A stretch of 64,000 nucleotides of DNA from Planctomycetota bacterium (GCA_023954375.1 JAMLIC010000007.1:1-64000); one strand, 5' to 3'; positions 1 through 64,000 are shown, numbered from the stretch's first letter. A program made the numbers and translations. Notes: a model not told the origin generated them from the letters alone.

Positions 1-75
1 GGGCCCCCCCCCGGGGGGGGGGCGGGGGGCCCGCGGGGGGGGGGGGGGGCGGGGGGGGGGCGCCCCCCCGCCCCG
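1..75. other. Low-complexity G/C run at window start
   Basis: The first ~75 bases are almost only long C and G homopolymers, unlike anything else in the window. Seen directly. The likeliest reading is a contig-end or read-error artefact rather than biology, and nothing should be annotated across it. Confidence 0.75.
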
Positions 76-151
76 CTGCTGCGGATCGCGCGCGCGTAGT
101 CGCGCTGGAGGGCGCGCGCGAAGCGGCGCAGGGCACGTTGGATCGAGAGCT

Positions 152-598
152 TCACGGGCGGCCTCCGCGGTGGGCGAAGGGCCCGAAGAGCGGGCTGGGG
201 GTGGGGTTCAGGACTACGGGCTGGCCCTCGCCGGCGGTGCGCGGGTCGCCGCCCTGGGTGAGGCGCGGGCGGACCTGCTCGTAGGCGCGGTCGGCGAGCG
301 CGAACTGGCGGTCGGCCACGTCCTGGGCGGTCTCGCGGCCGGCGAGGTAGGCCTGGGCGGCCAGGATGCCCAGGAACTGGTAGGCGACCGCGCGCTCGTA
401 GACCTCGGGGTTGGTGAGGCCCGCGGGGTCGAGGCCGTCGGCGACCAGGCGGTCGAAGACGGCGTCGGACGCGGTGAGGAGGAGGTCGGCGAGCGAGAGC
501 TCGCCCGAGGCCTCGAGGTTGCCGAGGTCCTGGGCGCCGGTGAGCTGGACGACGCGCGCCACGGTGGGGACGAGCGCCTGGCCACGCTGGAAGACCAT
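152..598 (-). CDS. Small phage head/neck-region protein, unrecognised
   Basis: A 148-residue, mostly helical acidic protein that begins MVFQRGQALVP. It lies immediately downstream (15 bp) of the major capsid gene on the same strand. In tailed phages this place is usually held by head-tail adaptor, gp36-like or head-completion proteins. I see no diagnostic motif, so the role is inferred from position only. It is the last complete leftward structural gene visible; tail and lysis genes, if present, lie beyond the left edge. Confidence 0.55.
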   Translation of the reverse strand: MVFQRGQALVPTVARVVQLTGAQDLGNLEASGELSLADLLLTASDAVFDRLVADGLDPAGLTNPEVYERAVAYQFLGILAAQAYLAGRETAQDVADRQFALADRAYEQVRPRLTQGGDPRTAGEGQPVVLNPTPSPLFGPFAHRGGRP

Positions 599-613
599 GC
601 TCGGCTCCGGGGG

Positions 614-1699
614 TTAGGGGGTCGCGGGGCGGGGGACGACGCGGTAGGCCATGACCGCGCTCGGGTTCAGGACCACCGGCAGGCCGTACCAGCCGGCGTA
701 AACCCTTACGCCGACCGGATCCGTCCTGACCTCGGCGTAGGCGTAGGAGTCGCGTAGCTCCTGGATCAGGCCGGCCTCGCCCGCCGCCGGCCCGAAGACG
801 GGCCCGGCGGGGACGTGGACCTTGCCCTCGGCCCAGCCGAGGACCTGCGGCAGGCGGCTCTCGCCGGGCAGGACCACGAGCGTGTCCGCGTCGAAGTAGC
901 GCGTGACGGGGCCGGCCTCGGGCTTGTAGGTCCCGTCGGTGAAGCGCCACTGCAGCCCGCCCAGGCTGTCCCACTGCGGGTTCACGCCGGTCAGGTTGAG
1001 GTTGCGCAGGATCGCCACGCCGAGCGGCTCCTTGGCGAAGTCGCGCACCTCGGCGTTCTGGACCAGGTAGCTCTCGACGGTGGGCTCGGTGATCCCGATC
1101 TCGGCCCGGAAGCCGCACGTGTCCTTGTAGAGGCGCTTGAGCCGGAGGAGCTCCTGCGAGCGGATCTTGGTCTGGGGGTCGGCCCAGGAGTCCTGGGCGT
1201 TCACGTCGGCGGTCCCGAACTCGACGGTGAACGCGATCTCGCTCCCGGGGACGGTGTTCTCGTTGACGTCGATCGTGCCGAGCAGCGCCCCGCAGGCGAG
1301 GAACTCCTTGGTGTTGGCGATCAGGTTCGCCAGGTCCTCGAGCTCGGCGGTCAGGACCGCCTCGGCGTCGGCCACGTCGGAGCCGGGCGCGCGCTGGAGG
1401 AAGAGGTGGCTGGCGGGCAGATCCTTGTAGAGCCGGATCATGGCCATGACGCTCGAGCGCTTGCGCCGGCCCAGCCGCTTGGCCTGGGTGTGGGGGCTGT
1501 CGGGCCCGGCGACCGGGGCCAGGTGGCGCGAGAAGACCACCTCCTCCCAGGCGACCGAGTCGCCGAGCGGCAGGAGCGGGCGCGCGTTCTGGGCGAAGAG
1601 CGCGGTGCAGCTCCGGTTGTCGGACTGGTCCGCGAAGGTGCGGATCATGCCGGTCAGGGTCTCGACCGAGAGGAGGTCGTCGAGGGCGGTGACGGCCAC
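614..1699 (-). CDS. Phage major capsid protein (lambda gpE-like)
   Basis: A 361-residue protein with the overall look of the phage capsid E family (lambda gpE type): an N-terminal stretch about forming the head shell, a basic segment (RLGRRKRSSVMAMIRL, about residues 74-90), and a C-terminal part ending in beta-rich sequence (YAGWYGLPVVLNPSAVMAYR). It would assemble into the icosahedral prohead. Context agrees: the upstream genes encode a decoration-position protein, a protease/scaffold-like protein, portal and terminase, all leftward and closely spaced. The family call rests on remembered resemblance and gene order; no search was run. Confidence 0.7.
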   Translation of the reverse strand: MAVTALDDLLSVETLTGMIRTFADQSDNRSCTALFAQNARPLLPLGDSVAWEEVVFSRHLAPVAGPDSPHTQAKRLGRRKRSSVMAMIRLYKDLPASHLFLQRAPGSDVADAEAVLTAELEDLANLIANTKEFLACGALLGTIDVNENTVPGSEIAFTVEFGTADVNAQDSWADPQTKIRSQELLRLKRLYKDTCGFRAEIGITEPTVESYLVQNAEVRDFAKEPLGVAILRNLNLTGVNPQWDSLGGLQWRFTDGTYKPEAGPVTRYFDADTLVVLPGESRLPQVLGWAEGKVHVPAGPVFGPAAGEAGLIQELRDSYAYAEVRTDPVGVRVYAGWYGLPVVLNPSAVMAYRVVPRPATP

Positions 1700-1707
1700 G
1701 GGGCTCC

Positions 1708-2400
1708 CTAGCGGAAGATCGAGCCGCGTCGCGCGAAGACGACGCGGGCCTCCGGGGTGAGGTGGATCAGCTCGCGCTCCTCGAAGTGGCCGGCCAGGAG
1801 CGAGGGCACGACGGCGTGGATCGGGCGCCCGGGCAGCTCGAGCACGTCGCCCCAGCCGTCGGTGACCCGGTAGTCGGCGTCGAGCCCGTGGGCCGCGGTC
1901 CCCTCGGGGCCAAACGCCGCGTCGAGCGACGAGCGCACGTGGAGCACCTCGCCGGCGCCCGCCTTACGGGTGCGGATCCGCACCCGCCCGGCGGCGTCCT
2001 CGTCCGCCAGGAAGAGCGCGGCGAAGCCCGGCGCCTGGTTGAGGGCGTCGATCGCGGCCGCGTTGTCGGCCACGCCAGGCGGGAGGCGCACGGGGAGGCC
2101 GAGGCCGTCTGCCAGCGAGACCGTGACGAGCGAGCCGCCCCAGGCCGCGTCGGCGGGGGCCAGGGCGGAGACGCTCGCGGGTCGGTTGCGCTCCCCGGCC
2201 GGATGCGTGGCGTGGACGAAGCGCTCGCTCCCCCGCCGGCGGACGACCACCGTCCCCTCCGGGATCCAGTGGGCGGGCGCGAGGGGGCTCTGGGTGTCTG
2301 GTTCGAGCACCACGGCCTTCCCGCGCACCAGCGCCTGCTCGTCCACGCGGAAGCGCCGCGGGGTGAACTCCTGCGTGTAGAGACCCGGCAGCAGCGCCAT
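1708..2400 (-). CDS. Phage protein at head-decoration position, unrecognised
   Basis: A 230-residue protein starting MALLPGLYTQEF with an ATG three bases after the end of the upstream protease/scaffold-like gene and ending eight bases before the capsid gene. This is the slot of the decoration/stabilisation protein (lambda gpD position) between protease-scaffold and capsid. The sequence is beta-rich with no transmembrane segment or signal peptide. It is roughly twice the length of gpD, so it may be a decoration protein with an extra domain. The function is inferred from synteny only. Confidence 0.55.
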   Translation of the reverse strand: MALLPGLYTQEFTPRRFRVDEQALVRGKAVVLEPDTQSPLAPAHWIPEGTVVVRRRGSERFVHATHPAGERNRPASVSALAPADAAWGGSLVTVSLADGLGLPVRLPPGVADNAAAIDALNQAPGFAALFLADEDAAGRVRIRTRKAGAGEVLHVRSSLDAAFGPEGTAAHGLDADYRVTDGWGDVLELPGRPIHAVVPSLLAGHFEERELIHLTPEARVVFARRGSIFR

Positions 2401-2403
2401 GGG

Positions 2404-3651
2404 TTACCTCCCCTCTCCCGGCGGGCTCGAGCGCACGATCTCGGTCCCGTCGTCGTTGAGCTCGACCGTCCAGCCGCGCCGGCGGAGCATGCGCGCCCGC
2501 GCCAGGACCGACGCCTTCGCGCGGTCGTGGTCCTTGCCGAGCGGGTGCGTCCCGCTCCGCGTGAACTCGGCCTGGTTCTCGGCCCGGCTGCGGGCGAGGT
2601 AGGCCTCGCCCAGGAGCTGCGCCGTCTCGCGCTGCCCCTCGCGCAGGAGCGTCGCGACCCGCGCCAGGTCCGCCGCTGCGATGGGCGCGTTGAGCGCGGC
2701 CGACTCCTGGCGGAGGGCCTCGACGTAGTCGGCGTCCTCGCCGCGCTGGCGCTCGGCCTCGGCGGCCTCGTGGCGACGCAGCGCGGCCCGGAGCGCCTCC
2801 AGCTCGCGGGCCTGCGCCTCGAGCTGGCGCTCGAGCTCGGCCACGCGGGCGTCGGCGCCCTGGGGCGCCTCGTCCCCGTCGTCGTCGCTGTCCTCGTCGC
2901 CGAAGTAGCGCGCGAGGAAGGCCAGCGCGCGCAGCTTGGCCTTGGCGGTCCCCTCGCGGGCGACGATCCGGTCGAGCTCCCGGGCGGCGGCCTCGGTAAG
3001 GGCGCTGGGCGCGCCGGTCCCGGCGTGGAGGCCAACCGGGTTGGCGGCGGGGTCCGCCACCCAGTCGCCGCGCTTTAGGTCCTGCTTGGCCTCGAGGCGG
3101 GCCAGGCGGCGCTGCCGCTCCCCCTCTCGGACCGGCGGCTCGTAGAAGCCAAACCGGGCCACGATCGAGATGCCCAGGCTCTCGGGGTCCTCGAGCGCCC
3201 GCTCCATGAGGTAGACCGGCGCGGGGACGTCCAGCCCGTCGGGGCGGATCTTGTGCGCGCTGGAGGCGAAGGCGAAGTCACCGACGGACCGCCACTCGAC
3301 CCCGGCCTCAGCGCCACAAGTGCTGCAGGTGGCGGCCTCGTTCTCGACGCCGCAGGCCCGGCAGAGGTGGAAGCTCTCGATGCGGACGTCCTCCCAGGCG
3401 CCGAGATGCCGCCCGAGCCCGTCCTCGCTCAGCCCGCCGTGGGTCCACCGCCCGCGCATGCCCGGCGCGAGCTGGCTGACCTGCTCGATGGTGGTCCGGT
3501 CCACCTCGAACCCGTGCCCGAGGGCCGGGCCGGTGGTGAGGATGGAGACGCCCCGGATCCTCCCGGGGAAGGCGCGGTCCACCTGGAGCCGCGCCTTCCC
3601 CTGTCGGAGCGCATGGAGTCGGACGAGGTCGCTGGTCGCGGTGCCCACCAT
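2404..3651 (-). CDS. Prohead protease/scaffold-like protein with zinc ribbon
   Basis: A 415-residue protein starting at an ATG (MVGTATSDLVRL). The N-terminal half (about 1-190) has the layout of prohead maturation proteases, including a segment beginning RIRGVSILTTGP. A four-cysteine zinc ribbon lies at about residues 97-113 (CRACG and CSTCG pairs). The middle (about 255-330) is a strongly charged coiled coil with an acidic patch, as in internal scaffolds, and the C-terminus is basic. A fused protease-scaffold gene directly before decoration and capsid genes is common in phages. I could not identify the catalytic residues, and the zinc ribbon is unusual for this class, so the enzyme assignment is tentative. 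Confidence 0.5.
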   Translation of the reverse strand: MVGTATSDLVRLHALRQGKARLQVDRAFPGRIRGVSILTTGPALGHGFEVDRTTIEQVSQLAPGMRGRWTHGGLSEDGLGRHLGAWEDVRIESFHLCRACGVENEAATCSTCGAEAGVEWRSVGDFAFASSAHKIRPDGLDVPAPVYLMERALEDPESLGISIVARFGFYEPPVREGERQRRLARLEAKQDLKRGDWVADPAANPVGLHAGTGAPSALTEAAARELDRIVAREGTAKAKLRALAFLARYFGDEDSDDDGDEAPQGADARVAELERQLEAQARELEALRAALRRHEAAEAERQRGEDADYVEALRQESAALNAPIAAADLARVATLLREGQRETAQLLGEAYLARSRAENQAEFTRSGTHPLGKDHDRAKASVLARARMLRRRGWTVELNDDGTEIVRSSPPGEGR

Positions 3652-3844
3652 GCCGCGAGGGTAGGTGGGCGGGCGGGGCGGGCCGGGCGGTTTCCATATG
3701 TGGACGAGCGCATCAACAGCGCGGCCGCAAGCGCCTTGGTGGCTGTGGGGTTACGCTTCTGCGAGATTTCCCCGGTTCGTGCGACATGAGGAGCCGGCTC
3801 CGTCGTCGTCATCGCGTCGTGGCACGCCCGTAGGGAGGGGAGCC

Positions 3845-5062
3845 GTGGAGAAGACCTGTATCGTGCCCGGGTGCGATCGCCCGGCAGACTCGCGAGAGCA
3901 CGTCATCCTGAGCGCGCTTGGGGGACGTCTCAACCTCCGGGGGATCTTCTGCAAGTGCTCGGACGGGCATGTGGGCTGCAACAAGCGCTTGGGCGATCTC
4001 CTCGACGCGCCCCTCACTGAGGCCTACCGGCCGTTCACGACCTTCCTCAACGTCGCTGGCGATCGGCCTCGCCGGCGCACGACTGGTCCGGCCCTGCGAG
4101 GCCTTGCGGGCGACGACGGGAAGGTCTACGACGTCCAGGGTGGTGGGCAACCCGGCATGCAGAAGGCGAAGATCGAAGTCAACAACGGGCCGGACGGCTC
4201 CAGGCAGATCACGATCCATGCTCGCTCGCCGGAGGAGGCGGAGCGGCTCCTTGCCGCCCAGTTCAAGCGGTTCGGAGTGGACCCCAAGAACCTACAGGGC
4301 GCCATCCAAGCGGCTCGCGCGAGGCGTGTTCGCTCATACCCGTGGCTGGAGATCGAGTCCGTGCCAGTTGGTGGGCCCGAGCAGTTCCGGGCCGTCACGA
4401 AGATGGCTCTCGCCCTCTTGGCCGGCCGAACTGAACTGCTCCATGTCCATCCTGAGGCATTCCGTGCTGCCCTCTCCTTCATGAACGACGGCGTAGGGCA
4501 GCCCGGGGAACTGGCCAATCACGACTACGTGAGCACCTTCCCGGCACCTCAGGCTACTCGTGAGCCTCGCACGTTCCACCACTCCGTCACGGTGTGCGGC
4601 GAGAAGGGCCGCCCGCTCGTGGGCTTTGTTACGCTATTCGGGCACTTCCGATTCAGCGTAATCCTGAGCCCCTCGTCGCCCGAGACCGTTGCGCTGCACT
4701 ACGTCGTCTGCCCTCTGTCGGGTGACCGCGAGGAGAGTCGTGACTTCTCGTTTGATCAGGCCGTGTGCGATGGGGCCAAGGATCACGTCTTCGATCAGCC
4801 CAAGATTCTTGCTGCCTTCCGCAAGGCCTGGGGCGCCGTGCAGGAGCACGGCAGGGATGCGCGGCTGGAGGCGATCGTCGAAGGCGGTCTGAGCCTGTTG
4901 CGCGAGCATGATGGGGAGACGCTCACGCCGGACCTTGCCGACCAGGTGGCGCAGAAGATGAGCGAGGAGCTGACGGCGTATCTCCTCCGCAACTCGGAGG
5001 AGGACGACGTGACCAACGACTACTTCAAGTACCCGCCTGAGGAACCGCCCCTGACCGCGTGA
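3845..5062 (+). CDS. HNH-type endonuclease-like protein, inverted in the structural block
   Basis: About 405 residues from GTG 3845, chosen because a strong AGGGAGGGG ribosome site lies just upstream and the recognisable domain begins at once. The N-terminus has CIVPGC...REHVILSALGG...CKCSDGHVGCNK: paired cysteines, an acid-His pair and an N, the layout of HNH_5-type zinc-stapled nucleases. The remaining ~300 residues are unrecognised. It is transcribed rightward between leftward protease/scaffold and portal genes, has less extreme GC bias at third positions than its neighbours, and has its own upstream gap (3652-3844). That is how phage morons carrying accessory functions, often defence, usually look. 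A homing or effector role is inference. Confidence 0.6.
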   Translation: MEKTCIVPGCDRPADSREHVILSALGGRLNLRGIFCKCSDGHVGCNKRLGDLLDAPLTEAYRPFTTFLNVAGDRPRRRTTGPALRGLAGDDGKVYDVQGGGQPGMQKAKIEVNNGPDGSRQITIHARSPEEAERLLAAQFKRFGVDPKNLQGAIQAARARRVRSYPWLEIESVPVGGPEQFRAVTKMALALLAGRTELLHVHPEAFRAALSFMNDGVGQPGELANHDYVSTFPAPQATREPRTFHHSVTVCGEKGRPLVGFVTLFGHFRFSVILSPSSPETVALHYVVCPLSGDREESRDFSFDQAVCDGAKDHVFDQPKILAAFRKAWGAVQEHGRDARLEAIVEGGLSLLREHDGETLTPDLADQVAQKMSEELTAYLLRNSEEDDVTNDYFKYPPEEPPLTA

Positions 5063-5105
5063 CCCCAGCCGCCCGCATCGGGTCGTGGCCCGCGGAAACC
5101 GTCGT

Positions 5106-5303
5106 TCACTGACGTTGCAGAGCACGGCTCCTCGGACCGCCGTGGGGCGTGTAGTAGTCGTCGTTAGGAACAGCCTCTTCGGTGGTCCGGAACTTCAGCC
5201 AGCAGCCGCGCGCCAGGCAGCGTCGGTAGCGAAGCACGGTCCCGTCGGTCTTGCTCCGGGTCCCATAGATCGCGGTCGAGCCGCCGCACTTGGGGCACTT
5301 CAT
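5106..5303 (-). CDS. Small zinc-ribbon protein
   Basis: A 65-residue protein with CPKCGG near the N-terminus and a C(x4)C pair (CLARGC) about 26 residues later, giving a four-cysteine zinc ribbon like those of Ogr/Delta-type or transposon-associated small regulators. Its ATG overlaps the portal stop codon (ATGA, 5300-5303), so it is translationally coupled to the portal gene. The role is unknown; a DNA-binding or head-assembly accessory function is possible. Confidence 0.6.
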   Translation of the reverse strand: MKCPKCGGSTAIYGTRSKTDGTVLRYRRCLARGCWLKFRTTEEAVPNDDYYTPHGGPRSRALQRQ

Positions 5304-6766
5304 CCTTCGTCTCCCTCTCCCGAGGCTCCGGTCGAGTCCTCGCCGCGGTCCGTCCGGGCGTCCTCGCGCCGCCTCTCGCGCTCGCCCGCCATGTCCCGGG
5401 GCCGCCCACGCTGGCCCGCACCCGCCTCCTCCTCCGACCCGCTCGCCACCGGCGACGTGCGCAGGGGCACCCCGAGCTGGTCGAGGAGCGCCGGCACGTC
5501 CACCCAGTCCGCCGGCGCCTCACCGCGGTTGGCCGCGCTGATCAGCCGCAGCACCTCGAGGTAGAGCTTTCGCGCGGCGGCGGGGACCTCGTAGGCCATC
5601 ACCTCGGGCGGCGGGACCTTGGCCGGGTCGTGGTTGGCCGCGTGGACGATCGCCACGATCTCGGTCAGGTTGTCGGCCGCGAACTGGGCCAGGTCCTGGA
5701 TGAACTCCCGCAGCATCCCGTCGAGCACGCGCGCGCCGGCGGCGGCGAGGTCGTCGACGCCGGCCAGGGAGGGCGGCACCAGGTAGGCCTTCAGGATCCC
5801 GCCGTCGTGGCGGTTGAGGGCCTGGTTCCATACGTCCTTGCGGTCGGGGAGGTTGAGGACGTCGAGCTCGTAGCGCTTGTTGCCGTTCGCGTCGCGGGTC
5901 GAGGGGAAGGTGACCGAGCCCGAGCCGCGCAGGGCGGCCAGGAGCTGGTTCACGTAGTGGCCGTTGGGGACCTCGACGCCGTCCACGCGCTGCGTGCCCG
6001 CCGGCGCCCAGGCCACGCGGGGGGAGTCCACGCTCCGCTCGAGGTACTGCGCCTGGAGGAGGTCCACGACCAGGCTCTTGCAGTAGTCGCGCCAGGCGCG
6101 GCGGCGGGCGCCCTGCCCGAGCCAGGAGCCGAACTCGGCGTCCCAGCGGAAGACGTGCGCCCGGTCCGCCTTGTAGGTCCGGCCGGCGTGGCGCAGCGCG
6201 ACCAGCTCGTCGTCGCGGGCCTCGACCTCGACGTCGCCCGGCCAGAGCTCGTGGGCCGAGGCGTAGTGGGTGTGGGCCGCCAGCGTCCGGCCGCGCTCGC
6301 CGCCGGTCTCGCGGGGAATGCGGACCTTCAGGTCCTCCCGCGTCCAGTTGAAGACCACGGGCACCGAGCCGTAGGCGAAGGCGCGGGCGGCGGCGGCCAG
6401 GACCGTGGGCAGGAGCGGCCAGAGCCACTCCTCGGTCTCCTTGACGACCCGCTTGTCGGCGTGCCGCACGTAGTAGAGCTCGGGCCGGCGCACGATCCCG
6501 CCCAGGGTCCGCTCGGCCAGGTAGACGATCGGATGCGTGCCCATGGCCTGGAGCGCCGAGAGCGGGACCAGGCGCGGGTCGGTGGTGTGGCTGAGCTGGG
6601 TCGTGACCCAGCCCTCGAGCCCTTGGGAGTGGCGGCCGCCGAGCGAGGCGCCCACCGCGAAGCTCGAGCGGACGAAGCGCGACAGGTCCGGCTCGGCCCG
6701 CCGCGCGCGCCGCGCCGCGAGCTCGGCTGCGACGCCCGGAGGGAGCCAGAGCGCAGCGCCGGTCAC
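5300..6766 (-). CDS. Phage portal protein
   Basis: A 488-residue protein from a GTG (6766) that overlaps the terminase stop codon. Size, position directly after the large terminase, and sequence (an N-terminal segment about mapping to the cell, then PELYYVRHADKRVVKETEEW and a long alpha/beta core) suit the portal family, nearest in feel to DUF935/Mu gp29-like portals. The last ~60 residues are a disordered acidic/basic tail. The portal forms the dodecameric ring through which terminase pumps DNA. The exact subfamily is not certain. Confidence 0.65.
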   Translation of the reverse strand: MTGAALWLPPGVAAELAARRARRAEPDLSRFVRSSFAVGASLGGRHSQGLEGWVTTQLSHTTDPRLVPLSALQAMGTHPIVYLAERTLGGIVRRPELYYVRHADKRVVKETEEWLWPLLPTVLAAAARAFAYGSVPVVFNWTREDLKVRIPRETGGERGRTLAAHTHYASAHELWPGDVEVEARDDELVALRHAGRTYKADRAHVFRWDAEFGSWLGQGARRRAWRDYCKSLVVDLLQAQYLERSVDSPRVAWAPAGTQRVDGVEVPNGHYVNQLLAALRGSGSVTFPSTRDANGNKRYELDVLNLPDRKDVWNQALNRHDGGILKAYLVPPSLAGVDDLAAAGARVLDGMLREFIQDLAQFAADNLTEIVAIVHAANHDPAKVPPPEVMAYEVPAAARKLYLEVLRLISAANRGEAPADWVDVPALLDQLGVPLRTSPVASGSEEEAGAGQRGRPRDMAGERERRREDARTDRGEDSTGASGEGDEG

Positions 6767-8223
6767 AGGGCCCTCCCCGGCGCGCCGAAGCGGTAGCCGC
6801 CGCTCGAGCCGCCGAAGGACGACCAGCCGCCCGTGGCGCCGAAGGTGGGTCTGTTGCGCGGGCCCTGGCGGGGGAGGAAGTCGCGCAGGTCCTCGACCTC
6901 CTCCTCGGGCCCGCTCCAGCCGTGGACCCGGCCCCAGTTGGCCAGGCAGAGCGAGATCACGCAGTCGTCGTGCTCGCCCTCGAGCTGCGGGCCCTCGTAG
7001 ACCATGACCTCCTGGCCGCGCAGGACCCGCTTGAGCCCCTGGAAGGTCGTGAGCTCGTGGCGGAGCTGGGGGGAGTGCTCGTTCTCGAGCACGTGGATCC
7101 GCTCCCACTGCACGTCGGCCCGGCACTGCTCGACGATCTGAGCCTTGGTCCCGACCACGCCCGTCTTGACCGGCAGGACCGAGACGCCCTCGGCCTCGAG
7201 GAAGTCGATCAGCACGCCGCCGTAGCCGCCGCCGGCCCCGTGGTCGAGCACGACCAGGGCCTCGCGGTCGCGCGACATGGCCACCAGGCGCGGGACCGAC
7301 TCCGTCCACTTGAGGTGCCGCCAGCGGCCGAGGACCTGCGCCTCGCCGTACTTGTTCATGGCGGTCACGACGAGCCAGTCGCGCTCCTTCCCCAGGTCGA
7401 GCCCCAGCACCCAGCGCAGGTCGCGCTCGCCGCCACGCTCGGGGAGGCTGGCGACGAACAGGGCCGAGACGTCGGGGAAGGCCAGCAACAGGTCGTCGAC
7501 GAACACCGCGTCGAACTCCTGCGCTGCCTTGTCGGCGCTCATCTTCTTGCGCAGGCGGCGGAGGCGCGCCTTGTTGCTGTAGGGGCTGTCGGCCGAGCGG
7601 AAGCGGAAGCGCGCGTTCTCGGCGTCCTCGCTCGTGAACTCCTGGTAGACCCAGTTCTTCCCCGCCGGCGTGGTCGTCACGATCACGCGCCCGTTGCCCG
7701 AGGCCAGCGCGCCCAGGGCCGCCTCGTAGGCGCGCTCGGAGAGGTAGGCGCCCTCGTCGATCCAGAGGGCCCCGTCGATCGTCGGGCCGCGAACGGCGTC
7801 CTCCCGGTCGGCCGAGAAGACGGCGATCCTCGAGCCGTTCGGGAGCAGGAAGCGCTTCTTCTGCTCCTTCCAGACCGTGCCCGGGATCTCGGCGCACAGG
7901 CCGCGCAGCCGGTCGATCGCGGTCTGGGCGATCGGGTACGTCGGCGCGAGGACCGCGGAGTAGGAGCCGGGCCGTTCGCAGGCGATCCGCAGCACCTCGA
8001 ACCCAGCCCAACTGGTCTTGCCCGATTGCCTTCCCGCTACCAGGATCCTCGTCTCCGCCTCCGAGCGGGTCGCCATGCGCTGGGCCCACCAGGGGGCGTA
8101 GGAGGTGACGCGCGCGGTGTGCGGATAGAGGCGGGGCGGAGGACCGCGTTGACTCTGTCGCTCGATCGTCTCGCGCGTCTGCGCGACCAGCGCGGCCATC
8201 AGGGCCTCGTCCTTCGCGCCCAT
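6763..8223 (-). CDS. terL: Phage terminase large subunit
   Basis: 486 residues from ATG 8223. The ATPase half carries a Walker A-type sequence AGRQSGKTSW and a Walker B GALWIDEGAYL, followed by the coupling motif region TTTPAGKNW. The C-terminal nuclease half has the RNase H-like acid series (LGLDLGKERDWLVV, then VVLDHGAGGG and EGEHDDCVIS). This is the DNA-packaging motor and nuclease. The start overlaps the upstream HNH gene, and the stop overlaps the portal GTG, so the packaging genes form one translational unit. The motifs are complete and the length is normal for TerL. Confidence 0.92.
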   Translation of the reverse strand: MGAKDEALMAALVAQTRETIERQSQRGPPPRLYPHTARVTSYAPWWAQRMATRSEAETRILVAGRQSGKTSWAGFEVLRIACERPGSYSAVLAPTYPIAQTAIDRLRGLCAEIPGTVWKEQKKRFLLPNGSRIAVFSADREDAVRGPTIDGALWIDEGAYLSERAYEAALGALASGNGRVIVTTTPAGKNWVYQEFTSEDAENARFRFRSADSPYSNKARLRRLRKKMSADKAAQEFDAVFVDDLLLAFPDVSALFVASLPERGGERDLRWVLGLDLGKERDWLVVTAMNKYGEAQVLGRWRHLKWTESVPRLVAMSRDREALVVLDHGAGGGYGGVLIDFLEAEGVSVLPVKTGVVGTKAQIVEQCRADVQWERIHVLENEHSPQLRHELTTFQGLKRVLRGQEVMVYEGPQLEGEHDDCVISLCLANWGRVHGWSGPEEEVEDLRDFLPRQGPRNRPTFGATGGWSSFGGSSGGYRFGAPGRAL

Positions 8224-8519
8224 GCCGGCAGCTTGGCCGCCTGCGGGCTTGGGCGTGCGCGGGCTCCCTTGGCGAGGTTGTGCGAGCGGCACCGCCAGGC
8301 GAGGTTGCGCCAGTTGTTGTCGCCGCCGCGCGCCAGGGGCTGCAGGTGATCCACTTCGAGCGGCTCGTCGGGCGGCGTCTGAAGGCCCTCCCGCCGGCAG
8401 TCCAGGCAGAAGCGCCCTCCCTGCTTGCGCTCGACCAGCGCCAGGACCTCGGCTGGGAAGTCGCGCGTCGAGAGCCGGCGCTGGTCGCCGCGGCCCCACT
8501 CCTCGGGTGCCCCGGTCAT
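8199..8519 (-). CDS. HNH endonuclease adjacent to terminase
   Basis: A 106-residue HNH protein: CLDC near residue 38, then EVDHLQPLARGGDNNWRNL and CRSHN, giving the D-H...N...H core with flanking zinc cysteines. HNH proteins beside terminase genes are known to assist packaging-initiation cleavage in many tailed phages. The ATG overlaps the small-terminase stop (ATGA, 8516-8519), and its end overlaps the TerL start. Confidence is high for the domain; the packaging role comes from family knowledge. Confidence 0.85.
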   Translation of the reverse strand: MTGAPEEWGRGDQRRLSTRDFPAEVLALVERKQGGRFCLDCRREGLQTPPDEPLEVDHLQPLARGGDNNWRNLAWRCRSHNLAKGARARPSPQAAKLPAWARRTRP

Positions 8520-9235
8520 GCGGCCGTGTCCACGTTGGGGTTCTCGACGAGGTCGGCCTCGGCCTGGTCGCGGACCAGGGCCATGATCCGCTCACGGCGG
8601 GCGTCCGAGACGATCCCCTCGAACATTCGCAGCAAGAGCCCCCCCTCCTCGGTGCACAGGAACACCTGCGTGCTCGCCTGCTCGGGGACGGCCTGCTGTT
8701 GCGCGACTAGGTTCTGACGGGCCTCGGCCATGAGCCGCTGGATCGCTTGCCCACGTGACGGCAGCAGCGCGCCGGACGCGATCAAGGCCGCGACCTCGTG
8801 GTTGATCCGAGCCAGGTCGTCGAACCCGCGCGCGTCGCGGATCTTCTGGTCGAGCCCCAGCTCGCGCAGCGCCTTCTCGGCCGCGACCTCGAGCTCGTTC
8901 TTCTTGGCGATCGAGATCTTCCGCGCCAGCTCGGCCTTGGCGAGGTTCTGCTTGGAGGCGGCCTCGCTGCCGAACGCCGGCGCGGGGACCGGCGGCGTGG
9001 GGCTCGGCCGCGGCACGGGGGCGGGTTCGTCGGGGAGCGCGTCGGCGTGGGAGGGGCGCCCGACGCGTCCGCTCAGGGCCTCGCCGTCGCGCCAGCGTCG
9101 GACCTCGGCCTCGGAGAAGAGGGGACGGCCCTTGACCGTCGTGTGGGGGCAGCCCCGGGTCACGTAGCGCTCGACCGTGCGCACCGAGACGCCGAGGGCC
9201 TCTGCGATCTGCTGCTTGGTCTGGTCGCGCTTCAC
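8516..9235 (-). CDS. terS: Phage terminase small subunit (DNA-binding)
   Basis: 239 residues from GTG 9235, which overlaps the upstream stop codon (GTGA). The N-terminal helix-turn-helix QQIAEALGVSVRTVERY matches Nu1-like small terminases; a proline-rich linker (about 72-95) is followed by helical oligomerisation sequence. Position directly before HNH and TerL agrees. It would recognise the packaging site and recruit TerL. The start at 9235 gives the HTH right at the N-terminus; reading further upstream in this frame would run into the methyltransferase gene in another frame. Confidence 0.75.
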   Translation of the reverse strand: MKRDQTKQQIAEALGVSVRTVERYVTRGCPHTTVKGRPLFSEAEVRRWRDGEALSGRVGRPSHADALPDEPAPVPRPSPTPPVPAPAFGSEAASKQNLAKAELARKISIAKKNELEVAAEKALRELGLDQKIRDARGFDDLARINHEVAALIASGALLPSRGQAIQRLMAEARQNLVAQQQAVPEQASTQVFLCTEEGGLLLRMFEGIVSDARRERIMALVRDQAEADLVENPNVDTAA

Positions 9236-10566
9236 GCCGCGGCCTCCAGCGGCGGATCGAGGGCGCCGCTGCCCGGGTCGAGGCCGGCCGAGCGGGCGTA
9301 CTGGGTCCAGCGCGTCCTCACCGCGTCGACGAAGCCTGGGCTGAGCTCCATGGCGTAGCAGCGCCGCCCTTCCATCGCGGCCGCGATCAGGCAGGTGCCG
9401 CTGCCGGCGAAGGGCTCGTAGCAGAGCTCGCCCGGGCGGGTGTGCCAGCGGATCGGGCGCGCGAAGATCTCGAGCGGCTTCTGTGTGGGGTGGATCCCGT
9501 CCTGGCTGCCCTTCTGGTCGATCGCCCACACGGTGGTCTCGTTGTTCGGGGGGCGACGCGTGGGTGGCGTGCCCTGGACCCAGCCGTAGAAGCAGGGCTC
9601 GTGCTGCCACATGAAGTGGCTGCGCGTCAGGACCGCGCGCGCCTTGACCCAGATGATCTGCTGGTGGCAGAGGAGCCCCGCGCGGGTCCAGGCCTCCTCG
9701 ACCAGGGCCTGGCGCTTGTGGGCGTGCCACTGGTAGACCGCGACGCCCGGCACCAGGTGGCGCTCGAGCGCGACGCGCAGGAACGTCTCGAAGAACTCGA
9801 CGCCCGCCTCCTGGTCGACGTAGTCGTCCCAGTGCTTGTCCTTGACGTCCGGCTTGTTGTGCCAGGACTGCGGGTGGTTGCCGCCCTTGTAGTTCACGAG
9901 GTAGGGCGGGTCGGTGGCCATGAGGACGGCCTGCTCGCCGGCCATGAGCGTGGCCACGTCCTCGGCGCTCGTCGAGTCGCCGCACATGAGCCGGTGGGGG
10001 CCGAGCTGGTAGACCTCGCCGCGGCGGCTCACCGGCTCCGCGGCCGGCTCTCCCGCGCCCGGATCCTCGCCGCCGGCTGGGCCCTCGCCCGCGCCCTCGA
10101 GGTCCGACAGCAGCTCGTCGAGCTCGGTGTCGCTCCAGCCGAGGCTCTCGAGGTCGACCTCCTCGGTGCGCAAGTCCTTGAGCAGCCTCGCCAGAACCTC
10201 GTCGTCCCACTCGGCGAGCTCGGCGGTCCGGTTGTCGCTGATCGCGTAGCCGGTCGCGGTGAGGGCGTCGTCGTCGACCACCACCGCCGCCAGGTGGGTC
10301 CAGCCCAGGCGGCGCGCAGCCTCGACGGTGCCGTTGCCGGCCTCGACGAGCATCCCCTCGCGCCGGACCACCACCGGCTTGCGCTGCCCGTAGAGCCGCA
10401 GGCTGGCCTCGATCGAGCCCAGGTTCCGCTCCGGATGGAGCCGCGCGTTGGCGGGGTCCAGCGCCAGGTCCGCGACCGGGATCGCGAGCGGGCGGAGCGG
10501 CTCCGCGATGTGGTCGAGCTCCGGCTGGGCGCGGGCGCGGGCTCGGGCCCGAGTGGGCTTAGCCAC
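9232..10566 (-). CDS. ParB/Srx-domain plus DNA methyltransferase fusion
   Basis: 444 residues from GTG 10566, preceded by GAGGGGG. Residues about 25-130 are a ParB-like nuclease-fold domain (IPVADLALDPANARLHP, then VEAGNGTVEAARRLG). From about 185 onward lies a Dam/N4-N6-type DNA methyltransferase with catalytic DPPY (ATDPPYLVNYKGG), HPTQKP, and the SAM-binding EPFAGSGTC, so the motif order is IV before I (beta class). Such ParB-MTase fusions are frequent near phage terminase genes and may protect phage DNA from host restriction. The start is the first reasonable one after the repeat-rich region. Confidence 0.88.
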   Translation of the reverse strand: MAKPTRARARARAQPELDHIAEPLRPLAIPVADLALDPANARLHPERNLGSIEASLRLYGQRKPVVVRREGMLVEAGNGTVEAARRLGWTHLAAVVVDDDALTATGYAISDNRTAELAEWDDEVLARLLKDLRTEEVDLESLGWSDTELDELLSDLEGAGEGPAGGEDPGAGEPAAEPVSRRGEVYQLGPHRLMCGDSTSAEDVATLMAGEQAVLMATDPPYLVNYKGGNHPQSWHNKPDVKDKHWDDYVDQEAGVEFFETFLRVALERHLVPGVAVYQWHAHKRQALVEEAWTRAGLLCHQQIIWVKARAVLTRSHFMWQHEPCFYGWVQGTPPTRRPPNNETTVWAIDQKGSQDGIHPTQKPLEIFARPIRWHTRPGELCYEPFAGSGTCLIAAAMEGRRCYAMELSPGFVDAVRTRWTQYARSAGLDPGSGALDPPLEAAA

Positions 10567-11740
10567 GGCGGCGCCCCCTCGCCCGGGACTGGGCGCGCGG
10601 CCGGCGGGGGGCGATCGCCCCATGCGCATCGGCGCCGGCCAGGCCCTCCGCCCCGTTCGCCCCGTCCGCCCCACGCCTGGGGTTCGCCCCATCAGGCCAG
10701 GTCCGGCCGCCGTCGTTCGCCCCACGCCCAGCGTCCGCCCCGCGCCCCAGCTCGGCCCGCGGGTCCGCCCCATGGGGCGCTGGGCCCGTAAGCCCCGACA
10801 CGGGCGCCAGGGGCGACAATTTTGTTGGGGTTACGTTGTCGCTTGTCGCGCGCGCGGACCGTGCGCGCCCGTTGGGCCCGTAACCCGTTGCAAACTGGCG
10901 AATTACGCCCCATGCGGGGAGGGGGATTCGGTGCATGGGGCGCACAGTAGCAGGGGCGAAGGACAGCCCATTCGGTTCACGCCCCACGGGCCGATCGCCT
11001 TGGCCAGGTTCGCCCCGGCTGGCCAGGTCGGGGGCAGGTTCGTGGGGCGATCCTGACCGCCCCAACCCCTTGCCGCTCCTCGCTTCGCCCCGCCTCTGGT
11101 CAGGTAGGTCAGGTTCTTGTACCAGGAGAGAGACCTCCTACTGTTGCTGCGGCCGGTTGAAGGGGGCGGTCCTGATGGGGGTACGTGTGTGAGTGCATTC
11201 CCCTCTCCCCCTCCCTCCCCTCCAGAAACCTGCCCTTCCTGACCACCGAGGCGTAAGCGGCGTAGCGCGAGCAGGTTGAGGTGGCCAGGAAGCCCCTCCG
11301 CGACCTGCCCCTGGCCAGGTTCGACCTGCCCACCCCCCGGCCCGTGACCTCCGCCGCCTGCCCCCCCGGCCCTGGCCACACGCGATGTCAGGCCGCGCGG
11401 GCCCCCGCTGATCCCCGGACCGGCCCACCCCCCTGGTCCGGAACCGCGCGGCCGAGGTCCGGGCGTTCCGTTCCCGTTCCCCACCTGGGGATGCACCGGA
11501 ACGGAACGGTGCTCGGCGGGATGCCCAGGAGCGAGAGCCGAGCGCGGGGACCGGCCCTGGGCATCACCGAGCTCGAGGGCAAGGCCACACGAGCTTCACG
11601 AGCAGCCAGCCCTCGTCGCCTTCGCTCTGCCCTCAGCCCCCCATCCCCACCCCGCCCCCTCCCCAGCCCGGTCCAGATCTGGAAACCGCCCAGGCGCCTC
11701 CTCCGCCGCTGAGACCCTCGCGCGCGGACCCACCAGCAAG
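10567..11740. repeat. Gene-free control region with iterated TGGGGCGRAC motifs
   Basis: About 1.2 kb with no convincing gene between the leftward packaging block and the rightward cargo genes. On the minus strand the core TGGGGCGRAC, or close variants with C or A before GGGGCG, recurs at least eight times between about 10,610 and 10,780. More GGGGCG/CGCCCC copies extend to about 11,100. A second part (11,100-11,400) is rich in short CAGGTCAGGT-like runs. Divergent placement suggests a regulatory or replication/partition region; iterated sites could be bound by a phage repressor or initiator. This is pattern reading only. Confidence 0.5.
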
Positions 11741-11749
11741 GAGGTGCAC

Positions 11750-13012
11750 ATGTTCCGGTTCTTCACGACGACGGCCCTGGTGTTCGCGCTGTGCGGCGCG
11801 GCGCTGGGGCAGGACGAGGCGAGCTCCCCCACCCCGGAGGAGCTGAAGCACGAGCTCGAGGAGCTGCGCGGGCAGCTCGAGGAGATCGTCGTCACGTCCT
11901 CACGGCGCGCTCCGGCGGCCCGGGGGGAGACGGCCACGCCGCTCCTCGACGCCCTGCGGAGCGTGGAGGTCTACGGCTCGGTCACGGGCAGCTACACGTG
12001 GAACCTCGCTAACCCCGCCCAGCGCCGCGGCGCCAACGACCTGCGCCTGAGCGACGCCGACCACAACACGTTCACGGTCCCCTTCGCCACGCTGGGGCTC
12101 GCGCGGCGGATCAGCGGCCTGAACGAGCTCGACGCCGGCTTCGGGCTGGAGCTCGCGGCCGGCAGCATGGTGCCGGACGCCTTCCGCGACGACGGCATGT
12201 TCGACAGCGGCGCGCTCAACCTGCCGCAGGCCTACGTGGACCTGCAGATCCCGACGCCGCTGACCGCCCTGCGCATGCGGATCGGTCGCTCCTATCTGCC
12301 CTTCGGCGTGGAGAGCGTGGACCCGAGCGCGAACCCCCACTTCTCGCTCTCCTACTCGAAGCACTTCATGCCGCGCACGGCCACCGGCGTGAGCCTGGGC
12401 ATGGACCTGGGGGCGGGGCTCAGCTACACGCAGTGGGTGGTCAACGGCTGGGACCGCGTGATCGACAACAACGACGCCAAGACCTTCGCCGGCCAGCTCG
12501 CCTGGAGGGTCGCCGGCGCGGACGCGCTCTTCACCCTGAACTGGATCGCGGGCGCCGAGCGCGACGACAACACCAGCGACAAGCGCTGGGCGATCGAGCT
12601 CGGCATGCAGTGGAAGCCGCGCACCGACCTCGACCTGCGGGCCTCGTTCCTCTACGGCCAGGAGACCTTCTCCCCGAGCTACCCCAACCCGGGCCAGACC
12701 GCGCGCTTCGGCGGGTTCACGCTCATGGGCAAGAAGTCCTACTTCCTCGTCGAGGGGGAGGACTACCACCACCTGGCCTTTGCGCTGCGGGGCTCCTACT
12801 TCCGTGACCAGGGCGGCTCGCGCACCGGCCTCGACCAGGCCCTGGGCGAGGTGACCGCCACCGTCGAGTTCCGCCCGATCCGCGACGCCGCCCTGCGGGT
12901 GGAGTACCGCCGCGACTTCTCGAGCCGCAGCGACGCCTTCCAGGGCCACCGCGGCGGCCCGACCCGCGACGGGCAGGACACCTTCTCGCTCAGCCTGAGC
13001 TACGCCTTCTAA
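11750..13012 (+). CDS. Outer-membrane beta-barrel protein with periplasmic coiled coil
   Basis: 420 residues from ATG 11750, preceded by a perfect AAGGAGG. Residues 1-20 form a signal peptide (FFTTTALVFALCGAALGQ). A short charged coiled coil follows (EELKHELEELRGQLEE), then roughly 350 residues of alternating amphipathic strands ending in an aromatic C-terminal signature (SLSLSYAF), typical of a beta-barrel inserted by BAM. It resembles the Bbp2-like/putative porin group (signal, coiled coil, barrel). It sits in prophage cargo with its own downstream terminator. It could alter the cell surface, for example superinfection exclusion, or nutrient uptake; that is inference. Confidence 0.8.
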   Translation: MFRFFTTTALVFALCGAALGQDEASSPTPEELKHELEELRGQLEEIVVTSSRRAPAARGETATPLLDALRSVEVYGSVTGSYTWNLANPAQRRGANDLRLSDADHNTFTVPFATLGLARRISGLNELDAGFGLELAAGSMVPDAFRDDGMFDSGALNLPQAYVDLQIPTPLTALRMRIGRSYLPFGVESVDPSANPHFSLSYSKHFMPRTATGVSLGMDLGAGLSYTQWVVNGWDRVIDNNDAKTFAGQLAWRVAGADALFTLNWIAGAERDDNTSDKRWAIELGMQWKPRTDLDLRASFLYGQETFSPSYPNPGQTARFGGFTLMGKKSYFLVEGEDYHHLAFALRGSYFRDQGGSRTGLDQALGEVTATVEFRPIRDAALRVEYRRDFSSRSDAFQGHRGGPTRDGQDTFSLSLSYAF

Positions 13013-13039
13013 GCCGGCGCCTGTTCCCGTCGCCCGCGA

Positions 13040-13068
13040 GGCCCGCGAGGAAGCCCTCCTCGCGGGCC
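13040..13068 (+). terminator. Strong hairpin terminator after the barrel gene
   Basis: A perfect 12-bp stem (GGCCCGCGAGGA / TCCTCGCGGGCC) with a 5-nt loop is followed by TTGCCTTT. It lies 27 bp after the barrel stop codon and should insulate it from the downstream SMC-kinase operon. Confidence 0.85.
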
Positions 13069-13104
13069 TTGCCTTTGGGCCACGGCAATGCCTGGATCAC
13101 CACC

Positions 13105-13377
13105 ATGCCCAGCCCGAGCGATCGCGACGACGCCGACGAGACCGAAGACGACCCGCGGCGAGCCGCCGAGCACCGCGCGGTGGTCAGCCTGAACGACCTG
13201 CTGGTCGGGGTGCTGGAGTCGCTGCAGGACGGCCAGCGGCTCCCGCTGCCCTCCTCGGTGCGGTCGGCCCTCGACTACCTCGCCCTCGAGGTGGCCAAGC
13301 TCCAGGGCGTGACCGAGTGGGTGGCCGAGGACCTGGTGCGCCTGGGGCCGGAGCCGCACGGCGAGGACGCCGAGTAG
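13105..13377 (+). CDS. Small acidic hypothetical protein
   Basis: 90 residues from ATG 13105 (MPSPSDRDD). A charged, probably disordered N-terminus is followed by amphipathic helices (VVSLNDLLVGVLESLQDG; ALDYLALEVAKLQGV). An alternative upstream start exists at 13069 but would lie inside the terminator's tail. Coding probability is supported by consistent GC-rich third positions and by fit between two regulatory signals. The function is unknown; it may belong with the following SMC-like operon, 213 bp away. Confidence 0.5.
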   Translation: MPSPSDRDDADETEDDPRRAAEHRAVVSLNDLLVGVLESLQDGQRLPLPSSVRSALDYLALEVAKLQGVTEWVAEDLVRLGPEPHGEDAE

Positions 13378-13523
13378 CCCGCCCACCCGAACACCGCGGT
13401 CGGCACAACGGGACTTAGGCCGCCGCCAGGATTCCGGCGACCGCTGGGGCCGGCCGTAAGCCCTTGCCCGGCCGCCGGCCTGGAGCCCGCTCCGCGACTG
13501 GGCCGTAGGTGTCGGTGCCGCGA

Positions 13524-13536
13524 GGGACACTGTCCC
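13524..13536. promoter_or_regulatory. Palindromic site GGGACACTGTCCC upstream of the SMC operon
   Basis: A perfect inverted repeat GGGACA-C-TGTCCC sits 55 bp before the SMC-like ATPase start, in a 213-bp gene-free gap. Position and symmetry suit an operator, possibly for the response regulator encoded two genes downstream. No direct evidence links them. Confidence 0.45.
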
Positions 13537-13590
13537 GGTTTGCCGCAGCCGAACCCGAACGAAGCACGTGAGCAGTCCCGGAGCGTAGCC

Positions 13591-15483
13591 ATGAGCGGAC
13601 CCGAACACCGTCACCACCAGATCAAGCGGCTGGAGATCAGCGGAGGAGGCTTCCTCGGCGACGTCGTGATCGACTTCGCCGACGGCCTCAACTGCATGAT
13701 CGGCGGCCGCGGCGCCGGGAAGACCACGGTGCTCGAGTTCCTCCGCTACGCGCTCGACGAGCTGCCCGACGCCGGCCGTGCGCGCGCTCAGCGCCAGGCG
13801 ATCGAGGGGCTCGTGGACGGGAACCTGAAGGCCGGCCGGCTGCGCGTCGAGATCGAGACCCAGGACGGGCTGACCTACCACGTTGAGCGCTCGGCGGGCG
13901 AGCGGCCCGAGGTGCTGGACGAGGAGGGCCGGGCCACGGCGTTGACCCTGGGCCGCGGCGGGTTCTTCGGGATCGAGGTCTACGGGCAGAACGAGATCGA
14001 GCGGATCGCCAACACGCCCACCTTCCAGCTCGACCTGATCGACAAGTTCCGCGAGGAGGAGGTCCAGGATCTCAACCAGCGGCTGCGGGTCCTCGAGGCC
14101 GAGCTCGGCAACAACGCCACCGAGATCCTCTCGCTCAGCGGCCAGATCGAGGAGCTGGAGGGCCAGCTCACCGAGCTGCCCCACGTGACCGAGCGCCTGG
14201 AGAAGGTGTTCAGGACCCGCGGGCAGGGCCTCCCTGCCGCGCTCGAGCGCGAGCTCACGCTCAAGGGGCTGCGCGAGCAGGAGGTGCGGCTGGTGCGCGC
14301 GGGGCTCGAGCACCTAAGCGGCCTGCGCGGCTCCTTGGAGGCCCAGGCCATGGTCTGCCGCCGCGCGCCCGGTCGGCTGGACTTTGCCCAGGTCGGTCGA
14401 GGCCCGAACCGGGCGGCCCTGGAGCGGGTGTCGCAGGCGTTCCAGACCACCTGCCAGGAGGTGCACGAGCTCCTGACCGCGGCCCTCGAGCGCCTCGCGC
14501 GCGGCGCCGGAGAGATCGAGGCGGCGGGGGGCGACCTGCAGGAGGCGCACCGCCAGCAGGACCGGCAGTACCAGACGCTCATTCAGACGCGGAAGGCGGA
14601 GCAGGACCAGGCGCGGGAGCAGCTCAAGCTGCAGCGCCGGCAGGCCGAGCTGGAGGAGAAGCGCCGCGAGCTGGAGCGGAAGCGGCAGGCGCGCAACGGG
14701 GCGCAGGCCAGGCGGCGCGAGCTGACCCGGAGCCTGGTCGAGCTGCGCAACCGCCGCACGGGGCTGCGCGAGGCGGTGGTGGCCTTCCTGAACGATCGCC
14801 TCTCGCCGGGGATCCGGGTCAGCCTGGATCCCTGCAGCGACGGCAGCCGCTACCGGCAGCTCCTCCTGGACGCATTCCAGGGGGTGGGGCGGCCCTACCG
14901 GGGCCCGGTGCAGACCGTGTCGAACGCGCTGCGTCCCGACGCCCTGGCGCAGCTCGTGCGCACCGACGACCGCGCCAAGCTGGCCGAGCGGGGCAAGATC
15001 ACGCCGACCCAGGCGGACTGGTTCGTGGACCGGCTGCGCGGGACCCGGGCGCTCCTCGACCTCGAGGTGGTCGAGCTGCCCGACGTGCCCCGGATCGAGC
15101 TCCTGGACGGCGAGTACAAGGACGCGCCGCGGCTCAGCACCGGGCAGAAGTGCACCACGATCCTGCCGATCCTCCTGCTGGAGAGCGAGAAGCCGCTCCT
15201 GATCGACGAGCCGGAGGGCAACCTCGACAACGCCTTCGTCTACGACACGGTGGTGCGGAAGCTCCTGGACGTGAAGCGGGCGCGGCAGCTGATCCTCGTG
15301 ACCCACAACCCGAACATTCCGGTGCTGGGCGACGCCGAGCAGGTGGTGGTCCTTTCGTCCAGCGGCACGAAGGCGCGCGTGGCCGCCGCCGGGACGGTCG
15401 ACGTCGTCAAGGAGCACGTCGAGACGATCCTCGAGGGCGGGCGCGAGGCCTTCGAGGAGCGGAGGCGCCGCTATGGCCGCTAG
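13591..15483 (+). CDS. SMC/RecF-like AAA ATPase with coiled coil
   Basis: 630 residues from ATG 13591. Walker A GGRGAGKT is at residues 38-45; a glutamine-loop region reads GIEVYGQNEIERI. Long charged coiled-coil segments run from about 155 to 410 with no CxxC zinc hook. A signature-like RLSTGQK and a Walker B KPLLIDEPEGNLDN lie near residues 525-560, followed by a D-loop/His switch (LILVTHNPNIP). This is the architecture of SMC-like DNA-sensing ATPases used in repair and in several defence systems. The kinase gene overlaps its 3' end by 11 bp, so the two are coupled. No nuclease domain is visible in this protein. Confidence 0.85.
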   Translation: MSGPEHRHHQIKRLEISGGGFLGDVVIDFADGLNCMIGGRGAGKTTVLEFLRYALDELPDAGRARAQRQAIEGLVDGNLKAGRLRVEIETQDGLTYHVERSAGERPEVLDEEGRATALTLGRGGFFGIEVYGQNEIERIANTPTFQLDLIDKFREEEVQDLNQRLRVLEAELGNNATEILSLSGQIEELEGQLTELPHVTERLEKVFRTRGQGLPAALERELTLKGLREQEVRLVRAGLEHLSGLRGSLEAQAMVCRRAPGRLDFAQVGRGPNRAALERVSQAFQTTCQEVHELLTAALERLARGAGEIEAAGGDLQEAHRQQDRQYQTLIQTRKAEQDQAREQLKLQRRQAELEEKRRELERKRQARNGAQARRRELTRSLVELRNRRTGLREAVVAFLNDRLSPGIRVSLDPCSDGSRYRQLLLDAFQGVGRPYRGPVQTVSNALRPDALAQLVRTDDRAKLAERGKITPTQADWFVDRLRGTRALLDLEVVELPDVPRIELLDGEYKDAPRLSTGQKCTTILPILLLESEKPLLIDEPEGNLDNAFVYDTVVRKLLDVKRARQLILVTHNPNIPVLGDAEQVVVLSSSGTKARVAAAGTVDVVKEHVETILEGGREAFEERRRRYGR

Positions 15484-16636
15484 GGAGGCCGCGCTGGCGG
15501 ACGAGCCGGCCAGCATGAGCGACCTGCGCGCCGCGCTCTCCTCGGGCGACTGGCAGGCTCGCGGCGAGGCGGTGACCGAGGTCGCCTCGCTCCTGAAGGG
15601 CAAGCCGAACCCCGACGTGGTGGAGGAGGTGGCGCAGCACTTTCAGCGCCTGGCCGAGGACCGCCAGTGGCAGGTCCGCCAGGAGGTGGCAGCGGCCCTC
15701 GAGTACCTGCCCCACCCCGTCGCCGACGAGCTGCTCCAGCGCCTCTCCGAGGACCTGAGCGACTGGGTGTCCCGCGCCGCGCGGACCTCGCTCCGGGAGC
15801 GGCGGCGGCTCTCGCAGAGCGACGAGCGCGTGGGCCAGCGGGTCGCCAAGGTCGTTCGCCGGCTTCGGCGCCTGGAGGCCCGCTACTCGCGGCAGCTCGT
15901 GAAGGACATTGAGGAGGCGGGCCTCGAGTACTACCAGGCGATCGCCTTCGGCTGCTCGCACGACATCATGAACATGGTCATGGCCGTGCAGTACTCCCTC
16001 CGCGGCCTGCGAGGCGAGCTCGAGCGACGGCGGGTGCCGAAGAAGGCCTGGGAGGAGGTCCTCGACAACGCGGACCGGCGCTGCCAGATCGTACGCGGGA
16101 TCTCGCAGAACATGCGGGCCCTGGCCATGCAGGCGATCCCCCCGATCCGCCGCGTCTCGCTGCGCGCCGCGGCCGAGGAGGCGCTGGGCGTGGTCCGCGA
16201 CCGCTTCGACGCCGAGGAGGGACGCCCGCGGGTCGAGACCGGCCTGTCGGTGCCGCGGCACCTCAAGGTGGAGGTCCCGCGCGAGCGGCTCGTCCAGGCG
16301 CTGGTGAACCTGATCCAGAACGCCTTCGAGGCGATCGCGACCCAGGGGACGGTCCAGATCAGCGGCGAGGCGCGCGGCGACAAGGCCGCGCTCACGATCC
16401 TGGACGACGGCTGCGGGATCGCCGACGAGGACCAGCACACCGTGTTCTTCCCCGGCAAGTCGACCAAGAAGGGGAACCTGCGGACCGAGCACAACACGGG
16501 CTGGGGGCTCTCGATCGCGCGCAAGATCGTCGAGGACGACTGCCGCGGCGAGCTGTGGCTGGAGAGCAAGCTCGGCGCCGGCACGAAGATGACGGTGGTG
16601 CTGCCGACGCAGCGGGCCGAGGAGGTGGACCAGTGA
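15473..16636 (+). CDS. Cytoplasmic HEAT-repeat histidine kinase
   Basis: 387 residues. The N-terminal ~120 residues form HEAT-like helical repeats (SGDWQARGEAVTEVASLL; QWQVRQEVAAALEYLP; LSDWVSRAARTSLRER). A dimerisation helix follows with the likely phospho-acceptor His163 in FGCSHDIMNMVMA. The C-terminal HATPase has the N box (NLIQNAFEA), DDGCGIAD, and GWGLSIAR. There is no transmembrane segment or signal peptide, so it senses something inside the cell, probably through the HEAT repeats or the neighbouring SMC-like ATPase. Its start overlaps the ATPase stop and its stop overlaps the regulator GTG, so the three proteins are made together. The layout is reminiscent of defensive two-component systems such as Detocs. 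Confidence 0.85.
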   Translation: MAAREAALADEPASMSDLRAALSSGDWQARGEAVTEVASLLKGKPNPDVVEEVAQHFQRLAEDRQWQVRQEVAAALEYLPHPVADELLQRLSEDLSDWVSRAARTSLRERRRLSQSDERVGQRVAKVVRRLRRLEARYSRQLVKDIEEAGLEYYQAIAFGCSHDIMNMVMAVQYSLRGLRGELERRRVPKKAWEEVLDNADRRCQIVRGISQNMRALAMQAIPPIRRVSLRAAAEEALGVVRDRFDAEEGRPRVETGLSVPRHLKVEVPRERLVQALVNLIQNAFEAIATQGTVQISGEARGDKAALTILDDGCGIADEDQHTVFFPGKSTKKGNLRTEHNTGWGLSIARKIVEDDCRGELWLESKLGAGTKMTVVLPTQRAEEVDQ

Positions 16637-17514
16637 AACACGAGCACAAGGCCCTGGTGATCGACGACCAGCAGGGCGTCCTCGAGACCGTGAAGGCGAT
16701 CCTGTTCTCGATGGAGCACGGCTTCGACACGGCCCGCACCCAGCGCGAGGCGCTCGAGCTGCTCGACTCGCGGCCCTACTGCTACGTGCTCCTCGACCTG
16801 GAGTTCCCGGCCGACGAGGGGGCCATGCCCCGGATCCGCACCGGCTTCAACTGCCTGGAGAGCATTCGCAGGCGGTTCCGCCGCGAGGACCTGCCCGTGA
16901 TCATCATGACGGCCCACGAGAACGGGACCGAGTACCCGATCCGCGCCCTGCAGCTCGGGGCCAACGACTTCGCCAAGAAGCCCTTCGACGACGACCTGGA
17001 GCCGCTCGAGGTGAAGGTCCAGCGAGTGCTGGCCGGCGGGTGTGCGGGGCGGGGGAGCCACTCCGCGGCGGAGGTGACGCCACCGGCTGGCCGTGCGGCT
17101 GGCAGGGAGCGCGAGGCGGAAGAGGACCTGCCGGGCCCGAGGCTCCACTTCCACGGCGAGTGCCGCAAGCGGCGCTATCGCATGGAGATCGACGGGAAGG
17201 TGGTCTACGTGCGGCTCGGCACCTTCACGATCCTCTGGAAGCTCGCCGCGGCGGCGATGTCCGGCGGGTCAGGGTGGGTCGCCGGGCGCGAGCTGAACGC
17301 GGGCAACTACCACAACGCGATCTCGCGGCTGCGCCAGGACCTGCTCGCGGTGGCGGGGGCTGGCGACAGCGGTTGGGTCGAGGGTGACGGGCACGGGATG
17401 TTCCGGCTTGGCGTTCCCCGGGGGCAGGTCAGCTTCGACGAGGAGGCGATGCACGTCCACCACGCCGCCCTCCTGGGCGACCTTCCCAGGACTCGGCTGG
17501 CCGCCGCCGGGTGA
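16633..17514 (+). CDS. Response regulator with C-terminal winged-helix-like domain
   Basis: 293 residues from GTG 16633, overlapping the kinase stop. The receiver domain (1-125) has the acidic pair D11/D12, phospho-acceptor D55 in YVLLDLEFP, T93 in IIMTAHE, and K115 in AKKPFDDD. A ~35-residue linker leads to a C-terminal region (about 165-265) with strand-helix pattern VRLGTFTILWKLAA and AISRLRQDL, then GMFRLGVP, consistent with a diverged OmpR-like winged helix. It would be phosphorylated by the upstream kinase and act on DNA, or directly as an effector. The possible target is the palindrome before the operon. Confidence 0.8.
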   Translation: MKHEHKALVIDDQQGVLETVKAILFSMEHGFDTARTQREALELLDSRPYCYVLLDLEFPADEGAMPRIRTGFNCLESIRRRFRREDLPVIIMTAHENGTEYPIRALQLGANDFAKKPFDDDLEPLEVKVQRVLAGGCAGRGSHSAAEVTPPAGRAAGREREAEEDLPGPRLHFHGECRKRRYRMEIDGKVVYVRLGTFTILWKLAAAAMSGGSGWVAGRELNAGNYHNAISRLRQDLLAVAGAGDSGWVEGDGHGMFRLGVPRGQVSFDEEAMHVHHAALLGDLPRTRLAAAG

Positions 17515-17651
17515 GGCAGTGGGTCGCCGTCGTGCGTCGAGGAGTGCCTCGCCTGCCGAGCCTGTCCGTGCACGCCTCGCTGGGTCCCTTGCGAGAGGCC
17601 GTGTCTGGGGCGATCCTGAGGGTACATGGTGATGGGCCGGGCAGGTGGCCG

Positions 17652-18017
17652 ATGAGCGAGACGGTAGTGCAGCACGAGTTGTCCCCGCGAGCGCTCGCGG
17701 GCTGGCTTCGCCGCCAGCCCGCGACCTGGTGGAGCGTCGACGGCGACCCCTTGCTGATGGGGAGCCTGAACCTGCCCTGCTCAGCGGAGGATCTCGCTGC
17801 TGCGATCGAAGCCAGTGGAAGGTCTCTGGTTCTGCACGTGTTCGGCGGGGTGGACACGACCGGACCGGACGAGGACGTCCTCACCCGCGTCGCTGCCGCA
17901 GGAGAGGACACCGCCGGCAACCGGTCCATGACCCTCGCTTGGGCGGATTCGGACTCGAGCTGGCTCCTGATCGAGGATCGGGACGTGGCGGAGTTCGCCG
18001 CCCAGAGCGTCGAGTAG
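17652..18017 (+). CDS. Small protein upstream of the HEPN-like gene, unrecognised
   Basis: 121 residues from ATG 17652 (MSETVVQHELSP), ending 11 bp before the HEPN-like gene start. The composition is acidic (pI low), with a W-rich early segment and beta strands; no known motif is visible. Tight spacing suggests a functional pair, such as antitoxin and toxin, but that is inference. A 137-bp gap separates it from the response regulator. Confidence 0.5.
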   Translation: MSETVVQHELSPRALAGWLRRQPATWWSVDGDPLLMGSLNLPCSAEDLAAAIEASGRSLVLHVFGGVDTTGPDEDVLTRVAAAGEDTAGNRSMTLAWADSDSSWLLIEDRDVAEFAAQSVE

Positions 18018-18028
18018 CGTCGAGCCCC

Positions 18029-18898
18029 GTGCCCGTCCCCAAGTTCTCTTCCGGCCTGGTCCTGGGGATTCCTTCGGGTGCCGCGCCTCTCGACGCGTCC
18101 TCGAGTTCCCCCATTGGGCACTACAAGCACCTCGCGAACGGCGCCTGGAATCTCCTCGTCTACGTGCGCCGGCACCTCAACGCCCCGCCGGTCGTCGCGC
18201 GGACGTACGAGGCCGCTCGTACCCGACACCTCGACCAACTCGCGGGCATGTGCCTGCTGGGAGTGATCGAGGCCTTCGAGCGCTACTTCAAAGAGGTCGC
18301 AGCGGTCTGCGTCGATGCACTCGGCCAGCGGGTCATGGACGACCGTTTGGACGTCCTCGAGGCAAAGCCGAGCGCCGTGCCCCAGCACTTCGCGGCGCGG
18401 TCGTTCGGCAGCGCCCTGTGCGAGTCGCTCAACTGGTCAAGCAGCGCGCTCGTGAACGAGAGGTTCCGGCGGATCCTGGCGGACGAGGACAACGCGATCT
18501 GGGAGGAGTTCCCGTTCCCGAGCCCCAAGCAGAAGCCGGTGGCCCGACGACGATTCCATGCTCCGCTGCAGATGGTTTGGCAGCTGCGCCACGTGCTCGT
18601 CCACAACGCGGGAGTGATCAGCCCGTCGGACGCGGTGAAGCTGCGGGTCCTTGCCGATGAAGCGGTCGATGGGGCCCGTCGACTTCGCCCAACGAAGAAC
18701 GAGGTCTACCAGGTCAAGCTCCTGTTGGACGAGGCAGTCGTCGTCGTGAACAGTGCCGTCCGGGACCGGCTCCAGGTCGTTCTCGACGGCGTCTGCACGA
18801 AGACGCCGACGGTGACCCCGGCGCTGCACGAAGTGCAGCGCTTGGCGAGCGCCTTCGACCTGCCGTTCACGGTCTTGGGAGTGTCCGCAGCGCCGTAG
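18029..18898 (+). CDS. HEPN-like protein, candidate RNase effector
   Basis: About 289 residues from GTG 18029. The central sequence MVWQLRHVLVHNAG carries an R-x4-H arrangement with N following, the classic active-site motif of HEPN RNases and common in MAE_28990/RiboL-like defence proteins. The rest is helical, as expected for HEPN. Together with the 121-residue gene just upstream it looks like a two-gene cassette in the prophage cargo. The domain call is by motif only, and the start could lie slightly elsewhere because the frame is open upstream. Confidence 0.55.
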   Translation: MPVPKFSSGLVLGIPSGAAPLDASSSSPIGHYKHLANGAWNLLVYVRRHLNAPPVVARTYEAARTRHLDQLAGMCLLGVIEAFERYFKEVAAVCVDALGQRVMDDRLDVLEAKPSAVPQHFAARSFGSALCESLNWSSSALVNERFRRILADEDNAIWEEFPFPSPKQKPVARRRFHAPLQMVWQLRHVLVHNAGVISPSDAVKLRVLADEAVDGARRLRPTKNEVYQVKLLLDEAVVVVNSAVRDRLQVVLDGVCTKTPTVTPALHEVQRLASAFDLPFTVLGVSAAP

Positions 18899-19166
18899 CC
18901 GACGAGCAGGTGCTCCTCGGGTCGGGGGCCACTCGCCTGGTCCTTCCGGCTCGGGGTAGTTCCTCCCATCCACAGCGTGGGCCGGGCCGAGCCGTCGACG
19001 GCCCGACACGATTTCCGCCTTGATCCCCCTCCCGCGCCCTACCCCGAACGCCCCCATTTCGCGGTAGTCCGCGCGCGGTAGAGGGGCGTCAGGGGGGCGG
19101 GATTCAACGCTAGGGGGGCGGCCTCATACCCTTCGATCAACGTCGAGCAGGAAGCCGAGGTTGATC
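18899..19166. other. Intergenic gap before the replication block
   Basis: About 270 bp without a convincing gene between cargo and replication genes. The last bases hold a ribosome site (AGGAAGCCGAGG) for the next gene. The promoter of the replication block probably lies here, but I cannot pick a confident -35/-10 pair. Confidence 0.4.
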
Positions 19167-19402
19167 GTGAACGAAGCCGTCCTGGAGCAAAGCGCGCCCG
19201 ACGAGAGCGCGCAGCAGCCGGCCGACTGGCGCGCCTACGACGAGGTCCAGGACGCGATCGAGCGCCTCTACCTCGTCGTGTGGGACCGCTGGCACCCGCT
19301 GAACCCCGCGACCGACGGGCGGGCGCGGTGCGCCGGGTCAAGGACGTGCGCCGCCGGACGCTCCTGAGCCTGTGGCTGGCGCGCGAGCGGGGCGCGGCGT
19401 GA
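19167..19402 (+). CDS. Small early phage protein, frame broken
   Basis: Reading starts at GTG 19167 (VNEAVLEQSAPDES) after an AGGAAG-type ribosome site and continues through helical sequence DWRAYDEVQDAIERLY. It then falls out of frame around 19,320-19,330, where GC-rich sequence repeats GGGCGG. The neighbouring frame continues with VRRVKDVRRRTLLSLWL and ends at a TGA (19400-19402) that overlaps the next gene's GTG in the usual coupled way. That strongly suggests one ~78-residue protein with an indel, likely a sequencing error. The function is unknown. Confidence 0.5.
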
Positions 19403-19925
19403 CCGCGCTGGCGGAGCCCCTAGTCCCCTCCCGGCCGCGCCTGCAAACGGCGCCGCTGACCCCGGTCCTGGCGCTCGACCTGGCGACCGCGACCGGGTGG
19501 GCCCTGCGCGACGCGCGCGGCCAGCTCGCCAGCGGCGTCCGGTCCTTCGCGCTCAAGAGCGGCGAGAGCTCGGGGCTCAGGCTCCTGCGCTTCCGCCGCT
19601 GGCTGCGCGAGGTCCTCGACCTGGGGGAGGTGCGGTTGGTCGCGTACGAGCAGCCGGTGATCCACCGCAAGCGTCGCCAGCTCAACCGGAGCGTGGCCCA
19701 CAACCTCGAGGGCGTGCTCCTTCCCGAGCTCGAGGGCCGGTGGACTACGTGAGCCCGACGCCGGCCGAGGTGAAGAAGCACGCCACCGGCCGGGGCAACG
19801 CCAGCAAGGCCGACATGGTCGAGGCCGCTCGGCAGCGGTGGCGGATCGCGGTCGACGACCACAACCAGGGGGACGCCCTCTGCCTCCTGGCCTGGACCCT
19901 GGAGGAGATCGGAGAGGCCCCGTGA
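19399..19925 (+). CDS. RuvC-like Holliday junction resolvase, frameshifted
   Basis: The first frame (GTG 19399 to 19752) has the RuvC/RNase H-like start VLALDLATATGWALRD and a second acid segment VRLVAYEQPV. In the next frame the family's C-terminal half follows: VSPTPAEVKKHATGRGN and GDALCLLAW. The switch point is the GGCCGGTGG sequence near 19,736-19,743; adding one G restores a continuous protein of about 175 residues. The real stop (19925) overlaps the next gene's GTG, which supports one gene. It would cleave branched DNA during phage replication or packaging. An assembly error is more likely than a true mutation. Confidence 0.75.
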
Positions 19926-20629
19926 GCACCCTGCGCACGATCGACGTCACGCTGGCGGCTGAGCGCTACTGGTTGGACCCGCGCGACAGGTGGGAGGTCA
20001 CCGAGTACGGCGACCTGACCCTGCCGTGGCCGGCGGCCCGCGTCGTGTGGCGAGTTCCCTCGCTCGTGAACCTGGGCGGGAAGCTCGTCGCGAACCCGCT
20101 GGGCGAGCGGTGGACCGCGCTGGTCGAGCGCTCCGACCCGAAGGTGGCGCTGGCGCGGCCCTGGCGCGAGATCGAGGAGGGCCTCGCCCGGACCGCCGAG
20201 CACTCGGCCGAGCTGGCGCGCCGAGGTGCGTCTCCGGAGACGCGGGCGCAGCTCGAGCTCCTCGCCGCCGCGGCCCGTGGGCCCGTGACCCCCGAGCTCG
20301 GCCGGAGGGTCCTGGCGCTCCTGGAGAGCGCTCGCTGCGGGGTGCTCGCGCGGCTCAAGGTGCCGCTGGCGCCGCCGGGGCTCTTCGTGCTGGGCGAGGC
20401 AGCGTTCTGGGTCGGGGCCGACGGGCGGGCTCGGCCCGAGTCGCTCGTCTACACCGCGCTCGCCCACCCCTGGTTGGGTGCGGACCAGCTCGGCGCCGTG
20501 GCCACGTTCGTGGAGATCGGGGTCCACCCGCTGCTCGTGGCCGTGGACGCGCTCAACCGGGGGACCGGGCGGCTGGTCCAGCGCGGCGGGCGCGAGCGCT
20601 TCGAGTTCGTCGCGAGCCGCGTGGGATGA
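19922..20629 (+). CDS. Phage replication-block protein, unrecognised
   Basis: 235 residues from GTG 19922, coupled to the resolvase stop. Mixed alpha/beta sequence with a leading YWLDPRDRWEVTEYGDLTLPW and no motif I recognise. It sits between resolvase and primase, and its TGA overlaps the primase ATG. A replication accessory role is inferred from position only. Confidence 0.6.
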   Translation: MSTLRTIDVTLAAERYWLDPRDRWEVTEYGDLTLPWPAARVVWRVPSLVNLGGKLVANPLGERWTALVERSDPKVALARPWREIEEGLARTAEHSAELARRGASPETRAQLELLAAAARGPVTPELGRRVLALLESARCGVLARLKVPLAPPGLFVLGEAAFWVGADGRARPESLVYTALAHPWLGADQLGAVATFVEIGVHPLLVAVDALNRGTGRLVQRGGRERFEFVASRVG

Positions 20630-22308
20630 ACGGGGGCGGGGGCGGGGACGGGGGCTGCAAGCGGCCCCTCGGGGTGTTCCTCGAGGAGGAGGTGCTCCCC
20701 CGCCTCTTCGAGCGGCTGGACCAGGCGTTCCCCGAGTTCGGCTGGGAGGCCACCCAGGACGGCTGGGTGGCGACGAACCGGGAGACGACCAAGCGGGTCC
20801 TGGACGCTCGCCCCGAGCGGGTGATCTGCAACCGCCCATTCGGCTTCTACGCCCACGGCGGGCAGGCCCTGACGTGGTTGGCCTATGTAAACGGCGGGCG
20901 GGCGCCCCGCGGCCAGGCCTTCCTCGAGTCGGCGCGCCGGCTCTGCGAGCTGGCTGGCGTCCCCTTCCCCGAGCGCGAGGTCTCGGCCGAGGAGCTGCGC
21001 GCGGTCCAGGCGGCCGAGGCGCGGCGGGCTGCGCTGGAGGCGGTGACGGCGATCGTCCAGCGGCTCTACGCCTCGGAGGCCGCGGCCGCCGCGCGGGCCT
21101 ACGTGCGCGAGCGCGGGCTCGACGACGCGCAGGCGGCGGAGATGGGGCTCGGGTTCTACCCGTCGGTGGCCGACGTGCGCTACGCCCTCGCCCCGGAGCT
21201 GCACCCGGTGGCCCGGGAGGCCGGGCTCCTTTGGGAGAGGCTCGAGGGCTACGTCCTCTTCCCCTGGCTCGACGACTGGGGGCGCCCGCTCACGCTCTAC
21301 GGGCGCTGGCCGGGGAAGGCGCCGCCGGAGAGGCGGCCCAAGGCGGTGGCTCTGCCGGGGAGCGGAACCAAGCGCTCGCCGCTCTACTTCGACCGAGCCC
21401 GTGCGGCCGGCGAGCGCGACCTGGTGCTGGTGGAGGGCGTCCTCGACGCCGCGGTTCTCCAGGCGCGCGGCGAGACGCGGGTCGTGGCCTGCGTCGGGGC
21501 GCAGCTCGCGCGGGCCCAGGTGGAGACGCTGGTCCGCCACAAGGTCGCGTCGGTCACGATCTGCCTCGACCCGGACCGAGCGGGCGAGAGGGGCGCGCTC
21601 GCGTGCGTGCGGGCGCTGGGGGAGGCCGGCATTGCCGCCTACGTAGCCCCGCGGCTCCCCGATGGGCTCGACCCCGATGAGCTGGTCCTGCGGGACGGGC
21701 TGGATGCGTGGCGCGCCCACCTGGGCCGGGCGCAGGCGGGCGCCCGCTGGCGAGCGGAGCGGGCCCTGGAAGGGGTTACGCCCGCGAGCTCGGCTCTGGA
21801 GCGTGACCGCGCGGTCCGTGAGGTGGGCGAGGTCGTGGCCGCGCTGCGCGGGAGCAGCGCCGAGCGCGAGCGCGACGAGCTGCTGCGGCTCCTGGCCAAG
21901 GCAACGGGCTCGCGGGTGGGCGCGCTGCGGGCCGAGCTCCCCGCACCCGTGGGCGTGGCGACGGAGGAGGGGGCCGGCCAGGAGAAGGGGCGGCCCGAGG
22001 TCACGGTCTGGCCCTACCGCGAGGAGGAGCGCGGCCTGGTGTGGATCAAGGAGCGCTTCGGCCAGGACGGGAGCGTGGAGTTCGAGGAGGTGCCGCTGGC
22101 GAACTTCACGGCCCGGATCACAGGCGAAGTCCGGGAGGACGACGGGGCCGAGGAGCGGCGGTTCTTCGAGATCACCGGCCGGGTGGGCAAGCGCTCGCGC
22201 TCGTTCCAGATCGCCTCGTCTCAGTTCAACGGGCTGGCCTGGGCGGTCGAGGAGCTGGGCGTCGTCAACCCAACACGGGGCGATCCTCGAGCCGGGGGCC
22301 CTGGGTGA
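20626..22308 (+). CDS. Phage primase, N-terminal part of a broken primase-helicase
   Basis: Starts at ATG 20626 inside the upstream stop. A short glycine-rich N-terminus precedes a DnaG/CHC2-type region (VICNRPFGFYAHGGQ), then the TOPRIM core with LVLVEGVLDAA and ICLDPDRAGERG. After about residue 545 the sequence QIASSQFNGLAWAVEELG belongs to the linker that normally leads into a DUF927-type helicase. The frame ends at 22308 only because of two nearby single-base shifts. This is thus the front half of one primase-helicase of roughly 1,070 residues that primes and unwinds phage DNA. Confidence 0.82.
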   Translation: MNGGGGGDGGCKRPLGVFLEEEVLPRLFERLDQAFPEFGWEATQDGWVATNRETTKRVLDARPERVICNRPFGFYAHGGQALTWLAYVNGGRAPRGQAFLESARRLCELAGVPFPEREVSAEELRAVQAAEARRAALEAVTAIVQRLYASEAAAAARAYVRERGLDDAQAAEMGLGFYPSVADVRYALAPELHPVAREAGLLWERLEGYVLFPWLDDWGRPLTLYGRWPGKAPPERRPKAVALPGSGTKRSPLYFDRARAAGERDLVLVEGVLDAAVLQARGETRVVACVGAQLARAQVETLVRHKVASVTICLDPDRAGERGALACVRALGEAGIAAYVAPRLPDGLDPDELVLRDGLDAWRAHLGRAQAGARWRAERALEGVTPASSALERDRAVREVGEVVAALRGSSAERERDELLRLLAKATGSRVGALRAELPAPVGVATEEGAGQEKGRPEVTVWPYREEERGLVWIKERFGQDGSVEFEEVPLANFTARITGEVREDDGAEERRFFEITGRVGKRSRSFQIASSQFNGLAWAVEELGVVNPTRGDPRAGGPG

Positions 22309-23861
22309 AGGACCGGATGCGCCACGCGATCCAGACGATCTCGGGCGACCCGCCGCGGCGGACCGTGTTCACGCACCTCGGCTGGCGGTCTGTCGGCCGC
22401 AACTGGCTCTACCTCCACGCCGGCGGCGCGATCGGGCCAGACGGGCCCGTGGACGACGTCTCGGTCCGGCTGGAGGAGCCGCTCGACCGCTTCGTCCTGC
22501 CGGCGCCGCCAGACGGCGAGGAGCTCGCGGACGCGGTGTGGGGCTGGATGCGGGTGCTCGAGGTGGCGCCCAAGCGGATCACGGTGCCGCTGTTCGCCAT
22601 GGTCTGCCGCGCGGTCCTGGGCGACACCGACTTCTCGGGCCACCTCTACGGCGGGACGGGAAACTTCAAGAGCTGCCTGGCGGCGCTCTTCCAGCAGGCT
22701 TTCGGTCCGGCGCTCCACCACAAGAACCTGCCCGGCTCCTGGGAGAGCAGCGCCAACGCGCTCGAGGGGCTGCTCTTCCTGGCCAAGGACGTGCTCCTGG
22801 TGATCGACGACTTCGTCCCCACCGGGAGCGCCAACGAGCAGGCGCGGCGGCACCGCGACGCCGACCGCGTGATCCGCGGCCAGGGGAACCGGACCGGCCG
22901 GCAGCGGATGCGGCCCGACGCCTCGCTCAGGCCGGTGCGGCGCTCGCGCTCGCTGGTCCTGGGGACGGGCGAGGAGCTGCCCCGCGGCGAGTCGCTGACC
23001 GCGCGCATGCTGGTGATGCCGGTCGGGCCCGGCGACGTGCACGTGGACACGCTGACCCGCTGCCAGGCCGAGGCCGCGGCCGGGGTCTACGCCCGGGCGA
23101 CCGCTGGCTTCGTGCCCTGGCTGGCCGGGCGCTACGGCGAGATCCGAGCGGAGCTCCAGGCCGAGCAGGCCGAACTTCGCGCGCAGATCCTCAAGGTGGG
23201 CGGCCACCGGCGCTCGGCCGAGATCGCGGCCAGCCTGCTCGTCGGGCTGCGGTGGTTCGCGCGCTTCTTGGAGGCGATCGGCCTCTACGCCCCGGGCGCG
23301 ACGCGCGCCTTCCTCGAGCTGGGGCGCGGCGCGGTGCTGGAGGCCTTCGACCACCAGTCGGCCACGCAGCGCGACTCGGACCCGACCGCCCGCTTCTTCG
23401 AGCTCCTGGCCTCGGCCCTGGCGAGCGGGCGCGCCCACGTCGCGAGCCCGCAAGGCAAGGTGCCGGCCGAGAGCCCGCTGGCCTGGGGCTGGCGGCTGGG
23501 CGGCGAGGGGCGGCCCGAGCGGGAGCCCTGGAAGCCCGGGGGCACGGACGACGAGCCCTACTGGCACCCGCAGGGCGAGCGGATCGGCTGGGTCGAGGGC
23601 GAGGAGCTGTTCCTCGAGCCGCAGGCCAGCCACGCCGTGGCCCAGCGGATCGCCGGCGACGAGGGCTTCCCCCTCTCGCCTCGCTCGCTCAGGCGGCGGC
23701 TCAAGGATGCGGGGCTGCTCCGGACGCTCCCCGCCAGCCGCGAGACCTGCGCGGTGCGGGTGACCCTGAGCGGCGCGCGGCGTTCGGTCCTGCACGTCGA
23801 CGCGGGGCTCCTGTGCGGCGTCGAGCGCGTGCCCGAGGAGATGTTCGCCCATGGCGCCTGA
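22305..23861 (+). CDS. DUF927-type helicase/ATPase, C-terminal part of the same gene
   Basis: If read alone it could start at GTG 22305 (VKDRMRHAIQTIS). Features include TVFTHLGWR, a P-loop-like GGTGNFKS within HLYGGTGNFKSCLAALF, and LLVIDDF as Walker B, typical of DUF927 ATPases fused to phage primases. Between the primase frame and this one, the peptide GAILEPG is found in the third frame, so two single-base extra bases (after AACC at ~22,270 and in the GGGGG at 22,294-22,298) would restore one protein. Both lie in homopolymers, pointing to sequencing error. Confidence 0.78.
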   Translation: MKDRMRHAIQTISGDPPRRTVFTHLGWRSVGRNWLYLHAGGAIGPDGPVDDVSVRLEEPLDRFVLPAPPDGEELADAVWGWMRVLEVAPKRITVPLFAMVCRAVLGDTDFSGHLYGGTGNFKSCLAALFQQAFGPALHHKNLPGSWESSANALEGLLFLAKDVLLVIDDFVPTGSANEQARRHRDADRVIRGQGNRTGRQRMRPDASLRPVRRSRSLVLGTGEELPRGESLTARMLVMPVGPGDVHVDTLTRCQAEAAAGVYARATAGFVPWLAGRYGEIRAELQAEQAELRAQILKVGGHRRSAEIAASLLVGLRWFARFLEAIGLYAPGATRAFLELGRGAVLEAFDHQSATQRDSDPTARFFELLASALASGRAHVASPQGKVPAESPLAWGWRLGGEGRPEREPWKPGGTDDEPYWHPQGERIGWVEGEELFLEPQASHAVAQRIAGDEGFPLSPRSLRRRLKDAGLLRTLPASRETCAVRVTLSGARRSVLHVDAGLLCGVERVPEEMFAHGA

Positions 23862-23888
23862 GCGCCCCACCCCGAGGAGGAGGTCCCG

Positions 23889-24086
23889 ATGAGCGAGGTG
23901 CAGTACCTCACGATCAAGCAGGTGTGCGAGCGCTACGCGATCAGCCGCGCGACCTTCTACCGCATGCTCGCGGCCCCCCACTCGGGGCTGCGCGGGGTGG
24001 TCGTGCGGATCCCTCCGCCCCGGGGCCGGGTCCGAGTCCCGGTCGCGGCCTTCGAGGCCTGGCTGAAGCGCCGCCAGGCCGGTTGA
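23889..24086 (+). CDS. Excisionase/AlpA-like HTH protein
   Basis: 65 residues from ATG 23889 with GAGGAGGAGG just upstream. LTIKQVCERYAISRATFYRML is a winged-HTH of the MerR/AlpA/Xis type. It lies 128 bp before the integrase on the same strand, so it is probably the recombination directionality factor or a regulator of int. Confidence 0.75.
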   Translation: MSEVQYLTIKQVCERYAISRATFYRMLAAPHSGLRGVVVRIPPPRGRVRVPVAAFEAWLKRRQAG

Positions 24087-24214
24087 CTTCGTCGTGAGCG
24101 CCGACACGGGCGAGCTTTGCGGGCAGCTCCCGGGCCTTGATTTACGGCGCCCGCAGAGCGTCCATGTGCCTCGCGAGGGCGCGCGCGGGCGCGAGCGCGA
24201 GGAGGCGTAGGCGG

Positions 24215-25639
24215 GTGGCCAGGAAGCCCCAGCGAGGCGGGAAGCGGCGCGCCAGCCTGGCCGGCACGCACCTGTTCGTGAAGCCGTCGACGGGAATCTA
24301 CTGGTGGCGGCGGAAGGACCCCGACACCGGCAAGCGGATCAAGCGGACCACGGGCACGCGCGTCCTCGAGGCCGCGCTCAAGAAGGCCCAGGAGTTCGAG
24401 AAGGAGTTCGAGCAGCGCCAGGCGGGGCTGACGGTCGTGGACGGCTGGCAACTCGAGCTCCTCCCCCTCGCCGAGGAGTGGCTCGTGGCCGAGGCGCACG
24501 CCCACTCCGAGCGCTGGGCGCCGCAGAAGCGCCGCCACCTGTTCCGCGCCCTGGACCTGCTCGGGCTCAGAAGGGCGCGCGACCTCGACAACCTTGCCCG
24601 GCTCCACGACAGGCTCCTGGCGCTGCCCCGCTTCACGCGGACCACCAAGCGCCGCTCGTTCCAGGAGACGCTGAAGCAGTTCAGCGCCTGGCTGGCGGCC
24701 AACAAGCGCTACCTCGACCGCGACCCCCTGGCCCACTGGACCCCGATCAAGCCCGACCCGCCGACGAGGCGCCGCCGCTCGCTCCTCCCCGACGAGATGG
24801 CCCGCGCGGTCCAGGCCATGGACCGCCTCGACGCCCACTACGGACGCCGTCCCCAGCGCTGCCTCCTGGTGACCCTGCTGGTGGCCGGCCCTCGCATTGG
24901 CGCGCTCCTCTCGCGCGACGTCGAGCACCTCGACCACCGCAACGCCCGGATCGACCTGGGCGCCAACGTGGGCAAGAAGCGCCGCGGCGCCGCGGCCCTC
25001 GACCCCAAGACCCTGGCCGAGCTGGACGACTACCTCGACGGGCGCACCGAGGGCCCGCTCTTCCTCGCCGCCCGCGGCGGGCGGCCGACGGCCCACAAGG
25101 TCCTCGACCAGGTGCGGGAGGCCTTCGGGCTCGCCTTCGTGGACGAGCTCTGGCCCGAGGACGAGCCGCCCCAACTGGACCTGGCCATGCTCGTCAACTG
25201 CACGCTCCTGCACGGCGCCGTGCCCAAGCTGTCCGGCAACCCCAACCTCGTGACCGAGAAGACGCGCGCCGCCAGGGCCAAGCTCGAGGAGCGCGTGATG
25301 GCGATCGCCGGCCAGCTCCGGCGCGAGTGGGAGCGGCGGATGCAGGGCGTCGACGTCCACGCCCTCCGCAAGACCCACCGGAGCTGGGCCCAGGCCCGCG
25401 GGGTCCCGCCCGTCCTGATCGACAAGCAGCTCGGCCACGCCGACCCGGGGGAGTTCGAAGTGATGCGGGCGCTGGCCGGCAGCGAGACCGGGCGGAAGCA
25501 CTACCTCGACCTGGGGAGCGAGCTCTTCGACGCGGGGCGGTCGGCGCAGGCGGTGCGGGAGCTGCTGGATGAGGCGATGGGGCGGGTGTCCTTCCCCTCG
25601 TCCCGCTGTGGCGTGTTGTCGGACAGAGCGGCGGGCTAA
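24215..25639 (+). CDS. int: Phage tyrosine integrase
   Basis: 474 residues from GTG 24215, preceded by GAGGAGG. The N-terminal arm-binding part (VKPSTGIYWWRRKDPDTGK) and core-binding domain are followed by the catalytic domain: Arg I in LLVAGPRIGALLS, HALRKTH, LGHAD, and the nucleophile Tyr in GRKHYLDL. An extra ~50-residue insertion (about 310-360) splits the catalytic core. It would integrate and excise the prophage; the right attachment site should be near here. Its stop overlaps the merR stop by 4 bp, so the integration junction is probably elsewhere or re-creates the host gene end. Confidence 0.88.
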   Translation: MARKPQRGGKRRASLAGTHLFVKPSTGIYWWRRKDPDTGKRIKRTTGTRVLEAALKKAQEFEKEFEQRQAGLTVVDGWQLELLPLAEEWLVAEAHAHSERWAPQKRRHLFRALDLLGLRRARDLDNLARLHDRLLALPRFTRTTKRRSFQETLKQFSAWLAANKRYLDRDPLAHWTPIKPDPPTRRRRSLLPDEMARAVQAMDRLDAHYGRRPQRCLLVTLLVAGPRIGALLSRDVEHLDHRNARIDLGANVGKKRRGAAALDPKTLAELDDYLDGRTEGPLFLAARGGRPTAHKVLDQVREAFGLAFVDELWPEDEPPQLDLAMLVNCTLLHGAVPKLSGNPNLVTEKTRAARAKLEERVMAIAGQLRREWERRMQGVDVHALRKTHRSWAQARGVPPVLIDKQLGHADPGEFEVMRALAGSETGRKHYLDLGSELFDAGRSAQAVRELLDEAMGRVSFPSSRCGVLSDRAAG

Positions 25640-26088
25640 GAACTGTTCCTCTTCTTGCGCGGAGCCTTGCTCGTCGGATTCGAGGCGGCTTCCTCGGTCT
25701 CCGCCTCGATCGCCTCCAGGATCGGGCAGTCTGACGTGGGTCCTGCTCCGCTGCAACGGGACACAAGGCGCAGGAGCGCCCCCTTGAACGTCTCGAGCGC
25801 CTGCACCTTTTCCTCGATGTCGTTGACCTTCGCCTCGGCCTTCGCCCGCACATCCGCGCAGGTCGTGCTCCTCGCGACGCGGAGGTCGAGAAGCTCCGAG
25901 ATCTCCTTGAGCGTGAAGCCGAGGCCCTGCGCTTGCTTGATGAAACGCAGGCGGCGTTCGTCGTCCTCGTCGTAGTCGCGGTACCCCACCCCTCGCCTGC
26001 GGGGATCGCGGAGCAAGCCTCTGCGCTCGTAGTAGCGGATCGTCTCCACGTTGACGCCGCACCGCTTCGCCAGCTGGCCGATGGTCAT
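25636..26088 (-). CDS. merR: MerR-family metal regulator, mercury type
   Basis: 150 residues from ATG 26088 (MTIGQLAKRCGVNVETIRYY), the standard MerR winged-HTH start. The effector half has cysteines in TTCADVRAKAE, VSRCSGAG and SDCPILEAIE, matching the three-cysteine Hg(II) site of MerR (C82/C117/C126 in Tn501). The C-terminus is basic and longer than usual. It should repress and activate the mer-type promoters found at 26,096 and 28,680-28,860. Its own promoter places the start codon almost at the transcription start. Confidence 0.88.
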   Translation of the reverse strand: MTIGQLAKRCGVNVETIRYYERRGLLRDPRRRGVGYRDYDEDDERRLRFIKQAQGLGFTLKEISELLDLRVARSTTCADVRAKAEAKVNDIEEKVQALETFKGALLRLVSRCSGAGPTSDCPILEAIEAETEEAASNPTSKAPRKKRNSS

Positions 26089-26095
26089 GCCCGTC

Positions 26096-26127
26096 ACCTT
26101 ACGGTCCGTACCCTGGTCCAGGGTCAA
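26096..26127 (-). promoter_or_regulatory. MerR-type promoter/operator for merR
   Basis: On the minus strand TTGACC and TAAGGT are separated by 20 bp containing the symmetric ACCCTGGACCAGGGT. The long spacer with an internal dyad is the hallmark of MerR-regulated promoters. Predicted transcription would begin near 26,089, at or next to the merR ATG (26088), so the mRNA may be leaderless. Confidence 0.75.
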
Positions 26128-26338
26128 GACCTAGTCACGGTAGCCGCTCGGTGCACCCAGGGACGGCTGCGTCTCCTCCCGGGCCGAACGTGGACGCCCT
26201 CGGCTCGAGTCTTGATCGCGGTCCGGGCCGATCCGGCGGCGGTTGTGAGCGAACCGACGGAACGGGGCTTGCACTCCAATCAGAGGAGCTTGGGTGCTCC
26301 TGACGCTGCCGGAAGGACCCGGCGAGGAGGAGATCGAG

Positions 26339-26674
26339 ATGGCAGTCACGGGGACCGCGTCCAAGGAGGAGACCAGGTGCATCGACGCGTGCAACACGTG
26401 CATCGACGCGGCCAATCGCTGCATAGCGCGGCACGTTGGGGAATCCGAGATGGAGCGCTGCCTGCGGCTCTGCCTCGACTGCCTGGACCTGTGCAGGGCC
26501 TGCGTGCAGCTGGTCCCGAGGGGGTCGGATTACGCGAGCCGCCTCTGCGCGCTCATGGTTGACCTTTGTACGTCCTGCGCGGAGGAGTGCGAGCGCTTCG
26601 ACTCCGACGAGTGCAAGGCATGTGCTGAGGCGTGTCGCGAGTGCGCGGAGGCCTGCCGCGCGATGGCGGCCTGA
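26339..26674 (+). CDS. Four-helix Cys-rich copper-binding protein (DUF326-like)
   Basis: 111 residues from ATG 26339 after GAGGAGG. About fifteen cysteines are spaced along helices as CxxxC and CxxC patterns (CIDACNTCIDAANRC; CLDCLDLCRAC; CKACAEACRECAEAC), as in DUF326/Csp-type copper-storage or ferredoxin-like four-helix bundles that bind many Cu(I). There is no signal peptide, so it is cytosolic. It is transcribed away from merR and fits a soft-metal resistance cluster. Confidence 0.85.
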   Translation: MAVTGTASKEETRCIDACNTCIDAANRCIARHVGESEMERCLRLCLDCLDLCRACVQLVPRGSDYASRLCALMVDLCTSCAEECERFDSDECKACAEACRECAEACRAMAA

Positions 26675-26870
26675 CGCGCGAGGGACGGTTAGAGGGCCGG
26701 CGCGCCGGGCCGACCAAGGCCCCTCGTCGACCGGCCCTGCTGACGGCCCCGCGACGAGCACCGCTCACCAAGCCCGCCCCACGAGAGCCACGTGTCCGAG
26801 GCCGAACGAGGGCAAGGGCGACGTGGCACGTCGAGGAGCCGGCCGATGTCCCCTGGACACCGACTCAGGG
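26675..26870. other. Short intergenic gap
   Basis: About 200 bp between convergent genes. I see no RNA gene or strong hairpin. Confidence 0.4.
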
Positions 26871-27770
26871 TCAGGGGCCAAGCATCCAGGACAGCCCCAC
26901 GGTGATGATGGGGCCCTGCTCGAAGGCCTCGCTGTCCCGCGCCAGGGTCCGCTGGTGGAGAGGGTACTGCACGGCGGTCGTGAGGGCGAGGGACGGGCTG
27001 AGGTTCACGCGCAGCCCGAGCTCGGCCAAGACCGAGACGAGGCCGGTGTTCGGGTCGCGCTCTCCGCTCCAGGTGGCATGGTGCTGCCAGTAGGCGAGCG
27101 CGCCCCCGTGCAGGGCGAACCAAGGGGTCAGCTCGCGATGCAGGCGGGCGCCGCCGGTGAGCTCGACCGGGCCGCGGTAGCCCTTGCGGTTGCGGTAGAC
27201 AGGGAAGCGGCCCGCGAAGTGGGCGCTCGCCGCGAAGCGGGCGGGCAAAGGGGCGAAGTAGCCCAGCTCGAGGAGTGGGTCGAGGGTCCCGCTCCCGAAC
27301 TGGATGTGGCGGTGCGGGAGCCCCGCGCGGCCGCGGGCGTAGGGGTCCCGCTCGGTGGCCCCGCTGGGGAGGCTGGCCCCCAGGCTGAGCTCGAGCGCGT
27401 CGCCCGAAACGAGAACTTCGCCGAGGCGCCGGGTGACGAGGAGATGGAGGTCGGCCAGGCCGTGGAGCGTCTCGCTCCGATGATGGAGGTCGTTGTTGCG
27501 GAGCATGGCGCGGACCTCGTCCACCGAGGCCTGCTCGCGCAGGCGAATCCACGACACCTGCCGCTTCACGTCGTAGGGGATGCGCAGCCGCGCGTCCCAG
27601 CCGTCCAGGAAGGTGTACTCCAGCGTCAGCTCGAAGCGGACGTAGTCGAGCGAGACCTGGTGCTCATGGAGCGGGACCGGCACCCGCTGCCCGCTCGGGC
27701 TCAGGCCGTGGCGCTCGTCGTGCCCGCCGTCGAAGCCGAGGCCGCCGCTCGTCGCGAGGCGGACGCGCAT
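26871..27770 (-). CDS. Outer-membrane beta-barrel protein of the metal cluster
   Basis: At least 299 residues, rich in alternating amphipathic strands (VRFELTLEYTFLDGWDARLRIPY; ALELSLGASLPSG; FAASAHFAGRFPVYR) and ending in a strand, so probably an outer-membrane barrel. The ATG at 27770 gives no signal peptide. In the same frame upstream, after two TGA codons (27837-27839 and 27846-27848), lies a perfect signal peptide (27849-27974). The sequence between (from 27836) also reads like mature protein, so the gene is probably one barrel interrupted by stops, by error or decay. It is downstream of the HMA/MerC-like transporter in one operon. Confidence 0.65.
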   Translation of the reverse strand: MRVRLATSGGLGFDGGHDERHGLSPSGQRVPVPLHEHQVSLDYVRFELTLEYTFLDGWDARLRIPYDVKRQVSWIRLREQASVDEVRAMLRNNDLHHRSETLHGLADLHLLVTRRLGEVLVSGDALELSLGASLPSGATERDPYARGRAGLPHRHIQFGSGTLDPLLELGYFAPLPARFAASAHFAGRFPVYRNRKGYRGPVELTGGARLHRELTPWFALHGGALAYWQHHATWSGERDPNTGLVSVLAELGLRVNLSPSLALTTAVQYPLHQRTLARDSEAFEQGPIITVGLSWMLGP

Positions 27771-27845
27771 GGTTCCTTGCTGGCGGGGGGCCGACCCGGC
27801 CCCCGTGTCCCCGTCGCGCGGCAGGACGGGGTTGCTTCAGGCGGG

Positions 27846-27974
27846 TCAGCCGCCCTGGGCGTAGACAGGCGCCTGCAGGCCCAGCGCGAGCAAGGCCACG
27901 AGGAGGGACCCGCGCGCCAAGGTGGCGATCACGGGGACCGCGAGGGCCACGGTGCCGAGACTCCGGACGAACAT
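27846..27974 (-). CDS. Signal-peptide fragment of the barrel gene
   Basis: 42 codons from ATG 27974 after a GGTAGGAGG ribosome site: a basic start (MFVRSLG), a long hydrophobic stretch, and APVYAQGG, a clean signal-peptidase I site. It ends in TGA but is in frame with the barrel gene that resumes nine bases later. Read as a separate peptide it would have almost no mature part, so it is best taken as the missing N-terminus of the downstream barrel. Confidence 0.6.
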   Translation of the reverse strand: MFVRSLGTVALAVPVIATLARGSLLVALLALGLQAPVYAQGG

Positions 27975-27984
27975 CCGATACCTC

Positions 27985-28647
27985 CTACCCGGCGACCGGT
28001 TGGCGAGTCGTGAAGCGACCCGTCCTCGCTCGACCGGACTTGACCAGCACGTTCCAGAAGGAGCCGACCACCAGCAGCGCGGCTCCGAAGTAGACGAGCA
28101 GCGGGAGAGATGCGAGCAAGCGGCCGCCCACCACGCACGCGGCACCCAAGAGCACGAGGACGAGGGGAGCCATGCGCCCGTGCTTCCGAGTCGACCACGC
28201 CACGGACGCCACCGTGAGCCCGAGGAAGAGCGCGATCAGGGGGAGGAGCACCTGTTCCTGCAGCATGAACCCCACGCCGAGCGACGACAGCGCCCCGGCG
28301 TAGGCCGCGACGCAGAGCGGGCAGGTCGCGCTCGGCAGCAGGGCAAGACCCGCAGCCGGCGTGGCGAGGAGCGCGCGAGCCCAGGAGCGTCCGGGCGGTG
28401 GCTCACTCTCGCCCCCAGGGGTGCAAGGCCGGACTGGCCGGACCTCGTAGCCCATCTCCATGAGCACCTCGGCGAGCCCGTCCCGAGTCACCCCTCGGGC
28501 GGCGACCGCCACGGTGCTCGTGGCGAGGTCGACCGACAGGTTGCCTTGGCCGATCTTCGGGAGCAGGGCGCTCCGAATCCGCTCGACGCAGGATCCACAG
28601 CGCATACCGGAGACCTGCAGCGTCAACTCGTCCGTCGTGCTGGACAT
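27985..28647 (-). CDS. HMA-domain MerC/MerT-like membrane transporter
   Basis: 220 residues from ATG 28647. The N-terminal heavy-metal-associated domain has GMRCGSCVERI (GMxCxxC) at about residues 14-20 and the usual ferredoxin-like pattern. After a proline-rich linker come about four membrane helices, the first preceded by SATCPLCVAAYAGALSSLG, where a Cys pair sits at the membrane as in MerC/MerT-type mercury importers. Its own mer-type promoter lies immediately upstream. It would pass Hg(II) or another soft metal across the inner membrane. No mercuric reductase (merA) is present in the window, so the detoxification partner is missing or elsewhere. Confidence 0.75.
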   Translation of the reverse strand: MSSTTDELTLQVSGMRCGSCVERIRSALLPKIGQGNLSVDLATSTVAVAARGVTRDGLAEVLMEMGYEVRPVRPCTPGGESEPPPGRSWARALLATPAAGLALLPSATCPLCVAAYAGALSSLGVGFMLQEQVLLPLIALFLGLTVASVAWSTRKHGRMAPLVLVLLGAACVVGGRLLASLPLLVYFGAALLVVGSFWNVLVKSGRARTGRFTTRQPVAG

Positions 28648-28676
28648 GGGCCCTCCACACACATGGGCGGGGGCAG

Positions 28677-28706
28677 GGTATGGCCTGCACCTTGGTACGG
28701 AGTCAA
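28677..28706 (-). promoter_or_regulatory. mer-type promoter before the HMA transporter
   Basis: On the minus strand TTGACTCCGTACCAAGGT matches the canonical mer -35 and operator start (TTGACTCCGTAC), with CATACC as a plausible -10 about 18 bp on. It ends ~30 bp before the transporter ATG and should be controlled by the MerR encoded at 25,636. Confidence 0.7.
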
Positions 28707-28825
28707 GCACGAGGCTCCAGCCAGCGTGCCACCCCGCCCATGGAGTCGCGCGCCAAGGCGCCGCGCGTGCCCCTGCCCGGTCCCACAGGCGAACGTGGAA
28801 CGTGTTCGGCGTTACGAATCGAGGC

Positions 28826-28857
28826 TTGACTCCGTGCTTAGGTACGGGCCGTAGCGT
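28826..28857 (+). promoter_or_regulatory. mer-type promoter before the Cys-rich peptide gene
   Basis: TTGACT at 28826-28831 and TAGCGT at 28852-28857 with a 20-bp spacer containing CCGTGCTTAGGTACGG, close to the classical mer operator. It points rightward to the small secreted peptide at 29006, giving a divergent pair with the transporter promoter. Confidence 0.75.
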
Positions 28858-29005
28858 TGGGCATGACGGGTTCGCGGGGCCGGAGCGACGTCGCGGCGCG
28901 CGATCACGGAGAGCCATCGAGTGGCCTGCGTTGCAGCCATGGGGGCGAACGGCGCAGGCGCTCATCGGGCCCGATAGGGCAAGCTAGTTGAGGAGAGAGG
29001 ACGCC

Positions 29006-29182
29006 ATGAAGAAGATGTTCGCAGCAGTCGGCCTGGCGGCGGCGCTCGGGATTCCTGCCGCAGTCTACGCGACCGGCAGCACGGAGTCGGTGAAGCAGCA
29101 GCAGACGGAGGAGATCATCACGTGCCCGCTCACGGGTGAGCAGATCCCCGCGTGCTGCTGCCCCTTGAACGACGACGAGTAG
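29006..29182 (+). CDS. Small secreted Cys-rich peptide, mer-regulated
   Basis: 58 residues from ATG 29006 with AGGAGAGAGG upstream. A signal peptide (KKMFAAVGLAAALGIPAAVYA) precedes a short mature region with CPLTGEQIPACCCPLN, i.e. four cysteines including CCC. A periplasmic soft-metal binding peptide, analogous in place to MerP but unrelated in fold, is the simplest reading. It is driven by a mer-type promoter and followed by a perfect hairpin. Confidence 0.7.
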   Translation: MKKMFAAVGLAAALGIPAAVYATGSTESVKQQQTEEIITCPLTGEQIPACCCPLNDDE

Positions 29183-29196
29183 GACGACGTCGAGGG

Positions 29197-29226
29197 CGCC
29201 GGCGCCCCTCACCTGGGGCGCCGGCG
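29197..29226 (+). terminator. Hairpin after the Cys-rich peptide gene
   Basis: Perfect 12-bp stem CGCCGGCGCCCC / GGGGCGCCGGCG with a 6-nt loop, 14 bp after the stop codon. There is no T tract, but it is a likely terminator in this high-GC genome. Confidence 0.65.
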
Positions 29227-29401
29227 GACTCCCCGAGCGACCGCGAGCGGCGCTGGAGCAGTTCGGTGAGGCTCCCCTCCCGGCTCTCTGGTGACGGCAC
29301 GGGGCGGCGACGCGACCCGTCACCGGCAGGGGCCACCGGGGGGCCACCAAACCGGGGCCGTGGCCCCCCAAATGGCCCCCCACCCCCCCTGGAACGCACA
29401 T

Positions 29402-29421
29402 GGGCCCGCCGAGGCGGGCCC
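29402..29421 (-). terminator. Hairpin, probable terminator of the tRNA-like gene before IS insertion
   Basis: GGGCCCGC-CGAG-GCGGGCCC, a perfect 8-bp stem. Without the IS element it would lie about 30 bp beyond the 3' end of the minus-strand tRNA-like sequence, where a terminator is expected. Confidence 0.5.
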
Positions 29422-29454
29422 GTAAGGTGCGACGTGGTGGTCGGTTACCTGAAG

Positions 29455-31670
29455 CCCACATTCCAGAGATCGCACCTGACCTTGTTATGATTTCTGGCAG
29501 CCACCGTTTGTCAGCCGACCTGGCCGCCCGAGTCTTCGCCCGGCGCCGACTTCTTCCCTCTCGCGCGCCAGCCGCGGTGGCGTGGCTTCGGCTTGGCCAG
29601 CTGGGCGTAGGAGACGCCCGGATCCGTCAGCATCGAGTGGTTGAGCAGTTCGAGCGCGTCCCGCTGCGCGGTTGTCATGTTCGTCACGGTCACGCCGGGC
29701 ACCCCGTCGACGCGGATCGTGTTGATCCCCTCGAAGAGGCGGAAGACGACCTCCGTGGTCGGTCGCGTGGTCCACCCCTTGTTCCCTGGGAAGTCGGCCT
29801 TGCGCTGCTCGAGGAGGCGGCGCACTTCTCGCTGGATGAGCGCGTAGACCATCAACGCCAGCACGTACACGAGGCCTAGCGCCGCGATCCGGGCGTCGGT
29901 CTTCAAGAACAGCGGCGCCACCTGCTGTGGATTCTTGAAGATCCGGATCGCGGTCTCGACCAGGTTCTGGTCCTGGTACGTGCGAAAGAGCTCCTCGTCC
30001 GAGCAGCCGTCAGGGCCCGTCAAGGGGCGGGTCGTGACCAGGACGAAGCAGCTCTCGCGAAGGATCGCCTCGTCGACGTCATGCTGGTCGTGCTCGATCG
30101 TGAGCACGGCGCGCCACACCGTCTCCATTTCGCGCTGCTCGTCAGCCGGCGGTCGTCCTGGGCCAGGTCGCTTGACTGGGCGACGTTCGGCCACCGCTTC
30201 GGCGACGAGGCGGTGGAGGTCGGGCCCGTGACGCTCGATCGCGGCCGCGGCCGCACGCCGGGCGTCCTCCTCGCACTTGAACTCGCGCTTGCCGAGCCGG
30301 GCTGCGATCCGCTCCAGGTTCTTCCGCTCCTTGTCTCGGCGCGCCTCGACGATCACCGTCTTCTGCTCGCGCAGGGAGGTGGACTCGACGACGAGCGCGC
30401 GGATTGGGAACTCTTGCTCGACACCGGTCGATTCGTCCTTCCAGCGATAGGTGAGGTCGCACGAGCGGCCGTTCCACTCCCTCTCTGGCTCCGCTTCGAG
30501 GTCGTCGACGGCGGATCCGTCTTCGAGGAACACCTTCGGGTAGACAACCTTCAGGCGGGTGAGCGACTCGTCCCGCGCAAGGGCCGCACGGAAGGCCGTG
30601 AAGGCCTCTCCCCAGAGCCCCACCCCGCGCGGCATCATCGTCAAGATGTGGAAGCCGTGCTTCTGCGCGAGCAGCAGCGTCTCGCCCGAGAAAAGCTTGG
30701 CGTCGCCCACGACGGTCGTGCCCCGTGGGTCGGGGAGGACCTCGGCGAGGCGTCCCATGAGCCAACGGGTCTCCTGTGGGTCGCTGCGGTTGCCCGACGA
30801 CACGCGACCGAGGACGGCGACGCCGCCGTCGCATGCCACGGCCAGCCCATACACGATCTGCTTCAAGTCGCCTCGATAGTCCTTGCTGTGCCCCCTCGTG
30901 ACGTGTGGGACCGCTCGCTCGTCCTCCGGGTCCAACGGCGGCACGCTGGCCGCGTACTCGCCGTAGACCGAGACGGACGAGGTGTCGACGTGGATGGTCG
31001 CGAGCTCGAGGTCGTGCACCTTGACCGCACGCACGAGGGCCGCAGCCTGGATCTTCGTCGGGCCGGCGGCGAACGTGTCGTCGAGTGCTCGGGCCAGCCG
31101 GTCGTCGTGGAACTGCGCGCAGCTCCCCTTCCAGCCGAACGCCAGCTCCAGGTCGTACGGCGCGAGCAGTTCGTCGATCCGATAGAGCGTGTGCCGGCCC
31201 AGCAAGATCGCGACGATCAGCGCCTCGACGCACTCGCCCGCGCTCACGCGACTGCGCGGGTCCATGGGCACGATCTCATCCACGAGGGCCGCGACGTCGA
31301 GCTGCCGAAGAGCGCGTCCGATGATCGGCAAGAAGTCGAGCCGCTTCGCGCTGGCTTCCATGTGCCTCTCCTCGCACGCCCGCGGCGGCGAGGCAAGGAC
31401 AGCACGGCAGCTGCCACCACAGGTCCAGCGTCCACGCCTCGCGCGGTCCAGATGCGCGTCCTTGCGCATCAGATGCGTCTCCGGAGTGAGTCCGGACGGC
31501 GCCACTGAGCAGACGACAGAGCGGCGCTCGAACGGAATGCGTGCGGAGCGCCGGATGCGCGCCTATCGCCGCGCTCCGCCTCCCTTGGCGGCGGGGGGCC
31601 GTCGTCTGCTGTGCGTGCTTTGGCAAGTAGGTAATTGGCGGAGCCCGGGCCGAGATGTCTGGAATGCGGG
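29455..31670 (-). mobile_element. Complete IS1634-family insertion sequence
   Basis: 2,216 bp with readable ends. The left end starts CCCACATTCCAGAGATC and the right end, read inward on the other strand, starts CCCGCATTCCAGACATC, so the terminal inverted repeats match at 15 of 17 positions. The same six bases CTGAAG lie directly outside both ends (29449-29454 and 31671-31676) as a target duplication, which fits the 5-6 bp usual in this family. The element carries one transposase. Intact ends, direct repeat and full transposase indicate recent insertion. The right copy of the duplication overlaps the 3' end of a tRNA-like sequence. Confidence 0.85.
29511..31361 (-). CDS. IS1634-family transposase (DDE)
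   Basis: 616 residues from ATG 31361, preceded by GAGGAGAGG. DDE-fold features: IHVDTSSVSVYG (first Asp) and a long RNase H core with VVGDAKLFS (second Asp). A final Glu region contains QNLVETAIRIFKNPQQV, the YREK-like region of IS4/IS1634 enzymes. The N-terminus (DFLPIIGRALRQLDVAALVDEIVP) is typical for the family. It lies wholly within mapped IS ends and appears intact. Confidence 0.92.
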   Translation of the reverse strand: MEASAKRLDFLPIIGRALRQLDVAALVDEIVPMDPRSRVSAGECVEALIVAILLGRHTLYRIDELLAPYDLELAFGWKGSCAQFHDDRLARALDDTFAAGPTKIQAAALVRAVKVHDLELATIHVDTSSVSVYGEYAASVPPLDPEDERAVPHVTRGHSKDYRGDLKQIVYGLAVACDGGVAVLGRVSSGNRSDPQETRWLMGRLAEVLPDPRGTTVVGDAKLFSGETLLLAQKHGFHILTMMPRGVGLWGEAFTAFRAALARDESLTRLKVVYPKVFLEDGSAVDDLEAEPEREWNGRSCDLTYRWKDESTGVEQEFPIRALVVESTSLREQKTVIVEARRDKERKNLERIAARLGKREFKCEEDARRAAAAAIERHGPDLHRLVAEAVAERRPVKRPGPGRPPADEQREMETVWRAVLTIEHDQHDVDEAILRESCFVLVTTRPLTGPDGCSDEELFRTYQDQNLVETAIRIFKNPQQVAPLFLKTDARIAALGLVYVLALMVYALIQREVRRLLEQRKADFPGNKGWTTRPTTEVVFRLFEGINTIRVDGVPGVTVTNMTTAQRDALELLNHSMLTDPGVSYAQLAKPKPRHRGWRARGKKSAPGEDSGGQVG

Positions 31671-31674
31671 CTGA

Positions 31675-31757
31675 AGCGGGTGATGAGACTCGAACTCACA
31701 ACCCTCAGCTTGGGAAGGTGAAGCGCCAAGCCAAGCGCGGCGCCCCGTCTCGCCCGA
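31675..31757 (-). tRNA. tRNA-Gly(CCC)-like sequence, possibly degenerate
   Basis: On the minus strand the 3' half is a very good tRNA-Gly match: anticodon loop TTCCCAA (anticodon CCC), T-arm GTGAG-TTCGAGT-CTCAT, acceptor strand CACCCGC and T discriminator. The 5' half is abnormal. The best acceptor partner, TCGGGCG, pairs at only five of seven positions, the linker to the D-arm is long, and the total is 83 rather than ~74 nt. A 5-bp D-stem (GCGCC/GGCGC) can form. The anticodon stem has one C-C mismatch. It may be a tRNA remnant rebuilt by integration, or an unusual tRNA. Confidence 0.45.
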
Positions 31758-31840
31758 CAAAGGAGTTAGGGGCATGCCGTATCCAGCCTCCATCCCACGG
31801 TGAACCGTTCATTGGGATACGAATGGGCATACGAAGCCGA

Positions 31841-33469
31841 TCAGTCACGCAGGTCCCGGACGGAGTCTGGGTCGTGGAGTCTTTGGATCCGCTCGTCGGG
31901 CGTGAGGAAACTGCGGCGCGGGATCCTGAAACGATCGACGAAGCCCATCGGCCCTATGAACGCCCCATCGAACATGCCGTGAGTGAAGAGCAGAGTGAGT
32001 CCACGGAGGTCCGCGGACACGTCGCCATTCAGACGCGCAGACACGTCCGCGGGTGTCCACTCCCGGTCGGGCTCGTTTGAGTACAGGTCTCGGAGCTGAC
32101 GGATCAGCTGTTCTGCGTGGGCGAGGTCCGCACGCGCCTCGTCGGTGTCGCACGCCACGAGACCGAACGAGGTCATGAGCAGAAACGACCCCATGCGCAC
32201 GAGCCACTTCCCTCGCATGGCGCCGATCAGGTCCAGGTGGTCCCGCTGCTCGATCTCGAACCGGACGACCTCGGGCGCGCCCCCCTCCCGGAGCCGCCTG
32301 TGGACAAGCCGGAGGAGCTCCTGCGCCCGTGCGCGAGGCCCGGGTAGGTCCTCGGGGTCGAAGTCCGCCGTGGATGCCGGGTAGCGGGCCTCGATCAGCA
32401 AGGCATCGCCCACGGCGAAGGCCGCCATATCGAACGGCGCCACCATGGGCGCCCCATCTCGGCGCGCGGACGGGATGAGCATTGGCTGGACGAATGGTGG
32501 CGGCAAACCACCCGCGTCCTGCCGGCGAGCATCGACGAGCGCCTTCGGCACCACGTCGAGCGATATGCGTTTCGCTAGCAAGATGGGATTCGTCCTGCTC
32601 TCACCGCTCACGCAGGCCCAGTGCTTCGCCGGGTCGGGAACGGTAAGCGAGGAGGCATCCTCGACCTGCGCCGCGAGCAGATCAAAGACGCGGCCCAGAA
32701 CGGCTTGGCTCATCGTTCCGCACACAGGAAGGCTCGCCAGGTGGTCGACAAGGATCTCCGCTCGAAAGCTCTTGAGCCCCGGCCCCGCAGGCAGCTTGAG
32801 CCGTCGAAGCAGCCCGACGAGCTCCTCGGGGGTGCACTCGCACTTGGCCTGCAAGCCATCTAGCGCTCGTGGCCAATGCGCGGACAGTGCCCCAAGGGCA
32901 TCTCGCAGCTCGGCGAATGAGGAGGATGTCTGCGCCACGCGGTGAAGTTCGAGCGGGCTAAGGTGGCGCCGGTCTGCGGCTTCACTCTCAAGGTGGTCTG
33001 CGTTGGACACGAACAAGAACTGATGGAGCTTGCCCGGAAAGCGCCTCTCGAGCCGCATGAACTTGCTGAAGGCATCGATCAGCGGCTTCTCCGACAGCGT
33101 CCACGGACCGCGTTCTGGGCGTCTCGTCTTAACCTGACAGACGTCGAACTTCCCATCCTCTCGTTCAAGAAGGAAGTCGTCATGGTGCTCGCACCAGAGC
33201 GATCGATACGGCAGCCTCCCGTTGAACGCGCCGAGGAGAAGGAGGACACCGTACCCGTCCTGATAGCGGAACCTGCGCCGAACGTCGTCACCGGGGTCGT
33301 CCTCGCCTAGAACTTCGTCGGGGGCCGGCTCCGGCACCATTTCTGGCCGAGCACTGGGGTCGTTCACGTCGGCCACTCCGCTGCCCTCACTTGTTGATGG
33401 GCGAGGCTCACCCCCAGACCTGGAAGAAGCGAGCGTCGAGCACGAGCCCGCCGTGTTCATGTCCAGCAC
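31841..33469 (-). CDS. lmuA: Lamassu LmuA-like protein with Cap4/DUF4297 nuclease domain
   Basis: About 540 residues; GTG 33469 overlaps the LmuB stop and ATG 33460 is an alternative. After a disordered N-terminus comes FRYQDGYGVLLLLGAFNG, then EHHDDFLLEREDGKFDVCQVKTRRP. That is the YQ...E...D...QxK pattern of the DUF4297 (Cap4-type) PD-(D/E)xK nuclease. The rest (about 170-540) is the helical region that joins LmuA to the SMC subunit in Lamassu. It would cut DNA when the SMC subunit detects an invader. It is last in the four-gene operon. The nuclease motif is seen; the Lamassu label is from gene context. Confidence 0.78.
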   Translation of the reverse strand: MLDMNTAGSCSTLASSRSGGEPRPSTSEGSGVADVNDPSARPEMVPEPAPDEVLGEDDPGDDVRRRFRYQDGYGVLLLLGAFNGRLPYRSLWCEHHDDFLLEREDGKFDVCQVKTRRPERGPWTLSEKPLIDAFSKFMRLERRFPGKLHQFLFVSNADHLESEAADRRHLSPLELHRVAQTSSSFAELRDALGALSAHWPRALDGLQAKCECTPEELVGLLRRLKLPAGPGLKSFRAEILVDHLASLPVCGTMSQAVLGRVFDLLAAQVEDASSLTVPDPAKHWACVSGESRTNPILLAKRISLDVVPKALVDARRQDAGGLPPPFVQPMLIPSARRDGAPMVAPFDMAAFAVGDALLIEARYPASTADFDPEDLPGPRARAQELLRLVHRRLREGGAPEVVRFEIEQRDHLDLIGAMRGKWLVRMGSFLLMTSFGLVACDTDEARADLAHAEQLIRQLRDLYSNEPDREWTPADVSARLNGDVSADLRGLTLLFTHGMFDGAFIGPMGFVDRFRIPRRSFLTPDERIQRLHDPDSVRDLRD

Positions 33470-36400
33470 TATGCCTGCCTGGGCATGTACTGTGTATCCA
33501 CACCAGATTCAGTGGGCGCGACGAAGTTCAGCCGCGCATGTTGAACTCCCATCGCGCTCAGTTTCCTCTCGAAGTAATCCGCGAGTTCGCCGTCGTGAGT
33601 GGAGAGCATGACTTGGTAGTGCTTGTCCATGACCAGATTTCGCACTAGGTCAATGAACGACGCTATGTGGATCACGTCGTTGAACTGAACTGGATCGTCC
33701 AGAAGCAAGCATGGCCAGCGGGACCATTGATAGGCCGTTGAAAGGCTGAGGATCTGCGCCAGCGAGACCGCAGCGAGCTGCCCCTCGCTGAGCATCTGGA
33801 GCATTCCGCGACCGGCCTCCTTCTTCGAGCGATTCCAAAAGACCATAGATTCGATCTGCGATCGTCCGGCCGTTCGGCGCAGACGATCCTCGACCACCCA
33901 GTCCAGATCAGGAGACAGCGCCCCGAGAAATGATGAGAGCCGATCGTTCAGCGGAGCCAAGACGGAGTCGGCAAAGGCTGACTCTTCTTCGCGCAGCGCG
34001 ACTATGACCCTCTGAAGCTTGTCGATTGCCGACTTCGTGCGCGCCTCCTCAGCCTCGAGACCTGCAAGGTCCTCCATTAGCCGAGTGCGCAGTTGATCCG
34101 GGGAGAGAGGGTGCATGTCCTTCTCTCGTCGACCCTCCTCGCATGCTGTCGCGATCCGCGCGTCGCACGCCCGCAGTTCCTCTGCTGAGCGCCAAGCATT
34201 CAATTGCTCGAGCAACCGGCTCAAGCGACCAATCGATTGTTCCAGCTGCAGGCCGCGCGCACGGAAGTGTTGAGCACGATCCAGAAGCACCGTCCGATCG
34301 GGGTCTCCAGGCAGTCCGGCAGCATTCCAGCGCGAGTGCAGGCCAGCGACAGCCTTCTCGGCATCCTGTCGACGTGCGGCCAGATCGCCCATCGACCGCT
34401 GCTTTGCAATCTGCGCTTCGCGAAGCTGTGCAGTAACGGCTACTCCAGCCTGTACCTCCGTCTTGAGGCGACGCAGCTGATCTTCTGCCGACTCGACCGC
34501 CTTCAGCGAGGCGGCTGCCGTCTGAGAGACGTCCTCCTCTGATGCCCACCGTGACGTAATCTTCGAACTGGCGTTCAGCACGCCTTCGGAAACTTGTACG
34601 ACCTTCCGCAAGTCGAGCAGTCGCTTCTGAACGCCCTCTGTTGCCGCCTGTGCGGCGCGCGATGCGCCCCGGGCAACCGTTACGCGTCCATCGAGGTCCG
34701 TGCGGTCACCTCTCTCGGTGAGCTCAGCTAGGAGGGACGCACGCAATGCGTCGAACTCGGCAACTCGCGCTTGCAGATGCGCTAGACACTGGGCGGGGGA
34801 GGCATCCTCGGGCTGTGCTAGCAACTCCGGATCGGAACGAAGCCGGCTCCACTCACGCGCTAGGCGGCTCTGTTGGTCCTCCGCATCGCGGACCGCCGAG
34901 GCCAGTACTCGGACACGAGAAGCGATCCCCTTGTTCGACTGATCCAGACCAGCAAGCTCGTCTGAAACGGCCTGTCGCCGGGCAATCAACGGAGCCAACA
35001 CACTGCTGGCCCTTGTCACAGCCTCCTGGACCTTCGAGAGCAACACCCCATCGGTGGGAAACTCAGAGGAGCAGAGTGGGCATTGGTGACTGGTGTCACC
35101 GATGAACGCGGCGAGATCCGCGATCGCTCGGGTCTGAACGTCTAGAGCCTTCCGCTGGTCAGCGATCCTTTCGTCCAGGCGAGCAGTCTCGTCTCGAAGA
35201 TTCACTTGAGCAGCTTGGTTGCTGGCCTCCTCCTCGCGCAAATTCGCGAGCTCTGCCCGAGATGCCTCGAACTTTGCGCGTCCAGCTCGCCACTGGGCAT
35301 CACGATCAACCCACGACTCAAGGGCTGTAAGCACTCCGTGCACCCGCGTTCGGGCCTCTTTGGCCTTTGCGAGGCGCCCAGCGATGTCCTCCCAGTCGGC
35401 GAGTCGGGCTTGTTGCTGCTGAAGCAACTGCTCGCAGCGAGCTTGTTCCTCTTTGGCCTCCGTCAACTGTGCTTCGACAACCGGAATCTCCTGGCGACAC
35501 CCGCGAAGGCGCCTCCAGGCCTCTCCAAGCGCCTGAATGCGCTCCGATTCCCGAACGGCAGCCTCGGTCGCTGCCTTGGCCTGCCGCTCGGCCTCCTCCC
35601 GAGCCGAAACGTGGTCGGCATCAGCCTGCACCGCGCTGCGGGCAGCATCGAGTGCGGCGGTGGCGATACCGATCTCCTCGCGGATGGCGGTCATGTCGCG
35701 AGAGCGCTCGGCCCATGCAAGTGGAATCATCTCGAGAGCCGCGAGCTCAGCTTCCTTCAACGTGATCGATTCGCGCTCCTCGACAATCCACTGTCGGAGC
35801 TGACCGAGCGCGGTAAGCGTTGCGCTAGGCTCGGCATCGTCCGCGCTGCGCCGGAGCCTTGGGGCGCCAACCTCGCGCGCGACCTCGGTCAAGGCTGCAC
35901 GGACACTCGTAGGCTCCTGGCCCCCCCCGGCCGCAACGGCAGCTTCAAGTTCCCGACGCCGCAACCGCAACTCGTCCCACTGCTTGACCTGGTCCCGTTT
36001 CGCTGTAACGGCGAGCGCCGCCTTCCCCACACGCTCCTTGAGCGCGATTGCGACCTCTTTCGGGGACAGCTTGGAGCGCATCATGGCGACTTGCTCCAGC
36101 CCGGCAGGACCCTGAAGCCTCTCCCAGCGGTCTGTACCCGTCTGAAGGGTGAACTGCTGGAGCTTACTCTGCGGCAAGTAGTGCGTCAGAGCCAAATACC
36201 ACGCAAGGCGGGCTGGATCGACAACCACGTCCTTTCGCGTTATCGCTTGCAGCAACCGAGCGACGTCAGGAGCGGACGCAGCAACGCCAGAACGTCGGGA
36301 CCAGTGCACTCTGGACGCGGCCTCGGTGTCGACGAACTCGAGATCAACCCCGTAATCAGTGCATGTCGATCCATCTGCACGGATGCGGCCGTATGGGTCA

Positions 36401-36597
36401 AGCGTTCCCTTTCCCTTATGGGCCTGGATACGCTCGACAGCCCCCAGCAACGCCCATTCAATGGCCTCGAAGAAAGTGGTCTTGCCCAGGCCATTGCAGC
36501 CAGTGAGGATCAAGACCCCTCTGCGTGGAAGCCGATCGATCTCAAGGCTTCCTATGGACCGAAAGTTATCGATACGGATCTTGTCGAGGTAGATCAC
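33469..36597 (-). CDS. lmuB: Lamassu LmuB-like SMC/Rad50-type ATPase
   Basis: 1,042 residues starting MIYLDKIRIDNFRSIGSLEI. Walker A GCNGLGKTTF at residues 33-42; two long coiled-coil arms flank a zinc hook CPLCSSEF near residue 505; signature LSEGQLAAVSLAQ and Walker B CLLLDDPVQ lie near residues 935-965, followed by an H-loop VMLSTHD. This is the Rad50/SMC form of Lamassu's LmuB (DdmC in Vibrio), thought to clamp foreign DNA ends or palindromes. The ATG overlaps the LmuC stop by ATGA, and its stop touches the LmuA start. GC content is visibly lower than in the prophage, consistent with transfer. Confidence 0.85.
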   Translation of the reverse strand: MIYLDKIRIDNFRSIGSLEIDRLPRRGVLILTGCNGLGKTTFFEAIEWALLGAVERIQAHKGKGTLDPYGRIRADGSTCTDYGVDLEFVDTEAASRVHWSRRSGVAASAPDVARLLQAITRKDVVVDPARLAWYLALTHYLPQSKLQQFTLQTGTDRWERLQGPAGLEQVAMMRSKLSPKEVAIALKERVGKAALAVTAKRDQVKQWDELRLRRRELEAAVAAGGGQEPTSVRAALTEVAREVGAPRLRRSADDAEPSATLTALGQLRQWIVEERESITLKEAELAALEMIPLAWAERSRDMTAIREEIGIATAALDAARSAVQADADHVSAREEAERQAKAATEAAVRESERIQALGEAWRRLRGCRQEIPVVEAQLTEAKEEQARCEQLLQQQQARLADWEDIAGRLAKAKEARTRVHGVLTALESWVDRDAQWRAGRAKFEASRAELANLREEEASNQAAQVNLRDETARLDERIADQRKALDVQTRAIADLAAFIGDTSHQCPLCSSEFPTDGVLLSKVQEAVTRASSVLAPLIARRQAVSDELAGLDQSNKGIASRVRVLASAVRDAEDQQSRLAREWSRLRSDPELLAQPEDASPAQCLAHLQARVAEFDALRASLLAELTERGDRTDLDGRVTVARGASRAAQAATEGVQKRLLDLRKVVQVSEGVLNASSKITSRWASEEDVSQTAAASLKAVESAEDQLRRLKTEVQAGVAVTAQLREAQIAKQRSMGDLAARRQDAEKAVAGLHSRWNAAGLPGDPDRTVLLDRAQHFRARGLQLEQSIGRLSRLLEQLNAWRSAEELRACDARIATACEEGRREKDMHPLSPDQLRTRLMEDLAGLEAEEARTKSAIDKLQRVIVALREEESAFADSVLAPLNDRLSSFLGALSPDLDWVVEDRLRRTAGRSQIESMVFWNRSKKEAGRGMLQMLSEGQLAAVSLAQILSLSTAYQWSRWPCLLLDDPVQFNDVIHIASFIDLVRNLVMDKHYQVMLSTHDGELADYFERKLSAMGVQHARLNFVAPTESGVDTQYMPRQA

Positions 36598-37286
36598 GTT
36601 TCACCCCGAACGAGTGCGAGGAGAGCGTCGATCAGGTCCTGTCCTCGCTGCCTCTCAGAGGCAACTGCCACCATGGCCTGAATTGTGTCCGAAGGCAGCC
36701 CCGCGCGATCCGCTATTCGACGAACCAAATCAAGATCAGGAAGATGCTCCGCGCGTCCCCAGGGCCGCGCTAGGAACGTGCGGAGCAGGAATCGATGAGC
36801 CGAGTCCTCGCGCTGGGAGGCTTCCGCCGGAGGGAGCCACACAAGTTTGCGGCATGCGCGCTCATCGCGCGAGACACGATGTGTGAGTCGGTACCAGTCC
36901 GGGTCGGCGTCCTTGCCCGGCGGGGCCACGAGGAAACAGTACAGATCATGCTCAAGAGCGGCGCCGAGGTGACTCCGATCCAGCGCGGCCCTAGCGCGGA
37001 TCCTCGAAAGCAGGGCCTCGGTCGAGTCGGGAGCGAAGCCGGGCGGCAGGTCCACGAGGCGCACTGCGAACGTGTGCCCTAGCAAGAATGTTCGTGAGAC
37101 GAGGTCATTGCGAACTGGGGCGTCGACGTCGGCACCCAAAGCACGGAACAAGAGCGTTGCTTGGTGCTCCTCCTGCTGGAGCGCTGGCGGATTCGCCTCC
37201 ACCGCCAAACCCAGGTCGCTTGCACGCGCTTCCATTGCGGCCGACAGGGTCAGGAGGGAGCCGCTCGGTTCTGCGGACGCAGGCAT
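36594..37286 (-). CDS. lmuC: Lamassu LmuC-like / ABC-3C middle component
   Basis: 230 residues from ATG 37286, with GAGGAAGGA upstream. WYRLTHRVSRDERACRKLVW followed by FLLRTFLARPW is a pattern I associate with the small middle components of three-component ABC/SMC defence systems, including LmuC. No catalytic motif is seen. Place (directly before LmuB, ATGA overlap) agrees. It is presumed to bridge the ATPase and the nuclease. Confidence 0.7.
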   Translation of the reverse strand: MPASAEPSGSLLTLSAAMEARASDLGLAVEANPPALQQEEHQATLLFRALGADVDAPVRNDLVSRTFLLGHTFAVRLVDLPPGFAPDSTEALLSRIRARAALDRSHLGAALEHDLYCFLVAPPGKDADPDWYRLTHRVSRDERACRKLVWLPPAEASQREDSAHRFLLRTFLARPWGRAEHLPDLDLVRRIADRAGLPSDTIQAMVAVASERQRGQDLIDALLALVRGET

Positions 37287-37318
37287 CGGTCCTTCCTCGT
37301 TCAGAAACGAGAGTAACC

Positions 37319-38959
37319 CTATGTCGTAACGAGTTCACCGTAGAGTTCATTCGCGGCACGCTGCCCGAACACTGCAAGACACGCGTGAGTCTCAGTGCGG
37401 CCACGAGCGAGCGCCTCTCGGAGCTCCAGCGGAAGGCCCAACGAGAGCACTGTGCTGTTGGCACGCGACAGCAGCGAACTGGTTATACCCGCTCCGCGAC
37501 TGATCGATCGTGCCCTTGCGTTCATGCGGCTGAGCTCGATGGGATCCCGCGTCGACCACGGTACGAGAAGCAGGAGGGGCTCCTCGTCGAGGACATCGAG
37601 CAACGCCAACTGGAGGTCTCTCGCATTCACCCACTGGACGGAAAGCAAGTGCCCGGGAATCGCCTCCGTCTTCAGGTTGATCGGAAAGCCGGGTGGCAGC
37701 ACGTGCGGAACGAGATCTGGATGCCCCTTCTCACGCAGGAAGTCGCGCCAGAGAAGCAGCAGGAGCAGGCCGAGCAAGAGGCAGCCCTCTGCCCTGACCG
37801 TCCTCGGCCCGACACGAAGCAGGGCGGCCCATCGATCGTGCCCCTTGCAGGTCGATAGTGCAGCCGTCAGAAATGGAACGTTGACTGGTCCCAACTCGGC
37901 TCGGAGAGTCGTCCACTCGGCCGCGAGGGCACGTCTGAGATCGGCCGCGATCTCGACACCGTGACGGCTCGCCGGCTCATTGCTTCGGAGTGCCTCATCG
38001 ACCGCCTCGTTCAAGGCCTCAGTGGCCCATCCATCCATTGCGTCACGACAACGCTCCGCGAGTAGTCTTTGGGGCAATGCCGGCACCTTCGACGTGTCGG
38101 GTCGTGGTCCGGTGATGCCCCTGACAGCCCAGCGAGCCTGCTGCGGAGCGTCCACGGGATGCCAATTGCGCCCGGGAACCCCCAGGCATTGATAGACCAT
38201 GTCCAGGGAGAACTTCTTCCACTTGTCGGGTTCACGAACGCTGAGGACGGAGAGACCTCCGTGGAACGCAAGCCTGACGATTACCGCACGAAGGTCCTCC
38301 GAAATGTCGCCAAAGTCAGCGTCGATGGTCAGGTCGACGGGCTTCAGGGCAGTCGCGGCTGGGGAGCCCCAGAAGGTCTCGATCTCGACGCTTGGCACCG
38401 GACCCAACCAGCGCACCTCCTTGTTTGCGTCAACTTCGACCCACACGGTGTTCGGCATGCGCTCGGACTTCAGGTCGCCAATTGCCTTGAGCGTGTCGTC
38501 GAACCGCTTCTTGTCCTCTTGGTTGAGGAGATCGTGCCGCGTCCTGAGCTTCACGAAGTCAAGCGACGCCTCGATGTCCTGGCGGTTCTTCGAGAGGGTG
38601 TCCGCCGTGATCTCGATGTCGAGCTCCTTCGCGTCTGTTCCGAACCTCTGACGCCTATACAAGAGCAATCTCCCTCCATCGATGACGGCGTACATTGAGA
38701 CCTTCAGCCTGTCAGCGTAGGAGCGGGCTTGCTCAAGCGCCTCGTCCGACAACTGACCAGGCTTCTTTGCCTCCACCACGAGCCAGGACTCATCTTGGCC
38801 GGTGCTCTCCGGCCGCTTCGGCGCTCCGACGAGGTCGGCCTTCTTCGTCCAGGACTGGCGGCCAGCTTGGAACGCGACGGCTACCTCGGTGTGCATTGCG
38901 GAGCTGGGCCAACCCAGGGCATCACGAAGGAGCGGCGCGATGAGTTTGACCACAACCAA
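37319..38959 (-). CDS. HSDR_N-like nuclease-fold protein heading the Lamassu operon
   Basis: About 546 residues from a TTG (38959); no better start is visible, so the first few residues may be missing. Residues 1-110 resemble the N-terminal domain of type I restriction R subunits: VVKLIAPLLRDALGWP, KADLVG, then WLVVEAKKPGQL, i.e. a PD-(D/E)xK arrangement with D...ExK. The C-terminal 400 residues are unrecognised and include a leucine-rich stretch. It ends 32 bp before LmuC on the same strand. Standard Lamassu operons have no such gene, so it may be an additional nuclease, a regulator, or an independent neighbour. Confidence 0.65.
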   Translation of the reverse strand: MVVVKLIAPLLRDALGWPSSAMHTEVAVAFQAGRQSWTKKADLVGAPKRPESTGQDESWLVVEAKKPGQLSDEALEQARSYADRLKVSMYAVIDGGRLLLYRRQRFGTDAKELDIEITADTLSKNRQDIEASLDFVKLRTRHDLLNQEDKKRFDDTLKAIGDLKSERMPNTVWVEVDANKEVRWLGPVPSVEIETFWGSPAATALKPVDLTIDADFGDISEDLRAVIVRLAFHGGLSVLSVREPDKWKKFSLDMVYQCLGVPGRNWHPVDAPQQARWAVRGITGPRPDTSKVPALPQRLLAERCRDAMDGWATEALNEAVDEALRSNEPASRHGVEIAADLRRALAAEWTTLRAELGPVNVPFLTAALSTCKGHDRWAALLRVGPRTVRAEGCLLLGLLLLLLWRDFLREKGHPDLVPHVLPPGFPINLKTEAIPGHLLSVQWVNARDLQLALLDVLDEEPLLLLVPWSTRDPIELSRMNARARSISRGAGITSSLLSRANSTVLSLGLPLELREALARGRTETHACLAVFGQRAANELYGELVTT

Positions 38960-39299
38960 GAGGCGATTGAGAGTCGCTCGCGGCGAGCACGGCCTCGCCC
39001 GGCCGGGCGCCTGCCCCGCGAGCGGCGAGCAATCGACGGGTTGAACTATGCCGCTGCGCGGCGGCGGTCGTTCGCGTGAGCCGCCCGGCTATGTGCAGAT
39101 TGGCGGTCAGCGGGAGGGGCGAGGCTGTCTTGGCACGGGTCGCGAGCGAGGATCTTCGACGAGTCGGCACGCGACGGGGAGCGGGGCGGCCGACGCAAGT
39201 CCTTGGGCGGAGGTGCCGAGGACGTGGACCGCCGAGACCGGCGGCCCGAGGAAGGACGCGGCGGGGGAGTGGGCGGGGTCGTGGCGAGGCGCTGCGTCG
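38960..39299. other. Gap between Lamassu operon and IS91-like unit
   Basis: About 340 bp without a credible gene, though long shadow frames cross it. It probably contains the Lamassu promoter and one end of the IS91-like element; I could not define the end. Confidence 0.4.
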
Positions 39300-40520
39300 T
39301 CACGTGTCCGGCTCCGGAAGGGGCGCCGACGCGATCTCGCCGGTGGCGGCGTTGATGGCGAAGCGGCGCAGGAAGCCCACCTTGCACGCGGGACAGCGAC
39401 GCGGGTCGGTGCCGGTGAGGCGCTCGAGGAGCTCGCGCACCGTCGAGGGCACGGGTTCGGGGTTGGTCGTCTCGCCCTCGGCTGCGAGGACGGCGCGAGC
39501 CTGTTCGAGCTTGGTGTTGACGTTGCTCGGGGCGTGCACCCCGTAGTGCCGGATCTTCACGAAGCGGGCCGGCAGGATGTGCTGGAGGAAGCGGCGGATG
39601 AACTCGACGCCGGAGATCGTCGCCGTCTCGCCGTTCTTGGTGCTGAAGGTGACGTCCTCGGCGTCCATTTCGAGCAGGCGGTGGTTGGACATGCCCACGC
39701 GGTGGGTGTAGAGGCCGAGGTAGCGGAAGACCTGCTTGGGGCCGGCGAAGGGGCGCTTGGCGTAGACGACCCACTTCTTGCGATGGAGGCGGTCCTTGAG
39801 CTCGGCGAAGGCGTGGCGCTCGACCTCGACGTCGTCGCCGAGGTCGAGCTGGCCGTCGTCGACGAGCTGCGTGAGCCTGGCGAGGAACTTGCCCCGGAAG
39901 AGCGCGGAGAGCACCTTCACGGGGAAGAGGAACCGGCTGCGGCCGCCCGCGCTCACCCAGCGCGAGCCGTCCGGCGAGAGGCCGCCGCCGGTCACGATGC
40001 AGTGGGCGTGGGGGTGGTAGCCGAGGTCGCGCCGCCAGGTGTGGAGCACGGCGGTGATGCCGGGCGTGGCGCCGAGCCACTTCGGATCGGCGGCGAGGTC
40101 GAGGAGCGTGCGCGAGGCCGTGTCGAAGAGGAGCTTGTAGAAGACCCGCTGGTTGCGCCGCGCGAGCTGCTGGAGCTCGCTCGGTAGGGTGAAGACGACG
40201 TGGAAGTAGGGGACCGGCAGGACGCGCCGCATGCGCTCGAGGACCCACTTCGCCTGCCGGAGGCTCTGGCACTTCATGCAGTGCCGGTCCAGGCACGAGT
40301 TGTAGGCGGGCACCTCGTGTCCGCAGTGGTCGCAGACATCGAGGTGCCCGCCCTTGGCCGCCGTGCGGCACGCCACGATGGCGTCGAACGCGCGCTGCTG
40401 GCCGAACGTGGGTACGTAGCGAGAGCGGTACGCCTCGCCGAAGGCGCGGAACACGTCCGCCACCTCGAAGCGAGGGCGTTGCCGTTCGAGCTCGAGGGTG
40501 CAGCGCGCGTCGCGCTGCAC
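39300..40520 (-). CDS. IS91-family HUH transposase
   Basis: 406 residues. A zinc-binding start (CDHCGHEVPAYNSCLDRHCMKCQ pattern with C-C/C-C spacing) is followed by FHVVFTLPSEL, the HUH motif HPHAHC, and the nucleophile region YLGLYTHRVG. These are the marks of IS91/ISCR rolling-circle transposases. A second zinc pair (CPACKVG) lies at the C-terminus. It starts 6 bp after the tyrosine recombinase gene, and the two are co-transcribed, as in IS91-like units that carry an integrase. Confidence 0.9.
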   Translation of the reverse strand: MQRDARCTLELERQRPRFEVADVFRAFGEAYRSRYVPTFGQQRAFDAIVACRTAAKGGHLDVCDHCGHEVPAYNSCLDRHCMKCQSLRQAKWVLERMRRVLPVPYFHVVFTLPSELQQLARRNQRVFYKLLFDTASRTLLDLAADPKWLGATPGITAVLHTWRRDLGYHPHAHCIVTGGGLSPDGSRWVSAGGRSRFLFPVKVLSALFRGKFLARLTQLVDDGQLDLGDDVEVERHAFAELKDRLHRKKWVVYAKRPFAGPKQVFRYLGLYTHRVGMSNHRLLEMDAEDVTFSTKNGETATISGVEFIRRFLQHILPARFVKIRHYGVHAPSNVNTKLEQARAVLAAEGETTNPEPVPSTVRELLERLTGTDPRRCPACKVGFLRRFAINAATGEIASAPLPEPDT

Positions 40521-40526
40521 CGAGCG

Positions 40527-41393
40527 CTACCCGAGGACTCCGCCGGCTGCCGTGCCGATCAGGTCGAGCGGGCTCTTGCTCGCAGCGATGTGGCGCGTGC
40601 TGACGTGCGTGTAGCGCACCGTCGTGCGGATCGACGCATGGCCGAGGACCGCCTGCACGGTGCGCAGGTCCGCGCCTGACTCAAGGAGATGCGTGGCGAA
40701 GGAGTGCCGCAGGACGTGGGGCGTGACCCGCTTCGTGAGCCCGCACGCCTCCACCGCGCGCCGGAGCGCGTGGCGGACGGCGCCATAGCTCACGAACCCG
40801 TCCGCGCCGTCGCCGGGGAAGAGGCGCTCGCGCCCCGGCTTGGCCGCCTTCCAGTACTCGCGCAGGAGCAGCAGGAGCCGCTCGCTGAGCATGATGTAGC
40901 GGTCCTTCTTTCCCTTACCCTCGCGGACGCGGAGAACCATGCGCTTGCTGTCGAGGTCCGCGCACGTGAGGCGGCACGCCTCGCTGATCCGGAGGCCGCC
41001 GCCGTACGCCGTCGAGAGGATCGCGCGATGGCGGAGCGACTCGATGGCCGCGAGCAGCTGCTCCACTTCGGTGCCGCTGAGGACGACCGGGAGCGACTTG
41101 GGCACCCGTGGCCACGGAATCGTCTCCACGACCTCGGGGCGCTGGAGCGTCCGCGCGTAGAGGAACTTCAGCGCCGCCACGAACATCTTCAAGCTCTCGG
41201 GCCCCACCCCGCGAATCTTGTGCAGGTGGAGCAGGAAGCAACGGACCTCCGTCTCGCCCAACTCAGCGGGAACGCGCATGTAATGCGCCACGAACGTGTC
41301 GGCGCACCGCGTGTACTCCTTGATTGTCCTGGCCGAGTAGTTCGCGAGCTCGAGGTCCGATACCATGCGGGCGCGGGTCGACTCAGAAAGCAT
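40527..41393 (-). CDS. Tyrosine recombinase partner of the IS91-like unit
   Basis: 288 residues from ATG 41393. SAM-like core-binding domain (SARTIKEYTRCADTFVAHY), then Arg I GGGLRISEACRL, Lys in GKGKKDRYI, HVLRHSFATHLL, LGHASI and Tyr in TVRYTHVS: a complete XerC/D-like active site. Coupled with the IS91 transposase downstream. It may help resolve or target the element. Confidence 0.9.
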   Translation of the reverse strand: MLSESTRARMVSDLELANYSARTIKEYTRCADTFVAHYMRVPAELGETEVRCFLLHLHKIRGVGPESLKMFVAALKFLYARTLQRPEVVETIPWPRVPKSLPVVLSGTEVEQLLAAIESLRHRAILSTAYGGGLRISEACRLTCADLDSKRMVLRVREGKGKKDRYIMLSERLLLLLREYWKAAKPGRERLFPGDGADGFVSYGAVRHALRRAVEACGLTKRVTPHVLRHSFATHLLESGADLRTVQAVLGHASIRTTVRYTHVSTRHIAASKSPLDLIGTAAGGVLG

Positions 41394-41470
41394 GAGGCAC
41401 TCCTGGAGCCTCGGGGAGCGGATCTCCTCGGGACCCCAGGGGCCGACTCGCACTTACGGTCAGTGACCAC

Positions 41471-41511
41471 CTCCTGCGGCCCCGGGGATAGCGCCCCCGG
41501 GGTCGCAGGAG
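41471..41511. terminator. Long GC hairpin at the edge of the IS91-like unit
   Basis: CTCCTGCGGCCCCGGGG and CCCCGGGGTCGCAGGAG form a 17-bp stem with one mismatch and a 7-nt loop. It lies ~80 bp upstream of the recombinase start. It could be a bidirectional terminator or the hairpin of an IS91-type ori/ter end. Confidence 0.55.
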
Positions 41512-41520
41512 CGTCTCCGC

Positions 41521-41715
41521 TCACCCCGCGCTGCGCGACAGGCCTTCGTGGGCCAGCCCGCCAGCTGCCGCGCAGCGGCTTAGTTCAACATCGGTCTCGG
41601 AGGCGGTCTCGAGACCGGCCGTGTCCCAGTAGTGATCCAGGTCTGCCCAGAAGTGCTCTCGAGCGACCTCGGCAGCGGCGGCAGCCTGTTGCTGCTGTGC
41701 CTTCTTCTTGGCCAT
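41521..41715 (-). CDS. Small Gln/Ala-rich hypothetical protein
   Basis: About 64 residues from ATG 41715 (MAKKKAQQQQ) after GGGAGGG. It lies between the kinase gene and the hairpin. Its second half (ETDVELSRCAAAGG) is nondescript and may be a junction product. Function unknown; coding status uncertain. Confidence 0.35.
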   Translation of the reverse strand: MAKKKAQQQQAAAAAEVAREHFWADLDHYWDTAGLETASETDVELSRCAAAGGLAHEGLSRSAG

Positions 41716-41884
41716 CCCTCCCACGGGCGCGCTCCATGAGCCACGACTCGACCCGGTCGCGACGGGAGTAGTCTATTCCGGGCCTCTGACACCCCCGTGA
41801 TTGCGCCGGGCGCGACTCTGGCTAGAGAGCGGGGTCGTCCACTGGCGGGTCGTGCGGCTCTGCGCAGCCGCCCACGTGCTTCAG

Positions 41885-43168
41885 TCATGCCCGGACTTCG
41901 CCTGTAGACTGCCCGAAGTTGACCTTGTTCCCCGAGACGATCGGGACCGACTTGCCTGGGGGTACGTCCACGATCGAGCCATCGGGACGAGTGAGGGTCC
42001 ACGCGGAGGCCGTCAGATTCTTGATGCCGAACTGACCCGGTTTCACCGGATTCTCGGCGACTTCCCCGACCGGACTGAACGCGTCCTGAGCGCCACCGAG
42101 GTGATGCTCGAAGATCTTCGTGTCTCGGCCAAGGACGATGATGCTATCGCCGATGCGGAGGCGCGGGGGCAGCACCAGCTGCCTGCCACAGGACCAGCAC
42201 TGCTGGGCGCCTCGCGAGCGGAGCACGTCGACGTCATAGAGGTTCTCCGAAGCACAGGAGGCGCACGGAAGAAGGCTGTCGATGGCGCGAGCGAAGGCCT
42301 TCCGCCACTCGGACTCGCGGACCCGCTTGGTGGGATAGTGGAGCCCCTCGGTGAAGGAGCGCAGGAAGAGCGCCTTCAGGAACTCCGGATAGAGCGGGTG
42401 GAACGCGATCGGGTTGTCGTGGACGCCAGGCACGGGCTTGTTCGAGCCATCGGTCGGGTCGAAGATGTAGAGCGGCGCGGTGCCGTAGAGGCGTTCGAGC
42501 GCCGGCACGTCGAGGCACCGGATGTTCGCCTCTCGCTCTCCGTCGAGGGGGTGACCTCCCATTAGCATGAAGAAGATCAGGACGGCCAGCGAGTAGCGGT
42601 CGGTCTGATCCGAGGGCACCGCCTCGCGTCGCACGACCTCGGGCGCCATGAAGCGCTGGGTCCCGAGGATGCCGCCGGACTCGGTCCCGGAGACATCGAC
42701 GTTGTCGTTGTCGCAGATCCGGACGTCGCCGTTCCTCGGGTCGAAGAAGACGTTTGCGAAGGAGATGTCGCGATAGCAGAGGCCGCGGCTGTGCAGGCTC
42801 AGGAATCCGTCCGCGAGTTGCCAGGAGGCCGTGAGGAGCGCGCGGAAGCTGGGCTCGATCCGGCGAGCCATGAAGTCTTCGAGCGGGCGGAAGCGAGGCT
42901 CCCTGAGCTCCATGACGTAGCCGAACGTGCGCTCGGCGACGTCGTCGATTAGCGCGATCGGCCAGAGGAAGTAGTGGGCCGGCGAGCCCTTGGTGACAAG
43001 GCGCTCGATGACCTCGCGCTGCGCCTTCGTCGCGGTGTGGAGGTGGTACACCTTCACCGCGACCTTGCGGCCGTCGAGCTCCGAGAGCCAGACGTCGCCT
43101 TGGCCGCCAGAACCCAGGAGGGTATCGCCCTGAAGGGGCCGTCCGTCCACAGTGGTCCAGTTGCGCAT
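41885..43168 (-). CDS. TerY-P Ser/Thr kinase with zinc ribbon and C-terminal beta domain
   Basis: 427 residues. Glycine loop GSGGQGDVW (19-27), VAVKV lysine (K39), catalytic loop CYRDISFANV (D134, N139; HRD is YRD), DND (153-155, replacing DFG), and APE (175-177). After the kinase come CASC and CWSCGR, a four-cysteine zinc ribbon (about 304-329), and a ~90-residue beta-rich tail. Kinase plus ribbon plus small beta domain is the form described for the kinase of the TerY-phosphorylation triad. It is the last gene of the long operon, 6 bp after the phosphatase stop. It would phosphorylate the VWA protein or operon partners. Confidence 0.88.
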   Translation of the reverse strand: MRNWTTVDGRPLQGDTLLGSGGQGDVWLSELDGRKVAVKVYHLHTATKAQREVIERLVTKGSPAHYFLWPIALIDDVAERTFGYVMELREPRFRPLEDFMARRIEPSFRALLTASWQLADGFLSLHSRGLCYRDISFANVFFDPRNGDVRICDNDNVDVSGTESGGILGTQRFMAPEVVRREAVPSDQTDRYSLAVLIFFMLMGGHPLDGEREANIRCLDVPALERLYGTAPLYIFDPTDGSNKPVPGVHDNPIAFHPLYPEFLKALFLRSFTEGLHYPTKRVRESEWRKAFARAIDSLLPCASCASENLYDVDVLRSRGAQQCWSCGRQLVLPPRLRIGDSIIVLGRDTKIFEHHLGGAQDAFSPVGEVAENPVKPGQFGIKNLTASAWTLTRPDGSIVDVPPGKSVPIVSGNKVNFGQSTGEVRA

Positions 43169-43174
43169 CGTTGG

Positions 43175-44257
43175 TTAGCCCCCTCCCTGTTGCTGAGCCG
43201 GTGGTGCCTCGGGCGATGCCGTCGTGCCAGCTTGAACTGAAGGGGAGCCTTCAGTCGCCGCGATGACTGTCTCTGACCCCTGTTGTCCGCGTGGTTCGCC
43301 CGCCGGCGCCACGGCGGTTTCCGAACTCGCACCCGCGGCCTCGGGCTCGGATCGGTCCGGTGGCGGAGTATCGATAGGTCCGGGCGTGGGGACGGCAGGC
43401 TGCTCGCTGGCCGCCACGGGGCAGCCTGGCCTGGCGGGCCAGTGCAGTAGGCCGAAGGCGATGTCGTCGCCGCTGCCCCCGGACGTGACCGCCTCGAGGA
43501 ACCCCTTGAGGCTCCCCTCCACGGCCTCGATGCCTTCGTCGCGCACCATCGTCAGGTAGTCGGGGCCGATGCGGTCGAACACCTCGTCGGACGCGTAGGA
43601 CTTGCTGTAGCCGTCCGTGCTCATGATCAACAGCGCCTCGTCGACGGGCGCCCCGCGCGTGACGACGCGCATCGAGCTCCAGGCCTCGGGCTGGCACATG
43701 CTCGCGGTCTCGTCGGCGAAGCTCGTCGCGTCGGACGGAACCGGTCGGAGGACGCGCTGGTCTGGCGTCACGAGGAGCACGTCGCCATCGCCGAGTTGGC
43801 CCACGAGAAGAAACGTCGGCGTCGCCAGGGCGAAGATCAGGGTCGTCCCGTACGGCTTGAGCGGCGCGTTGGCGTCGCCGGCGTGCTTGCGGACCCGCGC
43901 AGTCCATTCCCTCACGAGCTGCACCCGCAAGGGGTGCTCCGCGAAGCGATGGACGGCCTGGAGGTCCGCGCCTGGAGGCAGCTCTGTGGCGAAGCGGGCG
44001 AGGTGTTCGACCGCGACCTCGACTGCGCATTGCGCGCCGACCTCGCCGTGGAGGCTGGTCCCGTGACCGTCGGCGACAGCCAGGACGACCCGGCTGTAGT
44101 CGCGATGTCCGAGGATGGCGTCCTGGCAGACCTTCCCGTCTCGCACGTGCTTGGCGCCGATCACGCAGCACCGCGCAAGCGAAGGAAGCCGAAGGCCGTC
44201 GTCTACAGGGGGAGGCGCTCCACCTTCCGGCGGAGGCTCACCAGACGTCGTTGGCAC
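43175..44257 (-). CDS. PP2C-family protein phosphatase of the TerY-P triad
   Basis: 360 residues from GTG 44257, overlapping the VWA gene end. LAVADGHGTS (D63-G64) and the later GGSGDDIAFGLL are PP2C metal-binding motifs. The N-terminal ~20 and C-terminal ~90 residues are proline/glutamate-rich and disordered. In TerY-P systems this enzyme opposes the kinase. It is soluble and cytosolic. Confidence 0.9.
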   Translation of the reverse strand: MPTTSGEPPPEGGAPPPVDDGLRLPSLARCCVIGAKHVRDGKVCQDAILGHRDYSRVVLAVADGHGTSLHGEVGAQCAVEVAVEHLARFATELPPGADLQAVHRFAEHPLRVQLVREWTARVRKHAGDANAPLKPYGTTLIFALATPTFLLVGQLGDGDVLLVTPDQRVLRPVPSDATSFADETASMCQPEAWSSMRVVTRGAPVDEALLIMSTDGYSKSYASDEVFDRIGPDYLTMVRDEGIEAVEGSLKGFLEAVTSGGSGDDIAFGLLHWPARPGCPVAASEQPAVPTPGPIDTPPPDRSEPEAAGASSETAVAPAGEPRGQQGSETVIAATEGSPSVQAGTTASPEAPPAQQQGGG

Positions 44258-44945
44258 TCGCCGGCCCAGCCTGCGGCGGCGGCGGCAGCGGGACGTTGAC
44301 TCCGCCGGGCGCGGCCTGCGTCTGGCTCGCGGGCGACGACGCGGCCTTCAGCACGGCGGTCGAGGCCCACCTGATGTACTTCACGAGCTGATCGGCGTTG
44401 TTCGCCTGCAGCGGCTCGAGCTCCGCGTGGCCGATGAACTTCTGCAGCACCTCGCGGGGCCGGTCCTTCTGAGCGTCCTCGCCGATCGCGATCGCCAACC
44501 GCACGGCCTTCATCCCCCAGGGTTGGGCCATGAGGTCGCGGAGACCGCTCTCGAAGTCATCCGTCGGCCCTCCATCGGTGACGAGGACCAGCACAGGGGG
44601 CAGCGCGCGGTCCGGCATCGGCGGGCTCTTCAGCGCATCAGCGACGAGCGTGAGCGCCCGGCCCATATCGGTCTGACCCTCGACCGACAGGTCCGTCCAC
44701 TCGAACTTCTCCACGTTCGTCGGCTGCGAGTGGTGCCACTGCGCACCGGTGGAGAACTTCACGGACCGGACCAGGACCTCGGCGTTCGGGTTCCCGCGCG
44801 CCACCTCGCGCATGTGCGGGATCGACTCCCGGATGGCGTGGTTCAGGGACTGGATCTTGTCTCCCCGCATCGAGCCCGAGCAGTCGGCGATGAAGATGAA
44901 GTGGAGGGGGCGGGTTGCAAGAGGGCCACCAGGAAGTTTGGGCAT
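44238..44945 (-). CDS. TerY-like VWA-domain protein
   Basis: 235 residues from ATG 44945, one base after the upstream stop codon. HFIFIADCSGSMRGDKI holds the MIDAS DxSxS (D21-S23-S25), with the T in GQTDMGRAL and D in VTDGGPTDDF completing the metal site. This is the TerY-type VWA domain (tellurite-resistance family), not a membrane-anchored one. The C-terminal 30 residues are Pro/Ala-rich. It is expected to bind other operon proteins in a metal- and phosphorylation-dependent way. Confidence 0.9.
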   Translation of the reverse strand: MPKLPGGPLATRPLHFIFIADCSGSMRGDKIQSLNHAIRESIPHMREVARGNPNAEVLVRSVKFSTGAQWHHSQPTNVEKFEWTDLSVEGQTDMGRALTLVADALKSPPMPDRALPPVLVLVTDGGPTDDFESGLRDLMAQPWGMKAVRLAIAIGEDAQKDRPREVLQKFIGHAELEPLQANNADQLVKYIRWASTAVLKAASSPASQTQAAPGGVNVPLPPPPQAGPASANDVW

Positions 44946-44946
44946 C

Positions 44947-47169
44947 TCACACTCCAGTCGCGCGATTCTCGCGCCCGACGACTGACATCGCAACCAGGTC
45001 TGCCTTGAGCCGCGCGGCCACGGGCCGAGCGCGTGCGACCTGCTCCCAGGTCTTCAGGGCCAGATAACGCTTGTTCTTGTGCTCGAAGAGCTCACCCAGT
45101 TCCGGGGGCGCCTCGCCGGGAACCGGCGGCGCCGCGACGTCCACGACGGGGAGCTCCGGCGCACGAGCCGGGCGCGAGAGCGGCGCGAAGACGAACGGCT
45201 CGTTCGTGGCAGCCTCGAGTGTCGCGACGGCTGACGACAGCGTCCGGGCACGCTCTCGCGCCGCATCGAGAGCCGCCTTCGCGGCCGTCACGGGTGCCAG
45301 CGCCTCCCCGAGGTCGGAGCTCGGCGGCTCCCATGCGTTGACGAGGTCCAGGTCTCGCCCGATCTGGCCATGGCGCTCCTCGAGCGTCGTGACTCGCCGC
45401 TTGAGCTCCTTCCGCTTCTTCGAGTTGGCGTTGATCTGTTCTTCGGCCTCGCGCCGGGCCTCGGCGAGCTCCTTCGCCGCGAGGTCGCGGTCGGCCTCCA
45501 GGGCGGCCTTTCGCTTGGCGCGGAGCACGTCCAGCGCGGGCTTCAGGAGCGCCTCGGCGCTCTCGAGCGCGGACCCCGCCTCCTGGACCTGGCCCTCGGC
45601 ACCGGCCAGCTCCGTGCGCTTCGCTGCCGCATCGCTGGCCGCGCGAGACGTACGCTCCTGCCACTCGGCGCGCTGGCTGGCCTCGGCGGAGGAGGTCTCC
45701 GCCTTGGACCGGACCGAGTGCCATTCTCCCGCGAGCGCTTTCACATCCTGCGTCGCGGCCTCCAGCTGCTGGAGGAGCTCGCCCGCAGTCGCAGGCTGCT
45801 GGCCAGGAGGCACCTCTGCCAGCACCTGAAGGGTCTCTCGGGCCATGGCGTGGCGCCGCCGCAGCTCGTCGTGCCCCGACAGCCACCGCCGCAGGCGATC
45901 CAGGATCGACTTCTCCTCGCCTTCCAGGCCGTCAAGCGCCTGCCGCAGGGTCTCCACGCGACGGGTCGCCCACTCGTTCACGGCGCGCCACTGTCGCGTG
46001 AGCTCCGCTTCGCGCGCGCCGGTCGGAAGCGCCAGCGGCAGGAGTTTCCAACGATAGGTGACCCGCAGCGCCAGCGGCGGTGGATCGGGTAGACGCTCGG
46101 GCTGCGCCTCGTCAAAGCGATCTGGCGGAGCGGTGACCTCGGTCGCGTCCAGCGTCAGGACCGGCACCACCTTGCCGGGCGCGGTCGCACCTTCGACGAG
46201 AACCTCTCCGGTGACGTCCGCGAGGCGGCGGCGTGCGTGGAAACGCCAAGACGGGCTCGCGGCGAGCTTCGTGAGTCGGTGGTACATGTCGATCGCGTCC
46301 CGTCGCGGCCACTCGAGCTGCAGGGCGACGGGCCGCTCGACGAGGTCGAGGACCATCCGCTCCCGGGACACTGCGGTCCTGGGGAGGCCGGCATCCGCCC
46401 ACACCACCTGGGTCGCTTCGGCGGCGAGTTGCTTGGGAACGGTGACATCGCCCTTGGGCGGAACGAACGCGATGCCGGCGCGCCCTCCTACGCTTCCGTC
46501 TGGCAGGACGCGAACGTCTGCCTCGGCGATGAGCTCCGCGAGCTTCCCATCGATGAGGAGGCGGCCGGCGGGAAGGGTCACGTCGTTCCCTCGGCTGGCG
46601 GTGGGGGCAGGTAGAGGCGACCGGAACGCGACGACGCCGGCCGCATCGGGCAGTGCCTCCCGCGTCGCGTGATGCCAGAAGAGTGCGTGGAACGCCTCGA
46701 ACAGGGAGCGTGCGAGCTGCCCGTCCACAGGCACCGCCCATCGCCGATCTGCTCCGGGGGGACCGACCAGGAGGACGCCAGCTCGTCCGGCGTCGGCGAC
46801 CAGCCAATCCGCGGGCAGGTCGTATCCGAGACGCATGAGCAGCCGGTCCGAGGCGGAACCCAGTGCTTGGAAGACGCGCCGATCGCTCTCGACGTGACGT
46901 CCCGCATAGACGTAAGTGCGCACCGCGCCGGGGGGGGAAGCGAGGACAGCGTCGAGCAGCGCACCCGACGTCGTCGTCTTGCCCGTCGCGACGACCAGGG
47001 ACTTCGCGGACCCGATCAGCGAAGTCACCGCCGCGACGACGTCCGTGGCCTTGCGCCAGGGGAGGTCGCAGGCACCTCCTCCTGCGACGGACTCCCACAG
47101 GGCGAAGGTCGTCTCGGACCGATCGACGGTCCGCTCCTTCAGCTCCGGTGCGAGCGGTCCTGAGCGCAT
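44947..47169 (-). CDS. Large coiled-coil protein, possible PLD-like N-terminus
   Basis: 740 residues from ATG 47169 (MRSGPLAPELKE), two bases after the upstream TAG. Residues about 1-170 have an alpha/beta pattern (SAKSLVVATGKTTTSGALL; GAVRTYVYAGRHVESDRRV) that loosely recalls phospholipase D-like folds, but I find no HKD motif, so this is weak. The middle (170-340) is mixed, then heptad-rich Ala/Glu/Arg coiled coil from about 390 to 690. It may be a structural scaffold linking the helicase/GHKL proteins to the TerY-P triad. I do not recognise the family. Confidence 0.6.
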   Translation of the reverse strand: MRSGPLAPELKERTVDRSETTFALWESVAGGGACDLPWRKATDVVAAVTSLIGSAKSLVVATGKTTTSGALLDAVLASPPGAVRTYVYAGRHVESDRRVFQALGSASDRLLMRLGYDLPADWLVADAGRAGVLLVGPPGADRRWAVPVDGQLARSLFEAFHALFWHHATREALPDAAGVVAFRSPLPAPTASRGNDVTLPAGRLLIDGKLAELIAEADVRVLPDGSVGGRAGIAFVPPKGDVTVPKQLAAEATQVVWADAGLPRTAVSRERMVLDLVERPVALQLEWPRRDAIDMYHRLTKLAASPSWRFHARRRLADVTGEVLVEGATAPGKVVPVLTLDATEVTAPPDRFDEAQPERLPDPPPLALRVTYRWKLLPLALPTGAREAELTRQWRAVNEWATRRVETLRQALDGLEGEEKSILDRLRRWLSGHDELRRRHAMARETLQVLAEVPPGQQPATAGELLQQLEAATQDVKALAGEWHSVRSKAETSSAEASQRAEWQERTSRAASDAAAKRTELAGAEGQVQEAGSALESAEALLKPALDVLRAKRKAALEADRDLAAKELAEARREAEEQINANSKKRKELKRRVTTLEERHGQIGRDLDLVNAWEPPSSDLGEALAPVTAAKAALDAARERARTLSSAVATLEAATNEPFVFAPLSRPARAPELPVVDVAAPPVPGEAPPELGELFEHKNKRYLALKTWEQVARARPVAARLKADLVAMSVVGRENRATGV

Positions 47170-47171
47170 CT

Positions 47172-48254
47172 CTATTCGACCCCCAGGTCGGTGGCGGCAG
47201 AGAGGAGCCAGCGCGTGCGCGCGGCGACCGCGACGCGGCCCGCTGAACGGACCGCTGTCGGTAGCGGCGGCGCGGCCGCGGCCTGCTCGAGTGGGGTTCC
47301 CTTCACGCACCGCTCCCACTCGGCGCCCCACTTGGGCCCGGTCACGTACTGGTCCGCAGCGGCGACCCTCGCCGTTGCTAGCGCGAGGGCCCATTCGCGC
47401 GCCTCGGCCTCCGTCGCGGGGCCGACGGGAATGCCCTCGACGACGACGTCCCGGAAGGCTCCATAATCGGCTACGTGAACCTCGGGGTAATTGAAGGCCC
47501 GCCTGAAGTCGTCATTGCCGTTGGGACGGGCGCCGTCGTAAGCCATCTCCACGCGACGCCGTGTTCGGTTCCACCGCTTGTCCCAGCGCGCGATGGCGCC
47601 CGCCAGCTTCTTCTCGTCAACGCTGCGCGGCTCCGACCTGAAGGTCTTGGGCGGATCGTCGACGGACCCTTCAAGACGCCACGAGTTACGACCCAACTCG
47701 GGGTCCACGTCCCAAAGCAGCTTGCAGGCGGGAAGCTCGAAGACCCGGCACCTGGGCTTAGCGTTCCTGATCGGAACGAAGCGAACAGAGAAACGCATGG
47801 ACTCGCCCAGCGCGGACGCCCAGACCTCGTCGGGATCGATGATCAACCAGGGTGGGTGGTCCTCGAGCGAGTCGAAGTCACGGTCTCTCGCATCGCCCTC
47901 CGCGGGTCGACACGCGAGAACGCACGAGCCGGTGACGCGGTGGAAGGCGACGAGCAGCCTGTAGACGCCCATCTCCCACGCAGGCGCCTGGCCCGTACTC
48001 GCGCACCGGAGGCCGAGGGGAGTCAGCTGACGTCGCTCGTTCAGCAGGCGCATCTCGACGAGGCTTCGAACGAAGTTCTTCCGCGCCGTGGGCGAGAGAC
48101 CAGGCAGAACGCCGTCGATCTCTGCGTCGCCGAGGCCAGCCTTCGCGGCGGCCGAACACAACCGCTGGAGGTCCGGGCGCGCCTCCCACACAGCGAGCTC
48201 CGCGAACGCCTGGACCTCGAAGAGCTCCGCCTCTGCAGTGAGCGTGGTCTTCAC
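47172..48254 (-). CDS. Unrecognised protein with N-terminal winged-helix-like region
   Basis: 360 residues from GTG 48254, which overlaps the helicase stop (GTGA). The N-terminal ~110 residues are helical and end in ARKNFVRSLVEMRLLNERRQ, the look of a winged helix. The middle has WLIIDPDEVWASALG and a basic R-rich patch (RWNRTRRRVEM). No enzymatic motif. Its constant coupling between helicase and coiled-coil genes suggests it is a dedicated adaptor of the complex. Confidence 0.6.
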   Translation of the reverse strand: MKTTLTAEAELFEVQAFAELAVWEARPDLQRLCSAAAKAGLGDAEIDGVLPGLSPTARKNFVRSLVEMRLLNERRQLTPLGLRCASTGQAPAWEMGVYRLLVAFHRVTGSCVLACRPAEGDARDRDFDSLEDHPPWLIIDPDEVWASALGESMRFSVRFVPIRNAKPRCRVFELPACKLLWDVDPELGRNSWRLEGSVDDPPKTFRSEPRSVDEKKLAGAIARWDKRWNRTRRRVEMAYDGARPNGNDDFRRAFNYPEVHVADYGAFRDVVVEGIPVGPATEAEAREWALALATARVAAADQYVTGPKWGAEWERCVKGTPLEQAAAAPPLPTAVRSAGRVAVAARTRWLLSAATDLGVE

Positions 48255-51200
48255 CGTCTTGCCTCCCTGGGGAGAACAGGGGTCTGCTCGGCCAAGGCGG
48301 TCAGCTCCTCGGAGGGGCAATCCTCCGCGAAGTATCTCCGGTTGCCAACCAGTATCAGCATGAAACGCGCACGCGTGATGGCGACATTCAGGCGGTTGGG
48401 GCTGTCCATGTGGCCGGGCCGCGACGTGTTCCGCAGGCTCAGAATCACCAGGTCCGCCTCACGGCCCTGGAACCGGTCGACCGTCGCACAGGCCACGACC
48501 GTGTTCGGCAGCTCGAACCGCGTCTCGCCGCGCCGGTGCCCGGTCAAGCGTCGGAGCTCGTCACGCAGCGCAAGCTCCTGGCGGTTGTAGAACGACAAGC
48601 AGGCGACTTCCCACGGGCGGTCGTCGGTGCGCGTATGAGTGCGCGCATGCTCCGCCCATTGCTGCAGCAGATGACCGACCGCCTCGACCTCGCGGGGGTT
48701 CGTTCCGCGCTCCTCGTGGCCCTTCACGTCGAGCCATACCCGGCGGCCGAGGGCGTGGCCGAGGAAGCCCCACCCGATGCGCGCGTCGCGCCCCTCTAGG
48801 GTATTCGCGTCGTGGAGGGCGAGGCCGTCATAGAAGAGCTTGGAAGGAAGCTCCGAGATGCCTGGATGCATGCGGTGCTGGCGGGAGAGGAGCACCGATC
48901 GATCGGACCAGACCTGCTCGGGGATCGCGTCGGTCAGAGCGCTTCGCTTCCGTACGCGCGGATCGACGCGCCGCACCCGCAGGGACTCGATCACGCTCCT
49001 CACGCCGACGTCCCGAATCGCGTCGATGGCAGGCGGGACCCACTCGCAGAAGGGATGACCTGCAGGCATGAGCAGGTCGACCTCCTCTTGTCGCCACGTG
49101 CGGTCACGGTCGTTCCGCGCGGACGAGAGCTGATGAACTCGCCCGAGGCGCCACGCGATCTGGGCTGCCCAGGTCTCCTCACGCAGGAACGTCTGCTGAG
49201 CGGCCGCAAGCTCCTCGACGGAGCCGAATTGCTTGCGCCTGTTCTCGCGGACCGGCGGCTGGAGTTTCCCGAATGAGGTCGTCCACCAGGTCTGGCGCCG
49301 CGAGAGTGTTGACTCCGCGCCGAGAGAGCGGAGGGGGACGAAGTGCGGTGGGAGAGCGGCCTGGACGCGAGGCAGGTCCGCATCCGCGACGAGGAGCCAG
49401 TCGGCGCCGAGGACTCGAAGCGACGATGGCCGGCGGGCGAGGAGGTCCGCGATCGCGACCTCGTCTGGTCCGGTGGCCTGATGGACGAGGCGTGCTAGCT
49501 CGGGCTGGCCGCCGTCGTCGCGCTCCTGTCGCGCGGCGACCTCCCACACCAGAGCGTCGAGCACCTCGGCCGGCTCCACGATGAGCCACCTCACCCGGCC
49601 CCAGCCGGCCTCGGCGCGCGTGAGGCGAAACAGGAGCAGGCATGCGCGCTGGAGGGCGTCCGGCAGGCGCGCGCCCTCCTCGTTGTTGACCTCCGCTAGG
49701 CTCGCCTCGAGGTCGCGGGGATCGGTGAACGGCGGGAGTTGCCGGACGTCGCCCACGACGACCCAGCGCCGTGCGAGCTGGGCAGGGACCAGGAACTCCT
49801 GCAGCGTGGTCTTGCTCGCCTCGTCCAGGATGAGGACGTCGAAGTACGGCCAGCGGGGCCCGCTGCCTTCGTCCGATCGGCGGATGTAGGGGTGTGCGAG
49901 GATTCCTGTCGTCGTCCCGCAGGTCAGGTTCGCCCCGGCCAGCACGGTCTCCTCGGCCGCCCGCTCGAGCGCCGTGTCGTCTAGGCCGCTGAGGGCACCT
50001 CGTGCCCGCCACGTGTCGATGAGGGAGTCGATTCGCCGATCGATCTGGCAGCCGAGGACACGCTCGTCGACCCGCTCGGCCTTCCCGATCCGCACGGCCT
50101 CGACCACGTCCGCGAACTTTCCGAGAAGACGTTCGAGGACGTTGTCGACGGCCACGTGAGTGGTGGAGCACAGCAGGACACGCTGCGGCCGCTGGGGATC
50201 GCAGATCAGTTGAAGGACGAGCTCGCAGATCGCATGCGTCTTGCCGGACCCCGGCGGGCCCTCGAGGAAGGCGAAGTCCGGAGTGCCAAGCGCCTTTTCC
50301 ACGAACTCGCGCTGCTCGAGCGTGCCGTCCCAGCGGTGGTCGTCCAGCACGTACCACTTGCTCACCCGAGCGCGCTGGGCCCGCGCCCAGTGCACCTTCT
50401 TCGGGTCCTCGCACAGGGTCAGGAGCCCGCGGTGGTGGGGAAGTGGGCTGTCCCGGAGCCGGTACACCGCCGCGAGCTGGCGCTGGATGGCGTGCGTGTT
50501 GGCAGGGAGGAACACCGAGCTCCCGTCGGGCGGCAATCGATCGAGCTCGAGTCGGTACGTCTCCCGGCGGGAGCCCAGGACGCGGTATGCGTTCCTATCT
50601 CCACCGCCCTTCTGGGTGCGGACCTCCCGGACGCCCTCCTCGCAGTAGGCGACCCGAGGATCGACGGTGGCCTGATCGTCGACGTCGTCCGGGGCCAGGA
50701 GCTGGATGAGAACGCCGCGACGACGGCGCTGGCCGGCGTCTTCGGACCAACTCCAGCGCACTCCATTGTCCGAGGTCAAGATCTCGGCGTCGAACGGGGT
50801 GACCGGGGTGAGGACGCGTTCTCCTGTCCATGGCTGAGAGGTTCGTTGCCCGCGCAGGCTCGCGGCCCCCACGTGCGGCTCCACCACACGGTGGGCAATC
50901 GGGAGCCCGACCTCAGACAGGACCGAGTCTGGAGGCGCGCCCTCGACGATCAGCCGGAGGAAGGCTGGCGACTCTCGCCTCTCGCGAACGGGAGTGATCG
51001 CGCCACCACGGCGAATGACGAGCCGAGCTGGCCAGGCCGCGTTGACGGCTACGAGCTGCACCTGTCTGCCCTGCCAGTAGACGGTCTCTCCTTCGCCGAC
51101 CTCCTCGGTCAACCAGACGGTGACCCCCTGGGCGCCGTGTTCCGTGCGCATGGGTACGACGGGGCGGAAGGCAGCTCCGATGAACAGCGGGTGCGGGGAG

Positions 51201-51460
51201 GGGGGCTCCGTCCAGCCCTCGACCCGGTACGCAAACCCATCCCGCGTGAGTTCGACCACCGAGTCCAAGGGAGTCAGGCGAACCGGCTGGTCCGAGGCGA
51301 CGGCCTCCCAGCGGCAGTGCGAGCGCGCCTCTCGGGCCCGCGCTGCGTTCCTGGCTGCCATGAGGTATGCCACGAACGGACGCAGACTCTCGTGGGTCTG
51401 CAGGCCCAATGCGGGCGCGATGTTTGGCGGAGCGAGGGCGTTGAGATAGAGCGGCCTCAC
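48251..51460 (-). CDS. SF1 helicase of the UPF1/DNA2 type
   Basis: 1,069 residues from GTG 51460, with GGGAGGG upstream; upstream of this start the frame runs into the previous gene. The N-terminal ~380 residues are beta-rich and unassigned. Motif I GPPGSGKTHA lies near residue 400, motif II VLILDEASK, motif III VVGDVRQLPPF, QHRMHPGISELP, and motifs V-VI TVDRFQGREADLVILS and NVAITRARF. This is an SF1B-type nucleic-acid motor. In defence islands such helicases unwind or load on phage DNA. The gene is coupled both to the micro-ORF before it and to the unknown gene after it. Confidence 0.92.
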   Translation of the reverse strand: MRPLYLNALAPPNIAPALGLQTHESLRPFVAYLMAARNAARAREARSHCRWEAVASDQPVRLTPLDSVVELTRDGFAYRVEGWTEPPSPHPLFIGAAFRPVVPMRTEHGAQGVTVWLTEEVGEGETVYWQGRQVQLVAVNAAWPARLVIRRGGAITPVRERRESPAFLRLIVEGAPPDSVLSEVGLPIAHRVVEPHVGAASLRGQRTSQPWTGERVLTPVTPFDAEILTSDNGVRWSWSEDAGQRRRRGVLIQLLAPDDVDDQATVDPRVAYCEEGVREVRTQKGGGDRNAYRVLGSRRETYRLELDRLPPDGSSVFLPANTHAIQRQLAAVYRLRDSPLPHHRGLLTLCEDPKKVHWARAQRARVSKWYVLDDHRWDGTLEQREFVEKALGTPDFAFLEGPPGSGKTHAICELVLQLICDPQRPQRVLLCSTTHVAVDNVLERLLGKFADVVEAVRIGKAERVDERVLGCQIDRRIDSLIDTWRARGALSGLDDTALERAAEETVLAGANLTCGTTTGILAHPYIRRSDEGSGPRWPYFDVLILDEASKTTLQEFLVPAQLARRWVVVGDVRQLPPFTDPRDLEASLAEVNNEEGARLPDALQRACLLLFRLTRAEAGWGRVRWLIVEPAEVLDALVWEVAARQERDDGGQPELARLVHQATGPDEVAIADLLARRPSSLRVLGADWLLVADADLPRVQAALPPHFVPLRSLGAESTLSRRQTWWTTSFGKLQPPVRENRRKQFGSVEELAAAQQTFLREETWAAQIAWRLGRVHQLSSARNDRDRTWRQEEVDLLMPAGHPFCEWVPPAIDAIRDVGVRSVIESLRVRRVDPRVRKRSALTDAIPEQVWSDRSVLLSRQHRMHPGISELPSKLFYDGLALHDANTLEGRDARIGWGFLGHALGRRVWLDVKGHEERGTNPREVEAVGHLLQQWAEHARTHTRTDDRPWEVACLSFYNRQELALRDELRRLTGHRRGETRFELPNTVVACATVDRFQGREADLVILSLRNTSRPGHMDSPNRLNVAITRARFMLILVGNRRYFAEDCPSEELTALAEQTPVLPREARR

Positions 51461-51537
51461 ATGCCCTCCCTCCCTTTCGTCGGCCGAGGCGGCGTGTCGT
51501 CGAGGAAGGTGAGCCCCTCGAGAATGAGGATCTTCAC
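51457..51537 (-). CDS. 26-codon micro-ORF bridging GHKL and helicase genes
   Basis: GTG 51537 overlaps the TGA of the GHKL gene and the micro-ORF's own TGA overlaps the helicase GTG. The predicted peptide begins MKILILEGLTFLDD and ends in a Pro/Arg/Lys-rich stretch. Both overlaps have the same form as the other junctions of the operon, so ribosomes could pass through it. It may be a real micropeptide or only a coupling device. Too short for homology claims. Confidence 0.5.
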   Translation of the reverse strand: MKILILEGLTFLDDTPPRPTKGREGM

Positions 51538-54500
51538 GGCACTTCCTCGTCAACGGAAAGGATGTCCGGCTGACAAATGGGCTCATCCAACCTGAGGTCG
51601 AGCCAAGTTGCGCCGCTCCCTTCGCCAAGGTGGAAGACGACCAAGTCGCGGCGCCCCCCGGAGCCGATGGGATTCTGCAAGATCCCAAGCCGCACACGCC
51701 TGGGGTCTGCCCGATCGACGTCGACGCGGTATATGAAGTAGCGCTCTCGGACCTCGGCGGCGCGACGCGCCTCGTTGTCCGAGAGCCCGACGTGCCCGCC
51801 CTTGTTTGCTCGGCCCTTCACCTCGATGAATCGGTCGACTTCGTGGCAGCGATCCAGCTCGTAGCGCAGCAGGGTGCCCTCTCGCTGTGCTCTCGCGAGG
51901 GCCTCTGCCGAAAGGAAGGAGAGAACGTCGCAACCTGGCCCATCCCGGCCGGTCACGTGGTGGACGTCAAGCGGGAACCGCCCTTCGCTACGCTCGAACG
52001 CCAGCACGAAGGGCAGCGTCTTGTCCTCGCCGGCGGGCGACTGGGGCGCCCGCGGCGGAGCAATGGACTCGCGTCGGACGATCAGACTTCGCGGGGCCGA
52101 CGCCCTCTCCTCGGGTGGTGCTGCGGGGCGGATAGTCAGCGTCGCCGTCTCGAAGTCGGTCGCCGAAGGGCCAGGCGAACAGTCTCCGGGGGACGTAGCG
52201 GGCTCGGTTGGGGCAGGAGACGTAACCTGCGCTTGCTCGACTGGCCTGGCCGGTGGGACGACGACCCGGCCGACAGGCTCCTCGGGCAACGTTTCGCCCA
52301 GTCTGCCGCGAGCTCGTTGCAGCAACGTCTCGGCCGCACCAAGCGTCAGCCTGTCGAGGACTCTGAGCATGTCGCCGTCATGCGTGCACCCGAGCAAATG
52401 GCCGGCGTCGGAGGCCACATCTCTCTTCTTCAGGTACTGCGCGAGGACGTTGGCGACATCGAGCCAGAAGTGGGGGGACGACATTGGCTGCAGCCCATGT
52501 TCGATCAGGACGAGTGTGCCGTCGGCGTCCAGGGCGAGGCCCTCCCCAGGGTGCTCGAGGGCGACGTCCCACGACTCCCCGCCGAGAATCGAGATGCGAA
52601 ACACCGCACGAGAGCAGACCCGGAGTGAGACGCGTTTCAGGCGCCGCAGGTCCTCGCCTCGCGTGTCGTCCGTTGTGTGCAGCCGCAGTGCGTAAAGGTA
52701 GGGGATGGCGCGGCGCAGGTGGGCATTGGGCACGTCGGCCCAAGCCAAGTCCTCTGCGGCGACCAAGGCGAGTTCGAGTTCTTCCCCAGCGATCGGGTCG
52801 ATGCCGAAGATCGCCTTCACCCGACGGTGAACAGCATCCGGCGGGAGTTTCGCGATCGGGATGCTCTGTACGAGGGCGTGTTCGATGGCTCGGGGGAGTC
52901 GTTGGCCGAGGAAGCGCGCAGACTCGATCGGAACGTACTTCGCAATGCCGCCGCTGACGCCCCAGATCTGCCCCGTCCGGCGAAACGCTTCCCCCCGGGC
53001 ACCGCCGGGCCCGGGGTCGGCCTCCAGGACCGCTCGGTAGAGCCGCTCGGCGATCTCACCCCGCGGGTCGGACTTCGGCAGCTCCGCCAGCATGGTGTAG
53101 AGAGTGTCGACGTCGAGGTCCTCGACTCCAGCGATGGCGCCCAAGGCCATGAGAGCGATGCGGAGCGCAGCGGCACCTCCTCGCTCCTCGAGCAAGGGAT
53201 GCGCGGCGTCAAGGCGGTGCAAGAAGAAGATGCCCTGTAGGGCCCGGGCGCACGCTGTCAGGACCGTGAGGCGCGTAGGCGGTCTTCGGATGCCGTCGTC
53301 TCCAGACGGGACCCAGACTGACGTGCGGAGACACCAAAGGGCTGCGTTCATGAGCGCGGGCCCGGCGATCTGGGAGTGGGTGCGCTCACGGCCAAACAGG
53401 ACACCGAGAGCCCCGCGCCGCTCGAGGAGCCTCTCGCGGTTGTCGTGAACGAACGCGATCAAGGCCTCTGCCGGGGCCTTCTCCAGCACGGAGGCGAGTC
53501 GGTCCGGGACTTCCTGATCCAGTATCTTCGGGGACCTGGTGCTTTGGTCGAACTCCTCCCGGTCGTACTCAACGGTGAACCGTCGAACCGGAAACTCGAG
53601 CCCGGCGATCACGTGCGCGCAGTAGTCCCGGTGTAGCTGGGGCGCGCCGCCGGCCAACGTAACCCACCGTGGCTCCACGGCGACCCCCAGGCGTGCCAGG
53701 AAGCGTTCCAGGTCGTCTGAGGCTGAGTCTGGAGGAAGCCCGAGATTGGCCGCCTCCGCGGTGAACTCGTCCTCCCCGAGTGGACCGTACAGCGCCTCGA
53801 GCAGCCGTCCGTGCCGCGAGGTCCCGCCCAGGTAGCACTCACTCGCGCTGCGGAGACTCCCGCGGCTGGTCACGATCAACGCGTCGAGTGACTCGAGCCA
53901 CGCGAGCTCACCTGTCTGGGAGTTCGTGAGCTCGAACAACCAGGCGAGAGCGCCTCGCACGCGAGAGATCTGGTCGTCTCCGGGACGCTTGGCTGCTTCG
54001 ATGACGTTCCGAGCGATTGCCTGCAGGTCGTGCTCTGCCAGCTGGAGGCCCACATCGCGGAGCTTCCGGACGAGCTCACGAGGGGCCGAGGTCTCCAGCG
54101 CGTGCGCCAGACCCTCTCGGTACTCGGAGTGAAGGAAGGTCACGGGCGTGGCCCAAGCAGGAAGGCGTGGCAGTCTCTCCTGGGGGGAGAGGAACACCTT
54201 CTGGTCCGGCCTGCAGATCGGGCCCCCATCCTCTGCGATGAGAAGGCGCTGGTCGTGAATGTCTTCGAGCGCGTCCTGCGCGATCAGCAGCCCGACGGCG
54301 TTTCCGGCCTCGGCAGGCGTGGACGCGGCAACCTGTAGTCGGAGCCGATCTCGGAGTTCGCCCGCGTTGAAGACCGGCGGCGCGAGTCGCTCCAGGAGCG
54401 CCCGCACCGACGCACGATCCTCGACCTCCAGGAGCTCCGGGAAGTGCAGAGGAAGGGCAACCTGTCGCCAGGCAGTCGCCGGCACATCCTTCACCTCAGC

Positions 54501-55850
54501 GAGGGTTGCACGACCGCCGCCCAGGCGAGGGAAGACCCGCCGGCCACGCAGTTCGTCGACGACTGCGCTCAGGAAGCCCATCTCGGACAGCGCGTGGCTC
54601 GCCCCGGTGAGCCCCTCCAGGATGCGTAGGCTCCGATGGTGGTCGTCGTCGTTCGCTTCACGCTCCGCCACCTGGGCCAGGAAGGCACCCAGTGCGGTCA
54701 GAACCTGCTGGTTCGCCGGGTGAGTCAGGAGTCGCTTGCGGTTGTCGTCCGTCGCCAGGGTCGCGTGAAGCACGGGCGCGATCGGGAGAACCTCATCCGT
54801 CGGGAAGTAGATCGCCAGGCGACGCTGCGACCTGTCTCCGTCGAGCGTGCTGGGCACGGCGATCTGCAGCTCGAACTCGGGCGTTGAGCGCGTCGTGTCG
54901 TCGAGGTTCACCGCGTCGAGCCGGCCTGTACGGCGGTAGACGCGCCAGGTCTCCGCCGCCTCGTCGTCTCGCTGGACGAGGACGTTCTGATGATCGCCGT
55001 CAACTGACTTCGGACGCTCGACTCTCCAGCGGACGAGGCCCTCTGGGGTCTCGACCACCAGCCGGGAGAGATGACGACAGAACAAGAGGGTCGGCGGGCC
55101 AATCTGCTCTAGCTGCGCTCGGATCTCAGCGCGGACACGGTCTCCGCTCTCACGGTCGGGCAGAGGAAGGACTACGACGGTGTCGTATCCCTGAGCACGC
55201 GCTGCCTCGGCAGCTCGGAGGGCATCGTTGTCGGACTGCGGAACGAAGGGGAAGTGTAGGACCGGCACGGTAGAGAGAGCGGCGGCGGAGCGCTCCTCGA
55301 GGAGCACGCGCAGCTCGTCCGACTGTGCGAGCAGAGAAGCGATCTCTCGCTTCGCGTGCTCCGGCGAGAAGGCGACCGCGAAGGTGCCGCTAAGCACGAG
55401 CGGCGTCTCGCTCCATGTGAGGACCGACCTGAACCCGAGGCCCTTGCAGCCGATGAACCGGCTGCGGTCGAGCTGCTTCGGGCTGCAGTCGCTGAGCACG
55501 AGCGACTTGATGCCCGCCTCCGAGAAGGTCTCGCCGGTGTTCGCCACAAGAAGGTGGCGATCGGTGAGCTGCAGCAGCAGGCGTGCGGACTCGCCAGCAC
55601 CAGCGTCGTCAGCATTCTGGATCAGCTCCAGCACCTGTCGCCCGCGATACCCGTTGAGGGCGCGTTGCTCTCCGTTCGCGTCGTGGATGAGGCGCTCTGG
55701 GCTCTGGAGATACACCTTCCGCTCTCTGGCGGCGAGGTCGGAGATGGCGCTGTTCCCTGCATAGTCGGCACGCCCGGGACTGTCGCCCGAGTGCTTGCGC
55801 GTGGGGTCGGTCGCGTCGGTCGGGCCCGGCAAGGTTCCGTGCCCGGTCAT
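51534..55850 (-). CDS. GHKL ATPase with C-terminal DUF3883 (NO VEIN) domain
   Basis: 1,438 residues; ATG 55850 overlaps the McrC stop (ATGA). The N-terminus has a GHKL fold like sacsin/NO VEIN: N box VLELIQNADDAGA (about 73-85), LLVANTGETF, and FIGCKGLGFRSVL near residue 137. About 1,000 residues of unassigned sequence follow. The C-terminal ~110 residues are DUF3883: DRFIEVKGRANKGG, then LSDNEARRAAE, a PD-(D/E)xK-like arrangement. Such GHKL-DUF3883 proteins occur beside restriction and helicase genes in defence islands. It is the largest protein of the operon and a likely sensor or chaperone-like switch. Confidence 0.82.
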   Translation of the reverse strand: MTGHGTLPGPTDATDPTRKHSGDSPGRADYAGNSAISDLAARERKVYLQSPERLIHDANGEQRALNGYRGRQVLELIQNADDAGAGESARLLLQLTDRHLLVANTGETFSEAGIKSLVLSDCSPKQLDRSRFIGCKGLGFRSVLTWSETPLVLSGTFAVAFSPEHAKREIASLLAQSDELRVLLEERSAAALSTVPVLHFPFVPQSDNDALRAAEAARAQGYDTVVVLPLPDRESGDRVRAEIRAQLEQIGPPTLLFCRHLSRLVVETPEGLVRWRVERPKSVDGDHQNVLVQRDDEAAETWRVYRRTGRLDAVNLDDTTRSTPEFELQIAVPSTLDGDRSQRRLAIYFPTDEVLPIAPVLHATLATDDNRKRLLTHPANQQVLTALGAFLAQVAEREANDDDHHRSLRILEGLTGASHALSEMGFLSAVVDELRGRRVFPRLGGGRATLAEVKDVPATAWRQVALPLHFPELLEVEDRASVRALLERLAPPVFNAGELRDRLRLQVAASTPAEAGNAVGLLIAQDALEDIHDQRLLIAEDGGPICRPDQKVFLSPQERLPRLPAWATPVTFLHSEYREGLAHALETSAPRELVRKLRDVGLQLAEHDLQAIARNVIEAAKRPGDDQISRVRGALAWLFELTNSQTGELAWLESLDALIVTSRGSLRSASECYLGGTSRHGRLLEALYGPLGEDEFTAEAANLGLPPDSASDDLERFLARLGVAVEPRWVTLAGGAPQLHRDYCAHVIAGLEFPVRRFTVEYDREEFDQSTRSPKILDQEVPDRLASVLEKAPAEALIAFVHDNRERLLERRGALGVLFGRERTHSQIAGPALMNAALWCLRTSVWVPSGDDGIRRPPTRLTVLTACARALQGIFFLHRLDAAHPLLEERGGAAALRIALMALGAIAGVEDLDVDTLYTMLAELPKSDPRGEIAERLYRAVLEADPGPGGARGEAFRRTGQIWGVSGGIAKYVPIESARFLGQRLPRAIEHALVQSIPIAKLPPDAVHRRVKAIFGIDPIAGEELELALVAAEDLAWADVPNAHLRRAIPYLYALRLHTTDDTRGEDLRRLKRVSLRVCSRAVFRISILGGESWDVALEHPGEGLALDADGTLVLIEHGLQPMSSPHFWLDVANVLAQYLKKRDVASDAGHLLGCTHDGDMLRVLDRLTLGAAETLLQRARGRLGETLPEEPVGRVVVPPARPVEQAQVTSPAPTEPATSPGDCSPGPSATDFETATLTIRPAAPPEERASAPRSLIVRRESIAPPRAPQSPAGEDKTLPFVLAFERSEGRFPLDVHHVTGRDGPGCDVLSFLSAEALARAQREGTLLRYELDRCHEVDRFIEVKGRANKGGHVGLSDNEARRAAEVRERYFIYRVDVDRADPRRVRLGILQNPIGSGGRRDLVVFHLGEGSGATWLDLRLDEPICQPDILSVDEEVP

Positions 55851-57187
55851 AGCGGGGCGTCCCCAAAGGCGAGGGACTGTGCGAACCGTGTCGCGCCAAC
55901 GCGCGTCACGCGCTCAACGTGATCCGCGAGGTCGAGAAGTTGTATCGGGCGGAGGCGAACGCGAGCCCGGGCGACGCGCTCGGCGGGGTCGAGGACGTCG
56001 ACGGCCGACTCACGCGCGAGCGGCGAGGTCGTCGGGTAGAGGATCGTGGCCTCACGCTGGCCGTGGCTCAGGGCGTAGATCGCGAGCTGGTAGAGCATGT
56101 CGCGGGGGAGGGGGGTCTCCCAGAGGTCGCGGTACTTCACGTCGAGGAAGGCGACGACGTGGTTGCGGCGGCGGATGGCGAGGTCGGGGCGGGGGGTGGG
56201 GGCGGAGCGGTTGCGGGGGTTGAGGCCGGGGGCGTAGCGGAAGACGCCGGAGAGGCGGTGTTCGGACTCGACGCGGTAGTCGTCGGGGAGGTGCTCGGAG
56301 AGGAAGCGGGTGAGGACGGCCTGGAAGAGACGGTTCATGTCGAAGAGGAAGCCGGGGAGGGTGCGGTCGGGGCCGGTGGCGGTGAGGTCGTCGAGGCCGT
56401 GGGCTTCGGTGAGCAGGCGGATGAGGTCGAGGAGGGGGGTGTAGCGGTCGGTCAGGCGGCTGGTCGCGCGGTCGGCGGCGGCGAGGGTGGTGGCGTCGAG
56501 GCGGACGGGGGTGACGGCGTCGCCGAAGCGGGAGGCGAGGCGGCGGAGAGCGATGGCGAGGGTGCGGTCGGCGGTCAGGCGGGCGCCGAGTTCGAGGCCG
56601 GCGCGGACAACGCGGTTGAGGAGGACGTCCTCGCTGCGGGGGTGATGGACGCAGGGGAGGGTGGCGAGGGTCTGGGCGGCGGGGCCGCGGCGGGCGAGGG
56701 TGTCGATGTCGATGCGGCCGCGGGGGGAGGCGAGGTCTTCGGCGCGGCGGAGGTAGGAGCGGTGGAGGCCGGACTCGAGGAGCTCGGCGGCCTCGGCGGC
56801 GAGCTGGGCGATGAGGAGGTCGGGCCAGGCGTCGGCGGTCGTGACGGTGTCGATCAGGTTGACGAGCGAGAGCTCGCGGAGGCCGAAGCCGTAGCGGAGG
56901 AGGGTGAGGAAGGGGGCGCCCTCGATCTTGGGCAGGATCGTGAGATCGAGGGCGCCGAGGCGGACGCGGCCGACCCAGGAGCTCGTGGTTATCGAGAGGC
57001 CTCGGCGGAGCTCGGTGACGCCGAGTCGGCGGGAGCGGGTGAGGTCGGCGGCCAGGCGACGGGCGGCGGGGTCGTCGTCGAACGATCGGCCGAGCAGGAC
57101 CTGGTCGTCGTCGGGGCCGCGCGTCTGCCACTCGCGAAGCGTGAGGTGCGGACGCGGGGGGGCGGGGATGCGAAGGGCCCCTGTCAT
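55847..57187 (-). CDS. mcrC: McrC-family nuclease subunit
   Basis: 446 residues; ATG 57187 overlaps the McrB stop (ATGA). The N-terminal barrel-like part is followed by helical sequence and the C-terminal PD-(D/E)xK nuclease: RPDLAIRR and FLDVKYRDLW supply D...DxK. McrC binds the McrB hexamer and cuts modified DNA. Third codon positions here are almost only G or C, more so than in the neighbouring methyltransferase, by eye. Confidence 0.88.
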   Translation of the reverse strand: MTGALRIPAPPRPHLTLREWQTRGPDDDQVLLGRSFDDDPAARRLAADLTRSRRLGVTELRRGLSITTSSWVGRVRLGALDLTILPKIEGAPFLTLLRYGFGLRELSLVNLIDTVTTADAWPDLLIAQLAAEAAELLESGLHRSYLRRAEDLASPRGRIDIDTLARRGPAAQTLATLPCVHHPRSEDVLLNRVVRAGLELGARLTADRTLAIALRRLASRFGDAVTPVRLDATTLAAADRATSRLTDRYTPLLDLIRLLTEAHGLDDLTATGPDRTLPGFLFDMNRLFQAVLTRFLSEHLPDDYRVESEHRLSGVFRYAPGLNPRNRSAPTPRPDLAIRRRNHVVAFLDVKYRDLWETPLPRDMLYQLAIYALSHGQREATILYPTTSPLARESAVDVLDPAERVARARVRLRPIQLLDLADHVERVTRVGATRFAQSLAFGDAPL

Positions 57188-60039
57188 GCTTGCCCGTCCG
57201 GGATCGGGCTGGTCTTGCCGTTGCCGCTACCGGCCGCGTCGGTCGACGATGAGGGACCGTACGGCGTCTCGTCGTCCAGCTCGTCGTCGTCGTCCGTGAC
57301 TGGGCCGCCCTGCTCGACGATCCGACGATACGTGGCTACGCGGCCTGCCACCCAGGCTTCGTCGGTCTTCCCCTTCGCCGCGTAACGCGCGCGGTAGACC
57401 TCCAGGATCTCCTCGGCGGAGCGCCCCTCCTGGAGGAGGCGTCGCATGAGGGGAATGTTGGTGAGCTCCCGGCTCCAGGTCGCCGTCTCGTCCTCGTCGC
57501 TCACGACACGCGTCGTCGCGAGGTCGGGGTCGAGGGCGAGGAGGTGCTCGACGACCTCGGTGGCGCGGTCGGCGGTGAACAGCTCGTCGCGAATGCGCTG
57601 GTTCTCCGCGTCGACGATCTTCTCGCCGACGAGCTCGGCGAGCGCGCGAAAGTCGGCGTAGCAGTACTCCTCCAGGAGGGGGATCACGTCCTCACGGAGG
57701 ATCTGGACGAAGCGGGTGGTGGACTCGATCGGCTGACCGCGGTCGAGGAAGTAGGCGTGGCCGATCTGGAGGTTGCGGGCGTCGCGCTTGACGTGCTGGA
57801 GGATCCGGCGGTTGAGGCGCTGGAGCCAGAGGCCGAGCGGGAGGGCGGGCTTGATCACGGCGTTCCTGAGCGGCGTGACGTCGGGCATGAGCTCGACGAA
57901 GCCGAAGCGGCGGCGGAGGGCGGCGTCGAGGAGCGCGATCGAGCGGTCGGCCGTGTTCATGGTCCCGATCACGCGCACGTTCGGGGGCACGCTGAACGAC
58001 TCGCCGCTGGGGAGGACGGCGAGGCGACCGCGCTTGTCGACCTCGAGCAGCGTGAGCAGCTCGCCGAAGATGCGGGGGACGTCGCCGCGGTTGATCTCGT
58101 CGACGATCAGGAAGTGCGTCCAGCGCTCGGTCGAGGCCGCGGCGTCGCGGCACAGGCGCTTGAACACCCCGTCGCGCCGCTCGAAGCTCATGCCGCTGGC
58201 CTTCGGCTCGGGGCGGTAGCCCTCGATGAAGTCCTCGTAGCCGAAGGCCGGGTGGAAGGTGCACAGGCGCACCCGGCCCGTCGGGCCGCGGATCGCGCTC
58301 TTGCTGGCCTCATCGAGCTCGTCGAAGTGCTTCCCGTGCTCCTCCCAGGCGGCGAGGTCGCAGGCCGTGCGCTCGGCCCAGTGCGTCTTTCCGGTGCCCG
58401 GCGGCCCGTACAGGATCGCCTGGCCCTTGCGGTCGAGGATCGCCTGGACCCGGCCGCGAATTCCGCCGAGTGGTGGCACGGTTCGCCGTCGGTGAGGCTG
58501 GGGAATTGGCGGCTCGTCGCCCTTGCCCGGGATCGGAGGTGGAGGAGGCAGCGGCGGCCCGGGGAGCTGCGGGTCGAGCAGCGCCGTCCGGACGGCGATA
58601 ATGTTCTCCGGACGAGCGACGTGGTCGAAGATGCCTCCGAGTGACTCCGGGGTCGCAAGGACGAAGGGACGGACGCTCAGCCACTCGACAGTCCGCTGGT
58701 GAGGAAGCTCGTCATCGGCGGCGAAGGCGTAGTCGCCCGTGATGCGTCCGATGGCGAGGACCTCCTGACCCCGAGAGACGAGGACCTGGTCGCCGTGCTC
58801 GACGTCGTGGACGAACCAGCCGAGCTCCGTGGTCCGCCGCTGCAGCTCGCGGCCGTCCAGATCGGGGAAGGCCAGGGACACGCGCTGGCGCAGGGCGTCC
58901 TTCCAGCGGTCGGACGGGAGATCGCGGAGGTCGGTGGTCTTGGCCCCGGGGAGGGCGATAGCCGAGCGCGCGAGCAGCCCGTCCAAGCCCTCTGGGCCGA
59001 CATGGCCGACGTCGACCAGGTAGTGACTCAGGGGCCGCCCGTTGCGCCTGCTCAGCACCTGCATGGTCGTGACCTGCGACCAGCCCAGGAGCGCCGCGAT
59101 GGCCGCGAAGCGACCGGCGCAGACGAAGCGCCCGGGCGCGTCGGGGGGCCGCTGGAGGAGGCAGAGCAGGTTCCAGTCCTGGTACGGGCGGACGTGGAAG
59201 CTGTCGATCGCCTCGGGGAACAGGAGGGCGAAGTACTTGTGCCCCCAGGCAGTGTCGACCAGGTCAGGTGCAACGTCGTCGAGTTCGCGCTGGAGCGCGC
59301 GGTACGCCTCGTCGGAGCGATCGCCACCGAGGCGCTCGATCGCTCCCACGGCCCGCACGATCTGATCGCGGTGTTGCCGGGCTCGCGCGACGGCCTCGGC
59401 GAGGCTGAGAACACGCTGTCGCTTGCCCGCGCCCGTCACCCACTGGCCCTCTCGCGTGCGGTACAAGCCGAACTTGGCCGCGTTGCCGCCGGCGATCACG
59501 CCGTAGCTGCGGGTGGCGAACTCGTCGTCGTCCTTGAACTCCAGCCAGTAGGTGAGGTTCTCCTTGTTGCCGGTCCCGTGCATGCGCTCGAGCAGCGCCT
59601 CGCCGTCGAGCTGCCGGAGCACGTCGGGCCCGAAGAGCTGCCGGAAGCGCGTGCGGTCGGCCTGGGCGCGGTCGGGCGAGAGGAGTTCGCCGGCCTCGAG
59701 AGCGCGTGCGTGTGTAGCCACGAGGTCTGCGTGGACCTGGGGCGAGACATCGCCGGTCATACGCGGCCCATCGCTTAGAGCCGATCTCCCGTCAGGCGGC
59801 CTAGAGCTAGACGTCTCGACGCGCTGCCACTTGCCTGAGATGGTGAGCTGAATCAGCCCCCGATCACGCAGATCCTGGAGGACCTGGCGGATCTTCGCCT
59901 GCACGTTCTCGTTGCCCGGGTAGCGCGATCTTAACTCCTCCTCATGAACGTAGAGATCAGCGCTAGTGAACTCGCCGCGCGGGGTACGTTCGAGCACGAG
60001 CTTGTGCCAACCGCTGAGTTCGGGCTGCTCCATGCTCAT
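57184..60039 (-). CDS. mcrB: McrB-family GTPase with DpnI-like N-terminal winged helix
   Basis: 951 residues from ATG 60039, chosen because it overlaps the methyltransferase stop (ATGA) and follows GAGAGGGAG. Residues about 7-75 (GEFTSADLYVHEEELRSRYP, then NVQAKIRQVLQDLRDRGLI) closely follow the DpnI C-terminal/Dam-replacing winged helix that reads N6-methyladenine. A long middle region (about 100-500) is shared with other McrB-like proteins (LTYWLEFKDDDEF). The AAA+ GTPase has GPPGTGKTHWAE near residue 545, FLIVDEINRGD, and the McrB signature MNTADRSIALLDAALRRRF. It would assemble with McrC. The reader domain suggests it senses adenine rather than cytosine methylation. Confidence 0.9.
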   Translation of the reverse strand: MSMEQPELSGWHKLVLERTPRGEFTSADLYVHEEELRSRYPGNENVQAKIRQVLQDLRDRGLIQLTISGKWQRVETSSSRPPDGRSALSDGPRMTGDVSPQVHADLVATHARALEAGELLSPDRAQADRTRFRQLFGPDVLRQLDGEALLERMHGTGNKENLTYWLEFKDDDEFATRSYGVIAGGNAAKFGLYRTREGQWVTGAGKRQRVLSLAEAVARARQHRDQIVRAVGAIERLGGDRSDEAYRALQRELDDVAPDLVDTAWGHKYFALLFPEAIDSFHVRPYQDWNLLCLLQRPPDAPGRFVCAGRFAAIAALLGWSQVTTMQVLSRRNGRPLSHYLVDVGHVGPEGLDGLLARSAIALPGAKTTDLRDLPSDRWKDALRQRVSLAFPDLDGRELQRRTTELGWFVHDVEHGDQVLVSRGQEVLAIGRITGDYAFAADDELPHQRTVEWLSVRPFVLATPESLGGIFDHVARPENIIAVRTALLDPQLPGPPLPPPPPIPGKGDEPPIPQPHRRRTVPPLGGIRGRVQAILDRKGQAILYGPPGTGKTHWAERTACDLAAWEEHGKHFDELDEASKSAIRGPTGRVRLCTFHPAFGYEDFIEGYRPEPKASGMSFERRDGVFKRLCRDAAASTERWTHFLIVDEINRGDVPRIFGELLTLLEVDKRGRLAVLPSGESFSVPPNVRVIGTMNTADRSIALLDAALRRRFGFVELMPDVTPLRNAVIKPALPLGLWLQRLNRRILQHVKRDARNLQIGHAYFLDRGQPIESTTRFVQILREDVIPLLEEYCYADFRALAELVGEKIVDAENQRIRDELFTADRATEVVEHLLALDPDLATTRVVSDEDETATWSRELTNIPLMRRLLQEGRSAEEILEVYRARYAAKGKTDEAWVAGRVATYRRIVEQGGPVTDDDDELDDETPYGPSSSTDAAGSGNGKTSPIPDGQA

Positions 60040-63000
60040 CTCCCTCTCGCGCCCGCCACGTCGGACGCGGCTGAAGATCCATTTGGTACGCACGCGAGTG
60101 TTGGATCTGCGGGAGGCGGCGACAGGCGCGCCTCATACGTTGTGCCGAAGCGCAAGGCCTCGATCATGCGGTCATGGATCTCGAGGACGAGACGCTTGGA
60201 CCTGTAATCGCCGGTCTCCTTGATCTCAGCCGACCGCAACGCCTCGAATGTGTCCATGATGTAGCTGAGATCTTCAGAAGAGAGCCCGTAGCAGGTGGCT
60301 GCGAATGCTGTGAGTTCGCCCTGGAGAAGCGACCGTCGCTCGGAGTTCCAACGGAACGGTGGGCCGTCATAGCCGCACTCTTGCGCGAACGCTTGCAGGT
60401 CCCATGACGTGTAGCACAGCTCCAGCAGTCGTTCCTGAATCGCCTCGGCTCGGCCGAATGTACCTGCGGCAAGCTCCCGAATTCGGTCGGGCGGTGGAAC
60501 CGGCAAGCGACCGAACACGTCCTGGCCGAGATGATCGTTGCCAAGCAAGAGTCGGGCGAAATAGTCGATGACGAACGAACCCAATAGCGCGCAGAGCACG
60601 CTCGCGTCGGCCGCCGAGCGATTGAACAAATAGATGGAATGCAGGCTTCGCGTTAGACCGGAGAGCGGGATGATCGTGCAAATGGTCGTCCGCGAATTCG
60701 TCGCGCCGGTCACGTCCTTGATGACGAGTTCCCAGTCGCCTTGGTCCTTGCCAAAGCGTCGTGTTCTTACGACGTTCTCAAGCAGCCAGTGCTGCGGCTG
60801 AGCGAAACGATCCGGCGAGACTTTCTCGAGCTCGGGGACTGGTCGCTCCTGCGCCTGGCGAGTGGGATTCTTCGGGTTGAGATACACATCTGCTTGGCGA
60901 TGGTCAAAGACTCCGATCATCTTCCCTTCGTAAACAGGAACGCACGCTTCACCCGTTGTTAGGATTCGGCGATTGTCGAGGGTCCGGTGGGCTCCCTCGA
61001 TGAGTTCCTTCTCTATGGGAGCGAACGCCTTGTCGGAGCTCGAGAACATCAGCTTCGGTGTGTAGTCCCACGTACTCGACAGTTGCCCTGCACTCGCGAG
61101 CGCAGAAGCGAGCAATCGAAGGTCACGGCCACTTCGGAACTGTGGAAGCGCGCGTGAATCACCGCTGAAACGGAGAAGATCCTCTGCCGACAACCGAACC
61201 CGACGTGCCTCGTCCGCCAGTTGAGAAGGATTGGTCAACCAGCAGCATGCGGCGAACTCGTCAGCGGCTTGGCGGCTCAGAGTAAGAAGGCAGAACTTCT
61301 TCCGCTTATCGACCCCTTCGAAGAGTTCCTCTCTATTCTCGAAGTCAAAGAGCGACACTACGGCTTTGCGATCGAGCAGGTGTGACCACATTGGGCGATC
61401 GTATGTGTTGGTGGGCAGAGTGCTCTGGACGATGAGCCCAAGGCGACCTCGTGGCGCCAGCAGTCGATACCCAAGCTCAAGGAATGACCGATAGAGGTTC
61501 AGGCGCCCCTTGCCGGAGTAGGGCAATGCTTCCGACTTCGCGAGAAAGGCGCGATCGACGTCGTTGCCGCGAACATGGTCTCTCCACCTCGCGGCCAGTT
61601 GTGGGTCGCTCGAATCCAGTCTCGCGATCAACGCTTGACGCTTCTTCGGGGATGGCTCGCTCGCGATGTCGGGTCGAGACGCTGCAAAGAAGAGTCGCTC
61701 GTCAGTTTCCGGCATCTCCCACGGGGGATTCCCGATGATGACGTCGAAGCCACCCGACCACCCTGTGTCTGAGTTCGTGGCGGACTCACCTGCCATGGGG
61801 ACCGAGAACACTTGAGGAAACGCCAAGTGCCAGTGAAAGAACTTCCGCTCCTTGGCCAGGCGTTCAACTGCAGCGACGAAAGCGGACCCTTCTGCGTCAG
61901 GATCGAACAGAGACTGCAGCGTGGCTTGCGTTGGAACGAGCCACTCAAGCTCCGTTGTCTTGCGTGCATAGAAGGACGCGCACCACGCGTTTGACACGTT
62001 CAGAGCAGTTACGTAGTCCGACGACGCCAGGAGGCGCTCCCATGCGCGTGCCTTGGAGGCGATTCCCTCCAGCGTGGCGTCCTTGGCTAGCTCGACCTCC
62101 TCAGCACGTTGCGCCAAGAGATTGAAACGCTCAGAGATCGGGTCCTTGAACAAGTGGGTTTGGCCTTCGCGCTGTTCTTGGTTCAACGTCTCAAGCTGCT
62201 TGGCAACCTCAACGTCGTCATCCCCTCTCGGAGCGAATGCAGCGTCAGGTATGCCCGACGTGAGCAGCGCGGGAGTTGCTCCGATAAGGGAGTTCCCGAC
62301 GCGGATGTGCCCGTCAAGGAACGACAGAGGACGACCAGGCTCGACAGCCTCTAGCCAGAGGCTGATCTTGCACAACTCGACCGCCATCGGATTCAGGTCA
62401 ACGCCGAAGATGCACCGACTGACGACATCGCGCATGGCGTGGCTGAATGCGTGGGGACTGGGTTCGTTGTCGCCTGCGCGGACGGCCGCTAGGCGGTGCG
62501 CGATCCGGCGAGCGGCCGCGACAAGAAAGTGGCCAGACCCGCAAGCGGGATCGCACACGCGAAGTTCAAGGATTGCCGCTTCAGGATTTGAGGAGCGGCA
62601 TCTAACGTCGAGCACGGGTTCGAGGGTGGAGTCGAGGAGGCAATCGACGAGCGAGGGGTGAGTGTAGTAGCTGCCGGATGACTTGCGTTCGTGGCCAGCA
62701 GTGGTGGTGAGGTCGAATCCGCCGGCCTCGCGCTCCAGGCGGGGCTGTCGCTCGAGTAACGACTCGTACACCGACCCGAGTTCGTCAGCGCCGACTTGGG
62801 CCCAGGCGACGGGCATGACAACTACCCCGTCGCTGACCTCGATCAGCATTCGCAACGCCGAGAGCAGGTCTTCGTTGGTAAGGGCGCTCTGGCCTAGCAA
62901 GCCTACAGCATTGGGCTTCCACAGAAAGCTCCCAAGCGCGGGTAGGCCCAGCTCTGGGCAACCGGCGTAGAGACGGTCCATAATCAGCTTCAGCCGCGTC

Positions 63001-64000
63001 CAGAGATCGCTGTGTGGCCCCCCGCGGCGGCGGGTCGCGAGTGCACGCAGGTGCGAAGTCGCGTAGTAGCGGGTGTAACGCTTACGGGCGACCTCGGATG
63101 CGGTTGGATCGAGCAGGACGTTCCGGTCCTCGGTGACGAACAGGAAGATGAATCGGTACACGAGGCGGAGGAGCTGACGGTAGTACTCCTGGGGCTCGAG
63201 TCCGGAGTCGCCGAGCGCATTGCGGAGGTGAACGTTGTCGGGATGGCGAAGGAATCCGCCCCCCAAGACTCGGATCGCTTCCTCGACACCGTTCCGAAGG
63301 CGGCGGAGAGCCCGAACGCCCTCCGCTTTGCCACACTCAAACCAATGTTCGAGGAGGCACTTGACATCACCCTCTCGGCGAAAGCGGCTCTCGTGGCACA
63401 CGAGCCAAAGAACGCGGAACTCGCTGTAACGCTGGTCGTCGAAGATGGACTCAAGGTCGAACTCGACGTACGCCTGCCGGGTGATGCTCTTGCTGTCGCG
63501 GAGAATACGCAGGACCAGACCGTTGGTGACGATCGCCCAGTCGTGAGCGTCGGATCTATTGAGGAAGTCCTGGACGAGACCGTGGGGCGTGGTCTTCGCT
63601 GCACCCTGGACAGCCTGCGTCTTCACGTCCAAACCAACGCGTGCGCCAAGCAGGTGGATGGCCGTGTGCGTGGCCTCGTGTTCGTGCGAGATCGGATAGG
63701 TGCGGCCGTCGAGATCGAACGCTTGTCTCTTCGATAGGCGCCCGAAGCTGAGCTCTTGGAACAGCGGCAGAAGCCACCGGTCGCGCGTGGCCGTCGTGGC
63801 GGTAGCAGTAGGCGACTCCTTCTCGAGGGCGGTTCGGAAGCCGACCCATGCGGCAAGGAGACGCGTCCACGAGCGGTTGACGACTTCGCTCTCGCGCTCG
63901 TGATCCAGGATGGCGTAGTCGGCGTCCTTCAGCCCGGGGAGTTTCGGATCGCGGGCAGCGATGCGCTGGAGGAGGTCGTGAGGCAGAAGACCGCCCTCGG
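60036..64000 (-). CDS. Eco57I-type adenine methyltransferase, 5' end beyond window
   Basis: At least 1,321 codons; the frame stays open to the right edge, reading EGGLLPHDLLQRIAARDPKL at the boundary, so the gene is partial. A TTG at 63632 is not the start. An N-terminal region with FQELSFGRLSKRQAF and WAIVTNGLVLRILRD is followed by a helical part, then motif X/I VCDPACGSGHFLVAAAR, GVDLNPMAVELCK, and catalytic IGNPPWEM: an N6-adenine methylase of the large Eco57I/PglX/DISARM-methylase class, with a C-terminal target-recognition region. It probably marks self DNA. Lower third-position GC than McrC, by eye. Confidence 0.88.
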   Translation of the reverse strand, partial: EGGLLPHDLLQRIAARDPKLPGLKDADYAILDHERESEVVNRSWTRLLAAWVGFRTALEKESPTATATTATRDRWLLPLFQELSFGRLSKRQAFDLDGRTYPISHEHEATHTAIHLLGARVGLDVKTQAVQGAAKTTPHGLVQDFLNRSDAHDWAIVTNGLVLRILRDSKSITRQAYVEFDLESIFDDQRYSEFRVLWLVCHESRFRREGDVKCLLEHWFECGKAEGVRALRRLRNGVEEAIRVLGGGFLRHPDNVHLRNALGDSGLEPQEYYRQLLRLVYRFIFLFVTEDRNVLLDPTASEVARKRYTRYYATSHLRALATRRRGGPHSDLWTRLKLIMDRLYAGCPELGLPALGSFLWKPNAVGLLGQSALTNEDLLSALRMLIEVSDGVVVMPVAWAQVGADELGSVYESLLERQPRLEREAGGFDLTTTAGHERKSSGSYYTHPSLVDCLLDSTLEPVLDVRCRSSNPEAAILELRVCDPACGSGHFLVAAARRIAHRLAAVRAGDNEPSPHAFSHAMRDVVSRCIFGVDLNPMAVELCKISLWLEAVEPGRPLSFLDGHIRVGNSLIGATPALLTSGIPDAAFAPRGDDDVEVAKQLETLNQEQREGQTHLFKDPISERFNLLAQRAEEVELAKDATLEGIASKARAWERLLASSDYVTALNVSNAWCASFYARKTTELEWLVPTQATLQSLFDPDAEGSAFVAAVERLAKERKFFHWHLAFPQVFSVPMAGESATNSDTGWSGGFDVIIGNPPWEMPETDERLFFAASRPDIASEPSPKKRQALIARLDSSDPQLAARWRDHVRGNDVDRAFLAKSEALPYSGKGRLNLYRSFLELGYRLLAPRGRLGLIVQSTLPTNTYDRPMWSHLLDRKAVVSLFDFENREELFEGVDKRKKFCLLTLSRQAADEFAACCWLTNPSQLADEARRVRLSAEDLLRFSGDSRALPQFRSGRDLRLLASALASAGQLSSTWDYTPKLMFSSSDKAFAPIEKELIEGAHRTLDNRRILTTGEACVPVYEGKMIGVFDHRQADVYLNPKNPTRQAQERPVPELEKVSPDRFAQPQHWLLENVVRTRRFGKDQGDWELVIKDVTGATNSRTTICTIIPLSGLTRSLHSIYLFNRSAADASVLCALLGSFVIDYFARLLLGNDHLGQDVFGRLPVPPPDRIRELAAGTFGRAEAIQERLLELCYTSWDLQAFAQECGYDGPPFRWNSERRSLLQGELTAFAATCYGLSSEDLSYIMDTFEALRSAEIKETGDYRSKRLVLEIHDRMIEALRFGTTYEARLSPPPADPTLACVPNGSSAASDVAGARGR

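Follow-up and report, generated by a model that had tools for sequence, protein, structure and literature searches.

A probable composite defence operon in a Planctomycetota bacterium: an ARMADA Type I-like unit with McrBC, followed by a GHKL ATPase, an SF1 helicase module and a TerY-P triad

The locus described here is best explained as a composite defence operon, in which separate anti-virus modules have been placed end to end, are co-expressed and follow a complementary methylation logic; we give this reading a probability of about two in three. Stacked defences, and not one new machine, are proposed because the modules occur separately elsewhere. The head consists of an ARMADA Type I-like unit and a canonical McrBC; the tail begins with a Tiamat-like GHKL ATPase with a possibly nuclease-like C-terminus and continues with an SF1 helicase module and a TerY-P triad. 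What the sequence itself establishes is which genes are present, how they join, where the modules end, which motifs have been lost and that McrB carries a winged helix; their cotranscription, substrates and role against phage, like the methylation logic and the control by phosphorylation, are inferred from these. No second instance of the full combination turned up in the genomes searched, while the ARMADA half and its link to McrBC are already known. The statement of the first-pass annotation that it did not know the full assembly as a named system stands insofar as no identical named system was found, but its first half has been named ARMADA (PMC12458937).

The 64,000 nucleotides of the window analysed are the start of a 238-kb contig (C83, whose coordinates follow the window numbering) in a genome totalling 10.1 Mb. 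All genes from the ArmB-like adenine methylase to the Ser/Thr kinase (STK) lie on the minus strand. Stop and start codons overlap as ATGA at 60036, 57184 and 55847 and as GTGA at 48252; then follow, in order, a 2-bp gap, a 1-bp gap, a 20-bp overlap and a 6-bp gap, as first annotated. Gaps of at most 7 bp had been claimed throughout, and this is so elsewhere, but the GHKL-to-SF1 spacing is about 73 bp if a 26-codon ORF is left out. No homologue of this ORF (51457-51535) was noticed and its status as a gene is uncertain; the SF1 gene has its own strong ribosome-binding site, GGGAGGGAGGG, in the spacer. Nor does the operon consist of ten cistrons starting at the methylase, as had been thought: four more minus-strand genes lie upstream of the window end, every junction being a GTGA or ATGA overlap, so that the run comprises 14 genes and about 34 kb and reaches C83:75,910 (Table 1). 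A scan for promoters and terminators inside the operon, weak in high-GC DNA, found none above the chance level, and we infer that the whole 14-gene run is transcribed as one unit. Pfam searches bore out the family assignments (Eco57I, AAA_5, McrBC, NOV_C with Sacsin/GHKL, AAA_11/AAA_12, VWA, PP2C and Pkinase), and all parts do belong to defence-linked families.

Table 1. Features of the composite operon and its downstream neighbours (C83 numbering; values are E-values unless stated otherwise).
Feature	Position	Strand	Evidence
LmuA with Cap4 nuclease	31841-33469	-	Lamassu-type operon
LmuB, SMC-like	33469-36597	-	Lamassu-type operon
LmuC	36594-37286	-	Lamassu-type operon
ABC-3C CTD2/LmuA-like protein	37319-38959	-	Lamassu-type operon
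Phage-type tyrosine integrase	40527-41453	-	Between Lamassu genes and composite operon
STK, Ser/Thr kinase, C-terminal zinc ribbon (two CxxC)	41885-43168	-	Pfam Pkinase 1e-19; YRD, CDND, CxxC motifs
PP2C phosphatase	43175-44257	-	Pfam PP2C_2 1e-40; DGHG, GDGD, GDD intact
TerY-like VWA protein	44238-44945	-	Pfam VWA_2 1e-7; MIDAS (DCSGS) intact
u7, degenerate PLD-like protein, long coiled-coil region	44947-47169	-	hhalign to plasmid PLD proteins 99.1%, 1e-18
u6, conserved SF1/u7 partner with a predicted N-terminal winged helix	47172-48254	-	30% identical to G043 homologue
SF1 UPF1-like helicase (PADLOC MkoA)	48251-51460	-	AAA_11/AAA_12 about 1e-30; MkoA 6e-87; Walker A, B intact
26-codon ORF	51457-51535	-	GTG start overlaps GHKL stop; TGA overlaps SF1 GTG
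GHKL (sacsin-like) ATPase, C-terminal NOV_C/DUF3883, TmtA family	51534-55850	-	TmtA 4e-179; NOV_C 2e-8; Sacsin/GHKL 5e-8
McrC endonuclease	55847-57187	-	Pfam McrBC 2e-28; PD..DxK intact
McrB GTPase, N-terminal DpnI-type winged helix	57184-60039	-	DpnI_C 1e-13; AAA_5 5e-15
ArmB/PglX/DrmMI-like adenine methylase	60036-64000, running on to 64043 outside the window	-	Eco57I 2e-22; DrmMI 2e-63
ArmA, BrxHII/DpdE-like SNF2 helicase	64040-66925	-	BrxHII 7e-61
DUF429 protein	66922-68265	-	DUF429 2e-5
ArmD-like RelE-UvrD helicase	68262-70364	-	UvrD_C 1e-18; GajB 4e-28; RelE-like N-terminus read from sequence
ArmC, YprA-family helicase, Vsr motif lost; first operon gene	70361-75910	-	DruE 7e-90

The four upstream genes match defence profiles (DpdE 4e-255, DrmD 2e-82, BrxHII 7e-61 and DruE 7e-90), and the methylase carries the DPACGSG and NPPW motifs. 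Judged by these features, the upstream genes together with the methylase make up an ARMADA Type I-like unit. Against Type I relatives, identity is 45-46% for ArmC, 45-49% for ArmA and 32-36% for ArmB, the latter over nearly its full length; ArmC is 46% identical to a Nocardioides ArmC that adjoins ArmA and ArmB, as befits the YprA/DruE-type helicase of Type I. The ArmC-ArmA-ArmB series is kept in plasmid relatives from Nocardioides, Deinococcus, Roseomonas and Rhodococcus, and in Nocardioides ArmC-ArmA-ArmB-McrB-McrC is an overlapping operon by itself. ARMADA-McrBC without the tail is found on Nocardioides and Deinococcus plasmids and in a sister genus (G002).

With ARMADA Type I (Bell et al., 2025 preprint, PMC12458937) the locus shares a YprA helicase, a BrxHII-like SNF2 helicase and a PglX-like methylase in the same relative order (the helicases being 45-49% identical), as well as adjacency to canonical McrBC. 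It differs in having two extra genes, for the ArmD-like RelE-UvrD helicase and the DUF429 protein, between ArmC and ArmA, and in the appended second cassette. A RelE-GajB helicase (ArmD) is typical of ARMADA Type II (PMC12458937) and absent from Type I; here an ArmD-like gene is present, and G002 keeps a remnant. Type I is also predicted to have an active Vsr at the YprA C-terminus; the Vsr DGPxH motif is kept in four Type I relatives but lost in ArmC both here and in G002, hence the label 'Type I-like'. The position of ARMADA beside McrBC is a published association; McrBC neighbouring a DISARM-like cassette, or neighbouring methylases, was already on record in the CoCoNuT paper (PMC11090510). 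In G002, the ArmD-like gene has shrunk to its two ends (L054:9066-9533), with neighbours 65-89% identical, so that the RelE-UvrD component seems dispensable. In another genome (G007, L060/L061), lacking a strong ArmC match, a RelE-UvrD-like helicase directly precedes McrBC, and ArmD-like helicases may therefore also pair with McrBC alone.

In the McrBC pair, the PD and DVK residues of McrC line up with PD and DAK of solved McrC, and the McrB motor matches E. coli McrB (5e-41) with the canonical NxxD signature MNTADRS, so that the two hallmarks of type IV McrBC, the McrB GTPase signature and the McrC PD-(D/E)xK site, are present. The McrB N-terminus aligns with the DpnI structure 4esj (E 6e-6), with conservation of a KIRQ helix that corresponds, by residue count, to the helix holding DpnI K229 and R231. 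This winged helix is predicted to be a 6-methyladenine sensor. DpnI-type winged helices are described as sensors of fully methylated ApT, and the same work noted pairs of a winged helix-NTPase with McrC, activity on 6mA not being established there (PMC11037411). The pair studied here likewise combines winged helix, NTPase and McrC partner, with the KIRQ helix and an intact McrC site, but it comes after an adenine methylase within one operon.

Taking these elements together, the methylase would mark self DNA, a role already suggested and considered plausible, and the ARMADA helicases would act on unmarked invader DNA; the McrB winged helix would find adenine-methylated invader DNA, which McrC would cut. 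Between them, the two arms of the head would act against viruses with and without modified DNA. The cell's own DNA would be spared if the marks are of the PglX type, one-stranded and non-palindromic, and the winged helix needs fully methylated ApT. Methylation of a non-palindromic motif by PglX affects one strand only. The BREX PglX enzymes treated in PMC11341690 methylate non-palindromic motifs, and PglX-like one-strand methylation would therefore create no fully methylated ApT target, allowing the methylase and McrB to coexist. Complementarity between BREX and a type IV system has been shown experimentally (PMC8565348). The pairing of an adenine methylase with an McrB that has a predicted 6-methyladenine reader offers a testable example of a putative complementary methylation defence, probably within one transcript. 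A scan of the genome for a host Dam-type methylase found two tandem D12-class adenine methylases (C20, L072), possibly a type IIS pair; depending on their specificity, these might interfere with an McrB that reads m6A.

The boundary between head and tail has been located by comparison with G002, which belongs to the same family. Protein identity between both loci is 89% for ArmC, 65% for DUF429, 87% for ArmA, 56% for the methylase, 74% for McrB and 82% for McrC, although in G002 the unit is split over two contigs, the break falling between McrB and McrC. DNA similarity (87%) stops about 140 bp before the mcrC stop of this locus, and the next gene in G002 encodes an unrelated ATPase with an N-terminus that reads as DUF429-like. 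No GHKL, SF1, u7, VWA or PP2C homologues were found in the G002 assembly, which is 86% complete. Since homology ends at mcrC and tail homologues were not found, the head is regarded as a unit of its own, to which the tail was joined at that point. GC3 is 96% in the head (methylase excluded) vs 83% in the tail (Mann-Whitney p 2e-14), and the run from GHKL through SF1-u6-u7 to TerY-P is a second cassette. The locus illustrates how large defence operons are put together: the ARMADA-McrBC unit is common to two sister genera, and what adjoins the 3' end of mcrC here is a different cassette. The N-terminal half of the methylase is 76-92% identical to that of G002 and the C-terminal half 25-51%, a divergence fitting the exchange of the target-recognition part. 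GC3 of this gene is low along its whole length (61-79% in blocks, the G002 orthologue having 84-100% over nearly all), which suggests that the whole gene was replaced by a homologue.

The first protein of the tail matches the PADLOC TmtA profile, best over residues 35-1097, and carries the GHKL motifs NADDA and GxKGxGF, together with EVKGR in its NOV_C end. TmtA is presumably the Tiamat system gene, and NOV_C is a nuclease-like domain. Tiamat is known as a stand-alone gene; here, its GHKL ATPase is embedded after mcrC. Among 118 genomes searched, on which its co-occurrence rests, strong GHKL matches were limited to this genome and G013, where the homologue lies beside a different SNF2-methylase pair. 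The overlap at mcrC/GHKL and the tight GHKL/SF1 joint could reflect functional coupling.

The SF1 helicase is followed by u6 and u7, and the three occur without ARMADA, McrBC or TerY-P in three other genomes (G043, G096 and G010) and on three plasmids. By profile comparison, u6 (a putative wHTH protein, the winged helix having been read from its sequence) is homologous to the u6 of the plasmid modules across both branches (hhalign 97.7%, E 1.5e-12). The u7 homologues on plasmids are PLD proteins in which two HxK-D-N motifs never vary; both are absent from u7 here, which gave no Pfam match of its own and nothing against solved structures; its coiled coil was recognised by inspection. Because AlphaFold gave poor models for both u6 (mean pLDDT 38.6) and u7 (32.8), profile comparison was used instead. 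In G043 and G096, an AAA ATPase precedes the module and DUF1257-like and radical SAM-like genes follow it, identified with Pfam in G043 and by resemblance of sequence in G096. The gene after the module encodes a sigma-54-type AAA protein, which reads as RtcR-like, in G010, in Pontibrevibacter and on two Vibrio plasmids. SF1-u6-u7 is thus a conserved helicase/putative-wHTH/PLD module with a changing regulator (RtcR-like, AAA-DUF1257-radical SAM or TerY-P), for which no name was found in the literature searched. The modules of G010 (L039:7686-14802) and G096 (L037:675-10940) show two regulator types within one phylum.

The adjacent VWA, PP2C and STK genes agree with TerY-P, in which the kinase ends in a zinc ribbon, as here, or an OB fold. 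A stand-alone triad on a Methylomonas plasmid is 66% (VWA) and 45% (kinase) identical to this one, and TerY-P occurs without ARMADA-McrBC or SF1-u6-u7 on Methylomonas and Prevotella plasmids. Within the composite operon, the SF1-u6-pseudo-PLD module might work on RNA or ssDNA in the manner of Mokosh or the CoCoNuT helicase arm, and would be regulated by the kinase, phosphatase and VWA protein. At the thresholds used, and counting this genome, relatives of SF1 are present in 6 of 392 genomes from the phylum and relatives of VWA in 3, and only this genome has both. When the SF1 alignment was used for a genome-wide scan, the G043 record alone came back, the peptide patterns of the scan being probably too specific. 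The full combination was not met again within these limited samples (392 genomes for SF1/VWA, 118 for GHKL). VWA and kinase genes also lie beside another SF1 helicase in G060 (L081:11464-17646), possibly a CoCoNuT-type locus.

Mokosh (MkoA/MkoB/MkoC), reported as an RNA helicase plus nuclease system, resembles this locus in pairing its UPF1-like SF1 helicase with a PLD-type protein and in including a Ser/Thr kinase; besides the SF1 match to MkoA, STK matches the kinase part of MkoA (9e-9). Here, however, the kinase is a separate gene within a TerY-P triad, u6 is additional, and the active PLD nuclease that Mokosh joins to its helicase is replaced by the catalytically degenerate u7. The tail together with McrBC could instead be a divergent CoCoNuT of Type II/III-A, predicted to target RNA, since those types combine McrBC, a UPF1-like SF1 helicase, a winged-helix effector and a TerY-P zinc-ribbon kinase in a single operon (PMC11090510), and SF1, u6, the coiled-coil u7 and an STK with CxxC pairs share an operon with McrBC here. 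Nevertheless, CoCoNuT McrB has an NxD signature fused to a coiled coil, and this McrB has NxxD and a DpnI-type reader instead; on this signature CoCoNuT membership was rejected. As, in addition, SF1-u6-u7 homologues exist without McrBC, and Pfam and profile searches recognised no HEPN or Vsr effector in u6 or u7, even a divergent CoCoNuT is improbable. The most far-reaching idea, an unlikely one, is that SF1-u6-u7 is an unnamed, widespread defence module with swappable control, its coiled-coil-branch pseudo-PLD protein acting as a scaffold, wired here to the ARMADA-McrBC head so that McrC or NOV_C would cut under kinase control.

From the overlaps, it had been argued that one complex unites the methylase, McrBC, the GHKL protein, the helicase and TerY-P, GHKL being the switch and phosphorylation the means of control. 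Such an integrated machine would agree with the tight junctions, unbroken across all modules, and modules could share nucleases, given that nuclease motifs are lost in ArmC and u7 but remain in McrC and NOV_C. However, head, SF1-u6-u7, TerY-P and GHKL are each found without the others in other genomes, precisely the finding that had been named as contrary to it, and at module level the overlaps thus lose their force as evidence for one complex, which was rejected as the main reading. Moreover, the G002 head ends at mcrC, GC3 differs between head and tail, and the Vsr loss is not explained by the tail because it is already present in tail-less G002; taken together, one machine is improbable. 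A small chance is likewise given to a gene order devoid of functional meaning, produced by ordinary juxtaposition within a defence island or by a join in the metagenome assembly. The integrase and a Lamassu-type operon (31841-38959, minus strand) lie directly downstream, and the assembly, in 115 contigs with 5.9% contamination, is fragmented. Against this reading stand the 14 genes in a row on one strand, overlapping or separated by small gaps. Composition, furthermore, goes from low in the methylase to high in McrBC and low again in the tail, with host-like flanks, a pattern that a single misjoin would not produce, and a misjoin at mcrC is unlikely.

Regarding its surroundings, no tRNA was found in the window, the nearest one found being a tRNA-Gly at L005:16100-16171, and the integrase possibly marks a mobile island.
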